Positions 1-46,394 of a stretch of DNA of 46,394 nucleotides are shown one piece after another. The notes under the pieces were generated by a model. The model was not told the origin of the DNA. It saw only the letters and a program-made list of their open reading frames with translations, and did no database searches. Each line of letters opens with the position of its first letter. The stretch's first letter is position 1. The translations under genes were made by a program, and so were the position numbers. The stretch spans positions 1 to 46,394 of the forward strand of contig LUZE01000159.1 in the NCBI GenBank assembly GCA_001602845.1. The letters are read 5' to 3'. The stretch is from Bacteroidales bacterium Bact_13 (GTDB taxonomy: Bacteria; Bacteroidota; Bacteroidia; Bacteroidales; UBA932).

Positions 1-2519
1 ACACGCGCAACCCGCGCTCGACCGTCGGCACGACCACCGAGATCTACGACCACCTGCGCCTGCTCTTCGCCCGCATCGGCAAGACCTATTCGCCCGTCTC
101 GGGCCGCGAAGTCCGCTGCGACACCGCCAAAAGCGTCGCGGATTACATCGCGGGGCTGGAAGCCGGGGCGACCGTGATCATCCTCGCGGACATCCGCTGG
201 CAGGAGGAAGGCAAGATCGAGAAACTCCTGAACCTCAAGGAGGAAGGCTTCACGCGCCTGGCCACGCGCACGGGCCGGATCGCCAAGATGGAAGAGGCGC
301 TGCAGCACATCGGCGACTTCGGGGACGAATGGCTCCTGCTGGTCGACCGCCTCGCGGCCGGCAGCGACGAGGACACGGTCAGCCGCGTGCTCGACTCCGC
401 CCAGACCGCCTTTGCGAAGGGCGGCGGCTACCTCTGCGTGTGGGAAGAATCGACCGGCACGCGCAACTTCTCGAACCTGTTCGAAGCCGACGGCATCCGC
501 TTCGAGGAGCCGACGGAGCACCTGTTCAGCTACAACAGCCCGCTGGGCGCATGCCCGGTATGCGGGGGCTACGGCAAGACCATCGGCATCGACGAGGCGC
601 TCGTCATTCCCGACCCCACGCTGAGCGTCTACCAGGGCGCCGTGGCGCCGTGGCGGGGCGAGCTGATGAAACAGCTCAACGACGAGGTGGTGATGAACGC
701 CTACAAGTGCGACTTCCCCATCCACAAACCCTACATCGAGCTGAGCGAAGAGCAGAAGAAGATGCTCTGGGACGGCACGGAATTCTTCCACGGCATCAAT
801 CCCTTCTTCAAATGGGTGGAGAGCCAGCGCTACAAGATCCAATACAAGTACATGCTCAGCCGCTACTCGGGCAAGACCACCTGCCACGCGTGCGGCGGCT
901 CCCGGCTGCGGCCTGAAGCCCTCTACGTGAAGATCGGGGGCAAGAACATCCATGAGCTGATGACCCTGCCGATCGGCGAGTTGTCCGCCTTCTTCGACGG
1001 CCTGGAACTCGATGCGTACGACCGTGCCGTGGCCGAGCGCCCGCTGCGCGAGATCCGCTCCCGGCTGCACTACATCTGCGAGGTGGGGCTCTCCTACCTC
1101 ACGCTGAGCCGCGCCTCGAACACCCTGAGTGGCGGCGAGAGCCAGCGCATCAACCTGGTCAGCTCGCTGGGCAACAACCTGGTGGGCTCGATGTACATCC
1201 TCGACGAGCCGAGCATCGGCCTGCACGAGCGCGACACGCAGCGCCTGATCGGCGTGCTCAAGCGCCTCCGCGACCTGGGCAACACCGTGATCGTCGTGGA
1301 ACACGACCGCCACATCATCGAGGCGGCCGACCAGCTCATCGACATCGGCCCCTATGCCGGCGTGAACGGCGGCCGCGTGGTGTTCCAGGGCAGCATCGCC
1401 GACGGCATCCGCGACGGCGTCAAGACCCTGACGCTCGACTACCTGTCGGGTGCGCGCCGGATCCCCGTCCCCGCGAAAAAGCGCAGCTGGAAGTACGCCG
1501 TGGAAGTGGCCGGCGCCCGCGAGAACAACCTCAAGGATATCGACGTCCGCTTCCCACTCCGCTGCCTGACCGTCGTGACGGGCGTGAGCGGCAGCGGCAA
1601 GAGCTCGCTGGTGGGCGACATCCTCTACCCCGCCCTGTACCGCCACATCAACCAGATCGGCAGCAAGCCGGGCATCTTCAAGGAACTGCGCGGCGACCTG
1701 AACAAGGTCGCGTCGGTCGAATACATCGACCAGAACCCCATCGGCAAGAGCACCCGCTCGAACCCCGTCACCTACCTGAAGGTGTACGACGACATCCGCC
1801 GCCTCTTCTCGGAGCAGCCCTACGCGAAGATGAACGGCTACGGCCACTCCCATTTCTCGTTCAACATCGACGGCGGACGCTGCCCCGAATGCCTCGGCGA
1901 AGGCGTGATCCACATCCCGATGCAGTTCATGGCCGACGTGGAGATGGTGTGCGAGGCCTGCGGCGGCAAACGTTTCCAGAGCGACATCCTGGAGGTCAAA
2001 TACCAGGGAAAGAACATCAGCGACGTGCTGGACATGAGCGTGGAGGAGGCCATCGCCTTCTTCGGCTCGCAGCCCGACCCGCTGGCACGCCGTATCGCGG
2101 AACGGCTCCAGCCGCTGGTCGACGTGGGCCTGTCCTACGTGCAGCTGGGCCAGCACAGCAGCTCGCTCAGCGGCGGCGAGAGCCAGCGCATCAAGCTGGC
2201 CTCGTTCCTGGGCAAGGATTTCGATGCCAAGGGCTCGATCCTCTTCGTGTTCGACGAGCCCACCACGGGCCTGCATTTCCACGACATCGAGAAGCTGCTC
2301 GGCGCGTTCAACGCACTGGTCGACCGGGGCCACTCCATCGTGGTGGTGGAGCACAACCTCGACGTGATCCGGGCGGCCGACTGGGTGATCGACCTGGGCC
2401 CGGACGCGGGTGTCGACGGCGGCCGCGTCGTATTTGAAGGAACCCCCGAAGCGCTGGCGAAGGCCGACACGTGGACGGGCCGCGCACTGCGTGACGAAAT
2501 GAAACCGATTGATTCATGA
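1..2519 (+). CDS. uvrA: UvrA excinuclease ATPase subunit (5' truncated by window edge)
   Basis: Damage-recognition ATPase of UvrABC nucleotide excision repair, cytoplasmic. The reading frame is open from base 3, before the first internal ATG, and the first visible residues ([18 protein letters not shown]) are the conserved stretch just after the missing N-terminal Walker A loop; about 100 residues are lost. Visible are the zinc-module cysteines (CPVCGG near 550 and CHACGG near 890), the first ABC signature LSGGESQRI (about 1123-1150) with Walker [11 protein letters not shown], the second Walker [10 protein letters not shown] (about 1580-1610), the second zinc finger (CPEC...CEACGG), the second signature LSGGESQRI (about 2166-2193) and Walker [10 protein letters not shown]. 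The UvrB-binding and insertion regions are present, so this is the UvrA1 type, not UvrA2. The stop overlaps the next ATG (ATGA), suggesting cotranscription with the esterase-like gene. Identification is secure. Confidence 0.97.
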
Positions 2520-3958
2520 AGATACTGAAACACCTGGCTCCGGTTGCCCTCCTGGCAGCCATCCTGCTGGCCGTTCCGGCCACGGCGCAGGAGCTGCGCC
2601 ACAACGCCCAATATCCCGACGACCCGGCTTTCCAGCCCGTCCCGGATTCTCTCAAGGGCCTGATCATCAAGGGGGAATGGAACAATTCGACAATCTATCC
2701 GGAAACGAGGCGGGAGTGGCAGGTCTATGTGCCGGTGCAGTATGACGGCACGACGCCCGCCTGCCTGCTGGTGGGCCTGGACGGCATCCTGTTCAATGCC
2801 ACGACGGTCCTCGACAACCTGATCGCCAGCGGCGAAATGCCGGTGACCATCGGCGTGTTCGTCCAGCCCGGCGTCTCGTACGATGCCGAGGGCAACGTGC
2901 TGCGCTACAACCGCAGCAACGAATTCGACCGCACCAACGGAACCTTCGCCCGCTTTCTGGAAGAAGAAATCCTGCCGATGGTCGAGGGACTTGTCACGCC
3001 GGACGGCCGGGCCATCCGGCTCTCGCACAATCCGGACGACCGGGCCATCACCGGTGCCAGCAGCAGCGGCATCTGCGCCTTCACGGCGGCCTGGGAACGC
3101 CCGGACCTGTTCCACCGCGTCTACAGTTCCGTGGGCACGTATGTGGCCATGCGCGGCGGCAACGATTACCCCGCCTACATCCGCAAATGCGAGCCCAAGC
3201 CTATCCGCATCTTCCTGCAGGACGGGATGAAGGACGCCTGGAATCCCCTCTTCGGGGAATGGTGGGAGCAGAACCTGCTGATGGAGTCGGCCCTCGACTT
3301 CGCGGGCTACGAGGAGATCGCGCACTGGGACCGCGGCGGCCACAGCATCTGGCACGGCACGAAGATGTTCCCCGACGCCATGCGGTGGCTCTGGAAAGGC
3401 TGGCCCGCCCCTGTGAAGGCGGGCGATTCGCGCAACGACATGCTGCAGTCGCTGCTCGGCACGGGAAAAGACCGGGAGCCCGGCTGGGAGCTGCTGGCCC
3501 CGGAAGAAGTACCGTCCGCCGTACGCAAACGGCTCGGGAATCCCGTGACCACGCTGCTCTACCCGACGGGAAAGCTGGAAATTTCCGCCGAAGCGAATTC
3601 CAACTGGCTGTGCTCCAGCATTGTCACTACCAAAGGCGACCGCACCGCCCGCGAGCAGTTCTACTGGCTCCACAATCCTGAAAACCACAACCTCGACGGA
3701 GCCATCGCCCGGGACCTGGCCTTCGACACACTGGGCAACCTCTACGTGGCCACGCCCTTCGGCATCCAGGTCTGCGACCAGAACGGGCGCGTCCGGGCCA
3801 TCCTCGGCCTCCCCACCAACAATGTCAGCGCCCTCTGCTTCCATGGCAACAAGCTCTATGTCAGGTGCAAAGGCATGACTTTCGTCCGCACCCTCAAGCA
3901 CACCGGCTGGAACCCCGAAGACGGTTTCATCACGCCGCCTTCACAAGGGCAGGGATAA
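2516..3958 (+). CDS. Secreted esterase-like alpha/beta hydrolase with C-terminal beta-propeller-like tail
   Basis: 480 residues. The N-terminus is a clear Sec signal peptide ending in ATAQ. Residues about 50-300 resemble the enterochelin-esterase (Fes/esterase D) alpha/beta hydrolases: a PVQYDG strand, a nucleophile elbow GASSSGICAF near residue 180, and a late His in RGGHSIWHG. The last 100-130 residues (FDTLGNLYVATPFGIQVCD) look like one or two blades of a gluconolactonase/SMP-30-type propeller, a pairing seen in Bacteroidota carbohydrate-ester hydrolases. The substrate cannot be read from sequence; a sugar or aryl ester is likely, and a siderophore ester is possible. The start overlaps the uvrA stop by 4 nt with no good alternative start, so expression is probably translationally coupled. 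A function linked to DNA repair is unlikely; this is probably just operon packing. Confidence 0.8.
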   Translation: MKILKHLAPVALLAAILLAVPATAQELRHNAQYPDDPAFQPVPDSLKGLIIKGEWNNSTIYPETRREWQVYVPVQYDGTTPACLLVGLDGILFNATTVLDNLIASGEMPVTIGVFVQPGVSYDAEGNVLRYNRSNEFDRTNGTFARFLEEEILPMVEGLVTPDGRAIRLSHNPDDRAITGASSSGICAFTAAWERPDLFHRVYSSVGTYVAMRGGNDYPAYIRKCEPKPIRIFLQDGMKDAWNPLFGEWWEQNLLMESALDFAGYEEIAHWDRGGHSIWHGTKMFPDAMRWLWKGWPAPVKAGDSRNDMLQSLLGTGKDREPGWELLAPEEVPSAVRKRLGNPVTTLLYPTGKLEISAEANSNWLCSSIVTTKGDRTAREQFYWLHNPENHNLDGAIARDLAFDTLGNLYVATPFGIQVCDQNGRVRAILGLPTNNVSALCFHGNKLYVRCKGMTFVRTLKHTGWNPEDGFITPPSQGQG

Positions 3959-4004
3959 TACAAAGGGCACGCAATCTTTTGCCCCTTTCTGCATCATATA
4001 TTAT

Positions 4005-6974
4005 ATGACCCCATCCGAATCCTTTTTCAGATATTTGGCATGCCTGCTGCTCTCCGCCCTGTGTCTGGCGCATGCCGGTGCACAGGTCTTCAGCGGACTG
4101 CAGGCCCAACGTTATACTTTCCCCTTCGAGGGAACACCGTACTGGTCAGAGGACGGCTTCCAGACGGGGACCCTGCGTTACAATGGCAACACATACAAGG
4201 TTGTAAGCGTGGCCATCAATGCTCATCTCAATTGCCTCGAGCTCCGCGACCCGGAGAACGGGCTCATTTACTTGCCAGACCCCGCAAAGGTGGAAGAACT
4301 CCGTATCGGGGACGCATCCTTCCGCTACTTTTTCGCGAAGGACCGGTTGCAGGAAGGCTGGTACCAGATTCTATATGAAAGGGATATCGCCCTTTACCGG
4401 CGGGTGGACAGGGTGCTTCAACACGTCACCGACCGCGAGATACCCGATTTCTTCAGCATGAAGGATTCCTATTGGTGCATAGACGCCGACGGAAAAGTAA
4501 AACGGATTTCCCGACAACGTGCGGAGCGCATGATACAAAAAGAGAGGGAAACCGTCCACCCGACACAGGTCCCTCCCTTCAAGCCCACCCTGCAAAAACC
4601 GGCGCCTGCTGCAGCGGCATCCCAGTTTGCCATCGGCTGGTTTGACGACCAATCACACACGCCCCCCCGGACGCAGGAAGACACCACCCGAGCCACCGTC
4701 ACTTACCAGAACAAAATTTATGAAGTCGGAACATCTGTCAAAGGCCGCACCCGGGCTACCATCAGCGGTGTCATCACCGACTTGAAGAGCGGAAAACCGC
4801 TTGAAGGCATCGCTGTTCACGATTCAACCAAAACATGGTGGACAGTCACCGGCAAGGATGGCCGCTATTCCCTCACCCTGCCGACAGGCCGGCACCTGCT
4901 ACACTTCGGCGGCAACCTCACTTGGCAGGATGCTGACATAGAAATTGTACTCTACGGAACGGGTGGCCTTGACATCGCTTTGGCTGAAAACGCCATCGAC
5001 CTGGAAGGCGCACATATCTCGGCCGAAAGCGTCCAACAGCACCGTACAGCCTATATCGGCATCGAAAAGATCCAGCTTGACCGAATCAAGCACATTCCCG
5101 TGGCCTTCGGCGAAGCCGACCTGATCAAGGCCATCCTCACGATGCCTGGCGTTCAGACGGTCGGCGAAGCATCTTCGGGCTACAACGTCCGCGGCGGGTC
5201 GGTCGACCAAAACCTCGTGCTGTTCAACGGCGGAACCGTCTACAACCCCAACCACCTGTTCGGCATCTTCTCATCGTTCAACGCCGACGCCGTCCGTGAG
5301 GCCGAACTCTACAAAAGCTCCATCCCCGCCGAATTTGGCGGACGCATCTCCTCTGTCCTCGATATCCGGTCACGCGAAGGCAATACAGAACGCGTGAAAG
5401 CCAACCTGGGCATCGGCCTGCTCACCAGTCACGCCTGCATAGACGGGCCGATCGGCAGCGAAAACACCACATTCCTGCTGGCCGGACGGACCACCTACTC
5501 CAACTGGATTCTCAACCTCATCCCGCAAGAAAGCTACTATCACGGCAGCCGGGCCAGCTTTCAGGATTTCAACGCCAGCCTGACGCACCGCTTCGGCGAG
5601 AAGGACAAGCTTACCGTATCGGGATATGGAGCGCTGGACCGCTTCTCCTTTGGCGTTGACACGAGTTTCCGCTACGGAAACCTCAATGTCTCTGCCACAT
5701 GGCAACACCAGCAGGAAGACGGAGGATCCTTTGAAATGCAGTGCGGCTACGACCGGTTCGCCAACAGCACCCACAGTATGCTTGAGGGAGACCATACGGA
5801 TTATCAGTTGCACACCGTCATCAACCAGGGCTTCGTCCGCATGAAGGCTACGCGACGATTGGGCGAGACGAATACGCTGACATGGGGCATCGGCGCCACT
5901 TATTACGCGCTGAATCCCGGGCACATGTTCCCGGCCAGCGATACATCGCTCATCGCCGACCGGCGACTGCCCCTCCAGCAGGCCCTGGAGCCAGCTGTCT
6001 TCGTCAGCGACCAATGGGACGTCAGTGACAGATTCACGCTCAATGGCGGCTTGCGTTTAGGTGCTTTCTGGTCGCTGACCCATATGGCATTCTACGCAAT
6101 GCCTGAAATCCGCATTTCAGCCCGCTATTCCATTCGCGAGAACCTCACCCTCAAGGCCGGCATCAACACGATGCGGCAAAACATCCATCTGATCACGAAC
6201 ACCTCGTCCATCTCTCCGATGGACACATGGACACTGGTCACCGACCGCATTCGCCCGCAAGACGGTTACCAGGCCGCCACGGGCATTTACTGGACGGTTG
6301 GACGACAGAAGAAAAGCGTTGACCTTTCAGTTGAAGCCTACTGGAAACAATCCTGGCACAATCTCGACTATATTTCCGGCGCCAGCCTGGCAATGAATGA
6401 TCATCTGGCTGACGACCTGTTGGAAGTCCTGGGGCGATCGTATGGCGTGGAGCTGATGGCCCGAAAAACAAAGGGCAGCCTCAACGGCTGGGTCTCCTAT
6501 GTCTATTCCCGCGCATGGTACCAGGAAAGCAAGGATTACGGGAAATACTCCATCAACAACGGAGCCGCCTATCGGGCCCCGCACGACAAGCCACACAACC
6601 TGAAACTGGTGGCCAACTACGAGTTCACGCACCGATATAGCGTATCTGTCAACCTCGACTGGTCGACCGGCCGGCCTGTGACCATTCCCATCGGAACCTA
6701 CGTCTACGGCGGAAAGACCCGCCTGGCCTACTCAAACCGCAACGGGCACCGCATCCCCGACTACTTCCGCATCGACGCTGCGTTCAATATCGAACCCAGC
6801 CACTATCTCAAGAAGCTGACGCACATGTCTTTCACCATCGGCTGCTACAACGTGACCGGACGCAAGAACGCCTATTCCGTATTCTACACCGTCCAGGGCA
6901 ATCAGGCCGTCGGGCAGATGCTCTCGGTCTTCGCCACCCAGATTCCCTATCTCACCCTTAACTTGAAGTTCTGA
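4005..6974 (+). CDS. TonB-dependent outer-membrane receptor with long N-terminal extension
   Basis: 989 residues. A signal peptide (residues 1-26, ending AGAQ) is followed by about 190 residues with a YNGNTYKVVSVAINAH stretch, an accessory domain seen in Bacteroidota receptors of this operon type. A carboxypeptidase-regulatory-like beta sandwich (about 249-310, ISGVITDLKSGKPLEGI) precedes the plug (about 350-470, with LTMPGVQ, GYNVRGGSVDQNLVLFNGG and AEFGGRISSVLDIR), and then a 22-strand-type barrel ending in an aromatic-rich strand LTLNLKF. It should import a substrate across the outer membrane using TonB energy. The next gene starts inside its stop codon and encodes a DUF4249 lipoprotein, the usual partner. 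No SusD-like gene is present, so this is not a classical polysaccharide locus; the ligand is unknown. No TAnnTTTG box was found immediately upstream. Confidence 0.93.
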   Translation: MTPSESFFRYLACLLLSALCLAHAGAQVFSGLQAQRYTFPFEGTPYWSEDGFQTGTLRYNGNTYKVVSVAINAHLNCLELRDPENGLIYLPDPAKVEELRIGDASFRYFFAKDRLQEGWYQILYERDIALYRRVDRVLQHVTDREIPDFFSMKDSYWCIDADGKVKRISRQRAERMIQKERETVHPTQVPPFKPTLQKPAPAAAASQFAIGWFDDQSHTPPRTQEDTTRATVTYQNKIYEVGTSVKGRTRATISGVITDLKSGKPLEGIAVHDSTKTWWTVTGKDGRYSLTLPTGRHLLHFGGNLTWQDADIEIVLYGTGGLDIALAENAIDLEGAHISAESVQQHRTAYIGIEKIQLDRIKHIPVAFGEADLIKAILTMPGVQTVGEASSGYNVRGGSVDQNLVLFNGGTVYNPNHLFGIFSSFNADAVREAELYKSSIPAEFGGRISSVLDIRSREGNTERVKANLGIGLLTSHACIDGPIGSENTTFLLAGRTTYSNWILNLIPQESYYHGSRASFQDFNASLTHRFGEKDKLTVSGYGALDRFSFGVDTSFRYGNLNVSATWQHQQEDGGSFEMQCGYDRFANSTHSMLEGDHTDYQLHTVINQGFVRMKATRRLGETNTLTWGIGATYYALNPGHMFPASDTSLIADRRLPLQQALEPAVFVSDQWDVSDRFTLNGGLRLGAFWSLTHMAFYAMPEIRISARYSIRENLTLKAGINTMRQNIHLITNTSSISPMDTWTLVTDRIRPQDGYQAATGIYWTVGRQKKSVDLSVEAYWKQSWHNLDYISGASLAMNDHLADDLLEVLGRSYGVELMARKTKGSLNGWVSYVYSRAWYQESKDYGKYSINNGAAYRAPHDKPHNLKLVANYEFTHRYSVSVNLDWSTGRPVTIPIGTYVYGGKTRLAYSNRNGHRIPDYFRIDAAFNIEPSHYLKKLTHMSFTIGCYNVTGRKNAYSVFYTVQGNQAVGQMLSVFATQIPYLTLNLKF

Positions 6975-8245
6975 TGAAAAGACGCAATTTACTCCTGATT
7001 CTCTTGCTGTCGGTCACCGTCGCCTCGTGCATCTACCCGTATGAGGCGACGTTCGAGGGTGCCGAGCCGCGGCTTGTCATCGAGGCCGATATCCTGGCAG
7101 GAGGGACGACGGTGGTCAAGCTGTCGCAGATCAGCCTCTTTTCCGACATCGGAAAGGACATATCCACAGAACTCGGATCCTTCGACGTCCGGCTCGAGGT
7201 AGAGGGCGGCGAGACCATATCGGGATCCCCTTATGTCCCCTGGTATGTTTCCGGGACGCTCACGGGACAGTACCGGTTCGATTGCTCTGCCATCCGCGCC
7301 GGAGACCGCTGCCGGATCAAGGTCCATGATGACGAAAGGAACCGGGACTACGAGAGCGACTGGGTGAAAGTGCTTGAGCCGCCCGTCATCGACAACCTGG
7401 ACTACGTCAAGAACGAAGCTGATGGCAATCTCGAGCTGCGGGTCAGCTTCCATAATATTGATGACAGCCGCTATTACCTCATCTCGTCTGAAGAACTGTG
7501 GGAATACCACTCTCAGGCAAAGGCTTACTGGATCTATCACCATGACGGTGATTCCATCGAATACTCTCCCGAACCTGTCAACTATTATTGCTGGCGTTAC
7601 GACGGAACCACCGTGTCGGAGACACTCGATTTGTCAGCCAGTACGGAAGCTAGAAGCGACAACTTTGTGTACCGGCGCATTCCCCGCGGAGACGAACGGC
7701 TTCAGGTGATGTACCGGTCCGTCATCTATCTGGCCACCATTCCCAAGGACAGTTACGAGTACTGGGCGAACCTCGACCGGATTTCGTCCGCCGGTGGCGA
7801 CCTGTTCACCCCGATCCCGAGCGAACGGCCCGGCAACATACATAGCGTTACCGACCGCAACGAGCAGGTACTCGGCCTGGTGACGGCTTCAACCGTAGCG
7901 ATTGACACACTCTATTACGACAACGACAAGGAGTTTTTTTACCGGTATGAAGGTGGGACCGTGAACATAGAAGAGAACTTGCCCCGATCCTGGGCAAAGG
8001 ACCTCAAGTTGATGAAAGAACTCGGGCTCGACAGGATTTGGACCATCTATCAGCCTTTTATCGAGGAGCCCTCTGATTTCAACCCTTACGGGAAGACCTG
8101 GATGGAAAAATACCCGAGATGGTCCCTCGTTGAGAAAAGATGCGTGGACTGCAGGTTGAACGGTGGATCACGGCGTAAACCCGATGGCTGGCCCAACGAC
8201 CACCCCGGTATCTCCGGTAGCGTCATCTATCCCCCTTACATCTGA
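6974..8245 (+). CDS. DUF4249 family outer-membrane lipoprotein, partner of the TonB receptor
   Basis: 423 residues. The signal peptide ends in a lipobox VASC (Cys near 19), so the mature protein should be lipid-anchored. The N-terminal part (FEGAEPRLVIEADILAGG, VKLSQISLF) and the middle beta-rich section match the DUF4249 pattern of proteins encoded directly downstream of TonB-dependent receptors. The ATG shares one base with the receptor stop (TGATG), indicating translational coupling. By analogy with SusD-type lids it probably sits on the outer face over the barrel and helps bind the ligand; this is inference from context. The cysteine pair in the C-terminal region (CVDCRLNGGS) could bind metal or form a disulfide. 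Confidence 0.88.
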   Translation: MKRRNLLLILLLSVTVASCIYPYEATFEGAEPRLVIEADILAGGTTVVKLSQISLFSDIGKDISTELGSFDVRLEVEGGETISGSPYVPWYVSGTLTGQYRFDCSAIRAGDRCRIKVHDDERNRDYESDWVKVLEPPVIDNLDYVKNEADGNLELRVSFHNIDDSRYYLISSEELWEYHSQAKAYWIYHHDGDSIEYSPEPVNYYCWRYDGTTVSETLDLSASTEARSDNFVYRRIPRGDERLQVMYRSVIYLATIPKDSYEYWANLDRISSAGGDLFTPIPSERPGNIHSVTDRNEQVLGLVTASTVAIDTLYYDNDKEFFYRYEGGTVNIEENLPRSWAKDLKLMKELGLDRIWTIYQPFIEEPSDFNPYGKTWMEKYPRWSLVEKRCVDCRLNGGSRRKPDGWPNDHPGISGSVIYPPYI

Positions 8246-9750
8246 TGATCATGAAGAAAACTGCGATAATCCTGTTTCTGCTGCTGTCCGGATGCCTGTG
8301 CGCTTCAGCGCAGGAATCCTGCCACATCACGGCCGACCGGGCGCACTACCGCGCCGGAGAACGGCTGTTCTGCGCCGTCACAGCCCGTGCGGATGACGGA
8401 TCCATTTCCGCATCCAGCGGCATTGCGTATGTCGGGCTCTATTCCCCAGAAGGGCTGGCGGCGAGTGGCAAGGTCGAACTGATTGACGGTCGCGGCGGCG
8501 GAGAGATCGTGCTACCGAAAAGCCTGGCTACCGGCAACTATCTGCTTCTCGCATGGACCTGCGCTGGCGGGCGCTGCGGCAAAACCTCCGTCATCTCCAT
8601 CTATAATCCGCACACGACAGCCCGTGTGGGAGAAGTGATTGTTTCAGAGACGATTCCTTCACCCGACCAAGCGGCGCCTTCACGCCGGAGTGCAACAATC
8701 CAGCTCGACGAACGGGCGACGGTCAGCGTGTCTTTGGTTCGCGACTGCGGCCTGCCCCGCCACACTCCCGTGGAAGGCGTCCGGATGGCGGAACCCGGCT
8801 CGCCCGAACCGGATGGCGAAATCATTAGCGTCCGCATCGGCGGCACGGAGAACTACCAAGGCCTGGAAGCCTTCCTGGCCGTCCCCGGCTCGGACCAGCT
8901 CTATCCGGCGCCCATCGAGAAGGACGGCCTCGTCCGTTTCCACACCGAAAATATCCGTGGCCATAAGGATGTGGCCTTCGTCATCGGCAAAGATGATGTA
9001 GTAGGCAATTACACGCTTTCCCTGCTCCCGCCCTTCCCTGAAAGGGTTGACCTTCCCGTCCCGTCCCTTACGCTTACGCCTTCAATGAAGGAAGCGATCG
9101 CCACGTTGGGAAACGTCCATCTCGATACGCTGGACATCCGCTTTCCCGAACGCAAGCCCGCATCGCTTTACGCAGATCCGGCTACCCGATACGCCTATAT
9201 CCTCGACGACTATACACGTTTCCCTACGATGCGCGAGACGCTCATCGAATTCGTCTACGACATACGTGCCCGGAAGGAAGACGGCAAGATAAGGCTCAGC
9301 GTCCACTACCGCGAAGACGTGAACGGATACTACAGGTTCGACAAGGATCGTGCGTTGGTGATGCTCGATGGCGTTCCCATCTTTAACCACCAGCTGATCT
9401 ACGACTACGATCCGGCACTCGTGGAGCGCATCGACGTCTACCGGGGCGTCTATTTCATGGGTAACAATTATTTCCGCGGTCTGGCCAATTTCGTGACCTT
9501 TGAGAAGTCCCTGCCCGGTTTCCGATTCGGAGACGACGTGAAGATCCTTGAACTGGACGGCGTATCTCCCGTCCACGCCTACGCGGGCGGCCACGAGACA
9601 CTTTACTGGAACCCGCTCTTGACGCTGGAGGCCGGACAGCCGCTGGAAATTACCCCGCCTGCCGGGGCGGAAGGCCGGTTCATCCTCACCATCGATGGAT
9701 TCACGGATTCCGGAAAACCGGTACACGAACAGTTCTTCCTGTCAAAATAA
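8245..9750 (+). CDS. Secreted protein with MG2-like N-terminus and TonB-plug-like C-terminus
   Basis: 501 residues. The start at 8245 overlaps the previous stop by one base; ATG 8251 (MKKTAI) is an equally good start. A signal peptide ends at CASAQ. The N-terminal domain (DRAHYRAGERLFCAVTA) resembles the MG2 macroglobulin-like repeats found in Bacteroidota secreted proteins. Near residues 370-420 a stretch reads like a TonB receptor plug (RALVMLDGVPIFN, then LVERIDVYRGVYFMGN), but no barrel follows. It is the third gene of the receptor/DUF4249 operon and probably helps ligand capture or receptor assembly in the periplasm or at the surface. Not assignable to a named family with certainty. Confidence 0.72.
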   Translation: MIMKKTAIILFLLLSGCLCASAQESCHITADRAHYRAGERLFCAVTARADDGSISASSGIAYVGLYSPEGLAASGKVELIDGRGGGEIVLPKSLATGNYLLLAWTCAGGRCGKTSVISIYNPHTTARVGEVIVSETIPSPDQAAPSRRSATIQLDERATVSVSLVRDCGLPRHTPVEGVRMAEPGSPEPDGEIISVRIGGTENYQGLEAFLAVPGSDQLYPAPIEKDGLVRFHTENIRGHKDVAFVIGKDDVVGNYTLSLLPPFPERVDLPVPSLTLTPSMKEAIATLGNVHLDTLDIRFPERKPASLYADPATRYAYILDDYTRFPTMRETLIEFVYDIRARKEDGKIRLSVHYREDVNGYYRFDKDRALVMLDGVPIFNHQLIYDYDPALVERIDVYRGVYFMGNNYFRGLANFVTFEKSLPGFRFGDDVKILELDGVSPVHAYAGGHETLYWNPLLTLEAGQPLEITPPAGAEGRFILTIDGFTDSGKPVHEQFFLSK

Positions 9751-9754
9751 CTCG

Positions 9755-9762
9755 TATCTTTG
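9755..9762 (+). promoter_or_regulatory. Bacteroidota -7 promoter element TATCTTTG
   Basis: Exact match to the Bacteroidota primary-sigma -7 consensus TAnnTTTG, 20 nt before the ATG at 9783 and just after the stop of the previous gene. No convincing -33 TTTG was seen about 20 nt upstream. It suggests that the metal exporter has its own promoter and is separate from the receptor operon. Confidence 0.6.
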
Positions 9763-9782
9763 CGCTTTGCAAAAAAACGCCT

Positions 9783-10883
9783 ATGGACGTACTGGATATC
9801 TTGCTGGATGCATTGCGGGCGGCGATCCTGATCACCGGGATGGTCGTCATGATGATGATGATGATCGAGAGCCTGAACATCAGTTCGGGCGGGCGTTTCT
9901 TTGAGCGGCTTCGCGGCTCGAAGTTCGGGCAGATCGTCGTGTCGGCGCTGCTGGGCTGGATTCCCGGCTGCATGGGCGGCTTCGCCTCGGTGTCGCTGTT
10001 CTCGCACGGGATGATCAGTTTCGGGGCGCTGGTGGCGATGCTCATCGCCACGTCGGGCGACGAGTCGTTCGTGATGTTCGCCCTCTTCCCGGGCAAGGCG
10101 CTCTGGATTTCACTGATTATCCTGGCCATAGGTATCGTGACGGGCGTACTGATCGACTACGTGGGCCCGAAGCTCGGGCTGAAGCCCTACACGCTGAAGA
10201 CATGCGAAGAGATGCATCTGCACGAAGAAGACGTTCACGACAAGCATGCCCACAAAGACGAGACGCACGCCGGCCAGAAGAAACGCACTTTCACCTGGCG
10301 GCGCGCCGTCCTGTTCGCTGGCATCGCCCTGTATATCGGGGCATTGGCCTTCGGCCTGCTGGAGCATGAGCACGAAGGCGCGGCAGAGCCGCACGATGAG
10401 CATGGCTTCAACCTGCTCAGCGAAGACTGGATGAACATGCTGTTCGCCGCCGTGAGCCTCATCATGCTGGGGGTGGCAGCTTTTGGGTCAGACCATTTCG
10501 TGGAAGGACACCTGTGGCATCATGTCATCGTCCGGCACGTGCCCAAGATCTTCGCCTGGACTTTCGGTGTGCTCGTTGCGCTGGGGTTCATCATGGAATG
10601 GGTCGACGTCAGCACGTGGATCAGCGCCAACGTTCCGCTGATGATCGTGCTGGCCACGCTCATCGGCATTATCCCCGAATCGGGGCCGCACCTGATCTTC
10701 GTCACGCTGTTCGCGGCGGGGGTCATCCCGGCGCCCGTCCTGATCGCCAGCTGCATCTCGCAGGACGGCCATGCCTCCCTGCCCCTGCTCGCCGAATCGA
10801 AACGGGCGTTCCTCCGCGCCAAGCTCATCAACTGCGTCGTGGCCCTGATCGTGGGCTTCGGCGCCCTCTGGTTGTTCCATTAA
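9783..10883 (+). CDS. Putative multi-TM heavy-metal exporter (ArsP_2-like) with His-rich loops
   Basis: 366 residues of mostly hydrophobic helices in the pattern of the putative 10-TM heavy-metal exporter family (ArsP_2, often annotated as putative manganese transporter). Conserved-looking glycine-rich segments include GWIPGCMGGFASV near residue 60 and IIPESGPHLIFVTLFAAGV near 300. Two histidine/acid-rich cytoplasmic or periplasmic loops stand out: HLHEEDVHDKHAHKDETHAG (about 147-166) and EHEHEGAAEPHDEHG (about 193-207). These are natural metal-binding sites and support divalent-cation transport, but the metal (Mn, Zn, Fe or an oxyanion) is not decided by sequence. The leader is too short for a metal riboswitch. 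The following acyltransferase starts 10 bp downstream and is probably cotranscribed. Confidence 0.82.
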   Translation: MDVLDILLDALRAAILITGMVVMMMMMIESLNISSGGRFFERLRGSKFGQIVVSALLGWIPGCMGGFASVSLFSHGMISFGALVAMLIATSGDESFVMFALFPGKALWISLIILAIGIVTGVLIDYVGPKLGLKPYTLKTCEEMHLHEEDVHDKHAHKDETHAGQKKRTFTWRRAVLFAGIALYIGALAFGLLEHEHEGAAEPHDEHGFNLLSEDWMNMLFAAVSLIMLGVAAFGSDHFVEGHLWHHVIVRHVPKIFAWTFGVLVALGFIMEWVDVSTWISANVPLMIVLATLIGIIPESGPHLIFVTLFAAGVIPAPVLIASCISQDGHASLPLLAESKRAFLRAKLINCVVALIVGFGALWLFH

Positions 10884-10893
10884 ACACACTTCC

Positions 10894-11508
10894 ATGTCCG
10901 ATACCAAGCTCAATCCCCCGCTCGCCGCACTGGTCCGCACCTTTCTCAAACCCACGGTTTATTATCTGGACCCTTCTCACAAGGACGAAATCCTGGCCGA
11001 GCCTTCCATCATCGTGTGCAACCACACCGGGCACCTCGACGGCCCCGTCATCAACACGGCGCTCTACAAGCACAAGCTGCACACGCTGGCGGCCAAGGAC
11101 CGCTTCGAGCAGCGGGGATTCGGCTTCTTTTTGCGGCATACGGGCTGCATACCGATCGACCGGGAGCACGCCGACACCTCGTGGATACGCACGGCCCTGA
11201 AGATTCTCAAAGTGGACCGGGAACACATCGTCATCTATCCGGAAGGCCGGCACGGGGAGCACCGCAAGCAGCTTCCCTTCCACTCCGGCGTGATGATGCT
11301 CACCGCACTCGCCCAGGTGCCCGTCGTGCTGATCTACCAGGACGGTCCCGTGAAATGGTTCCGCCGCAACAAGTTGATCATCGCCCCTCCCTACCGTCTC
11401 ACGCCGCCCGAAAATGCAATCAGCGCCGACTACGTTGAAGAGCAGACAGCGCTTTTGCAGCAGAAAATGAAGGACCTGATGGACGCCTTCATCGAGATGG
11501 AAGGGTAA
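10894..11508 (+). CDS. PlsC-like 1-acyl-sn-glycerol-3-phosphate acyltransferase
   Basis: 204 residues, short but complete for the PlsC/LPLAT superfamily. Motif I is NHTGHLD near residue 43 (the HX4D catalytic pair), motif III is YPEGRHG near residue 115, and an arginine-containing motif II (GCIPIDRE) lies between. It would transfer an acyl group to lysophosphatidate or a related lysolipid at the inner membrane. No N-terminal membrane helix is obvious, so association is probably peripheral or by a hydrophobic patch. It follows the metal exporter by 10 bp and abuts the convergent OMP gene (stop codons at 11506-11508 and 11509-11511). Confidence 0.88.
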   Translation: MSDTKLNPPLAALVRTFLKPTVYYLDPSHKDEILAEPSIIVCNHTGHLDGPVINTALYKHKLHTLAAKDRFEQRGFGFFLRHTGCIPIDREHADTSWIRTALKILKVDREHIVIYPEGRHGEHRKQLPFHSGVMMLTALAQVPVVLIYQDGPVKWFRRNKLIIAPPYRLTPPENAISADYVEEQTALLQQKMKDLMDAFIEMEG

Positions 11509-12033
11509 TCAGAACACATCGCCCAGGCGGATGAAAATGGTATGGGGAATATCGTCGAAGCCATGCCGGCTTCCCTTCGCGGGTATGGTCAGGGCCCGCT
11601 CATACCCCACTTTCAGGGATATATGGTTGAACACAATCATCTGGATTCCAACCTGCCATCCGACAGAGTATGGCTTGGCATACATAGCCCCGTCGGAGAC
11701 CTTGATGCCGAAATACGGGCCGGCCAGGGCAGAAAGGGAAAAGCCGGAGTCAGTATCGATGAAACGGTATGCCGCATTCGCTTCGAGCTGGGCATAATTG
11801 GTGATGTATTGTCCCCCTTTCGTGTTCAGGCCGGCGCCCAGGGTTAAATCCCATTTCGGGACCATCCATGTATAGTCCAGGCCGAAATTGGAAAAATGGC
11901 ATTCGGCATTTTTGAAGCCCGATTGGTGACCTGTCTCATCGGATATCGCTACTCCATACCATAACGTCCAGCGCTGCGCATTCGCCGACAATGCAAGACA
12001 AAGCATGACAAACAGTATAACGCCCTTTTTCAT
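11509..12033 (-). CDS. Small outer-membrane beta-barrel-like protein (copy A of a tandem pair)
   Basis: 174 residues. A signal peptide (MKKGVILFVMLCLALSANAQ) is followed by alternating aromatic/polar strands and a C-terminal strand HTIFIRLGDVF ending in phenylalanine, as expected for an outer-membrane barrel of about eight strands. It closely resembles the gene directly upstream (12046-12588): shared blocks include LGAGLNTKG, NAAYRFI, TDSGFSLSAL, GPYFG and LKVGYERA. The nucleotide sequences are also visibly alike, so this is a fairly recent tandem duplication. The start lies 12 bp after the stop of its paralogue, so both are probably one transcript. Function unknown; a structural porin-family protein is the best description. 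Confidence 0.85.
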   Translation of the reverse strand: MKKGVILFVMLCLALSANAQRWTLWYGVAISDETGHQSGFKNAECHFSNFGLDYTWMVPKWDLTLGAGLNTKGGQYITNYAQLEANAAYRFIDTDSGFSLSALAGPYFGIKVSDGAMYAKPYSVGWQVGIQMIVFNHISLKVGYERALTIPAKGSRHGFDDIPHTIFIRLGDVF

Positions 12034-12045
12034 ATCTTTTTCCTT

Positions 12046-12588
12046 TTAAAAAGCATCACCTATCCGGATGAAGAGGGAATGCGGAATTCTATCTGATGAT
12101 TGCGCGTATCCTTTTATGGGTGAATTAAATGCCCGTTCATACCCGACCTTCAAGGATAATCGCTTGAAAAAAATCATCTGGATACCGGCCTGCCAGCCGA
12201 CAGAGCATGACTGGAATTTAATGCCCGGAACCCAGTTCCTGCTGTTGTCCGCTATTTTGACGCCGAAATACGGGCCGGTCAAAGCAGAAAGGGAAAAGCC
12301 GGAGTCGGTATTGATGAACCGGTATGCCGCATTCCCTTCGAGTTGCGCATAATTGATTTGGTATGCGTGCCCTTTTGTATTCAAGCCGGCACCCAGGGTA
12401 AAATCCCAGTTCGAGACCATGAACGCATAGTCCACGCCACAATTCGAAAAATGCAATTTGGGATTATAGCTGTTCGACGAGTTTCTGATCTCGTCCGAAA
12501 TAGATACGCCGTACCATATCGTCCAGCGCTGTGCACCCGCCGACAACGCAAGGCTTAATCCCAACAAAAATAATATTACTTTTTTCAT
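12046..12588 (-). CDS. Small outer-membrane beta-barrel-like protein (copy B of a tandem pair)
   Basis: 180 residues from ATG 12588 (MKKVILFLLGLSLALSAGAQ), chosen because the signal peptide starts there; an in-frame ATG at 12624 would add 12 polar residues before it. Body and C-terminal strand (HSLFIRIGDAF) parallel copy A, with a small insertion before SVGWQ (DNSRNWVPGIKFQS) that probably makes one surface loop longer. The divergence between the copies is concentrated in such loop-like segments while strand-like blocks are kept, which fits surface variation under selection or phage/immune pressure (inference). No TAnnTTTG box was found upstream. Confidence 0.85.
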   Translation of the reverse strand: MKKVILFLLGLSLALSAGAQRWTIWYGVSISDEIRNSSNSYNPKLHFSNCGVDYAFMVSNWDFTLGAGLNTKGHAYQINYAQLEGNAAYRFINTDSGFSLSALTGPYFGVKIADNSRNWVPGIKFQSCSVGWQAGIQMIFFKRLSLKVGYERAFNSPIKGYAQSSDRIPHSLFIRIGDAF

Positions 12589-12669
12589 AGACTCAGTTGT
12601 GAGAAACACACTTATTAGATGCAAAAAGGCGATAAAATGTTGCGTCCCCGAGGGGATTTATCCCATTGG

Positions 12670-12717
12670 CTGGCCACAGAATGGATAATCAGCATATACG
12701 GTTCATCCTGTGGCCAG
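12670..12717. terminator. Inverted repeat CTGGCCACAG / CTGTGGCCAG between envelope genes
   Basis: A perfect 10-bp inverted repeat (12670-12679 and 12708-12717) with partial pairing inside the loop lies just past the stop of the minus-strand gene 12736-13236 and before the start of copy B. The arms are GC-rich in an otherwise AT-leaning gap. Plus-strand sequence after it is T-rich (TTTTGTTTG), while the minus-strand side lacks a clean T run. It may be a terminator or a processing/attenuation hairpin. The rest of the 147-bp gap shows a short CCCC/GGGG palindrome near 12645 and nothing else. Confidence 0.45.
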
Positions 12718-12735
12718 GTTTTGTTTGTCCCTTTA

Positions 12736-13236
12736 TTAGAACTCATATCCTAATTTTATTCCGATAAAAGCTCCCCATGCTTTTTCATTGTTCACAGAAT
12801 CAACGCACATAAAACCAGATTTCACCATCGGCCCAACAATTAGTTGAGTACGGTTCCCGAATCGGTGAAATAATCCCATCGATATCGAAACCAAAGGAAC
12901 CGCTCCCATCATCAAACAACCGACGCCTCCTTGTCCTGAAAGATAGCCCCCGGTATTCACCCCTTTGCCAAACGGAATCATCCCACGCAATAAAACTTGA
13001 GCAGAGAGTCCAAAATCAAAACCAGCACATAAGCCGGCAGATAAATAGTCTCCGATATGCCATCCTCTGGTATAAAGAACGCTAAAATCGGGTGTAGCAG
13101 AACCGCCTAAAGCAGAACCAACGCCTATGGTTGCAGATACTTCATTAAAACCCCGTATGTTCGTATTCTGTGCTGACAGATTAAACTGGATACAGAGTAA
13201 TGCAATGAAAGATACTACTGTAGCATTGATGTTCAT
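12736..13236 (-). CDS. Hypothetical outer-membrane-like protein, glycine-rich
   Basis: 166 residues from ATG 13236 (MNINATVVSFIALLCIQFNLSAQ), preferred because the signal peptide begins there; ATG 13263 adds nine residues. The mature part is glycine-rich with amphipathic strand-like segments (GVGSALGGSATPDFSVLYTRG, GGYLSGQGGVGCLMMG) and ends in IGIKLGYEF, a typical terminal aromatic of outer-membrane barrels. It resembles porin-family hypothetical proteins of Bacteroidales but I do not recognise a named family. Base composition is clearly more AT-rich than the flanks and codon choice differs, so this gene and its upstream neighbour may be recent arrivals. Confidence 0.7.
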   Translation of the reverse strand: MNINATVVSFIALLCIQFNLSAQNTNIRGFNEVSATIGVGSALGGSATPDFSVLYTRGWHIGDYLSAGLCAGFDFGLSAQVLLRGMIPFGKGVNTGGYLSGQGGVGCLMMGAVPLVSISMGLFHRFGNRTQLIVGPMVKSGFMCVDSVNNEKAWGAFIGIKLGYEF

Positions 13237-13299
13237 ATGCTTAATCTGGATAAAAGCTTTCATGGATTATTAGATTTATTAATAATTTTCAATAGTCGA

Positions 13300-13830
13300 C
13301 TATTGCCTCTCATACTCTAGCGTCAATACCTGAGAGTTATCATCATTGGGAATATATTCCTTGAGCGTCAGTTTGTTTTTTGTTACTTCAATGACTTCGA
13401 AAACGGAGACATACCCCAGTATGCCGTCGTAACGGTACACTGCATACGCAAGGACATTGTCCTTATAAAGCCACTTGCCCGTTTCCTGAAATGTATCATA
13501 TGCATCTTGAATTGTAAGAATTGCTTGTACTGTCTTTATGAAGTCACCCCCTTTGATAAGGTTCAATCCATATTCAGAATATGTGTCCTGATCATATTCA
13601 AGCCATTCCCCTCCATGTTTGTAACGCATATGACCCGTTTTGAACGTCCAATTTTGACAAATGTCTTTCTCGCTGAACTTATTGTCCCCGGACTGATAAT
13701 CCCCTTTCCAATCCTCAATCGCCCTTATCAATATATGATTGTCCGTGTCTCCAATAGACAGGTCCACGCAGGAATTAGCTACGATTAACAGGAGACCCTG
13801 AATGATAAGAAATGTGATAATCTTTTTCAT
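13300..13830 (-). CDS. Hypothetical lipoprotein
   Basis: 176 residues. The N-terminus has a signal peptide with a lipobox-like VANSC (Cys 21). The mature protein is polar and aromatic-rich (NWTFKTGHMRYKHGGEWLEYD, WLYKDNVLAYAVYRYDG), looks like a lipocalin-like or beta-sandwich small lipoprotein, and ends without further membrane segments. No recognised family. It is AT-rich relative to the window and lies 36 bp upstream of the gene ending at 12736, on the same strand, probably one operon. It is divergent from the ECF sigma factor at 13972. Confidence 0.7.
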   Translation of the reverse strand: MKKIITFLIIQGLLLIVANSCVDLSIGDTDNHILIRAIEDWKGDYQSGDNKFSEKDICQNWTFKTGHMRYKHGGEWLEYDQDTYSEYGLNLIKGGDFIKTVQAILTIQDAYDTFQETGKWLYKDNVLAYAVYRYDGILGYVSVFEVIEVTKNKLTLKEYIPNDDNSQVLTLEYERQ

Positions 13831-13869
13831 CGCTATTTGAGTGTTTATGTAATAAATGACAAAAAGCTA

Positions 13870-13914
13870 TTTCCTTGCGTTGATATTATTTTGAAATAAA
13901 ATGACGCAAGGAAA
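13870..13914. promoter_or_regulatory. Perfect 11-bp inverted repeat in divergent intergenic region
   Basis: TTTCCTTGCGT (13870-13880) and ACGCAAGGAAA (13904-13914) are perfect complements with a 23-nt AT-rich spacer. They lie in the 141-bp gap between the minus-strand lipoprotein and the plus-strand sigma factor, 46 nt before the sigma -7 box. Position suggests a two-fold operator or a hairpin; there is no T run on the plus side and only five T on the minus side, so a terminator is less likely. Nothing else was seen in this gap apart from the promoter element. Confidence 0.45.
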
Positions 13915-13959
13915 CAGGCGTTCTGCATTTATAGAGCGAGAAATGCCAGAAGAATGAGT

Positions 13960-13967
13960 TACCTTTG
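13960..13967 (+). promoter_or_regulatory. -7 promoter element TACCTTTG directly before sigma gene start
   Basis: Exact TAnnTTTG match ending only 4 nt before ATG 13972. With the usual spacing from -7 box to transcription start, the mRNA would begin at or within a few bases of the start codon, giving a leaderless message, or else translation starts further downstream (for example TTG near 14004). Confidence 0.55.
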
Positions 13968-13971
13968 ATGA

Positions 13972-14553
13972 ATGGTTCCTGCGACTGGGGATAAGGAAAA
14001 AGAGTTGGTTTTGGCGCTGCGGGAAAGGACTGAAGAAGGTCAGCGCGCTTGCTACGAGCAGTATTACTGTTATCTGACTGCCGTATGCGCTCGTTATGTC
14101 CCTTCTGATGAGGATGTAAAGGATCTGCTGCAAGAGATATTCATTAAGATTTTCACACAAATTGACCGTTTTTCCTATCGAGGGCCCGGTTCTTTCCGGG
14201 CCTGGTGTCATCAGGTCGCTGTCAACGAGTCGTTGATGTTTCTCCGCTCGCGGAAGCGACGAAGGATGCTGTCAATCGAGCGATATGACCGGCAGAGCGA
14301 TGAGGAAGAGGTTCCGGACGACCCCATGGTGGAGGATATTCCTCCCGGCATATTGCTCGATTTGATCCGAAAACTGCCAGAACGATATCGTACGGTTTTC
14401 AACCTGTATATTTTCGAAGATAAAAGCCATCGGGAAATTGCCGGACTACTGCATATAAAAGAAGATAGTTCCGCTTCAAATCTACACCGGGCGAAAGCGT
14501 TGCTTGCCAAATGGATTGAAGCCTACAAAAAAGGGAAATCACATGGAGGATAA
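13972..14553 (+). CDS. ECF-type RNA polymerase sigma-70 factor, partner of the adjacent anti-sigma
   Basis: 193 residues. Region 2 is present (YEQYYCYLTAVCARYV, DVKDLLQEIFIKIFTQIDRF, RAWCHQVAVNESL) and region 4 as a helix-turn-helix (LPERYRTVFNLYIFEDKSHREIAGLLHI, SASNLHRAKALL), with no region 1 or 3, as in ECF sigma factors. The stop lies inside the next gene, which encodes a membrane protein of the dual-membrane anti-sigma type; the 11-nt overlap implies translational coupling and stoichiometric production. It should be sequestered at the inner membrane until released by an envelope signal. The regulon is unknown. Start is uncertain because the promoter box sits 4 nt upstream. Confidence 0.9.
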   Translation: MVPATGDKEKELVLALRERTEEGQRACYEQYYCYLTAVCARYVPSDEDVKDLLQEIFIKIFTQIDRFSYRGPGSFRAWCHQVAVNESLMFLRSRKRRRMLSIERYDRQSDEEEVPDDPMVEDIPPGILLDLIRKLPERYRTVFNLYIFEDKSHREIAGLLHIKEDSSASNLHRAKALLAKWIEAYKKGKSHGG

Positions 14554-15622
14554 ATGGAAACAGAAGTTCAAGGAAAAGCTTGAAGGGTATCAGTCAGATG
14601 TGCAGATTCCCCTGTTCCTGCCGCTGAAGAAACATCACTCGTTTGTCTATTGGCTCATGGGAGCCGCAGCAGCTGCCATCGTGACGTTGCTGCTCTGGCT
14701 TTATCCCCGGCAGGAGCGCCATCCGGATTCAGTTGCGTTACATTCAATCCATGAAGCCGTTGCGGAAGTCAGGATGAATCCGTATCAATTCGTCATTGCA
14801 GATTTCAATTTGCCGGATCGGACTCATATCAAGATAGAAACTGAAAAGGACCAGGATCGTACAGTGCCCCCTCCTCAGGTGCAAAGGCAGGAACCGACAA
14901 CGCCTCCGACGGCTCCTGGGCAAGAGACACCGTCCGAAAACGATACCCATACTGATACGGACTCCGAATCGATACAATCAAAACAAATCATTCCCAGCCC
15001 TTCCAGCCCGGCCGGTCACAGGCATTGGTCCATGAAGGTACAGGGAGTTCCACGGCTTGCCGGAATATTTCAGGAACAACGATTTGAAAGAAAGCCGGGA
15101 GCCGCGGTTTTCATGGACAGCCTATATTCCTTTGTCCCTCCTGTAAAAGCGGGCATATCGTTTATGTTTCCAATTTCGCAAAACTGGTCAGTAGAAAGTG
15201 GCCTGAACTATAGCCATCATGTTGTCAAATGGCAGGCACGTGCCGATCATGAGCCTTTTTCGGAAAGCATCTTCCACCAATATTTCCTGGGAATTCCTGT
15301 AAGAATCAATTATCGGATACTCGATTACCAGCAACTGAGTCTATACGGCGCAATAGGAGGAGAATTGTCTATCAGGCTGGCCGCCAACAATCAAGAAATA
15401 CACTACGGCACAGCCCTTCCAAACAGGAAGTTGTACGGCCATCCATTGTTGTTTTCACTTACTGCCGGCGCCGGCGTCGATTTCCGGTTTACTTCCTGGC
15501 TAGGTCTCTATGCTGAGCCGGGTATAGCGTGGTACCTGAACGAAATCCGGGATATTCCCGATTACCACTGGCGACGCCCCCTTTCATTTGAAATAACTGT
15601 CGGCCTCCGCTTCTCGCTTTAG
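14543..15622 (+). CDS. Candidate dual-membrane-spanning anti-sigma factor (N-terminal TM, linker, C-terminal barrel domain)
   Basis: 359 residues from ATG 14543 (MEDKWKQKFKEKLEGYQ), preferred over ATG 14504 because it matches the start of the homologue at 24173. Cytoplasmic segment of about 35 residues, one transmembrane helix (about 38-57, WLMGAAAAAIVTLLLWLYP), a proline/threonine-rich low-complexity linker (about 110-165) and a C-terminal outer-membrane beta-barrel-like domain (about 175-359) ending VGLRFSL. This layout corresponds to the Dma proteins described in Bacteroides thetaiotaomicron, which bind an ECF sigma factor in the cytoplasm and reach the outer membrane. Overlap with the sigma gene (11 nt) supports the pairing. 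Direct sigma binding is inferred. Confidence 0.82.
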   Translation: MEDKWKQKFKEKLEGYQSDVQIPLFLPLKKHHSFVYWLMGAAAAAIVTLLLWLYPRQERHPDSVALHSIHEAVAEVRMNPYQFVIADFNLPDRTHIKIETEKDQDRTVPPPQVQRQEPTTPPTAPGQETPSENDTHTDTDSESIQSKQIIPSPSSPAGHRHWSMKVQGVPRLAGIFQEQRFERKPGAAVFMDSLYSFVPPVKAGISFMFPISQNWSVESGLNYSHHVVKWQARADHEPFSESIFHQYFLGIPVRINYRILDYQQLSLYGAIGGELSIRLAANNQEIHYGTALPNRKLYGHPLLFSLTAGAGVDFRFTSWLGLYAEPGIAWYLNEIRDIPDYHWRRPLSFEITVGLRFSL

Positions 15623-15654
15623 TCATAATCTGTCCGCAATCTCCGATAATTTGT

Positions 15655-15662
15655 TATCTTTG
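15655..15662 (+). promoter_or_regulatory. -7 promoter element TATCTTTG directly before tsaE
   Basis: Exact TAnnTTTG match whose last base is 6 nt before ATG 15669. The predicted transcript starts at or next to the ATG, so tsaE and the operon behind it would be read from a leaderless or nearly leaderless mRNA. No strong -33 match upstream. Confidence 0.65.
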
Positions 15663-15668
15663 TAGATT

Positions 15669-16082
15669 ATGACGGAGATTATCATCAACGGGACGCAGGA
15701 CCTGCCGCGGGCGGCACGGGCCTTCCTGGCACACAAGGGAGAGGCCACGGTGGTGGCGTTCTACGGCGCGATGGGCGCCGGGAAGACCACCTTCATCACG
15801 GCGGTCTGCGAGGCGCTGGGCGTGCGCGACGTGGTGACCAGCCCCACCTTTACCATCGTCAACGAATACCGCGACGGCGCGGGCGAACCCGTCTATCACT
15901 TTGATTTCTACCGCATCAACCGCCTTTCCGAGGCCCTCGACATCGGGCTCTACGAGTATTTCGACTCCGGCGCGCTCTGCCTGGTCGAATGGCCCGAGAT
16001 GATCGAGGAACTGCTGCCCGACGACACGCTGAAAGTCCGGATCCTGGTGGAAGATGCCGACACGCGAACCTTATTGTTCTAG
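15669..16082 (+). CDS. tsaE: tRNA threonylcarbamoyladenosine biosynthesis ATPase TsaE
   Basis: 137 residues, normal TsaE length. The P-loop YGAMGAGKTTF (about 32-42), the switch-like SPTFTIVNEY (about 58-67), HFDFYRI and CLVEWPEM near residues 106-113 are the family hallmarks. TsaE is the ATPase that works with TsaB and TsaD to make t6A37 in ANN-decoding tRNAs, and is essential in most bacteria. The start is set by the -7 box 6 nt upstream. It is followed after 3 bp by namZ, so an essential housekeeping gene appears to lead a cell-wall sugar operon. Confidence 0.96.
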   Translation: MTEIIINGTQDLPRAARAFLAHKGEATVVAFYGAMGAGKTTFITAVCEALGVRDVVTSPTFTIVNEYRDGAGEPVYHFDFYRINRLSEALDIGLYEYFDSGALCLVEWPEMIEELLPDDTLKVRILVEDADTRTLLF

Positions 16083-16085
16083 GAT

Positions 16086-17282
16086 ATGAAACGACTGCTC
16101 CTGATTACGGCCCTCCTTGCCTCGCTGGCTTCGTGCGCCACGGAACCCAAGGCACGGACCTACGCCCCCACACCCGACATCCTCCCCGGCGCCACGGACC
16201 TCGAAGCCTATCTCCCGCTCCTCGCGGGGCAGCGGGTGTCCATCCTTTCCAACCAGACCGGCATCATCGCACCGGGACGGCACGTGCTCGACACGCTCCT
16301 CTCGCTCGGGGTCAACGTCGTTTCCATCTTCTCGCCCGAGCACGGATTCCGCGGGACGGCCGACGCCGGCGAGCTGGTGAGCAGCTCGGTCGACGAGCCT
16401 ACGGGCGTGCCCATCCGCTCGCTCTATGACGGTAAGGGCGGCGTCCCGTCCGACGAGGCCGTGGATGAATTCGACGTGCTGCTGTTCGACCTGCAGGACG
16501 TGGGCTGCCGCTTCTACACCTACAACGTGACCATGGGCAAGATGATGGGCGTCTGCGCGAAGCACGGCAAGAAGATGATCGTCCTCGACCGCCCGAACCC
16601 CATCGGCTTCTACGTGGACGGCCCGATCCTCGACATGAAATACAAGTCCGGCGTGGGCTGGTACCCCATCCCTGTCTGCCACGGCATGACGCTGGGCGAG
16701 CTTGCCCTGATGATCAACGGGGAAGGCTGGCTGCCTGACGGCGCCAAGTGCGACCTGACCGTCATCCCGTGCCGCAACTACACCCACCAGTCCCGTTATG
16801 TGCTGCCTGTCAAGCCCTCGCCCAACCTGCCTGACATGCGGTCGGTGTATCTCTATCCCTCGACCTGCTACTTCGAGGCGACGCCGGTGAGCCTGGGCCG
16901 CGGCACGGCGAATGCCTTCCAGATGTACGGGCACCCGAACATGAAGGGCTACAAGTTCTCCTTCACGCCCCGCAGCGTGGAAGGGGCCAAGAACCCGCCG
17001 CAACTCGACCGGGAGTGCTGGGGCGTGGACCTGCGCACCGAGCCGTCCGACGAAGCGGTGAACGCGGCCGGCATCAACCTCGAATACGTGATCGACGCCT
17101 ACCGCAACCTCAACCTCGACGACTTCTTCTTCCGCTCGTTCTTCGAGCTGCTCATCGGCCGCGACTACGTGCGCAAGATGATCAAGCAGGGCGCTTCCGC
17201 CGAAGAAATCAAGGCCATGTGGGCGGACGACGTGGCATCGTTCAAGGAACAACGCAAACCTTATCTGCTATATGAAGAATAA
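16086..17282 (+). CDS. namZ: NamZ-type exo-beta-N-acetylmuramidase (DUF1343) lipoprotein
   Basis: 398 residues. The signal peptide ends in a lipobox LASC (Cys about 18). The DUF1343 core is complete: LSNQTGI, FSPEHGFRG (about 78-86), FDLQDVGCRFYTY (about 135-147), LDRPNPIG, a WYPIPVCHGMTLGELA segment and SLGRGTANAFQMYGHP. This family (GH171) was shown to release N-acetylmuramic acid from the non-reducing ends of peptidoglycan fragments. As a lipoprotein it should act in the periplasm. The stop overlaps the GH18 start by 11 nt. Next-door kinase, permease and SIS genes fit uptake and catabolism of the released sugar. Confidence 0.92.
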   Translation: MKRLLLITALLASLASCATEPKARTYAPTPDILPGATDLEAYLPLLAGQRVSILSNQTGIIAPGRHVLDTLLSLGVNVVSIFSPEHGFRGTADAGELVSSSVDEPTGVPIRSLYDGKGGVPSDEAVDEFDVLLFDLQDVGCRFYTYNVTMGKMMGVCAKHGKKMIVLDRPNPIGFYVDGPILDMKYKSGVGWYPIPVCHGMTLGELALMINGEGWLPDGAKCDLTVIPCRNYTHQSRYVLPVKPSPNLPDMRSVYLYPSTCYFEATPVSLGRGTANAFQMYGHPNMKGYKFSFTPRSVEGAKNPPQLDRECWGVDLRTEPSDEAVNAAGINLEYVIDAYRNLNLDDFFFRSFFELLIGRDYVRKMIKQGASAEEIKAMWADDVASFKEQRKPYLLYEE

Positions 17283-18417
17283 ACGCTGGCTGCTGGCAGT
17301 CCTGCTGGCTTTCCTGCTTCCGCTCTCCTGCGACGAGGACCCCATCCCGGTCCCCGAGCCGGAAAAGGAGATCGACCCTGAGATCGTGGAACCCGACGTG
17401 CCGCTGAACGCCCGGGTCGAAGGACGCCAGGCTACGGCTTACGTGACGTACTACGGCTCCGCCACGCCCGACCCGACCCTGATGACCCACATCAACTACG
17501 CCTTCGCCGAACTGTATGTCCGGGACAACGTGTACCAGGGATTCAAGGTGCAGGGCAAGGTCGAGCGCTTCGAGCTGATCGCCTCCCTCAAGAAGCAGAA
17601 TCCAAACCTGAAGATCTGCCTGAGCTTCACGCACGGCGTGTCGAACTCCGACAACAAGCAGGACGGCGGCTTCTCCGCGATGTCGGCCAGCCCTGAGGGG
17701 CGTGTGGCCTTCGCCGAAGACTGCCTGGCCTTCCTCAAGAAATACAACCTCGACGGCATCGACCTCGACTGGGAGTTCCCCGGCCTTTCCTGGAGCGGCG
17801 CCGCCAAGGACGAAGCCCACGACGTCGACAACTACGTGCTGCTGGTCAAGCAGCTGCGCGAGACCCTCGGTAAGGACTACCTGATCTCTTATGCGGGATA
17901 CTGCTCCGACAAGGTGAGTACTACCGGCGGATGGCGCTACGTCGACATCGCAGGCATGGATCCCTACGTGGATTTCGTGAACATCATGACCTACGACCTG
18001 GACGAGGCGCCGCACCACCATTCGGCGCTCTCCGATTCCCGCGCCTACAAGGACTGTGAGCGTGCCGTGAACGCGTACCTGCAGGCCGGCGTCGCACCCG
18101 GCAAGCTGGTGCTCGGCATCCCGTTCTACGGACGCCACTCCTGGAGCCAGTCGCCCACGGCCATCACCTACCGGAAGATCCTGGCGCTCGACCGCACGGC
18201 GTACCGCCGCAACCAATGGGACGCGCTGGCCAGCTGCCCGTACGTCGAGACGATGCGGGGTGTCTTCTTCTGCGGATACGACAACCCGAAGAGCATCGGC
18301 ATCAAGGGAGAGTGGGTGCGGAAGAAAGGGATGCTGGGCCTGATGTATTGGGAATATGACCAGGACGACGACAAGAGCACCTTGCGCAAGGCCGTCTGGA
18401 ACGCCGTCATGCAATAA
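17272..18417 (+). CDS. GH18 glycosidase lipoprotein (chitinase/endo-N-acetylglucosaminidase type)
   Basis: 381 residues. Lipobox LPLSC at residues 16-20, then an acidic/proline linker (about 21-45) and a TIM-barrel with the GH18 signature DGIDLDWEF near residues 161-169, where the last Glu is the catalytic acid in DxxDxDxE. NIMTYDLDE and GLMYWEYDQDD are the later conserved strands. It hydrolyses beta-1,4 GlcNAc linkages; whether the substrate is peptidoglycan, chitin oligomers or N-glycans is not decided by sequence. Its overlap with namZ suggests joint action on glycan strands, for example GlcNAc release beside MurNAc release. The product would be imported by the following permease. Confidence 0.9.
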   Translation: MKNKRWLLAVLLAFLLPLSCDEDPIPVPEPEKEIDPEIVEPDVPLNARVEGRQATAYVTYYGSATPDPTLMTHINYAFAELYVRDNVYQGFKVQGKVERFELIASLKKQNPNLKICLSFTHGVSNSDNKQDGGFSAMSASPEGRVAFAEDCLAFLKKYNLDGIDLDWEFPGLSWSGAAKDEAHDVDNYVLLVKQLRETLGKDYLISYAGYCSDKVSTTGGWRYVDIAGMDPYVDFVNIMTYDLDEAPHHHSALSDSRAYKDCERAVNAYLQAGVAPGKLVLGIPFYGRHSWSQSPTAITYRKILALDRTAYRRNQWDALASCPYVETMRGVFFCGYDNPKSIGIKGEWVRKKGMLGLMYWEYDQDDDKSTLRKAVWNAVMQ

Positions 18418-18430
18418 AAACCACAAAACC

Positions 18431-19336
18431 ATGGCAGTCATCGGAATCGATCTGGGCGGAACGAAGATATCCGCCGCACTGTTCTCCCGCGACGGGGAAC
18501 TTATCGTGAAAGAATACAAGCTTCTGGACGGGGCGACCGGAACCGCCGTCGGCCTCGCCGTGGCCGAAACGATCCTTGCGCTGCGGACGCGGCGGCCCGA
18601 CCTCCCGGTAGAGGCGGTCGGCATCTGCGTGCCCGGCATTGTCTACTCCAAGAAAGGCACGGTCTGGGCACCGAACATCCCCGGCTGGGACAACTATCCG
18701 CTGAAAAACGACCTGAAGGCCATCCTGGACGATCCCTCCGTCAAAATATCGATTGAAAGCGACCGCACCTGCTATATTCTCGGAGAGTTGTGGAAAGGCG
18801 CCGCCCGAGGCTGCACCGACGCCATCTACCTGGCGGTGGGCACCGGCATCGGGGCGGGCATCCTGCTCGACGGGCACATCATCCACGGCGCAAGTGACAT
18901 CGTGGGTGCTACAGGCTGGATGGCGCTCGAGGATCCTTTCAAGGAGGAGTTCATTCCCGTCGGCTGCTTCGAGTACTACGCTTCCGGAAACGGCATCGGC
19001 AACCAGGCCAAGCTGCTCTACGGCGACGACAGCAAGACCAGCTACGATGTCTTCGCGGACTATGGCAAGGATCCGGTCGCCACGCAGATCCTCGACAAGG
19101 CCATCCGGATGTGGGGCATGGGCACGGCCAACCTTGTCAGTCTGTTCAACCCGCAGAAAGTGATCTTCGGCGGCGGGGTCTTCGGCCCGGCCGTCCAGTA
19201 CATCGGCCGCATTTATGCGGAAGCCCGCAAATGGGGCCAGCCCATTTCCATGCGGGACGTCATCTTCTGCGCCTCGGAGGTCGGCGGCGACGCCGCCCTG
19301 CTGGGCGCCGCTTACCTGGGTATCATGAATTCATAA
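18431..19336 (+). CDS. ROK-family sugar kinase, divergent
   Basis: 301 residues from ATG 18431 (MAVIGIDLGGTKISAAL); an upstream in-frame ATG would extend into the GH18 coding region. Phosphate-1 loop IDLGGTKI at residues 5-12, second loop VGTGIGAGIL near 136-145 and adenosine-like GGGVFGPAV are present. The catalytic-Asp segment reads ESDRTCYILGE rather than the usual NDANAAA, and the canonical zinc site with histidine and three cysteines after the GHIIHG segment is largely missing: only GCFEYYASG remains. It is therefore an atypical ROK, probably phosphorylating an amino sugar such as MurNAc or GlcNAc given its position between glycosidases and an SIS protein. Specificity is inferred from context only. 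Confidence 0.85.
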   Translation: MAVIGIDLGGTKISAALFSRDGELIVKEYKLLDGATGTAVGLAVAETILALRTRRPDLPVEAVGICVPGIVYSKKGTVWAPNIPGWDNYPLKNDLKAILDDPSVKISIESDRTCYILGELWKGAARGCTDAIYLAVGTGIGAGILLDGHIIHGASDIVGATGWMALEDPFKEEFIPVGCFEYYASGNGIGNQAKLLYGDDSKTSYDVFADYGKDPVATQILDKAIRMWGMGTANLVSLFNPQKVIFGGGVFGPAVQYIGRIYAEARKWGQPISMRDVIFCASEVGGDAALLGAAYLGIMNS

Positions 19337-19343
19337 CCATACC

Positions 19344-20492
19344 ATGACCAATTCCAAGACCTACAATACGACCGCCGTCTTCGTCGCCGCTTGCGCCGGG
19401 ATGGCTTTCTTCGGCGTGACGATGCTTTCCCTCGCGCCGATCCTCGGCAAGTTGGGCGCCGCCGTCGGCGACGGGGCGCTGGCCCTTCCCTCTACGATGT
19501 CCATCGGCATCATCCTGGGCACGATCCTGTTCGGCCCCGTGGTCGACCGTTTCGGCTACAAATGGCTGCTGGTGACCGGCTCCGTGCTGGCGCTGGCCGG
19601 CATCCAGGGGCTCGCCCGGTTCCTGGACCTGCGGCTGCTTCACGGCGCGATGTTCTGCCTCGGCCTGGGCGGCGGCATCCTGAACGGCCTGACCAATGCC
19701 GTGGTGTCCGACATCTACGACGATGACAAGCGGGGCGGGCGGCTCGGCGTGCTGGGCGCCTTCTACTGCATCGGCGCGCTGCTATGGACGCTGCTGAACT
19801 ATTTCATCCCGAACTACAACGTCCCGTTGAATGCGATTTCCGTGGTCATGGCCCTGTTCATCGTATTCTTCTGTCTGACGTCCTTCCCGAAGGCCAAGCC
19901 TTCGGAAAACGTATCCGTGAGCAAGTCGCTGGGGTTGCTGAAATACCCGGCCCTGCTGCTCTTCGCGGTCGTGCTGTTCTTCGAGAGCGGCTTCGAGGGT
20001 TGCAGCGGCAGTTTCACCGTGGAGTTCTTCAACCGGACCACGCCGATGGGCACAAAGGCGGCCACGCTGGCGATGACCTGGTTCACCATCGGCATGATGG
20101 CGGGGCGTTTCCCGCTCGGCGCCATCCAGCGGAAGCTGAAAGCCGTCGGTACGCTCTACACCTATCTGGGCGTCGCCCTGGTCGGCGTGGTGCTCTACAC
20201 GCTCTGCAACGGCGCCACCGGCGCGTATATCGCCATGACGCTCATCGGTTTCGGCGTCGGCGCGACGTTCCCGGTTGTGCTGGGCTACATCGGCGGCACG
20301 TTCCGCAACCAGTCGGGCACGGCGATGTCGATCGCCATCTTCATCGCCCTGCTGGGGCAGTTCACCTTCAACAAGCTTACCGGCAACGCCTTCGCCCTCG
20401 GCAAGTACGCCACGCTCCCGGCCCTGATGTTCACCGCCGTCGTCGCGATGATGGTCATCATCCCCTTCGCCCTGAAATTCACGAAGAAATGA
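19344..20492 (+). CDS. MFS sugar permease
   Basis: 382 residues, 12 predicted hydrophobic helices typical of the Major Facilitator Superfamily, close in pattern to fucose/glucose-type sugar permeases (ACAGMAFFGVTMLSLAPILG at helix 1; GPVVDRFGYKWLL near residues 55-67 as the motif-A region; FESGFEGCSGSFTVEFF at helix 7). It starts 7 bp after the ROK kinase and its stop is 37 bp before the SIS gene. Likely inner-membrane importer of the amino sugar liberated by NamZ or the GH18 enzyme. In Tannerella a MurNAc-specific inner-membrane transporter precedes kinase and etherase genes; this order is similar but the homology of individual parts was not tested. Confidence 0.85.
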   Translation: MTNSKTYNTTAVFVAACAGMAFFGVTMLSLAPILGKLGAAVGDGALALPSTMSIGIILGTILFGPVVDRFGYKWLLVTGSVLALAGIQGLARFLDLRLLHGAMFCLGLGGGILNGLTNAVVSDIYDDDKRGGRLGVLGAFYCIGALLWTLLNYFIPNYNVPLNAISVVMALFIVFFCLTSFPKAKPSENVSVSKSLGLLKYPALLLFAVVLFFESGFEGCSGSFTVEFFNRTTPMGTKAATLAMTWFTIGMMAGRFPLGAIQRKLKAVGTLYTYLGVALVGVVLYTLCNGATGAYIAMTLIGFGVGATFPVVLGYIGGTFRNQSGTAMSIAIFIALLGQFTFNKLTGNAFALGKYATLPALMFTAVVAMMVIIPFALKFTKK

Positions 20493-20529
20493 TGAATAAT
20501 TGAATAACAACCAAATAATTATATAACAG

Positions 20530-21303
20530 ATGATTACACAAAATTACGCTAAAGAGTGGAAGCGCAACGCTTTCGCCGTGATGGACAAGATCGAGGCGAC
20601 ACAGATGGAGAATATCCGTAAGGTCGCCGAAGTAATGGCCGATACCATCGAGGCCGGCCGCTGGGTACACACCTTCGGCTGCGGCCACGCAAATCTTCCG
20701 ATCGAGGAAATGTATCCCCGCATCGGCGGCTTCGTCGGCTTCCATCCCCTCTGCGAAATCCCCCTTACCTTCTTCACCCACATCGTCGGTGAAATGGGCA
20801 TCAACCAGTTCCTCTTCCTCGAACGCACCGAAGGCTACGGCAAGACCATCATGAGCAGCTGGAACTTCGACAAGCGCGACTGCATCTGGATCTTCTCGCA
20901 CACCGGCATCAACGCCGTCAATATCGATGTCGCCCTCGAAGCCAAACGCCTCGGCATGAAGGTCATCGTCTTCGGCTCGGCAGCCGAGACCGGCAACAAG
21001 GTGCCCCGCCACTCCTGCGGCAAGAACCTCTTCCAGATCGCCGACTACGTCGTGGATTCCTGCTGCCCCCTGCAGGACGCATCCGTCAAGATGGACAAGG
21101 AATTCGACAAGATCGGCCCGCTCTCGACCGTCGCTTTCGTCACCACCGTGTGGATGACCCTCGGCACCGTCGCTGAAATTCTCGAACAGCGCGGCGTCAA
21201 GCTCTACATCCACCCGTCGCACAACGTGCCCGGCGACACCACCGCCCACGAACGCCTCGACGCCTGCATCCAGGAATACCGCCGCCGCGTCGCCGGGGTC
21301 TAG
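20530..21303 (+). CDS. SIS-domain sugar-phosphate protein (UPF0309-like)
   Basis: 257 residues. The SIS fold is indicated by the phosphosugar-binding loop TFGCGHANLPIEEMYPRIGG (about 48-67), the strand-loop WIFSHTGINAVNIDVALEAK and VIVFGSAAE. The family resembles UPF0309 proteins, not MurQ, since the MurQ etherase signature (GAGTSGRLG) is absent. It could be an isomerase, deaminase-like or etherase-like enzyme acting on the phosphorylated sugar made by the ROK kinase. It is the last gene of the tsaE-led plus-strand run; the 37-bp gap before it is AT-rich with no promoter box. It ends 13 bp from the convergent comM. Confidence 0.85.
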   Translation: MITQNYAKEWKRNAFAVMDKIEATQMENIRKVAEVMADTIEAGRWVHTFGCGHANLPIEEMYPRIGGFVGFHPLCEIPLTFFTHIVGEMGINQFLFLERTEGYGKTIMSSWNFDKRDCIWIFSHTGINAVNIDVALEAKRLGMKVIVFGSAAETGNKVPRHSCGKNLFQIADYVVDSCCPLQDASVKMDKEFDKIGPLSTVAFVTTVWMTLGTVAEILEQRGVKLYIHPSHNVPGDTTAHERLDACIQEYRRRVAGV

Positions 21304-21316
21304 CCGCCCTTTACAT

Positions 21317-22870
21317 TCAGTCAATGATCCGCCGGCGGTCCAGGAAACGGAAGCCGGCGGCTTCCATCAGGTGGGCGGGAAGGATGTCGGGCTCGGCAGC
21401 CAGGTCGGCGATGGTCCGGGCCACCTTCAGGATTCGCGTGTAGGCGCGGGCAGACAATCCCATCCGGTCCAGGATCTTTTCGAGCGTCTTGCGGCACTCG
21501 TCCGACAAGGCGCAGTACCGCTCAATCTGCCGGGCGTTCATTCCCGCATTGGTAAAGATCCCCTCTTCCGCAAATCGGCGCGCCTGGATGGCCCTGGCCG
21601 CCAGTACCCGCTTCGCGATGGTGCCGCTGTCTTCTTCCGGGGGCAGCGGCGCCTTCGGATTGGCCAGGCCGAGCAGCTCGGCCGCCGTGAGGCTCCGAAC
21701 CCAGATTTGCAGGTCAATCCTGTCCATGAACGGGCCCGACAGCCGTGAGAGATAGCTGTCCACTGCCCCGCGCGTGCACGTACATCGTGCCGTATCATCA
21801 CCATAATAGCCGCAGGGACAGGGATTCATCGAAGCGACCAGCATGAAGTGCGCCGGATAGACGACCTTGTACTTCGCCCGGGATATCGTTACCTTTCCGT
21901 CCTCGATCGGCTGCCGCAGGGCGTCAAGCAACGACCGGTTGAACTGCGCAATTTCGTCGAGATAGAGTACGCCGTTGTCGGCCAAACTGATTTCACCGGG
22001 AGCGGCATTGGAGCCGCCGCCGATGAGGGACACCAGGCTCGCACTGTGGTGCGGTGCACGGAACGGCCGCTCGCGCATCAGTCCCGGACGACTGGCGCCC
22101 CGGCCGGCCACTGAATAGATCTTGCCCGTCTCGACGGCCTCGTCGCGCGTCATCGGCGGAAGGATGGACGGCAGGCACGAAGCCATCAGGCTCTTGCCCG
22201 AGCCAGGCGCACCTACAAGAATGATATTGTGGTTTCCGGCGGCCGCTATCTCCAGGCCCCGTTTGGCTGTGTGCTGGCCGCGCACCTGACGGAAATCGTT
22301 GCCGACATGAAGCGCCACCTCTTCGATGCTCGTCCGGCTGACCCGAAGGTGTTCACAATCGTCGCGCCGGGTCAGCACCTCGATGGCCTCGGCCAGCGTC
22401 GAAACCCCGTAGACCGTCAGCCCTTCCACTTCGGCAGCTTCTTTCGCGGATTCTGCCGGAAAGATGCAATAATGGAACCCCTGGGCACGTGCCTGCAAGG
22501 CCACGGGCAGCACCCCCGGCACCATGCGCAGCCGCCCGTCCAGGGCCAGCTCACCCATCATCACGAACTGCCCGCACGATTCTGTCTGGATCTGTCCGGA
22601 GACGGCCAGCATGCCGACCGCGATGGCCAGGTCATAGGCCGAGCCTTCCTTGCGGATGTCCGCCGGCGCGAGGTTGACCACGATCCGCCGACCGGGAATA
22701 TGGAAACCATACGAGTTGAGTGCCGTAATGACACGCAGCAGGCTTTCCCGCACGGCACTGTCGGGAAGGCCGACCAGATGGATGCCCACCCCGACGGAGA
22801 GATCCACTTCGACCGTTACGATGACGGCATCGACCCCGATGCACGTCGCACAATAGCTTTTGTTCACCAT
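21317..22870 (-). CDS. comM: ComM/YifB family AAA+ Mg-chelatase-like protein
   Basis: 517 residues from ATG 22870 (MVNKSYCATCIGVDA); an upstream ATG at 22897 lies inside the promoter box and is excluded. N-terminal ChlI-like domain (HLVGLPDSAVRESLLRV, GRRIVVNLAPADIRKEG), then an AAA+ core with Walker A VGAPGSGKSLMA (near residue 221), Walker B YLDEIAQF and sensor region VASMNPCPCGYYGDD with the zinc-like cysteines CxCGxxxxxxxxCxCT. The C-terminal part carries the Mg-chelatase C domain. In natural transformation ComM drives branch migration of incoming DNA; in many Bacteroidota its role has not been tested. Monocistronic by layout. Confidence 0.95.
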   Translation of the reverse strand: MVNKSYCATCIGVDAVIVTVEVDLSVGVGIHLVGLPDSAVRESLLRVITALNSYGFHIPGRRIVVNLAPADIRKEGSAYDLAIAVGMLAVSGQIQTESCGQFVMMGELALDGRLRMVPGVLPVALQARAQGFHYCIFPAESAKEAAEVEGLTVYGVSTLAEAIEVLTRRDDCEHLRVSRTSIEEVALHVGNDFRQVRGQHTAKRGLEIAAAGNHNIILVGAPGSGKSLMASCLPSILPPMTRDEAVETGKIYSVAGRGASRPGLMRERPFRAPHHSASLVSLIGGGSNAAPGEISLADNGVLYLDEIAQFNRSLLDALRQPIEDGKVTISRAKYKVVYPAHFMLVASMNPCPCGYYGDDTARCTCTRGAVDSYLSRLSGPFMDRIDLQIWVRSLTAAELLGLANPKAPLPPEEDSGTIAKRVLAARAIQARRFAEEGIFTNAGMNARQIERYCALSDECRKTLEKILDRMGLSARAYTRILKVARTIADLAAEPDILPAHLMEAAGFRFLDRRRIID

Positions 22871-22894
22871 AATCCTTTCCTGATTGGTCCGGGA

Positions 22895-22902
22895 CAAAGA
22901 TA
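22895..22902 (-). promoter_or_regulatory. -7 promoter element TATCTTTG for comM
   Basis: Exact TAnnTTTG on the minus strand, about 24 nt before ATG 22870, and overlapping the alternative upstream ATG. Sets the start choice for comM. The -33 region is A/T rich without a clear TTTG. Confidence 0.65.
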
Positions 22903-22920
22903 AGGTGCCGCATCTGCAAT

Positions 22921-22951
22921 AAAAAAAACGGTTGAAAGATTAACCGTTTTT
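22921..22951 (-). terminator. Intrinsic terminator of the second sigma/anti-sigma operon
   Basis: Read on the minus strand: a perfect 10-bp stem AAAAACGGTT/AACCGTTTTT (arms 22942-22951 and 22924-22933), an 8-nt loop, then a run of eight T. It lies 53 bp past the stop at 23004 of the anti-sigma-like gene. It is followed by the comM promoter region, so it insulates comM from read-through. The rest of the 133-bp gap is A/T rich with no further feature. Confidence 0.85.
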
Positions 22952-23003
22952 CAAATAATCAAGAAAAAAACAAAAATGTGTGTGTTCTGTAAAGTTTTGA
23001 TCA

Positions 23004-24173
23004 TCAGATCTTAAACCGGAATCCGACCTCGAATCGCGTCTGCAGGGGCTGTTGGGTGCGGATGCTGAACGGCTGGCTGTTGTCGAAGAAATACACCAGG
23101 CTCGGGTCGACATAGATGCCCATCCGGGGGATGAACCAGTATTCGACGCCGAAACCGGCTTCGGCCGACCACTGAAGGCCGGAGACCTTCTGCCGTTCCG
23201 CATTGCTGCCGTAGACATAGCGCTGTGCGAGACATTTTTCGACGGCTCCGCCCACGGACGCGTACACGCCCAGCCGGCGGGTGTCGACGAACTTGTAGGA
23301 AAGCGTCAGCGGAATGCCCAGATAGTGAAGCTGGTTGTAGGCTCCCTTAAACAACTGCTTGTCGACCAGCAGGTCATACTGGCTGACCAGATACGAGTAT
23401 CTCAGCCCGGTTCCGAGATAGAGATGGTTCGCAACCTGTGCCTGGAACTGGAGGCCCAGGCTCACCGGAGAGTAGAACTTCGCCGTGCCCGTAGCGGGTT
23501 CAAACACGCTGGTGGCCTGTTTGGACCCGGACTGCGAGGAGGAGTGGTTCGGGCCGACGCCGTACATCAGGTCCTTTTCGGAAGCGACGGTCGTCAGGTT
23601 GGACAATATGGAGATTTGCGATGTGTGTGCGGTGCGGGAAGCGGAAGGGTCTTCCGTCGTCCAGAAATCGGCGGGAAGGTCTTCCTGCCCGAGGCGGTTG
23701 TCCTCGTTCGCGGGTTCAGTCACCGTTTCGGGCGTGGTCACGGTCTCGGGCGTGGTCACGGTTTCAGGCGTGGTCACGGTTTCGGTCGGGGCTGCCTTTT
23801 CCGGCTGGCTCTCGCGGACTTTGACGCGGACGTCGGCGGCAGCTACTGACTGGCGCTGTGTAAACGCGGCAACCTGCTTGGCAATCGGGGCGATCTCGTC
23901 GCCCGGAGCAGTCTCCACCGAAGGGGTGGGCTGCACCTGTGCCGTCTGAACCGGAGCCTCCTGCTGCGCCTTGGAAACCGGATCCCGGAAGATCAGGATG
24001 CCGGCAACCAGGCAAGCCGCGGCAGCTGCCACGGCGAAGGAGACCCGGCGTAACACGACACGACGGCGGCGCGCGGCCAACCCTGCCGCAATGCCCTCCC
24101 AGACATCGGGCGCCGCCTCGGTGTACGTGTCAAGCATCTCTTTCAGCTTCTGCTCAAACTCACTTTTTGCCAT
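23004..24173 (-). CDS. Second candidate dual-membrane-spanning anti-sigma factor
   Basis: 389 residues: a cytoplasmic N-terminus of about 40 residues (MAKSEFEQKLKEMLDTYTEA), one transmembrane helix (about 44-63, VSFAVAAAAACLVAGILIF), a long disordered periplasmic linker rich in Gln, Pro, Thr and Glu (about 64-190) with four 6-residue ETVTTP-like repeats, and a C-terminal beta-barrel-like domain (about 225-389) ending RFEVGFRFKI. The layout matches the gene at 14543, with the same sigma-first order, so both follow the Dma pattern known from Bacteroides. It starts 14 nt inside the end of its sigma gene. The signal sensed is unknown; vesiculation or envelope stress control is plausible by analogy. 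Confidence 0.85.
   Translation of the reverse strand: MAKSEFEQKLKEMLDTYTEAAPDVWEGIAAGLAARRRRVVLRRVSFAVAAAAACLVAGILIFRDPVSKAQQEAPVQTAQVQPTPSVETAPGDEIAPIAKQVAAFTQRQSVAAADVRVKVRESQPEKAAPTETVTTPETVTTPETVTTPETVTEPANEDNRLGQEDLPADFWTTEDPSASRTAHTSQISILSNLTTVASEKDLMYGVGPNHSSSQSGSKQATSVFEPATGTAKFYSPVSLGLQFQAQVANHLYLGTGLRYSYLVSQYDLLVDKQLFKGAYNQLHYLGIPLTLSYKFVDTRRLGVYASVGGAVEKCLAQRYVYGSNAERQKVSGLQWSAEAGFGVEYWFIPRMGIYVDPSLVYFFDNSQPFSIRTQQPLQTRFEVGFRFKI
23719..23790 (-). repeat. Four 18-bp tandem repeats in the periplasmic linker
   Basis: Four consecutive 18-nt units (23719-23736, 23737-23754, 23755-23772, 23773-23790) encode ETVTTP-type hexapeptides; unit 4 is the most diverged. Unit length is a multiple of three, so copy-number change would lengthen or shorten the linker without a frameshift. 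Confidence 0.9.
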
Positions 24174-24723
24174 TATATAACTTTTTTATCTTTTCCTGCA
24201 ATATGGCCCTGGCCCGGCTCACCTGCGAACGGGAGGACTGCTCGGTGATGCCGAGCGCCGCCGCCACTTCCGCGTGCGAGTATCCATCCAGGACAAAAAG
24301 GTTGAAGACGCTCCGAAGTCCGGCCGGCAGTCCCGCGATCAGGTCGAGGATCTCACGCGAACTGATCTGCTCCAGGACGCCATGGTCCGTCACCGCTTCC
24401 ACACTCTCCTGCGGCCCGTCGATCTCCTCCGTGCGCCGTAGCACGTCCGTCTTGCGGATGTGCATCAGCGACGCGTTCACAAAAATCTTCCGCATCCACC
24501 CCTCGAAGGAGCCTTCCCCCTTGTAGGTATCAATCTTGTCAAATACTGTCAGGAACCCTTCCTGAAGCATGTCTTTTGCATCCTCCCGGCCCAGATAGCG
24601 GACACAGACCGGATACATCAGCGATGCATAGCGCTCGTACAGTTGCTGTTGCGCGCTCCTGTCGCCCCGTACGCATCCGGCTATCAACTCGGCCTCCGTG
24701 TATTTTTTCGAGGATTCGATCAT
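24160..24723 (-). CDS. ECF-type sigma-70 factor paired with the anti-sigma at 23004-24173
   Basis: 187 residues from ATG 24723 (MIESSKKYTEAELIAGCVRG); an in-frame upstream extension to 24888 overlaps the divergent gene and is AT-rich non-coding. Region 2 (YERYASLMYPVCVRYLGREDAKDMLQEGF, SFEGWMRKIFVNASLMHIRK) and region 4 ([44 protein letters not shown]) are complete. The closeness to the sigma factor at 13972, including the order sigma then anti-sigma and a short overlap (14 nt versus 11 nt), shows that the two pairs are paralogous modules. Only a weak promoter-like TATATTG is seen 9 nt before the start. The divergent neighbour is the TPR gene. Confidence 0.93.
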   Translation of the reverse strand: MIESSKKYTEAELIAGCVRGDRSAQQQLYERYASLMYPVCVRYLGREDAKDMLQEGFLTVFDKIDTYKGEGSFEGWMRKIFVNASLMHIRKTDVLRRTEEIDGPQESVEAVTDHGVLEQISSREILDLIAGLPAGLRSVFNLFVLDGYSHAEVAAALGITEQSSRSQVSRARAILQEKIKKLYNGKK

Positions 24724-24796
24724 CGCTTGCTCAATATAGATGCAAAAAGGGGTGGAAATGTTGAGTCGGAAAATGAAGATTTTTTCTGGTTTGTTT

Positions 24797-24824
24797 TTTG
24801 TTATCCTTTTTACCGCTATTTTTG
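24797..24824 (+). promoter_or_regulatory. Bacteroidota promoter (TTTG ... TATTTTTG) of the TPR gene
   Basis: -7 box TATTTTTG at 24817-24824 (TAnnTTTG) with TTTG at 24797-24800, spacer 16 nt, or alternatively TTTG at 24790-24793 with 23 nt. The transcription start would fall just before ATG 24845, which decides against the longer reading frame beginning at 24740. The 121-bp gap 24724-24844 holds nothing else that I can identify. Confidence 0.65.
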
Positions 24825-24844
24825 TAACGAATTTAGAAAAAAAG

Positions 24845-26488
24845 ATGCACAGTTCAAGTTTTTTGCGCACGATTGTCGCAGGATTCATCCTGCTTTTGTC
24901 CGCTTCCGGCCTTTCCGCGCAGTCCGTCCGCTTCCTCGATGCGATGAAGAACTACCAGTTGGGAGACACACAGGAAGCCTGGCGTCTCTTTGAGGAAGAA
25001 GTGAAAGAGAACCCTTCCAACGACGCAGCGTGGTTCTACATGGCCGCCATCGCCTCGAATGACAATGCACGCCGCAAGGACGCCGAAGGCCTGCTGAAGA
25101 AGGCCATCGCCCTGTCGCCCGACAATTTCTGGTACCAATATACCCTCGCGATGATGTACATCGGCAGCGACCGGCAGGAGCTGGCCGTTCCGATGCTGGA
25201 ACAGCTCACCCTCGATTATCCCGGCAAGACCGACCTCTACCTCGACCTGATCAACGTCTATCTGTCGGAGAACGACGTGGAGAAGGCGCTCGCCACCCTT
25301 GACAAGATCGATGCGATCCGCGGAAAGAACGAGATCGTGGGGCTGACCCGCGCCGAGCTCAAGCTCAAGCAGCCCGATCCGGATCCGGAAAGCATCTACG
25401 GGGAACTGGCTGAATACTTCGAAGAATGCCGCTCGCCCCGCATCGCTTCGATCCTGGGCGACTACTACGCCAATACCTACCGCGACTCGCTGGCCCTGCG
25501 CTATTATGACGAGGCCCTGGCCATCGCGCCGGACTATACGCCTGCGTGGTACGGCAAGGCCGGCGTCTACCAGATGCTCCGCCAGTACGACCGTTTCTTC
25601 AACAGCTTCTCGCACGTGATCCGTGACCCGGAAGTCCAGCCGCACGCCAAGGCGGAATACGTGGAACAACTGCTCGCGAACCCGCAGTTCGTCCGCACCT
25701 TCGCCGACGATTTCGAGCAGATGATGGTGGACCTCCACGCACTCCATCCGGACGACAACGACATCAACAACCTGATCGCCAGCTACTACTACCGCACGAA
25801 CAGGCCCTATCTCTCCATCGAGCTGATGCGGCAGAATATGGAACGGCACCCCGAAAGCGCCGACGCAGCCCTGCAGTACCTGTTCCTGCTCTACTCCCAG
25901 CAGTCCTGGCCGCTGCTCGCCGAGCAGGCCACGGCCACCATCCAGCGTTTCCCCGACAACCAGGACATGCTGCAGCTGCGGGCCATCGCCTACAGCCAGC
26001 AGAAAGAATACGCCGCGGCCATCGAGGACTACCAAAGGATCCTCGACCTCAACCCCCGCGACACGACTGTCGCCAAGGTGACCTACGCATCGATCGGCGA
26101 CCTCTATTACCAGACCGGCGAGACGAACAAGGCCTTCAAGTGCTACGAGAAGTCCCTGAAGATCGACCCGGACTACAACCCCGTGCTCAACAACTACGCC
26201 TACTATCTCTCCCTGCTCGGCAAGAATCTCAAGAAAGCCAAGGAGATGAGCCGCAAAACCATCACCAGCGAGCCGGACAATCCCACCTACCTTGACACCT
26301 ATGCGTGGATCCTGCACCTGCTGGGTGACGACATCGAGGCCAAGGCCATCTTCAAGCACGCGATGCTCTACGGCGGCAAGGAGAGCCGCACGATCCTGAC
26401 CCACTACGCCATCGTGCTGGAGAAGCTGGGCGAAACCGACCTGGCCAACATCTACTACGGCCAGGCCAAGGCCATGACGGAGGATTGA
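24845..26488 (+). CDS. Secreted TPR-repeat protein
   Basis: 547 residues from ATG 24845 (MHSSSFLRTIVAGFILLLSASGLSAQ), a Sec signal peptide ending LSAQ. The rest is built of about ten tetratricopeptide repeats, for example around SNDAAWFYMAAIASNDNARR, ALRYYDEALAIAPDYTPAWY, YSQQKEYAAAIEDYQRIL and GETNKAFKCYEKSLKIDPDY. Such periplasmic TPR proteins act as scaffolds; no enzymatic domain is visible. The next gene, an EnvC-like LytM protein, starts 4 bp before its stop, so both may work on peptidoglycan remodelling or division. I do not assign a gene name. Confidence 0.88.
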   Translation: MHSSSFLRTIVAGFILLLSASGLSAQSVRFLDAMKNYQLGDTQEAWRLFEEEVKENPSNDAAWFYMAAIASNDNARRKDAEGLLKKAIALSPDNFWYQYTLAMMYIGSDRQELAVPMLEQLTLDYPGKTDLYLDLINVYLSENDVEKALATLDKIDAIRGKNEIVGLTRAELKLKQPDPDPESIYGELAEYFEECRSPRIASILGDYYANTYRDSLALRYYDEALAIAPDYTPAWYGKAGVYQMLRQYDRFFNSFSHVIRDPEVQPHAKAEYVEQLLANPQFVRTFADDFEQMMVDLHALHPDDNDINNLIASYYYRTNRPYLSIELMRQNMERHPESADAALQYLFLLYSQQSWPLLAEQATATIQRFPDNQDMLQLRAIAYSQQKEYAAAIEDYQRILDLNPRDTTVAKVTYASIGDLYYQTGETNKAFKCYEKSLKIDPDYNPVLNNYAYYLSLLGKNLKKAKEMSRKTITSEPDNPTYLDTYAWILHLLGDDIEAKAIFKHAMLYGGKESRTILTHYAIVLEKLGETDLANIYYGQAKAMTED

Positions 26489-27657
26489 CGATGAAGCGGT
26501 GGCTCCTTCTGTCGGTTTGCCTGCTGGCCACGCTGGCCGCATCGGGACAGGACGTCTCGAAGCAGTCGGAGCGCAAGCGCAAGATCGAGGAGGAGATCAG
26601 TTTCATCGACAACCAGCTCAAGGCCATCACCAGCAAGCAGAAGGCTTCCACGCAGCAGCTCACGCTGATCCAGCGGCGCGTCACCGACCGCAAGGCCCTC
26701 ATCAGCGAGATCGACCGTAAAATCGCCGGCATCAACGACCGGATGACGGCCAAGCAGCGCGAGATCAACCGGTTGCAGAAGGAACTCGACACGCTTCGCA
26801 CCTATCAGGAGAACCTGATCCGGAACACCTACAAGAACCGCGACAGCCGGGTCTGGTTCATGTACCTGCTTTCGAGCGAAAACATCGGGCAGGGCTATCG
26901 CCGGTACGCGTTCCTGAAGAACCTGGCGGACGCCGTACACGAACAGGCCGGCAAGATCCGGGAGAAGCAGGGCGAACTGCAAGCCGAACGCGACTCGATG
27001 GCCGACATCAAGGCCGAGCTGCAGGCCTCGCGCCTGGAACGCGAATCCGAATACAAGAAGCTCCAGGCCGAAGAGAAAAAGTCGAAGGAGGACATCAAGA
27101 AGCTCGCCAAGAGCGAGAAGCAGTACCGCGCCGACCTGGCCGCCAAGCGCAAGGAGGTGGAACGGCTCGACAAGGAGATCCAGAAGATTCTCCGGAGCAC
27201 CGTGGCCGACCAGAAGAAAGACAAGACGAAGGTAGATACGGCGCTCTCCGACCAGTTTGCCAAGAACAAGGGCAAATTGCCCTGGCCACTCAAGCAGGGC
27301 GTAATCACCGAACGTTTCGGCGTCCACAACCATCCCGTGTACACGAATCTCAAGCTGCCCGACAACCCGGGCGTGACCTTCTCCACGACCAAGGGGGCGG
27401 AAGTGTACTGCGTCTTCGACGGGGAGGTGCGCAAGATCGTCATGATGCCGGGCTACAACCAGTGCGTGCTCGTGCAGCACGGCTCCTATTTTACATTCTA
27501 CTGCAAGCTGGCGAAAGTCAGCGTGAAGAGCGGGCAGAAGATCAAGACGGGCGACGTGATCGGCACCCTCGAGGCCGACGGCAACGGCTCGTCCCTCCAC
27601 TTCCAGATCTGGAACGGGACCCAGAAGCAGAATCCGGAACAGTGGCTGAAACGGTAG
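26485..27657 (+). CDS. EnvC-like murein hydrolase activator (coiled coil plus degenerate LytM/M23)
   Basis: 390 residues. Signal peptide (about 1-22, ending ASGQ), a long charged coiled coil (about 25-250, rich in KQREINRLQKELDTLRTY-type heptads) and a C-terminal M23/LytM domain (about 265-390). The zinc site is degenerate: the usual HxxxD near the ERFGVHNHPVYTN segment lacks a clear pair, and the late HxH is S-L-H in GNGSSLHFQIW. This is the pattern of EnvC, which activates amidases rather than cutting peptidoglycan itself. ATG at 26485 overlaps the TPR stop by 4 nt; MKRWLL at 26491 is an alternative start. It ends 3 bp before the convergent polyene cluster. Confidence 0.88.
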   Translation: MTMKRWLLLSVCLLATLAASGQDVSKQSERKRKIEEEISFIDNQLKAITSKQKASTQQLTLIQRRVTDRKALISEIDRKIAGINDRMTAKQREINRLQKELDTLRTYQENLIRNTYKNRDSRVWFMYLLSSENIGQGYRRYAFLKNLADAVHEQAGKIREKQGELQAERDSMADIKAELQASRLERESEYKKLQAEEKKSKEDIKKLAKSEKQYRADLAAKRKEVERLDKEIQKILRSTVADQKKDKTKVDTALSDQFAKNKGKLPWPLKQGVITERFGVHNHPVYTNLKLPDNPGVTFSTTKGAEVYCVFDGEVRKIVMMPGYNQCVLVQHGSYFTFYCKLAKVSVKSGQKIKTGDVIGTLEADGNGSSLHFQIWNGTQKQNPEQWLKR

Positions 27658-27660
27658 GGC

Positions 27661-29172
27661 CTACGCCTCCTTCAGCCAGGCCTGGATGCGGGCGATGTCG
27701 TCGTAGAAGGTGCGGTCTTCGCGGATGACGGCGACGCGGGCGCGGACGCCGTCATACACGCGGCGGGATGCGGGCGCCAGCTTGTCATAGATATCCAGGC
27801 AGTCGACGGCCTGCGCCAGGGCGATATACTGGATGGACAGCACCTGGAAGGCGTTGTCGATGACCCGGGCCGTCAGCAGGGCGGTGTTCGTGCCCATGCT
27901 CACGATATCCTGATTGTCGTTGTTGTTCGGAATGCTGTGGACATAGTTCGGCATGGCCAGCGTCTGGCACTCAGCCGTGGTGGAGGTGGCGGTGAACTGG
28001 CAGGCCTGCATGCCATAGTTCAGGCCCAGCGTCCCGAGGTTCAGGAACGGAGGAAGAATCTCATTGATCCGGCTGTGGAACAAGTAGTTGAGCTGCCGCT
28101 CGGCCGTCATCGCGATGCGCACCACGGCAATCTTCACCTTGTCTTCTTCGAGGGAGATGTAGTCTCCGTGGAAGTTACCGCCGTGATAGACGTTGCGGGT
28201 GACGGGATCGACGATCGGGTTGTCGGAAGCGCAGTTCAGCTCCTCTTCGATGATGCGGCGGCTGTTCTCGAGGGTCTCGAGCACGGGACCGAGGATCTGC
28301 GGCACGCAGCGCAGCGAATAATACGCCTGCACCTTCTTCTCGAACACGTCCGTATCGGCGTGCCCGTTGTCGTAGAGCTCATGCTCCCGCTGCGTCAGGC
28401 AGTCGCTGCCTTCGGAAAGTTTCCGCATGCGGGCCGCGATTTCAATCTGGCCGGGGTGCCGGCGCGCCTCGTTGAGCGGGGCGGACATCAGGTCGTCGTA
28501 CGAGGAGGCGATCTCGTTCATCATCACGCCCGCCATCACCGAAAGGTCGAGCAGACGCTCCGCATCATGCTGGTTGACGATCGAGAGACCTGTCATCACC
28601 GACGTGCCGTTGGTGATCGAAAGGCCTTCGCGCAGATAGACCTTCAGCGGCTTGAGGCCGCATTCGTCCATCACCTCGCGGGTCGGACGCCATTCGCCCC
28701 GGTAGTGCACCTTCCCTTCCCCGATAAGCGTCAGGGCGATGTGGGCGAGCTGCACCAGGTCCCCGCTGGCGCCGACACTGCCGTGCTGCGGGATGAACGG
28801 GATGATCTCCCGGTTGATGAATTCGACCAGCAGGCGGACGACATCGGGATGGATGCCCGAGCGGGCCTGGAGCGTCGTGCCAAGGCGTGCGATCATCGCC
28901 GCCCGCACCTGCAGGTCGGACAGCGGCTCGCCGGCGCCCGTGGCATGGCTCCGGATGATATTGTATTGCAGCTCCAGCAACTTGTCGTCATCGATGCGCC
29001 ACTGCGCCATCGGGCCGAAGCCGGTGTTGATTCCGTAAATCACCTTCTCGGAAGCGAATTCCTTGAGGAACTCATAACACGCCTCCACCTCTTTCATCGG
29101 CAGGGCGGCCAGGTCGAGCTTGCCGCCGTGCCAGAGGATTTCCTCTGCTTTCTGGAATGTAATGTAATTCAT
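27661..29172 (-). CDS. Aromatic amino-acid ammonia-lyase (HAL/TAL family)
   Basis: 503 residues. The MIO-forming Ala135-Ser136-Gly137 is in GSVGASGDLVQLAHIAL; NTGFGPMA near residue 50, the selectivity-loop segment RSHATGAG, and the late NNNDNQDIVSMG are the family hallmarks. In general, histidine lyase serves histidine degradation, but here no hutU, hutI or hutG genes are near, and the gene is the last in a polyene cluster. In flexirubin-type pathways a homologue deaminates tyrosine to 4-coumarate, the aryl starter. That role is inferred from context; the Ser-His at the selectivity position also occurs in histidine lyases, so substrate is open. It follows the acyltransferase stop by 9 bp. Confidence 0.9.
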   Translation of the reverse strand: MNYITFQKAEEILWHGGKLDLAALPMKEVEACYEFLKEFASEKVIYGINTGFGPMAQWRIDDDKLLELQYNIIRSHATGAGEPLSDLQVRAAMIARLGTTLQARSGIHPDVVRLLVEFINREIIPFIPQHGSVGASGDLVQLAHIALTLIGEGKVHYRGEWRPTREVMDECGLKPLKVYLREGLSITNGTSVMTGLSIVNQHDAERLLDLSVMAGVMMNEIASSYDDLMSAPLNEARRHPGQIEIAARMRKLSEGSDCLTQREHELYDNGHADTDVFEKKVQAYYSLRCVPQILGPVLETLENSRRIIEEELNCASDNPIVDPVTRNVYHGGNFHGDYISLEEDKVKIAVVRIAMTAERQLNYLFHSRINEILPPFLNLGTLGLNYGMQACQFTATSTTAECQTLAMPNYVHSIPNNNDNQDIVSMGTNTALLTARVIDNAFQVLSIQYIALAQAVDCLDIYDKLAPASRRVYDGVRARVAVIREDRTFYDDIARIQAWLKEA

Positions 29173-29181
29173 GCTAAATCT

Positions 29182-30318
29182 CTAACCCTTCAGGGCGTCC
29201 GGGTTGCTGTACACCGGACCGGCATAGATTCTTAGGTATATGTCGCGCAACTTCAACGCATCCAGGGAAGGATAGGCGCCGATGTCCCGCTTCATCTTCG
29301 TCAGGAACTGTTCTTTGATTTCGGGAGAATAGAGGCCCGCGAAGCGGCTGCTCTCGTTCAGCAGGTCCCAGGCTACATAGTTGGTGTCCCACAGTTTGTA
29401 GCCGCGCCACACCTGCGCATCGATCTGCGCCGCCACCGACTGGATATCCTCACGACGCAAGGGGTCGCAGAAGCTGGACGTGTCGATCGGCCGCCCGAAC
29501 GACAGGTGGACGTTGCCTTTGGGCGACGTGATGCCGGTGATGATGCTCTGCAGGTCCTCGCCCGGCGCCTTGACGTACGGCATGCCGTCCATCGAACGGT
29601 ACAGCTCCACGGCCTTGAGGATGTCGCAGGGCTCCCACTGATAGGAAATGGCCAGCGGCGTGATATGCAGCGCGTCGATCTGCGTCTTGCGGTTGCCGTT
29701 CATCATCACCATCCGGATCAGTCCCTGCTCGGTGCGGTCGAAGCCGTCCTTTGTCCGGCCGTTCCGCTGCGCGATCCAGAGCGACTCGCCATGGGAAACC
29801 ACATAGTTGATGTAGGCGGAAAGATGTTTCGACGACTTGAGGAAACTGCGCACGTTGCTGGTCTTCCGGTCAGTCTTGAACATCTTGTTCGACATCCCGA
29901 AATCGACGACGAACTGCGGTTTCATCAGGTTGCTGCCGAAAGTGATGTGGCAGGTGGGAATCCGGCATTCGTCCAAGGCGATCTGATGCAGGTAAGCATC
30001 CAGCACGATGTCGCGGTGGTTCGAAATATACAGCGTTCCGTATGAGCCGTCGATGCCTTCAGCGCCCGAATAGGTGAAACTGGTCATCGTCTTTTTCATG
30101 ATGGCATGGAACAGGGGCACCATCACATCGTGCTGGAACTGGTCGGACGTGCGTACGCTCCGCAGGAGCGCCTTGAACCGGTCCACGTCCATGTGGTTGT
30201 CCAGGAACATCAGCGCGGGCACGAGCATCGGGTCCGAGGCCATCCGTTCCATGGCGGCCGGGATCTCCGAGTCGTAATACGGCCGCATATCGTCGAATTC
30301 TTCGGGCAGCTGAATCAT
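29182..30318 (-). CDS. Acyltransferase, glycerol-3-phosphate/PlsB-like in pattern
   Basis: 378 residues. The core motif is YISNHRDIVLDAYL near residue 98: His-Arg-Asp followed by Asp, which is HX5D rather than HX4D if the second Asp is counted and HxD if the first is. Other marks are IAQRNGRTKDG (about 183-193) and PLAISYQWEPCDILKAVE. No transmembrane helix. In the polyene operon it probably attaches an acyl group to a lipid or sugar head. It belongs to a family of 1-acyl-glycerol-3-phosphate acyltransferase-like proteins seen in Bacteroidota polyene clusters. It starts 6 bp after the ligase stop. Confidence 0.85.
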   Translation of the reverse strand: MIQLPEEFDDMRPYYDSEIPAAMERMASDPMLVPALMFLDNHMDVDRFKALLRSVRTSDQFQHDVMVPLFHAIMKKTMTSFTYSGAEGIDGSYGTLYISNHRDIVLDAYLHQIALDECRIPTCHITFGSNLMKPQFVVDFGMSNKMFKTDRKTSNVRSFLKSSKHLSAYINYVVSHGESLWIAQRNGRTKDGFDRTEQGLIRMVMMNGNRKTQIDALHITPLAISYQWEPCDILKAVELYRSMDGMPYVKAPGEDLQSIITGITSPKGNVHLSFGRPIDTSSFCDPLRREDIQSVAAQIDAQVWRGYKLWDTNYVAWDLLNESSRFAGLYSPEIKEQFLTKMKRDIGAYPSLDALKLRDIYLRIYAGPVYSNPDALKG

Positions 30319-30324
30319 CTTCGG

Positions 30325-31632
30325 TTAGATTTTAGGTCTGAGGTCCACTACCTTGATGGGTTTGCGGCTGGCTTCCCTGTAGATGTCGCGCGCGAGGGCG
30401 TCGGCGCGGAGGATCTCGATGTTGGGAGCCACGCGGATCTTGGCGCGGAACGTATTCTTGAGGTCCGCCACCAGCCGGTCGTCCCGCTCGGGATCGGGAG
30501 CGGGCAGGCCGATGCGCACCGTCACGTCGTCGTTGCCCACGTCGTTCAGGCTGAGCACCAGCTGGTAGTTGGCGATATCGTTTCGGTTGTCGAGCACGTC
30601 GATGATCATCGGCGGATACAGGGTCGTGCCCTTGAACTTGATCATGTTGTTCTTCCGGCCCACCAGCGGCGTCAGGCGGTACGACCAGCGGCCGCACCGG
30701 CACTGTTCGGTGATCTTGGCGGCCATGTCGCCCGTACGGAAGCGCAGGAGCGGCATGCCTTCCACGCCCAGTGTGGTGACCACGATCTCGCCGACCTCGC
30801 CGTCCGGGACGGGCTGGTCGTCCTCTCCGATGATCTCCACGATGATCAGCTCCGGATGGACGTGTCCGCCACAGCCGTACTCACACTCCGAGAACGTGGC
30901 GCCCATCTCCGTGGAGGAGTAGGTGGCATAGAGCTGCACGTCCCATTTCTCCCGGATGCGGCGGCCCAGCAGGTTCAGGTTGAAGTGCTGGTCGCGCATG
31001 CCTTCGCCGATGCCGATGATCTTCCGCACGCTGCTGCCGCGGTAGTCGATGCCGTGGTCCTCGGCGTACTGGATCAGGCGCGGAATGAACGACGGCACGC
31101 ACATGATGGCGTCAGGATGCAGGCGCTGGATGGTGTCCCACTGCAGCTCGGGGATGCCGTTGCCCACGCGGATGATGCTGGCTCCCAGCTCGCGGATGCC
31201 CAGGAAATAGGCCAGGCCCGCCATGAAGCGCTTGTCGATGGTCGTCATCAGCTGCAGGATGTCGCCCGGTTTCAGCCCGGCGCAGGCGAAGGATTTCTTC
31301 TCGTTGTATGCCAGGCGCTGCAGGTCCTTTTCGGAGCAGGCGAACGTGACGGGTTCACCCAGCGTGCCGGAGGTCGTCACATAATCGACGATCTTCTCTT
31401 TCGGGCAGCACAGGAAATCCCAGTTGCGGAGCTGCAGGTCCTTCTTTTCGGTGAAAGGGAGGGCCGTCAGGTCTTCGAGATGCCGGATCCGGGAAATGTC
31501 CACATTGTTCTCACGGAACATCTGCCGGTAATATGGTGAATTCGCCTGCAGGTAAGCCAGGGCCTCTTGAAGCAGATTTTCCTGGAACGCCTTGATGGCC
31601 GCGGGCGACTCGAATTCAATGTCATTCTTCAT
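30325..31632 (-). CDS. Phenylacetate-CoA ligase-like ANL acyl-activating enzyme
   Basis: 435 residues from ATG 31632 (MKNDIEFESPAAIKAF); longer readings into the hydrolase are not credible. The P-loop DYVTTSGTLGEPVTF (about 85-99), the acceptor motif YATYSSTEMGATF (about 239-251), the zinc-like CEYGCGGHVHPE and RTGD define the PaaK-like branch of the ANL superfamily. It adenylates a carboxylic acid and passes it to CoA or an ACP. In this cluster it most likely activates the cinnamate-type product of the lyase. It overlaps the hydrolase upstream by 11 nt. Substrate identity is inferred. Confidence 0.9.
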   Translation of the reverse strand: MKNDIEFESPAAIKAFQENLLQEALAYLQANSPYYRQMFRENNVDISRIRHLEDLTALPFTEKKDLQLRNWDFLCCPKEKIVDYVTTSGTLGEPVTFACSEKDLQRLAYNEKKSFACAGLKPGDILQLMTTIDKRFMAGLAYFLGIRELGASIIRVGNGIPELQWDTIQRLHPDAIMCVPSFIPRLIQYAEDHGIDYRGSSVRKIIGIGEGMRDQHFNLNLLGRRIREKWDVQLYATYSSTEMGATFSECEYGCGGHVHPELIIVEIIGEDDQPVPDGEVGEIVVTTLGVEGMPLLRFRTGDMAAKITEQCRCGRWSYRLTPLVGRKNNMIKFKGTTLYPPMIIDVLDNRNDIANYQLVLSLNDVGNDDVTVRIGLPAPDPERDDRLVADLKNTFRAKIRVAPNIEILRADALARDIYREASRKPIKVVDLRPKI

Positions 31633-32557
31633 TATTCTTCCTCTTGCTCTTGAGCAATTCTTTAAACCATTGCAGGAACGTAGCCTGCCACTGACGGGTC
31701 TCGTCGCTGAACCGTTGTGGATCGGCGCCGAAACCGTGACCGCCAATCTTATATTGTACGAAAAAATGGGGTACTTTGTTTGCGGTAAGTGCGGAATCCA
31801 GCAAATTAGAATTGCGGTAATCCACGATCGGGTCGTCCACGCAGTTGAGCAGGAACACCGGCGGGCCGTCAGGCCGCACATGCTTCTCCAACGACAGCGA
31901 ATCGCGCAGGACGGTGTTGCGTTCCCGGCGTTCGCCCAGCAGGCCCCGGCGGGAACGCTTGTGGACGCATTCCTGTTCCATCGTCACGACCGGATAGATG
32001 GGCGCCACGAAATCAGGCCGCAGCGATACCGTGGTCTCGATGCCGAGCGGTGCCAAAAAATCGGTCCCGTACAGTTCTGCCGCGGACATTACCAGGTGGC
32101 CGCCCGCCGAAAAGCCCATTGCACCGACCATCCGGGGATCTATTCCAAGACTCTGCCAGTTTTCCCGCACCAGCTGGATGGAGCGCTGCAGGTCGGCAAT
32201 CATGTCAGGGTGTTGGTTGCCCCCGCCGAAAGTCGCCCGGGACCGGAAGACAAAGTCGAACCAGCCGCCCGTGCGGTATTGCAGCAGGAAGGCAGCGTAG
32301 CCCTGGTCACGCAGCCACTCGGCCACCATCACGCCCTCGTGCTCCACGTCCAGCCAGAAATAGCTGCCGCCCGGACACACGATGAAGGCCGGCAGGCCAT
32401 AGTGGTCGGCTTCGGGGAGATAGGGTGTCAGCGTGACAGCGTGCGCACCCCGGACGGGCGTCCCGTCCCAGATATGGACCGGTTCCCAGACTGCCTCCTG
32501 GGCACGAAGATTCGTGCAGAGGCACAGCAACCCGATCAGCAACAGTATCTTCTTCAT
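31622..32557 (-). CDS. Secreted alpha/beta hydrolase (BD-FAE/esterase-like)
   Basis: 311 residues. Signal peptide (MKKILLLIGLLCLCTNLRAQ), oxyanion strand FIVCPGGSYFWL near residue 64, nucleophile GFSAGGH (about 148-154), Asp in CVDDPIVD and His in GGHGFG. This is a full catalytic triad of the acetyl-esterase/feruloyl-esterase-like hydrolases. A periplasmic esterase inside a polyene operon could trim or transfer the ester-linked product. Its N-terminus overlaps the exporter stop by 4 nt and its C-terminus overlaps the ligase by 11 nt. In Bacteroidota, similar enzymes also act on polysaccharides, so the role is inferred from context. Confidence 0.88.
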   Translation of the reverse strand: MKKILLLIGLLCLCTNLRAQEAVWEPVHIWDGTPVRGAHAVTLTPYLPEADHYGLPAFIVCPGGSYFWLDVEHEGVMVAEWLRDQGYAAFLLQYRTGGWFDFVFRSRATFGGGNQHPDMIADLQRSIQLVRENWQSLGIDPRMVGAMGFSAGGHLVMSAAELYGTDFLAPLGIETTVSLRPDFVAPIYPVVTMEQECVHKRSRRGLLGERRERNTVLRDSLSLEKHVRPDGPPVFLLNCVDDPIVDYRNSNLLDSALTANKVPHFFVQYKIGGHGFGADPQRFSDETRQWQATFLQWFKELLKSKRKNNEE

Positions 32558-35500
32558 CGCTCAATGACAAGATCGGCAGAGACACGTTCCTGGGTCTCTG
32601 CATCCCAGTGGTAATGCAAGTTTCCAGGCACCGCCTGGCAACGGACAGCCGTCAGGTATTTCTCCTCATCCGCCTCATAGGCATGGATTTCCTTGTCGCG
32701 ATGCCGCAGGGCCAGCAGCAGCGCATACACGCCGCAGCCGCTGCCCGTCACGCATATGGTCCGCACCGCGTCGCCGACCGCGTCGATCTCCGCAAAGTTC
32801 CTGCGGACCAGCGTGGCGGAGCACTCGCGCATCGCATCCTCCCCCTTGTAAAGATACTGGTAGCGGACGTACGGTGCGATGTATGCGGCTGTCTCGCGTT
32901 CCCCGCGGATGCGGTCGTACTCTGCCGCGAATTCATGCCGGTAGGCCCGGACGAACCCTTTCACGTCGTCGGGGATGGATGCGGCTGGGATGCGGCGGCC
33001 CACCTCCAGATACAGGTCCGCCTTGCGCAGCAGCGCCGAATGCTTGGGCAGCGCGTAGCCGAACCCGTGGATATAGACCGGCAGGATATCGAGGCCCAGG
33101 TCCTTCGCGGCCAGGAAGGCGCCGCGGTGGAACCGGTGTACCTCGCAGTCCTCGCTGCGCGTCCCCTCGGGGAACACGGCCACCGAATAGCCCCGTTCCA
33201 TCAGCGACTTGATATGTATGCTGTTCTTCTCGAATCCGTATGAAGCGGGATAGAATTCCGCCTTGCGGATGATCGGACCATAGAATTTCCAGGCCCAGTC
33301 GTTGGTCATGAACACCAGTTTCGGATGCAGGGCAAGCAGCGCCAGCGTATCGAGATGGGACTGGTGGTTGCAGACATAGACAGCAGGCTTGGAGAAGTCC
33401 TCGCCATGCGGATTCGCCATCGTGAAACGGGCGCCCGGAATGATGCGGAGGCCCATCCGCGTACACCAGCAGATCATCTTGTGGTAACGCAGCCGCTTGC
33501 GTTCCGAATCGCCGAACAGGAAGTAGATCGAAGCCCAGATGGCCGTGAAAAGCAGCGTCAGCCCGAACACAAGACCGACCCAGGCTGTCGACAGGATGGC
33601 GCGCAGGGTGATTGGCACCGGACGGAGCGAACCGTCGCGGCGGCGCGTCAGCCAGCGGAACACCAGCGGCGGCAGGTAATAAGCCATCACCACCACGGTA
33701 AACATGCCGATGATGGTCACATACGCCAGCGAACGCATGGCGGGATGGCGCGCCACGACCAGGGCGCCGATGCCGATGAACATGATCAGCGCCGAGAGCA
33801 TCACGCAGTTCTTGTAGGACCGCAGGATCTTCTTGCCGCAGGCATGCTCATACATGAGCCCTTCCGTGATGAAGATGGTATAGTCGTCGCCCTGGCCGAA
33901 AATGAAGGTGGCCAGGATGATGTTGACGATGTTGAATTGCAGGCCGAGCAACTGCATGATGCCCAGGATCCAGACCCAGCCCACAGCCAGGGGCAGGAAC
34001 GACATGACGCTGAGTTCGATGCTCCGGAACGACAGCCACAGGAAGAGGAAGACGATGAATCCGCACAGGAACCCGATCTTGTCGAAATCGCCGGAAAGCG
34101 CGTTCACCAGACGGTTGCCCACGTCGGCCGTGCTGAAACAGAAACTGCCTTCCGGAAGATCCGCCCGCAGGGCTTCCTTCCCCGCCTCGGCCGCGTCCTT
34201 GTCCAGCTTGAGATAGCTGACGATGCGGGTCTGCCCTTCCCCGGGCAGGTACATCGCCGCGCCCAGCGTGCGGGTCAGCGGCGCAAACCATTCCACGGGC
34301 TGCGGCGTCCATTCCTGCGCCAGCAGGGAAACGAACGGGGCAAAGGCCTGCGGGGAGAAACCCCGTGCGATCTTGGCCTTCCACAAGTCTTCCTGCAGTG
34401 TCGGATGGGCAGCCAGGAATTCGTTCCAACGCGCCAGCCGCGCCCGTTGTGTCTCTTCCGAAGGGAGGAATGCGGCCAGGGAAGCGACGGTTCCGCCCGC
34501 CGACTGCAGATGCTGTTGCAACTGTTCGTTCTGCCGGACAGCTGCTTCGGGCGTTGCGCCCTCCGCCACGACATACACCGTCTCGACGGACGGGTCGTCC
34601 TCCCCCATCTCGGTAAGCAGGGCGAAGCCGCGGCGCTGGTCGCCGGTCATATAGTTGATGTGCTGCATGTCCGCATCGAAAGAGATCTTGCGGCTCAGCA
34701 GTAGGAATATGCAGGTAAGGATCAGGAAACCCGCGAAGACAAGGCGCCGGGTCGTGCGGGAAGGATTCAGGTGGCGGTCCCAGTCGAGGCGGATGGTCCG
34801 GCGCTCCCCCTTGGCGGCCGGCACGAACACCGGCAGGAAGAGCAGCACGAAGAGGATTGTGCCTACGAGCGTCAGGGCGCCGATGGCCCCGAAATCGTGC
34901 AGCGCGTCGGCCTTGAGCAGAAGCAGCGACAGGAAGGCGCCCACCGTGGTGATGTTGCCCACCAGCAGCGGATTGATCTGGTCGGCGAGCGTCTTGCGCT
35001 TGTCCTTCTGGTATTTCAGGTGGTCCACATAGTGGAGCGGATAATTCACGGCGATGCCGATGATCATCGAGCCGATGCCCAGCACGATGATGGAGACGGC
35101 CGGCTTCAGCAGGGCGATGACGCCCAGGGCGAACGCAGCGCCGAAGAGGATGGTGATGCCGATCCACAGCACGTCCGAGAAGCGGCGGAACGACAGCCAG
35201 AGCACCAGGGCGATGAGCAGCAGTGCAATGGCCACGGCCAGGAGGCTGTCCTTCTTGATGCGGGAAGCATTGCCGACAGCCACCAGCGGCCCGCCGGTCG
35301 AAAAGACGCGGATACCCGGGCAGTCGGCCTCCGTGCGGGAAACCGCCTTTTCCAACACTTTCGCCAGCTCGCCGTTCCGGTCGGTCTCGCTGCCGCCGAA
35401 CGGGGAATTGAAGAACACGACGCCGGCCTTTCCGTCGGGTGTGAACAGGTATCCGTCCTCCAGCCGGTTGCCCGAAGCGGGATTGAGTCCGCCCAGCCGC

Positions 35501-36066
35501 CCCAGAACCGGGGAGAAGAGATCCAGCGGATCACTCTGGAGCCAGGCCGTCGAGAAGCCCGAGCCCGGCGAATAGAGCGAAGCTTTCACATCGTCGAGAC
35601 GCGAGCCCACATACCCGGGGACAGCCAGCAGCGAATCCATCCGCGCATAATCGGAGTCCTCCAGGAAATAAGGCATCCCCGCCCGGATGAAGTCGAACAC
35701 CTCCCGGACCTGTCCTCCATCCTGCGTCACCTGCAGGTCCGGCACCCAGCCCAGCGAATCGCAGTCGGCCCAGTGGTCTCCGAAACAGTCCATCGATTCG
35801 ATGATGCGGTCGGTCGCCTCGGCGGGGTCTTCTCCTTCGGCAAGTTCGAAGAACACGGCCACCTTGTCCTGTCCGCCCAATTGTTCATAGACAGAGGCAT
35901 ATTTCTCGGCCTGCTCGTCGTGCGGCAGGAACGCCGAAATGTCTTCCAGATATCCCATCCGCGAAGCGGAGAACAGGAAAAGGGCCAGCAGGGCGACGAC
36001 GATCAGGGCGGCCAGCCAACGGCGGGCCGACAGGAAGTCGTATACGCGGAGAATGGCCTCTTTCAT
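32554..36066 (-). CDS. MMPL/RND-type exporter fused to PlsC-like acyltransferase and Rossmann domain
   Basis: 1170 residues in three parts. Residues 1-870: an MMPL/RND-like transporter, with a first helix (about 17-35), a first periplasmic domain, helices of the sterol-sensing-like bundle (about 270-440, SFRRFSDVLWIGITILFGAA), a second periplasmic domain and a second bundle (about 680-860, with FGQGDDYTIFITEGL). Residues 890-1080: PlsC-like acyltransferase with NHQSHLD at 900-906 and FPEGTRSED near 963. Residues about 1095-1170: a short Rossmann-like end with ICVTGSGCGVYALLLAL and HAYEADEE, like motif I and II of SAM methyltransferases but short. It likely flips or exports the polyene and acylates a lipid head during transport. 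Overlaps GT2 by 4 nt. Confidence 0.92.
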   Translation of the reverse strand: MKEAILRVYDFLSARRWLAALIVVALLALFLFSASRMGYLEDISAFLPHDEQAEKYASVYEQLGGQDKVAVFFELAEGEDPAEATDRIIESMDCFGDHWADCDSLGWVPDLQVTQDGGQVREVFDFIRAGMPYFLEDSDYARMDSLLAVPGYVGSRLDDVKASLYSPGSGFSTAWLQSDPLDLFSPVLGRLGGLNPASGNRLEDGYLFTPDGKAGVVFFNSPFGGSETDRNGELAKVLEKAVSRTEADCPGIRVFSTGGPLVAVGNASRIKKDSLLAVAIALLLIALVLWLSFRRFSDVLWIGITILFGAAFALGVIALLKPAVSIIVLGIGSMIIGIAVNYPLHYVDHLKYQKDKRKTLADQINPLLVGNITTVGAFLSLLLLKADALHDFGAIGALTLVGTILFVLLFLPVFVPAAKGERRTIRLDWDRHLNPSRTTRRLVFAGFLILTCIFLLLSRKISFDADMQHINYMTGDQRRGFALLTEMGEDDPSVETVYVVAEGATPEAAVRQNEQLQQHLQSAGGTVASLAAFLPSEETQRARLARWNEFLAAHPTLQEDLWKAKIARGFSPQAFAPFVSLLAQEWTPQPVEWFAPLTRTLGAAMYLPGEGQTRIVSYLKLDKDAAEAGKEALRADLPEGSFCFSTADVGNRLVNALSGDFDKIGFLCGFIVFLFLWLSFRSIELSVMSFLPLAVGWVWILGIMQLLGLQFNIVNIILATFIFGQGDDYTIFITEGLMYEHACGKKILRSYKNCVMLSALIMFIGIGALVVARHPAMRSLAYVTIIGMFTVVVMAYYLPPLVFRWLTRRRDGSLRPVPITLRAILSTAWVGLVFGLTLLFTAIWASIYFLFGDSERKRLRYHKMICWCTRMGLRIIPGARFTMANPHGEDFSKPAVYVCNHQSHLDTLALLALHPKLVFMTNDWAWKFYGPIIRKAEFYPASYGFEKNSIHIKSLMERGYSVAVFPEGTRSEDCEVHRFHRGAFLAAKDLGLDILPVYIHGFGYALPKHSALLRKADLYLEVGRRIPAASIPDDVKGFVRAYRHEFAAEYDRIRGERETAAYIAPYVRYQYLYKGEDAMRECSATLVRRNFAEIDAVGDAVRTICVTGSGCGVYALLLALRHRDKEIHAYEADEEKYLTAVRCQAVPGNLHYHWDAETQERVSADLVIER

Positions 36067-36800
36067 CGGAACAGTCGGTTAAGGATCATCCGGGGATAGC
36101 CATAGACGAGCGCCAGCACGCAGAGGACGGTGTTCAGCACGCTGATCCGCGCAAAGTCGCGGAACGGTCGGAAACTGGACACACGCTCTTCGGCGGCGGG
36201 ATAATACACCTGGACAGGAACGGGAACCAGTTCCACGCCCTTCCAGGCCGAAAAGACCAGCAGCGTCAGCTCGGCTTCGTAGCGCGAGGTCAGCAGCCGC
36301 AGGTTCGGCAGCCGGTCGAGCGGATAAGCCCGGAATCCGGTCTGAGTATCGGGCAGGTTCCGTGCGGTCTGCAGCCGGAACCAGAAATTCGAAAAACGGT
36401 TGGCGAAGGTATTGCCGCCCGGCATGTTGTCGGCCTGCAGGTTGCGGCTGCCCACCACGAGGGCGCCGGGATGCCTGTCGATGGCTTCGAGGAAGACAGG
36501 AATGTCCTCGGGGAAATGCTGCCCGTCGGAATCGATGGTCACGGCGTAGCGATAACCCGCCTTGCGCGCATGTTCCAGGCCGGTGCGGAGGGCGACACCC
36601 TTGCCGCGGTTGCGTTCGTGCGTGAGCACGGTGAACGGAAGGCCGGATTCCGCCAGGAGACGCCCCGTGTCGTCGGGACTGCCGTCATTGACCACGATTA
36701 CCGGAAGGTCCTGGGCGAGCACACGCCGGACCACGTCCAGCACCGTACCGGCATTCCGGTACGTCGGCATCACCACGCAGATATCCTTCCGTCCTTCCAT
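36063..36800 (-). CDS. GT2 glycosyltransferase (dolichyl-phosphate-mannose-synthase-like)
   Basis: 245 residues. GT-A fold hallmarks: VVMPTYRNAGT, VVNDGSPDDTG near residue 36, TIDSDGQHFPED (metal-binding DxD-type, about 87-98) and GNTFANRFSNFWFRL. The C-terminus has a hydrophobic stretch (LNTVLCVLALVYG) for membrane contact. It would transfer a sugar to a lipid phosphate or to the cluster product. Pairing with the small EamA/SMR-like protein three genes upstream (37734-38096) suggests synthesis and flipping of a lipid-linked sugar, as for arabinose/mannose carriers. Not a glycosylation known to be general for polyenes. Confidence 0.9.
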   Translation of the reverse strand: MEGRKDICVVMPTYRNAGTVLDVVRRVLAQDLPVIVVNDGSPDDTGRLLAESGLPFTVLTHERNRGKGVALRTGLEHARKAGYRYAVTIDSDGQHFPEDIPVFLEAIDRHPGALVVGSRNLQADNMPGGNTFANRFSNFWFRLQTARNLPDTQTGFRAYPLDRLPNLRLLTSRYEAELTLLVFSAWKGVELVPVPVQVYYPAAEERVSSFRPFRDFARISVLNTVLCVLALVYGYPRMILNRLFR

Positions 36801-36803
36801 CCG

Positions 36804-37175
36804 TCAATCCGTCAGGGTCAGTTTCATCCGGGCGCAGAGGGTTTCGCCGTCCAGGATCTGGACGAGCCAGGTCGCGGGTGTGCCGGGATTCGTCCGTTCC
36901 AACCGGAAGGACAGTCGCGTCGTATGGTCGGGCAGGATGGGCGTCAGGAAACGGATATCCGAGGCTTCCCGGACCTCCAGCTTTTCGCCTGCGGCTTCAG
37001 AAGCCAGCTCGCAGGCCATCTGCACCAGGCAGGCGCCCGGCGTGACCGGCATGCCCTTGAAATGGGCGGCATAGATGGCGCTGCCGGGGCACAGTTCGAT
37101 GTCAGCCTGCCAGGTTCCTTCGGAACCGGTAAGGGCAATCAGTCGGTAGAGGTCGTTTCGGAGCATGGGCGTCAT
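36804..37175 (-). CDS. Hotdog-fold 3-hydroxyacyl-ACP dehydratase-like protein (ApeI-like)
   Basis: 123 residues from ATG 37175 (MTPMLRNDLYRLIALTG), which shares ATGA with the LolA stop; MLRN at 37166 is an alternative. The hotdog helix and FabZ-type loop read AAHFKGMPVTPGACLVQMACELA, equivalent to HFPxxPxxPG with the catalytic His retained and Gln where FabZ often has Glu in the central helix. It should dehydrate 3-hydroxyacyl-ACP in polyene elongation. Two hotdog proteins exist in this operon; this one keeps the canonical histidine better than 42114-42560. Confidence 0.88.
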   Translation of the reverse strand: MTPMLRNDLYRLIALTGSEGTWQADIELCPGSAIYAAHFKGMPVTPGACLVQMACELASEAAGEKLEVREASDIRFLTPILPDHTTRLSFRLERTNPGTPATWLVQILDGETLCARMKLTLTD

Positions 37176-37732
37176 TTCTTGGTGATGCGGATATCGGTCA
37201 GGTCCCCGTCCGTCCCGGTGAGCAAGATGGCGCGGAGCCCGCCGTCCCGGGGATCGGCCAGCAGCGTGATGCGCGAGAAAAGTTGCGAAAGGTCGCGACG
37301 CAGCGGGACCATGTCCACCTGCCACTGCGAAGGGTCGGCATAGACCGCCACCGTGAAATCCTCTTCATTTATCAGACCTTTCTCGCTGATCTTGTTCACG
37401 TTGCGCAGCATGGCCTGCTGCCGCCGGTCGGTCACCTCACCCCCGTTGAACTCGAAGACGCTGGGTTTCGGGCTGACCACCTCCCACCGCACCTTGTCGG
37501 GATAGCTGTAGGCAGCGTGGCCGCGGCTCACCAGGGGCTCGGCCAGCAGGGCGCTGTGGCGCGTCATCACGAAGTCGAACTTCAGCGACTCCGTGCGGAT
37601 GTCATTGGCCTTGAGGATGGCAGCGATGACCTCCGCACGCTTTGCGCCCTCCAGCGCCACGGAAACCTGTGCCCGGAGCGGAAGGATGCAGGCAAGCGCC
37701 GCAATTGTCAGGAGAAGTCTTTTCATACGCAT
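37172..37732 (-). CDS. LolA-like periplasmic lipid/lipoprotein carrier
   Basis: 186 residues. Signal peptide ends PLRAQ; start could be ATG 37732 (MRMKRLL) or 37726 (MKRLL). The mature protein is LolA-like: ESLKFDFVMTRHSALLAEPLVSRGHAAYSYPDKVRWEVVSP is the open-barrel start, followed by FEFNGGEVTDRR and a long C-terminal beta region. In aryl polyene clusters a LolA-like gene is usual, probably to carry the polyene lipid across the periplasm. This is separate from housekeeping LolA. It lies 1 bp after the EamA gene. Confidence 0.86.
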   Translation of the reverse strand: MRMKRLLLTIAALACILPLRAQVSVALEGAKRAEVIAAILKANDIRTESLKFDFVMTRHSALLAEPLVSRGHAAYSYPDKVRWEVVSPKPSVFEFNGGEVTDRRQQAMLRNVNKISEKGLINEEDFTVAVYADPSQWQVDMVPLRRDLSQLFSRITLLADPRDGGLRAILLTGTDGDLTDIRITKK

Positions 37733-37733
37733 A

Positions 37734-38096
37734 CTATCTTACCATCAGGGCGCTGCCGGCCATAATCAGAAACACGCCGATCCATTGCACCCAGTTTACC
37801 TGCTCGTGAAAAATCAAGATGGCCGCCGCCATGCCGAAGATGTAGCTCAGGCTGGTCAGCGGATATACGATGCTCAACGGAAAATGCTTGAGCAGATAGA
37901 ACCACAGCACCGTGGCCACGCCGAACGAGATGCCGCAGCCCAGGTACCACCAGTTGGTCAGCTGTGCCTTGAAGAAGGCCCAGGTCCAGCTGAACGGCCC
38001 TGATTTGGCCAGGCCCAGTTTCAAGAGAACCTGTCCGCCGCTCAGGAAGAAGCTTTGCAGGAGTGCCAGGGGTACGATCTTCCACATAACCGTCAA
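37734..38096 (-). CDS. Small 4-TM EamA/SMR-type transporter
   Basis: 120 residues, four hydrophobic helices (about 6-26, 44-64, 72-90, 98-116), with SGGQVLLKLGLAKSG near helix 1 and YPLTSLSYIFGMAAAIL in helix 3, the pattern of ArnE/F-like or SMR half-transporters. It likely works as a dimer. With the GT2 enzyme nearby it is a candidate flippase for a lipid-linked sugar; drug export is the alternative. Overlaps the chain-length-factor-like gene by 4 nt. Confidence 0.85.
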   Translation of the reverse strand: MTVMWKIVPLALLQSFFLSGGQVLLKLGLAKSGPFSWTWAFFKAQLTNWWYLGCGISFGVATVLWFYLLKHFPLSIVYPLTSLSYIFGMAAAILIFHEQVNWVQWIGVFLIMAGSALMVR

Positions 38097-38899
38097 ATTC
38101 TTTTAAGGAGTATGTCGGCAAAAGACTTGCCGTAAAAATCATTTTTCAGCAGGACGCTCGCCGGCCCTTCTGCCAGCAGCGCGACGGCATCGCAGGCACC
38201 CAGCGCTGAAACGCTGAAATTGTCGCCGTAGCGGGGCACATAATCCGCGCGGGTCATCACTGCGGCGCCCGGCACAGGTTCCGCGCAGGCGGCCTTGCCC
38301 AGGCGCACCTGTGCCAGTTCGCATAGCGCCCCTTCGGGCGAAGCGGTCAGCAGCATCGAGACGGCCGTCTCCGAGAGCCGTCCGTCGGGTTGCACGAAGC
38401 CGGTGTAGCCGGCCTTCGCGAGAATCGCCGCGAAAGCGGGCGTCATTTCCTCGAAAGCACCCACCAGCGCCGTATCGAGTGCGCCGGAACGGATCTGCAC
38501 CCAGGCGTCGAGCAGGGCGCTCTCGAACGAGATGCCCAGCTGCGAGTAGGTCGCATTGTAGCCGTGGCATTTCAGCCGGATGGCGATCAGCGAGCCGATG
38601 GTGTTGTGCGTGGACTGCATGAAGTGCGTAGGCCGGAGCGGCGTGTCGGAAACGCCAAGCAGCGACTGCAGGAAGAACTCGGTGTTCTCAATGCAGCCCA
38701 GGCCCGTGCCCGTGATCACGGCATCGGGCATCGCCACGCCCGCCTGGTCCAGCGTCTGCCGGGAGACGGCCAGGGCGCGCTTCATCAGCCGCGACAGCCG
38801 GCGCGCTTCCATCACGCTGAACATCCCGGCGTAATCGGGGTCCGGCTGGCAGAGCGAAATCTGCGACAGGGCTTTGATATATATTTTCCGTTCCATCAT
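38093..38899 (-). CDS. Ketosynthase chain-length-factor-like protein without active cysteine
   Basis: 268 residues, KS N-terminal half fold (GTGLGCIENTEFFLQSLLG, STHNTIGSLIAIRLKCHG). The nucleophile elbow reads YSQLGISFESALLDAW instead of TACSSG, so the catalytic Cys is missing, and the C-terminal KS half with its two His residues is absent. This corresponds to the beta-ketoacyl synthase chain-length-factor type found in polyene clusters (Ketoacyl-synt_2). It probably pairs with the catalytic KS at 38896-40098, whose gene overlaps it by 4 nt, and sets chain length. Confidence 0.88.
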   Translation of the reverse strand: MMERKIYIKALSQISLCQPDPDYAGMFSVMEARRLSRLMKRALAVSRQTLDQAGVAMPDAVITGTGLGCIENTEFFLQSLLGVSDTPLRPTHFMQSTHNTIGSLIAIRLKCHGYNATYSQLGISFESALLDAWVQIRSGALDTALVGAFEEMTPAFAAILAKAGYTGFVQPDGRLSETAVSMLLTASPEGALCELAQVRLGKAACAEPVPGAAVMTRADYVPRYGDNFSVSALGACDAVALLAEGPASVLLKNDFYGKSFADILLKRI

Positions 38900-40098
38900 G
38901 CACCGGCGAGGGTTAACAGCAGGGACGAGTCATTGCCCCCGAAACCGAAAGCATTGCACAGAACGTGCCGCAGGGAGACGCCTTCCTGCAGCCGGGACAC
39001 CGGGACGAGACAGGTTTCGTCGGGTTCCCGCCAGTTCAGGTTGGCCGGAATGAAACCATGGCGCATCGCCAGCAGGCAGAACACCGCCTCGATCGAGCCC
39101 GAGGCGCTCGTCGTATGGCCCGTGAACGGCTTGGTCGAGGACACCGGCGGGCAGGCCGCGCCGAAGATCCGGCGGATGGCCGTGCTTTCGCTGGCGTCGT
39201 TGTTCGGCGTACCCGTGCCGTGTGCATTGATGTAGTCGATGTCTTCCGGACGGAGACCGGCCATCGCCAGCGCCTGGCTCATGGCCCGGAAGGGACCTTC
39301 GCCGTCTTCGGAAGAAGCGGTCTGGTGGAAGGCGTCGCAGGCATTGCCGTAGCCCGCCACTTCCGCCAGAGGTTTCACGCCCCGGTGCCGCACGGACGCT
39401 TCGGATTCCAGGATCAGGAACGCGGCGCCCTCGCCCAGGTTCAGTCCCGCGCGAGTGCGGTCGAACGGGCGGCACGGCTCCCGGTCTACGATCATCAGCG
39501 AATTGAATCCGTTCAGGTGATAGTTCGACAGGCTTTCACTGCCGCCGACCGCCACCACGGAAGCCAGGCCGGCCTTGATGAGGTTGGCGCCCAGGATCAC
39601 GGCATTGGCAGCCGAAGAGCAGGCCGTCGACAGGGTCGTGGCCCACGCGAAACCGCCGAACCAGTCGGCGATGGCGTCGGTCGAGGCGCCGCAGTCGTGC
39701 AGCGCGATATACTCGCTGTGTGCGTTGCCCGCAGCCAGGTAATCTTTGTAATACCGTTCCGTGCAGTCCATTCCGCCCACCGTCGTGCCGGAAACCAGCG
39801 GAACCGTGCGGAGGTCTTCCGGGCCGAGGCCTGCCTCCTGCACCGCTTCCCGCAGGGCCAGGATGCCCATCAGGCTCGTGCGCGAGACCGCATGGCCCGG
39901 CTTCAGGCCCAGCATTTCCTTCATCTGCGCGTCGGTCAGCTTGACCTCGCCCGCCAGGAAGGAACGGTCGTCCGCCTGCAGATACTGCAGCGGGGCGACA
40001 CCAGTCGCGCCGGAACGCAACGCCGCGAGCGTCGCGTCCTTACCCGCGCCGATGGCCGAAACCACGCCGGAACCCGTGATATAGATCCTGGCCGGCAT
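38896..40098 (-). CDS. Beta-ketoacyl-ACP synthase II-type, catalytic
   Basis: 400 residues, full KS. The triad is Cys160 (STACSSAANAV), His293 (NAHGTGTPNND) and His328 (STKPFTGHTTSAS), with spacing close to FabF. Residues near the end CNAFGFGGNDSSLLL are the classic C-terminal motif. It should carry out the decarboxylative condensations of polyene elongation with the chain-length factor downstream. The upstream ACP stop lies 5 bp away. Confidence 0.95.
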   Translation of the reverse strand: MPARIYITGSGVVSAIGAGKDATLAALRSGATGVAPLQYLQADDRSFLAGEVKLTDAQMKEMLGLKPGHAVSRTSLMGILALREAVQEAGLGPEDLRTVPLVSGTTVGGMDCTERYYKDYLAAGNAHSEYIALHDCGASTDAIADWFGGFAWATTLSTACSSAANAVILGANLIKAGLASVVAVGGSESLSNYHLNGFNSLMIVDREPCRPFDRTRAGLNLGEGAAFLILESEASVRHRGVKPLAEVAGYGNACDAFHQTASSEDGEGPFRAMSQALAMAGLRPEDIDYINAHGTGTPNNDASESTAIRRIFGAACPPVSSTKPFTGHTTSASGSIEAVFCLLAMRHGFIPANLNWREPDETCLVPVSRLQEGVSLRHVLCNAFGFGGNDSSLLLTLAGA

Positions 40099-40103
40099 CC
40101 GCG

Positions 40104-40361
40104 CTATTTCTTGCGGTTCTTTGCTACGTAATCAGCCATCACAGCCACCGACTGGAACACCTTCTTGCCCTCGGCGGGGCTGGTCAGGCGGATGCCGTAA
40201 TTCTTTTCGATCAGCACGATCAGTTCCAGGACGTCGATCGAGTCCAGGCCGAGGCCGTCACCGAAAAGCGGTGCATTGTCATCGATCTGGTCGGGCGTCA
40301 TCCCTTCCAGGTTCAGTGCTTCGATGATCTGAAGCTTGATGTTCTTGATAAGTTCTTCCAT
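40104..40361 (-). CDS. Acyl carrier protein (first in cluster)
   Basis: 85 residues with the phosphopantetheine motif GLDSIDVLEL; Ser41 is the attachment site. Acidic, four-helix ACP pattern, C-terminal KNRKK tail. Start ATG 40361 shares its A with the stop of the KS-like gene (TAATG). Probably the carrier for chain elongation; the second ACP at 43451 may hold the starter or be a separate pool (inference). Confidence 0.95.
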   Translation of the reverse strand: MEELIKNIKLQIIEALNLEGMTPDQIDDNAPLFGDGLGLDSIDVLELIVLIEKNYGIRLTSPAEGKKVFQSVAVMADYVAKNRKK

Positions 40362-40972
40362 TATGCTTGATTCGATTGTATTTTCTCAACGTTTTCGGGC
40401 GTAAAGTCCAGGCCCTCTGCGGCATCCTGGTCCACGAGCATCATCACCGCCGCGAAATGGGAGGCATCCACAGCCTCGGCCCATCCGCAGATGGCGGAAC
40501 GGGTGACACGGTCCTCGAACGCATCGCGGACGGCCGCCACGAACGGCGCCGGCTCGAACGATGCCAGTTCGAAGGCGGTCGTGTCGCCTTCGTATTTGTT
40601 GCGGATGGCGATTTCACCAGTCACGATGTTCGCCAGTGTATAGACGAACAGCGAGGGACTGGGGAAGAAATCGTCTTCCGCTATGGTTTTCTGGTAGTTG
40701 CGGTCGTTGCAAAGCGGGCCGCTGTGGCTGAACAGCAGCACGGCGCGGTCCTCGCGGGGCGTGAAGCGGTCCGCCTCGCCCATCACCAGGAGTTCCGTGG
40801 CCACCACGCCCAGCTTGCAAAGGACGTCCATCTTGAAGAATTTCGGATAGTCCTTCACGAAACTGCGGTACAGTTCGGCCAGCAGGTCGGCGCCGGCAGC
40901 ATCGACGGCCAGCGGCGTTCCGTCCACGGTGACGGAGCCGGGCAGAATGCGTACATACTTGCGGATCTTCAT
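40361..40972 (-). CDS. Degenerate ketosynthase-like protein, short
   Basis: 203 residues from ATG 40972 (MKIRKYVRILPGSVTVDG). A stretch reading FFPSPSLFVYTLANIVTGEIAIRNKYEG resembles the KS central region (SPSxFxYTxxNxxxGEIAIR) but there is no Cys-His-His triad, so it should not condense. Related short KS-like proteins occur beside chain-length factors in Bacteroidota polyene clusters; a structural or gatekeeping subunit is likely. It overlaps the upstream KS by 4 nt and the ACP by 1 nt. Function is not established. Confidence 0.75.
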   Translation of the reverse strand: MKIRKYVRILPGSVTVDGTPLAVDAAGADLLAELYRSFVKDYPKFFKMDVLCKLGVVATELLVMGEADRFTPREDRAVLLFSHSGPLCNDRNYQKTIAEDDFFPSPSLFVYTLANIVTGEIAIRNKYEGDTTAFELASFEPAPFVAAVRDAFEDRVTRSAICGWAEAVDASHFAAVMMLVDQDAAEGLDFTPENVEKIQSNQA

Positions 40973-42117
40973 CGTGCACCTCCTTTTCTGAAAAGCATCG
41001 CCGCATTGCAGCCGCCGAAGCCCGAAAGCAGCTTGATGAAGGCCCGCTTGCCGGTCGTTCGGTTCTGGTTGCTCACATTCACGGGATACGATACGCCCAG
41101 CGTTTCGAAGCCGCGGGTCGCCAGCACCACGCCCGCGTCCACGGCCTGCATCGAGAGCAGCGATTCGAGGATGCCCGCCGCTCCCATCGTATGCCCGTAG
41201 ACGCCCTTGAGGGCATTCACCGGCACGTCCAGGAGGCCGGCGCGCTGCAGCGCAATCGACTCCATCTCGTCGTTGTAGAGCGTCGAAGTGCCGTGTACGT
41301 TCACGAAGGCCAGCTCGTCGGTCGAACAGTGCGCAAGCACGTAGCGGAGCGTCTTGTAGCTGCCTTCCCCGGTCCGCGACGGACCGGAAATGTGGTTGGC
41401 GTCGTTGCGCGTGGCGCCGTCCACCAGTTCCCAGGCGTCCTCCGGCACCCGGTCGACGGCCGACACGACCATCGTCGCCGCCGCTTCGCCCGGATTCAGG
41501 CCACAGCGCGCCGCGTCGAAAGGTTTGCACGGGTCCGGTGACACGGCCTTCAGGCACTGGAAGCCCGAGATGATGAAGCGCGATTGCACTTCCGCGCCCG
41601 CAACCACCACATGGTCGTAGCGGCCGTCCTGCAGCATCCTTCTCGCATGGATCAGGGCCGTCAGGCCCGAAATGCAGGCATTGGAGACCACCAGCGGCTC
41701 GTTCGGGTTTCCGAAGAACGAAGCCACGCGGACGGCCGACACGGAAACGGGGACGGAGGATTCATCCTCGCCGATGGCTTCGACATTGCCCTTGATCGAG
41801 GAGATGACGAATGCGACGCGGGGCGAGGCGGGGTCGATGCCGGCCCGTTGCACGGCGTCCTGGATGGAGAGGATCAGGAGGGTCTCGAAGAGGTTAGATC
41901 CCCGGTCGGAGCCGGGGATGACAGCGGCAGCCTGGCGGGCGATGGCGGCGCGGTCGAAGAGCGAGGCGGCGAAGGGCTCGGGAAGCCCGAAGGTACCCTC
42001 GTGATGCCGCACACCCGTCGCCCCCGCAGCCACGGCACGGAAATTCTCTTCCGTCGTGAAACCCAGCGGCGTCAGGCAGTTGCCCGCACACATGATCACT
42101 TTCTTCACTTCCGTCAT
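40969..42117 (-). CDS. Second catalytic beta-ketoacyl-ACP synthase
   Basis: 382 residues. Active-site residues are Cys148 (VVSNACISGLTALI), His275 (VNVHGTSTLYND) and His309 (KGVYGHTMGAAG). The elbow NACISG differs from TACSSG of the other KS, pointing to a different acyl preference, possibly starter condensation. Residues about 67-74 (PGSDRGSN) come from a palindromic DNA stretch that may be an insertion. C-terminus ends with LSGFGGCNAAMLF. Overlaps the dehydratase-like gene by 4 nt. Confidence 0.93.
   Translation of the reverse strand: MTEVKKVIMCAGNCLTPLGFTTEENFRAVAAGATGVRHHEGTFGLPEPFAASLFDRAAIARQAAAVIPGSDRGSNLFETLLILSIQDAVQRAGIDPASPRVAFVISSIKGNVEAIGEDESSVPVSVSAVRVASFFGNPNEPLVVSNACISGLTALIHARRMLQDGRYDHVVVAGAEVQSRFIISGFQCLKAVSPDPCKPFDAARCGLNPGEAAATMVVSAVDRVPEDAWELVDGATRNDANHISGPSRTGEGSYKTLRYVLAHCSTDELAFVNVHGTSTLYNDEMESIALQRAGLLDVPVNALKGVYGHTMGAAGILESLLSMQAVDAGVVLATRGFETLGVSYPVNVSNQNRTTGKRAFIKLLSGFGGCNAAMLFRKGGAR
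41898..41919. repeat. Perfect 8-bp palindrome (ATCCCCGG ... CCGGGGAT) inside a ketosynthase gene
   Basis: Arms at 41898-41905 and 41912-41919, loop of 6 nt, within the coding sequence of the KS at 40969-42117. Its form is like REP-type mobile palindromes of other bacteria (ATCCCCGG...). It encodes part of the segment PGSDRGSN. No second copy was found by eye in the window. Could be chance in GC-rich DNA. Confidence 0.45.
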
Positions 42118-42560
42118 AGTTCCACCTCCTTGTCGCTGAGGGCCGTCTTGATAGAGGCCGTCGCGATGACCTCGTCGCCGCAGCGGACCTCGATGTCGGT
42201 CATCGTGATGCCGAACACATCTTCCCGGAAGAGGACGGACGTCTCGAGCCGGTCTCCCACGGCGGGATTCCGGTACACCTTGAGCTTGCGGACGCTGCCG
42301 ATATAGCCGATGTGCACCGGCACATGCAGGATGTAGCGGCAGATATAGCCGATCCGCGCAGCGCTTGACTGGGCCATGTGTTCCACCAGCCCTGCCGTCC
42401 GGAAATGGCCGTCTTCGACGAACAGCCCTTCCTCCGGCACCGTGAACGCAGTACGCGTCACCTGCTCGTCATAATGCAGCAGCCTGTCCACGAACAGGAA
42501 AGGCGGAAGCTGCGGCAGGATGTTGCCGACCGGTATCTTTTCAAAGTCCATCATTTCCAA
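42114..42560 (-). CDS. Hotdog-fold dehydratase-like protein with altered active site
   Basis: 148 residues; starts at 42560 (MEMMDFEK) or 42554/42551-proximal ATGs are possible. FabZ-like start ILPQLPPFLFVDRLLHYDEQ and the helix RTAGLVEHMAQSSAARIGYI keep the Glu, but the catalytic His-Phe-Pro loop is replaced by FVEDGHF, so the His is not in the canonical place. It may be a thioester-binding or lower-activity dehydratase partner. The presence of a second, more canonical hotdog in the operon supports a heteromeric role. It overlaps the LpxL-like gene by 10 nt. Confidence 0.85.
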   Translation of the reverse strand: MEMMDFEKIPVGNILPQLPPFLFVDRLLHYDEQVTRTAFTVPEEGLFVEDGHFRTAGLVEHMAQSSAARIGYICRYILHVPVHIGYIGSVRKLKVYRNPAVGDRLETSVLFREDVFGITMTDIEVRCGDEVIATASIKTALSDKEVEL

Positions 42561-43444
42561 AAATCATAAAAGTTGAACCACTGCGTGGGGTAGCGCCGCA
42601 CGACCCGCTCCAGCAGGCCCGCGAACTCCTCCGCCATGGCAGCCGCCCGTTCCCGGGCGTTCAAAGCCCCGTCCATCGCGGCACCGAGCCGCCGGACGAA
42701 GATATGGTATCTGTGCACGCCCTCCTTCATCACGAAGGTGGCGAGCATCGGCACTTCGCGCCGGGCTGCCAGCAGGAACGGACCTGCCGGGAACCGCGCC
42801 GGAGCGCCGAAAAAGTTGCAGCTGAAATCTTTCGAAGAGCCGAACAGCCGGTCGCCCGGCATATTGACGATTTCGCCCGCCAACAGGGCGGCGTTCAGCG
42901 TGAACAGATGCGACATGTCGTCGGAAACCGGCACCATCGTAATGTTCGTCTTGTCGAACATCCGCTCGCGCTGCTGCATCACGGTCTGCGTCTCCCCGCT
43001 GAACACCAGGGTGAAGATCCGCTTCTTCTCGCTCGGCAGCGAATAGCCCGCCAGCTCCGAATTGCCCACATGCGCATTCACCTGCACGAAGCCGGCATCC
43101 GTGGCGGCCAGGGCGTCGAAATGCTCCTGCCCGTCCAGCTCGATGTCGAACCGCCGGCCGGCATAGAGCGCGAACCGGTCCATGACCACCTGCCCGAGCT
43201 TGAACTCGTTGGCATAGACGCTGAAGAACGAGCGGACGGCGCTGCGGCCCAGCCGGTCGCGGTAGAAACGGTACGACGCGCGGTATCCCCGCCGGTCGAA
43301 CAGCATGTAGAAGGGAATCACGAGGGACGTCACGCCGTAGAAGAACGTGATGGGCAGGAAGCTGAACAACCGCACCAGCGCCCGTTGCATCCAGGGCGTT
43401 CCGCCGGTAGAACCGTGCCAGTCGTTATGGTCGAACTTCGTCAA
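42551..43444 (-). CDS. LpxL/HtrB-like acyltransferase
   Basis: 297 residues. An N-terminal hydrophobic segment (about 21-50, LVRLFSFLPITFFYGVTSLVIPFYMLF) anchors it to the inner membrane. The HX4E catalytic motif lies in NAHVGNSELAG near residue 122, and NMPGDRLFGSSKDF is a conserved late segment, as in lipid A late acyltransferases. In polyene clusters this enzyme is expected to attach an acyl group, perhaps the polyene itself, to a lipid. It is preceded by an ACP gene 6 bp away, which may supply its acyl donor. Confidence 0.9.
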   Translation of the reverse strand: MTKFDHNDWHGSTGGTPWMQRALVRLFSFLPITFFYGVTSLVIPFYMLFDRRGYRASYRFYRDRLGRSAVRSFFSVYANEFKLGQVVMDRFALYAGRRFDIELDGQEHFDALAATDAGFVQVNAHVGNSELAGYSLPSEKKRIFTLVFSGETQTVMQQRERMFDKTNITMVPVSDDMSHLFTLNAALLAGEIVNMPGDRLFGSSKDFSCNFFGAPARFPAGPFLLAARREVPMLATFVMKEGVHRYHIFVRRLGAAMDGALNARERAAAMAEEFAGLLERVVRRYPTQWFNFYDFWK

Positions 43445-43450
43445 TCCGCG

Positions 43451-43693
43451 CTATCCGATACGGGTTTGGATAAAACGGCAGAACTGGTCGAAGGTCTTCA
43501 GGCCCTTGAAGTCTTCGGGCTTCATCTTGAAGCCGAATTCCTGCTCCACGAGCACCACGATGTCGACCACTTCCAGGCTGTCGATGTTCATGTCTTCTTT
43601 CAGGCGTGCATCGTCCGCGATCTTGGCCGCGTCGATTTCCATCTCGTCGATGAGGAACGCCTTGACTTTATCTTTAATTTCGTTGATTTCCAT
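43451..43693 (-). CDS. Acyl carrier protein (second in cluster)
   Basis: 80 residues, with Ser39 in DMNIDSLEVVDI as phosphopantetheine site. Acidic four-helix protein. It differs from the ACP at 40104-40361 in the surface around the Ser (NIDSLEVV versus GLDSIDVL), so the two probably serve different partner enzymes. Located between a methyltransferase and the LpxL-like acyltransferase. Confidence 0.94.
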   Translation of the reverse strand: MEINEIKDKVKAFLIDEMEIDAAKIADDARLKEDMNIDSLEVVDIVVLVEQEFGFKMKPEDFKGLKTFDQFCRFIQTRIG

Positions 43694-43714
43694 AGTTTCT
43701 CAATGATTCATTTC

Positions 43715-44809
43715 CTACTTGCGCCTGCATACCAGGATGGTATGACCCTGTCCCAGGTTGTCGTGAATGGCCTCGACCGTCAAGCCGGCCTTCCCGACGA
43801 TCCGGATGAATTCGTCGGAATGGTACATCTTGCTGTTTCCGTTGGCCATGGTCGTGAAATAGAGGCTGGTCATCGTCAGACAGAACGAGGCGGGCTCGAA
43901 ACGCTGGCGGTCCCAGAAGGTCTCCATGATGCACAGGCGGGACTCAGGACGCAGGATGGCGGCCGTACGGCGCAGGATGCTCTCGATCTCCGATTCGCCG
44001 AAGCAGTCGAGGAACTGGCTCATCCACACGATGTCGAACGGCTCGGTGGAAGGCAGGACGGCCTGCTCGTCCAGCAGGTTGACGCCGTAGCCTTCGATGC
44101 GGTCGGCACCCGGCTGTCCGGCGGTCAGCTGCTTCATCATGCCAATCTGTTGCGGCAGGTCGGCGATGGTCACGCGCAAGTCGGAATCATGTCCCACGCA
44201 CTGGAGCGCCCACCGTCCGGTATTGCCGCCCACGTCGAGCAGCCGTTTCGGGTGGAACGAGAAGACGATCTGCAGCGCTTCCTCGAAGGAGTTGTCGGAA
44301 TAGAAGTGGTCGAAGTCGAACCAGGCCTTCTGGACATTCTTCGGCAGGGATGAAAGGCCTTCATAGATGGTCGGCCAGTCGCCCAGGGATTCCAGGCCGG
44401 CGGGGCGTCCTTCCCGCAGGGCTTCGTCGAGGTTGTAGAAACCGCGGTAGTTCACATAGTGGTTGAACGGCATGTTCACCCGCGTGGCCGGATCGTTGAG
44501 CAGGAACCAGCCGGTCTTGGAAAGCCGGAACCGGTCGGTCTCGGGGTTGACCAGCACGACGCCGGCGGAGAGACCCGCTTCGAGCAGGACGCGGGCCGCA
44601 TACTCCGACACCGAGGCCTTTTCTGCCGACTCTTCGATCGTCAGGCCCTCGTCCGCGTCGCGCAGGGCATCGAGGATGCCGTATTCGACCAGCAGGCGGC
44701 AGGCCTCGAAGACGATGGGCCCGAACGCGATGAACTCCGCAAGCCGCTGCGCCTGCCTGGCGCTGAGGGTTTCTTTCGTATAATCAGCTAATGAGGGAGA
44801 AAGATGCAT
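43715..44809 (-). CDS. SAM-dependent methyltransferase (O-methyltransferase type)
   Basis: 364 residues. An N-terminal winged-helix dimerisation part (about 30-110, IVFEACRLLVEYGILDALRD, SVSEYAARVLLEAGL) precedes a Rossmann domain with motif I LLDVGGNTGRWAL near residue 190, the acidic VTIADLP strand, and WMSQFLDCFGESE. It resembles plant-type O-methyltransferase family 2. It could methylate a phenolic OH of the aryl head group, the common decoration of aryl polyenes. Starts 26 bp after the hydrolase stop. Confidence 0.9.
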   Translation of the reverse strand: MHLSPSLADYTKETLSARQAQRLAEFIAFGPIVFEACRLLVEYGILDALRDADEGLTIEESAEKASVSEYAARVLLEAGLSAGVVLVNPETDRFRLSKTGWFLLNDPATRVNMPFNHYVNYRGFYNLDEALREGRPAGLESLGDWPTIYEGLSSLPKNVQKAWFDFDHFYSDNSFEEALQIVFSFHPKRLLDVGGNTGRWALQCVGHDSDLRVTIADLPQQIGMMKQLTAGQPGADRIEGYGVNLLDEQAVLPSTEPFDIVWMSQFLDCFGESEIESILRRTAAILRPESRLCIMETFWDRQRFEPASFCLTMTSLYFTTMANGNSKMYHSDEFIRIVGKAGLTVEAIHDNLGQGHTILVCRRK

Positions 44810-44835
44810 GTTTAAATCGTGGTTCAGGTATAGGT

Positions 44836-45609
44836 TTACAATAGGTTTCGTTTGAGGAATTCCGTGGCAATGGCCACCACGTCACGGCGGCGTTTCTTCA
44901 GGAAATGGTTCTCCTTGTCCAGAAGATGGAGTTCGCCGTTCTTGTAGCAGGCCTTGTACTGTTCGCTGTAGGAGTAAGGCACGATAGCGTCCTCCTTGCC
45001 ATGGATCAGGCAGACCGGTCCTTCGTACGATGCGCTGGTCTCGAAGATAGGGAGGGTCTGCGCGACCGCGAAATAGTTCCGTCCCACCTTGTGGAAGAAC
45101 ACCCGCAAATGGTCGGGCAGATGATTGGGATCGTAACGGCGGCCCATCAGCACACCATGGAGGGCGTCGTCTTTCAGCACGGCGGCTGCGGCCAGCTGGA
45201 CCAGGCACGACACCTTGTCCGCTCCCAGTTCTCCCGCGACCATCCCGGCGACGACACCGCCCTGCGAATGGCCCACGAACGCCACTTTGTCCACGTAATC
45301 GAGGCCCGCCACATAGGCATAGACGGCACGGGCGTCGTCGATCTCACTCAGCACGGTCATGTCGGAAAAGAAACCGTCGCTGCGGCCATGGCCGTCGAAG
45401 TCGAAACGGAGCGAGGCGATGCCGTTCTCGTCCAGCGCCTGCACGATGCTGCGCAGCGGTTCCATCCGCTTGTTGGCCATGAAGCCGTGCATCAGCACGA
45501 CCATCGGGCACGTCTCGCCTTCCTTCAGGCGGGGCTTGTGCACAATGGCGGACAGACGGCCTTTCGGGCCCGGTATAATCAACGATTCACGTATGGACAA
45601 TTCTTGCAT
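44836..45609 (-). CDS. Cytoplasmic alpha/beta hydrolase, first gene of the polyene operon
   Basis: 257 residues from ATG 45609 (MQELSIRESLIIPG); longer readings cross the promoter and overlap the divergent gene. Serine-hydrolase triad: Ser in GHSQGGVVAG (near residue 106-115), Asp in HGKEDAIVPYS and His in KENHFLKK. No signal peptide. It may act as an editing thioesterase on stalled ACP intermediates or as a lipid esterase (inference). First gene after the minus-strand promoter 45621-45628. Confidence 0.88.
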   Translation of the reverse strand: MQELSIRESLIIPGPKGRLSAIVHKPRLKEGETCPMVVLMHGFMANKRMEPLRSIVQALDENGIASLRFDFDGHGRSDGFFSDMTVLSEIDDARAVYAYVAGLDYVDKVAFVGHSQGGVVAGMVAGELGADKVSCLVQLAAAAVLKDDALHGVLMGRRYDPNHLPDHLRVFFHKVGRNYFAVAQTLPIFETSASYEGPVCLIHGKEDAIVPYSYSEQYKACYKNGELHLLDKENHFLKKRRRDVVAIATEFLKRNLL

Positions 45610-45620
45610 AATATAAGTTA

Positions 45621-45628
45621 CAAAGATA
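45621..45628 (-). promoter_or_regulatory. -7 promoter element TATCTTTG of the polyene operon
   Basis: Exact TAnnTTTG on the minus strand, 11 nt before ATG 45609. It drives the 19-gene minus-strand operon. Its -33 region overlaps that of the divergent plus-strand promoter. Confidence 0.72.
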
Positions 45629-45658
45629 CGCAATAATCTTGAAAAACGGAAAAATGCG

Positions 45659-45666
45659 TATCTTTG
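45659..45666 (+). promoter_or_regulatory. -7 promoter element TATCTTTG of the divergent oxidoreductase
   Basis: Exact TAnnTTTG 13 nt before ATG 45680, with CTTG at 45638-45641 as a -33-like element (17-nt spacer). Only 30 bp separate it from the minus-strand -7 box, so both promoters share the same A-rich centre. Confidence 0.7.
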
Positions 45667-45679
45667 CAAACAATAAGGA

Positions 45680-46394
45680 ATGGCCGGAAAAAGAGTCATC
45701 ATCATCGGCGCCGGATTCGGCGGACTGCTCTGCGGAAGGGTTCTCTCCCGCAAGGGGTTCGATGTCACCCTGCTGGAACAGGGGCGGCAGGCCGGCGGCG
45801 CCCTGCAGACCTTCGTGCGCGAGGGGATCCGTTTTGACACGGGATTCCATTCCGTTGGCGGGCTGCAGCCCGGCGAGCCGCTGGAAGCCATCTTCCGGCC
45901 TCTCGGCCTGATGGACCTTCCCTGGGTCCGCACGGACCTCGACGAGATTGTCGGGCAGGGGGACTGCTTTCTGCGTTTGTCCTCGGGCTGGACGGAAGAG
46001 GTGGCCCATGTCCTGGGCCCGTACCGACTCAGTTCCTGGCGGTTGAAAGGCGGTGGGAAGACGCTCGCGGACGCCCTCTCCGAGGGCCTGGATGTCCAGC
46101 TCAGAAAAAAAGTCGTTTCGATTGAAGACCATGTCGTCACCTGCGAAGACGGTTCCGCCTATCGGGGCGACATCGTGATTGCGGCCATCCATCCGCAAGT
46201 GATGGTCAAGCTGCTGAAAGATTCCGTCCGTCCCGCCTACCGCAAGCGCATCGGCATGCTCAAGAACGGGCCGGGCGTTGTGACCGTCAACGCGAAACTG
46301 CGTCCCGGGACGCTGCGGTTCATCAATCACAGCATCTTCATCAGGAACAGCGTGATGATCCATTTCGGCGAACCCGACGAAGCCGGCTTCGCCC
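45680..46394 (+). CDS. FAD-dependent phytoene-desaturase-like oxidoreductase (3' truncated by window edge)
   Basis: 238 residues visible from ATG 45680. The N-terminal Rossmann motif VIIIGAGFGGLLCGRVLSRKG binds FAD; GGALQTFVREGIRFDTGFHSVGG (about 39-61) is the conserved loop of phytoene desaturase/CrtI-like and flexirubin-cluster oxidoreductases. The region from the FDTG loop to the GGGKTLADAL helix is only about 65 residues, whereas relatives usually have about 160; a central segment appears missing with the frame kept. Then RKKVVSIEDH and GDIVIAAIHPQVMVKLL follow. Probably acts on the polyene chain or its saturation state. It is divergent from the polyene operon and shares its promoter region, so it belongs to the cluster. 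Confidence 0.85.
   Translation, partial: MAGKRVIIIGAGFGGLLCGRVLSRKGFDVTLLEQGRQAGGALQTFVREGIRFDTGFHSVGGLQPGEPLEAIFRPLGLMDLPWVRTDLDEIVGQGDCFLRLSSGWTEEVAHVLGPYRLSSWRLKGGGKTLADALSEGLDVQLRKKVVSIEDHVVTCEDGSAYRGDIVIAAIHPQVMVKLLKDSVRPAYRKRIGMLKNGPGVVTVNAKLRPGTLRFINHSIFIRNSVMIHFGEPDEAGFA

What the first reader, a model, noticed from the sequence alone, without database searches (positions are those of the whole stretch)
27661..46394. Nineteen-gene aryl polyene/flexirubin-type operon with divergent oxidoreductase, but no ketoreductase in view
From 45609 to 27661 all genes run on the minus strand with gaps of at most 26 bp and many ATGA-type overlaps. The parts list is a full aryl polyene-type machine: lyase, ligase, two ACPs, catalytic and degenerate ketosynthases, hotdog proteins, LolA-like carrier, MMPL exporter, acyltransferases, methyltransferase. 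A FabG/ApeQ-like reductase, needed for the polyene, is absent; it may lie beyond the right edge. Extra parts such as GT2, EamA-like and two hydrolases suggest a more decorated product than the standard type.
Basis: partly seen in the sequence, partly recalled or inferred. Interest (0 to 1): 0.72.

Follow-up and report, generated by a model that had tools for sequence, protein, structure and literature searches.

The report
Gut Bacteroidales aryl polyene pigment cluster
This looks like a near-complete gene set for a yellow, tyrosine-derived polyene pigment lipid of a kind common in gut Bacteroidales; the supposedly missing reductase sits just beyond the window edge, and the genes for the resorcinol half of true flexirubin were not found.

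Summary
In detail: 19 minus-strand genes, 45609 to 27661, largest gap 26 bp, with a divergent FAD oxidoreductase. The absent ketoreductase is a window-edge artefact: the contig continues, and a FlxB-type SDR (396 bits, cut-off 340) starts 349 bp past the edge. Lyase, ligase and methyltransferase pass curated FlxA, FlxY and FlxJ cut-offs, so this is a flexirubin-type aryl polyene cluster. Its core gene order recurs in many rumen and gut Bacteroidales. GT2 and EamA are standard there, so 'extra decoration' is not supported.

Comparison adds three points. (1) The resorcinol arm of true flexirubin was not found: DarB passes its cut-off in 0 of 36 cluster genomes and 0 of 12 same-order genomes (the window's genome is in both). 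FlxP and an AAT-family protein are missing from the cluster region; EamA is present in 21 of 22 spanning loci. (2) The small protein at 40361-40972 has no Pfam or NCBIfam match but its predicted fold resembles a chain length factor, and gene fusions join it to KS2: probably a second KS-CLF pair. (3) The third ketosynthase (FlxC) is unlinked in this genome.

Known kind, ordinary locus; the resorcinol-free subtype is the most interesting part.

The parts
27661..29172 (-). FlxA-type tyrosine ammonia-lyase (starter: 4-coumarate)
   Evidence: NCBIfam FlxA 818 bits vs cut-off 700, below HAL cut-offs; MIO Ser and Gly in 87 of 87, Ala in 84 of 87 aligned rows
29182..30318 (-). AT1, acyltransferase-like
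   Evidence: Pfam Acyltransferase 21.5 bits, below cut-off 23; conserved in congeners
30325..31632 (-). FlxY-type acyl-CoA ligase
   Evidence: NCBIfam FlxY 668 bits vs cut-off 520
31622..32557 (-). HYD1, alpha/beta esterase (BD-FAE-like)
   Evidence: Pfam PF20434 65 bits
32554..36066 (-). MMPL/RND exporter fused to PlsC-like acyltransferase
   Evidence: Pfam PF03176 and PF01553 over cut-offs
36063..36800 (-). GT2 glycosyltransferase, polyprenyl-phosphate-GT-like
   Evidence: Pfam PF00535 89 bits; best NCBIfam AglJ, PpgS, below cut-offs
36804..37166 (-). HOT1, hotdog dehydratase-like
   Evidence: Pfam FabA 21.5 bits (cut-off 23) and PKS_DH_N 22.1 (cut-off 27); conserved position
37172..37732 (-). 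LolA-like periplasmic carrier
   Evidence: NCBIfam LolA2_flexi 64 bits, below cut-off 125
37734..38096 (-). EamA/SMR-type small membrane protein, ArnE/ArnF-like
   Evidence: Pfam EamA 42.7 bits; NCBIfam ArnE 44.9, ArnF 43.6, below cut-offs
38093..38899 (-). KSd, chain-length-factor-like partner of KS1
   Evidence: Pfam Ketoacyl-synt_2; no Cys at the active-site column; in one open frame with KS1 in 27 of 62 regions
38896..40098 (-). KS1, ApeO-like ketosynthase
   Evidence: Pfam; Cys, two His, Lys in 52 of 52 rows
40104..40361 (-). ACP1
   Evidence: Pfam PP-binding; NCBIfam PRK09184 over cut-off; Ser41 in 52 of 52 rows
40361..40972 (-). KSN, probable second chain length factor, partner of KS2
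   Evidence: no Pfam/NCBIfam match; AF2 pLDDT 90.5; Foldseek to KS-CLF chains incl. ApeC 6qsp_B; in one open frame with KS2 in 14 of 64 regions
40969..42117 (-). KS2, second catalytic ketosynthase
   Evidence: Pfam; Cys and first His in 51 of 51, second His and Lys in 50 of 51 rows
42114..42560 (-). HOT2, FabZ-like dehydratase
   Evidence: NCBIfam FabZ 31 bits, below cut-off 113; found in 47 of 80 named loci
42551..43444 (-). LPLAT, lipid A-type acyltransferase
   Evidence: Pfam PF03279 59 bits
43451..43693 (-). ACP2
   Evidence: Pfam PP-binding 41 bits; Ser39 in 53 of 53 rows
43715..44809 (-). FlxJ-family methyltransferase
   Evidence: NCBIfam FlxJ 571 bits vs cut-off 560
44836..45609 (-). 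HYD2, alpha/beta hydrolase, first gene of operon
   Evidence: Pfam Hydrolase_4 54 bits; 0 of 80 named loci
45610..45679 (.). divergent promoter region, GCGTATCTTTG facing both ways (45631-45621 minus, 45656-45666 plus)
   Evidence: sequence; consensus recalled
45680..46394 (+). FAD oxidoreductase (cut by 2-N gap), co-directional with FlxB ketoreductase at contig 46743-47471
   Evidence: Pfam Amino_oxidase 71 bits; contig continuation; KR = FlxB 396 bits vs cut-off 340

Best explanation
A Bacteroidales flexirubin-type aryl polyene cluster without the resorcinol arm. Proposed route: FlxA deaminates tyrosine to 4-coumarate; FlxY activates it; two KS-CLF pairs (KS1-KSd and KS2-KSN), helped by an unlinked FlxC, extend it on ACPs with FlxB reduction and hotdog dehydration; FlxJ methylates the ring; LPLAT, AT1 and GT2 attach the polyene acid to a membrane (glyco)lipid; MMPL and the LolA-like protein move it to the outer membrane. 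Shown here: gene content, conserved order, family assignments, catalytic residues, a predicted KSN fold, no DarA/DarB match in the assembly. Inferred: every reaction, substrate, protein pairing, anchor and localisation.
For: Four proteins pass Flx-specific curated cut-offs: FlxA, FlxY, FlxJ and FlxB. [quoted passage not shown] The KR is at contig 46743-47471. Conserved order in relatives. Catalytic residues intact in KS1, KS2, ACPs and KR. KS1-KSd share an open frame in 27 of 62 regions and KS2-KSN in 14 of 64. KSN fold matches KS-CLF chains including ApeC. DarA not matched in 6 of 8 genomes, G000 included. DarB over cut-off in 0 of 36 genomes and 0 of 12 same-order genomes.
Against: The genome is 92.4% complete in 178 contigs, so an absent gene may be missed; FlxP and the AAT protein were sought only in the stretches held, not in whole genomes. 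Two Bacteroidales genomes hold DarB-like proteins of 499 and 500 bits, below the 550 cut-off (G278; G367). Both hotdog proteins, AT1 and the LolA-like protein score below curated cut-offs. FlxJ passes only narrowly (571 vs 560). The oxidoreductase is interrupted by an assembly gap. hhalign did not link KSN to the KSs and its fold matches have TM-scores of only about 0.5-0.6. KSN lies next to KS2 and KSd next to KS1, so the absence of crossed fusions is weak evidence. No product was seen.
Confidence: 0.8

Rival explanations
1. True flexirubin cluster whose DarA/DarB lie in the unassembled part of the genome.
For: Assembly 92.4% complete, 178 contigs; in G250 and G293 DarB lies outside the stretch I took around the cluster, so it need not be linked.
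Against: DarB over cut-off in 0 of 36 genomes reached through cluster loci and 0 of 12 same-order genomes. FlxP and the AAT-family protein are also absent from the cluster region.
Confidence: 0.07
2. The cluster makes a non-pigment product, such as an unusual short aryl fatty acid or an ordinary lipid.
For: Two KS-type pairs and several acyltransferases; no chemistry available.
Against: FlxA, FlxY, FlxB and FlxJ equivalogs together with ApeO/ApeC-like KS-CLF and an MMPL exporter.
Confidence: 0.08
3. The cluster is decaying in this species: FlxC has left, the oxidoreductase is broken by a palindromic element.
For: FlxC is on another contig. A REP-like palindrome sits in the oxidoreductase region 43 bp right of the 2-N gap. 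The sisters' lyases are unlinked.
Against: All 19 operon genes are open and the sites tested are intact. The FlxC copy is a full 405 aa and 90% identical to that of G372. The break coincides with an assembly gap. Sisters share the short oxidoreductase form.
Confidence: 0.08

Closest known systems
Flexirubin clusters of Chitinophaga pinensis and Flavobacterium johnsoniae (flx + dar; PMC3992019)
   Same: TAL FlxA, ligase FlxY, ketoreductase FlxB, several KS-type proteins, dehydratases, LolA, glycosyltransferase, exporter.
   Different: No DarA/DarB match; no FlxP-type deacetylase or AAT-family protein in the cluster region; EamA instead. FlxB is divergent with the oxidoreductase and FlxC is unlinked.
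Aryl polyene (ape) clusters of E. coli, Xenorhabdus doucetiae and Acinetobacter (PMC8253772, PMC8358021; passages)
   Same: KS-CLF pair (ApeO-ApeC), a further FabB-like KS (ApeR), ketoreductase, ACPs, LolA-like and RND export, acyltransferases.
   Different: Tyrosine-lyase starter route instead of the 4-hydroxybenzoate route; a probable second KS-CLF pair (KS2-KSN); EamA protein. Compared from the papers, not by sequence.
Flexirubin-like and arylpolyene BGCs catalogued in Bacteroidetes, Bacteroides and rumen genomes (PMC9248904, PMC12940132, PMC8241843; passages)
   Same: Same BGC class; PMC8241843 counts 2,800 rumen aryl polyene BGCs; PMC12940132 reports similarity and synteny of a B. xylanisolvens arylpolyene BGC with the C. 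pinensis flexirubin BGC.
   Different: The passages I read do not discuss absence of the resorcinol genes or a second CLF.

Membership tests
Flexirubin (aryl polyene-dialkylresorcinol ester) | Tyrosine ammonia-lyase FlxA | tested here: met
   818 bits vs cut-off 700
Flexirubin (aryl polyene-dialkylresorcinol ester) | 4-coumarate-CoA ligase FlxY | tested here: met
   668 bits vs cut-off 520
Flexirubin (aryl polyene-dialkylresorcinol ester) | Ketoreductase FlxB | tested here: met
   396 bits vs cut-off 340, at contig 46743-47471, outside the window
Flexirubin (aryl polyene-dialkylresorcinol ester) | Dialkylresorcinol enzymes DarA and DarB | tested here: not met
   DarA no match in G000; DarB only weak matches in G000, under 40 bits; genome 92.4% complete
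Flexirubin (aryl polyene-dialkylresorcinol ester) | FlxP-type deacetylase (and, in my comparison set, an AAT-family protein) in the cluster | tested here: not met
   FlxP absent from the cluster region and 80 named loci; AAT absent from window and L007-L099; whole genome not searched for these two
Flexirubin (aryl polyene-dialkylresorcinol ester) | Polyene-resorcinol ester pigment with alkali colour shift | not testable with these tools
   needs chemistry
Aryl polyene cluster (broad class) | ApeO-ApeC-like KS-CLF pair | tested here: met
   KS1 catalytic residues 52 of 52; KSd lacks the Cys; KS1-KSd in one frame in 27 of 62 regions; not compared directly with ApeO/ApeC sequences
Aryl polyene cluster (broad class) | Dehydratases of hotdog fold | tested here: inconclusive
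   HOT1 and HOT2 below curated cut-offs or unmatched but conserved in place
Aryl polyene cluster (broad class) | FabB-like further ketosynthase (ApeR/FlxC) | tested here: met
   present but unlinked, G000:C142:4765-5979, 76% to FlxC of L095; FabB resemblance taken from the G065 FlxC
Aryl polyene cluster (broad class) | RND/MMPL exporter | tested here: met
   MMPL over cut-off
Aryl polyene cluster (broad class) | LolA-like carrier | tested here: inconclusive
   Pfam LolA 18.3 bits (cut-off 23.6) and LolA2_flexi 64 (cut-off 125)
Aryl polyene cluster (broad class) | Aryl polyene product | not testable with these tools
   needs LC-MS

The most novel reading that the evidence does not exclude
Bacteroidales carry a distinct resorcinol-free aryl polyene subtype in which one module (DarA, DarB, FlxP, AAT-family protein) is exchanged for another (EamA, HYD1, AT1). 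The polyene would be anchored to a sugar lipid assembled by the GT2 on a polyprenyl phosphate and flipped by the ArnE/F-like EamA protein, instead of being esterified to a dialkylresorcinol. Two separate KS-CLF heterodimers would share chain building.
Probability: 0.3. Interest if true: 0.5.

Novelty: new member of a known kind. Interest (0 to 1): 0.3.

Why it matters
[quoted passage not shown] If the resorcinol arm is usually absent there, that label predicts the wrong molecule for abundant gut and rumen bacteria, and the true membrane anchor is open. Assigning the KSN family as a probable second chain length factor gives a testable role to a conserved protein that matched no Pfam or NCBIfam model.

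Tried and rejected
Missing ketoreductase: rejected as a window-edge artefact. 'More decorated product because of GT2 and EamA': rejected, both are standard in relatives. True flexirubin: lowered, DarA/DarB not found. FlxC lost from the genome: rejected, it is on contig C142. KSN as an unrelated protein, as the sequence profiles suggested: set aside after structure prediction and fold search. Oxidoreductase shortening peculiar to this genome: rejected, the short form is also in G372, G373, G376 and G384. Literature searches. For 'flexirubin' with 'chain length factor' one paper was listed, the E. coli APE paper, of which I saw passages. I did not find the KSN assignment in print, but only this open library was searched, with those terms. 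Passages were also seen of PMC6469967, PMC9177418 and PMC11547657; they gave nothing decisive. The structure of the Xenorhabdus aryl polyene lipid is cited as a preprint and no preprints are held, so its anchor could not be compared; I rest nothing on my recall of it.
Full report
Observation. The 19 minus-strand genes from 45609 to 27661 are real. With the starts I chose, gaps range from -11 to +26 bp over 18 junctions and six junctions are 4-bp overlaps. A divergent FAD oxidoreductase starts at 45680. The 70-bp space between the two units carries GCGTATCTTTG facing each way, 11 and 13 bp before the two start codons; this fits the Bacteroidetes -7 consensus as I recall it.

The missing reductase. 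The window is G000:C159:1-46394 of a 65146-bp contig. Two N bases follow the window's last base. An SDR of 190 bits lies at contig 46773-47462; its ORF is 46743-47471 and its start overlaps the end of the oxidoreductase frame by 4 bp. It passes the FlxB cut-off (396 vs 340 bits). Its Ser-Tyr-Lys are conserved in 66 of 66 aligned rows, some of which may be other SDRs.

What the genes are. Over Flx-specific curated cut-offs: FlxA lyase, FlxY ligase, FlxJ methyltransferase (narrowly), FlxB reductase. KS1 keeps Cys, both His and Lys in 52 of 52 rows; KS2 in 50 or 51 of 51. KSd has no Cys at the active-site column. The lyase has the MIO Ser and Gly in 87 of 87 rows and Ala in 84 of 87. The rows are the window plus hits whose frame was at least 80% of the query length; shorter ones were dropped. 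G000 has a second lyase-family gene on C21 (340 bits, below cut-off), beside a 681-aa ORF that I read by eye as urocanate hydratase, so it is probably the histidine lyase. Below cut-off, so only suggested: AT1, both hotdog proteins, the LolA-like protein.

The unannotated gene at 40361-40972 (KSN). No Pfam or NCBIfam match at E 0.01 and no profile link to KS1 or KSd. From an alignment of 34 sequences (the window's and 33 of the 44 candidate ORFs) AlphaFold2 gave pLDDT 90.5, pTM 0.87. The best solved folds are the ishigamide KS/CLF (E 1.4e-6) and ApeC, the chain length factor of Xenorhabdus doucetiae (6qsp_B, E 2.4e-6); for the top five the query TM-scores are 0.54-0.61 and rmsd 5.4-8.9 A, so the resemblance is moderate. 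In single open frames KS1 and KSd occur together in 27 of 62 regions that have KSd, and KS2 and KSN in 14 of 64 that have KSN; KSN with strong KS1 and KSd with strong KS2 occur in 0 frames (98 regions examined). That control is weak, because each partner lies right next to its own KS and the crossed test used higher score limits; frames of metagenome assemblies may also be wrong. Two of the KS2-KSN fusions are in named isolates (Prevotella micans L077, Hoylesella saccharolytica L086). I conclude that the cluster probably encodes two KS-CLF pairs. In Acinetobacter the APE cluster has one KS-CLF pair plus homodimeric FabB-like ApeR (PMC8358021, abstract and passages). FlxC resembles FabB best in its G065 form; in G000 it is unlinked, at C142:4765-5979.

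Relatives. The order of the window's genome is inferred from these. In tblastn of 27 proteins against these 80, KS1 was found in 46, KSd in 45, EamA in 32, GT2 in 13, HYD2 in 0, DarA, DarB and FlxP in 0; flanks of at most 10 kb limit these counts. The core order MT-ACP2-LPLAT-HOT2-KS2-KSN-ACP1-KS1-KSd-EamA-LolA-HOT1-GT2 recurs; in most of those loci lyase, KR and FlxC come first, unlike the window. Fourteen of 80 loci show the lyase with no other cluster gene in the stretch held (one has a weak HYD1 hit), several with short flanks. FlxY occurs in 9 of 40 congeneric genomes, G000 included.

Resorcinol arm. DarB (exemplar 676 bits, cut-off 550) and its neighbour, which I take as DarA from position (no NCBIfam match), were sought in whole genomes. 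DarA: matched in 2 of 8 (G065, G250), not in G000, G024, G002, G025, G027 or G278. DarB over cut-off: 0 of 36 (G000 and the genomes of 35 of the 80 named loci, chosen as the 32 with EamA plus L041, L077, L095); 9 of 23, namely 0 of 12 same-order and 9 of 11 other-order genomes. G000 is in both sets. Results against a clean split: DarB-like proteins of 500 bits in G367 (Muribaculaceae Isolate-036) and 499 bits in G278; in other orders G057 has 519 bits, below cut-off, and G158 has none although it has FlxP.

Module exchange. Of 22 named loci with KSd and any of LolA, HOT1 or GT2, 21 have EamA (miss: L088) and 0 FlxP; in 20 of them EamA is the next hit after KSd (in L028 a weak GT2 hit comes between). 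Of 10 regions with KSd from other orders plus G278, 9 have FlxP (miss: G139) and 0 EamA. Of 9 other same-order regions with KSd, 8 have EamA (miss: G027) and 0 FlxP. An AAT-family protein (Pfam PF03417) is in 8 of those 10 regions (misses: G139, G293) and in none of the window, L007, L008-L099 or the congeneric stretches. FlxP and AAT were not sought in whole genomes. EamA's best NCBIfam models are ArnE and ArnF, below cut-off, and GT2's best are polyprenyl-phosphate glycosyltransferases, also below cut-off; FlxP's best are PdaB, PgdA and NodB deacetylases, below cut-off, ArnD not among them. From this I infer, not show, a sugar-lipid anchor.

Local history. Four congeners (G372, G373, G376, G384) have the same locus beside the same TPR and M23 genes, at 55-95% identity per cluster protein, but without the lyase between AT1 and M23. 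Their lyases are elsewhere and only 69-70% identical to the window's, which is closer to G024 and to a lone horse-gut lyase (78% each). G373, G376 and G384 keep FlxC in the divergent unit; G372 and G000 do not. So lyase and FlxC have moved or been replaced within the genus.

Literature. FlxA and FlxY of C. pinensis are biochemically characterised (PMC3992019, introduction and first part of results read). Arylpolyene or flexirubin-like BGCs are catalogued across Bacteroidetes, Bacteroides and rumen genomes (PMC9248904, PMC12940132, PMC8241843, passages read). Hence a known kind. Export and lipid attachment follow the E. coli proposal (PMC8253772, passages read).

Verdict. Observation confirmed; class supported; 'no ketoreductase' is an edge artefact; 'decorated' not supported; strict flexirubin membership not met. 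On recheck I corrected facts (notably that FlxP and AAT were tested near clusters only, and that the fusion control is weak); the odds stand, as they already allowed for an unproven anchor and pairing.

Noticed in passing
contig G000:C159:46439 (L007:1439), just right of the window; genome-wide: A REP-like palindrome ATGCCCGG-loop-CCGGGCAT has 89 copies in the genome and 0 for the reversed control pattern; one copy lies in the oxidoreductase region 43 bp right of the 2-N scaffold gap.
   Followed up: partly
window 27661-29172; L193-L196; L020: The lyase is closer to a lone lyase in a horse-gut genome and to G024 (78%) than to the unlinked lyases of sister genomes (69-70%), although most of the sisters' other cluster proteins are nearer the window's than G024's are: suggests replacement or exchange of the lyase.
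   Followed up: partly
L020, L021, L026, L027, L081 and others: Flexirubin-type lyase genes standing alone, with no other cluster gene in the stretch held (14 of 80 loci).
   Followed up: no
L163 (G024:C7), 4462-8875: A second small operon with ACP, two hotdog proteins, FlxC, oxidoreductase and KR in a congener that also has a main cluster on another contig.
   Followed up: no
L165 (G367, Muribaculaceae Isolate-036): A DarB/StlD-like ketosynthase of 500 bits in a genome with an EamA-type cluster: possible exception to the resorcinol-free rule.
   Followed up: no
window 45680-46394: The oxidoreductase of this clade lacks about 80 residues present in L095 and G024.
   Followed up: partly
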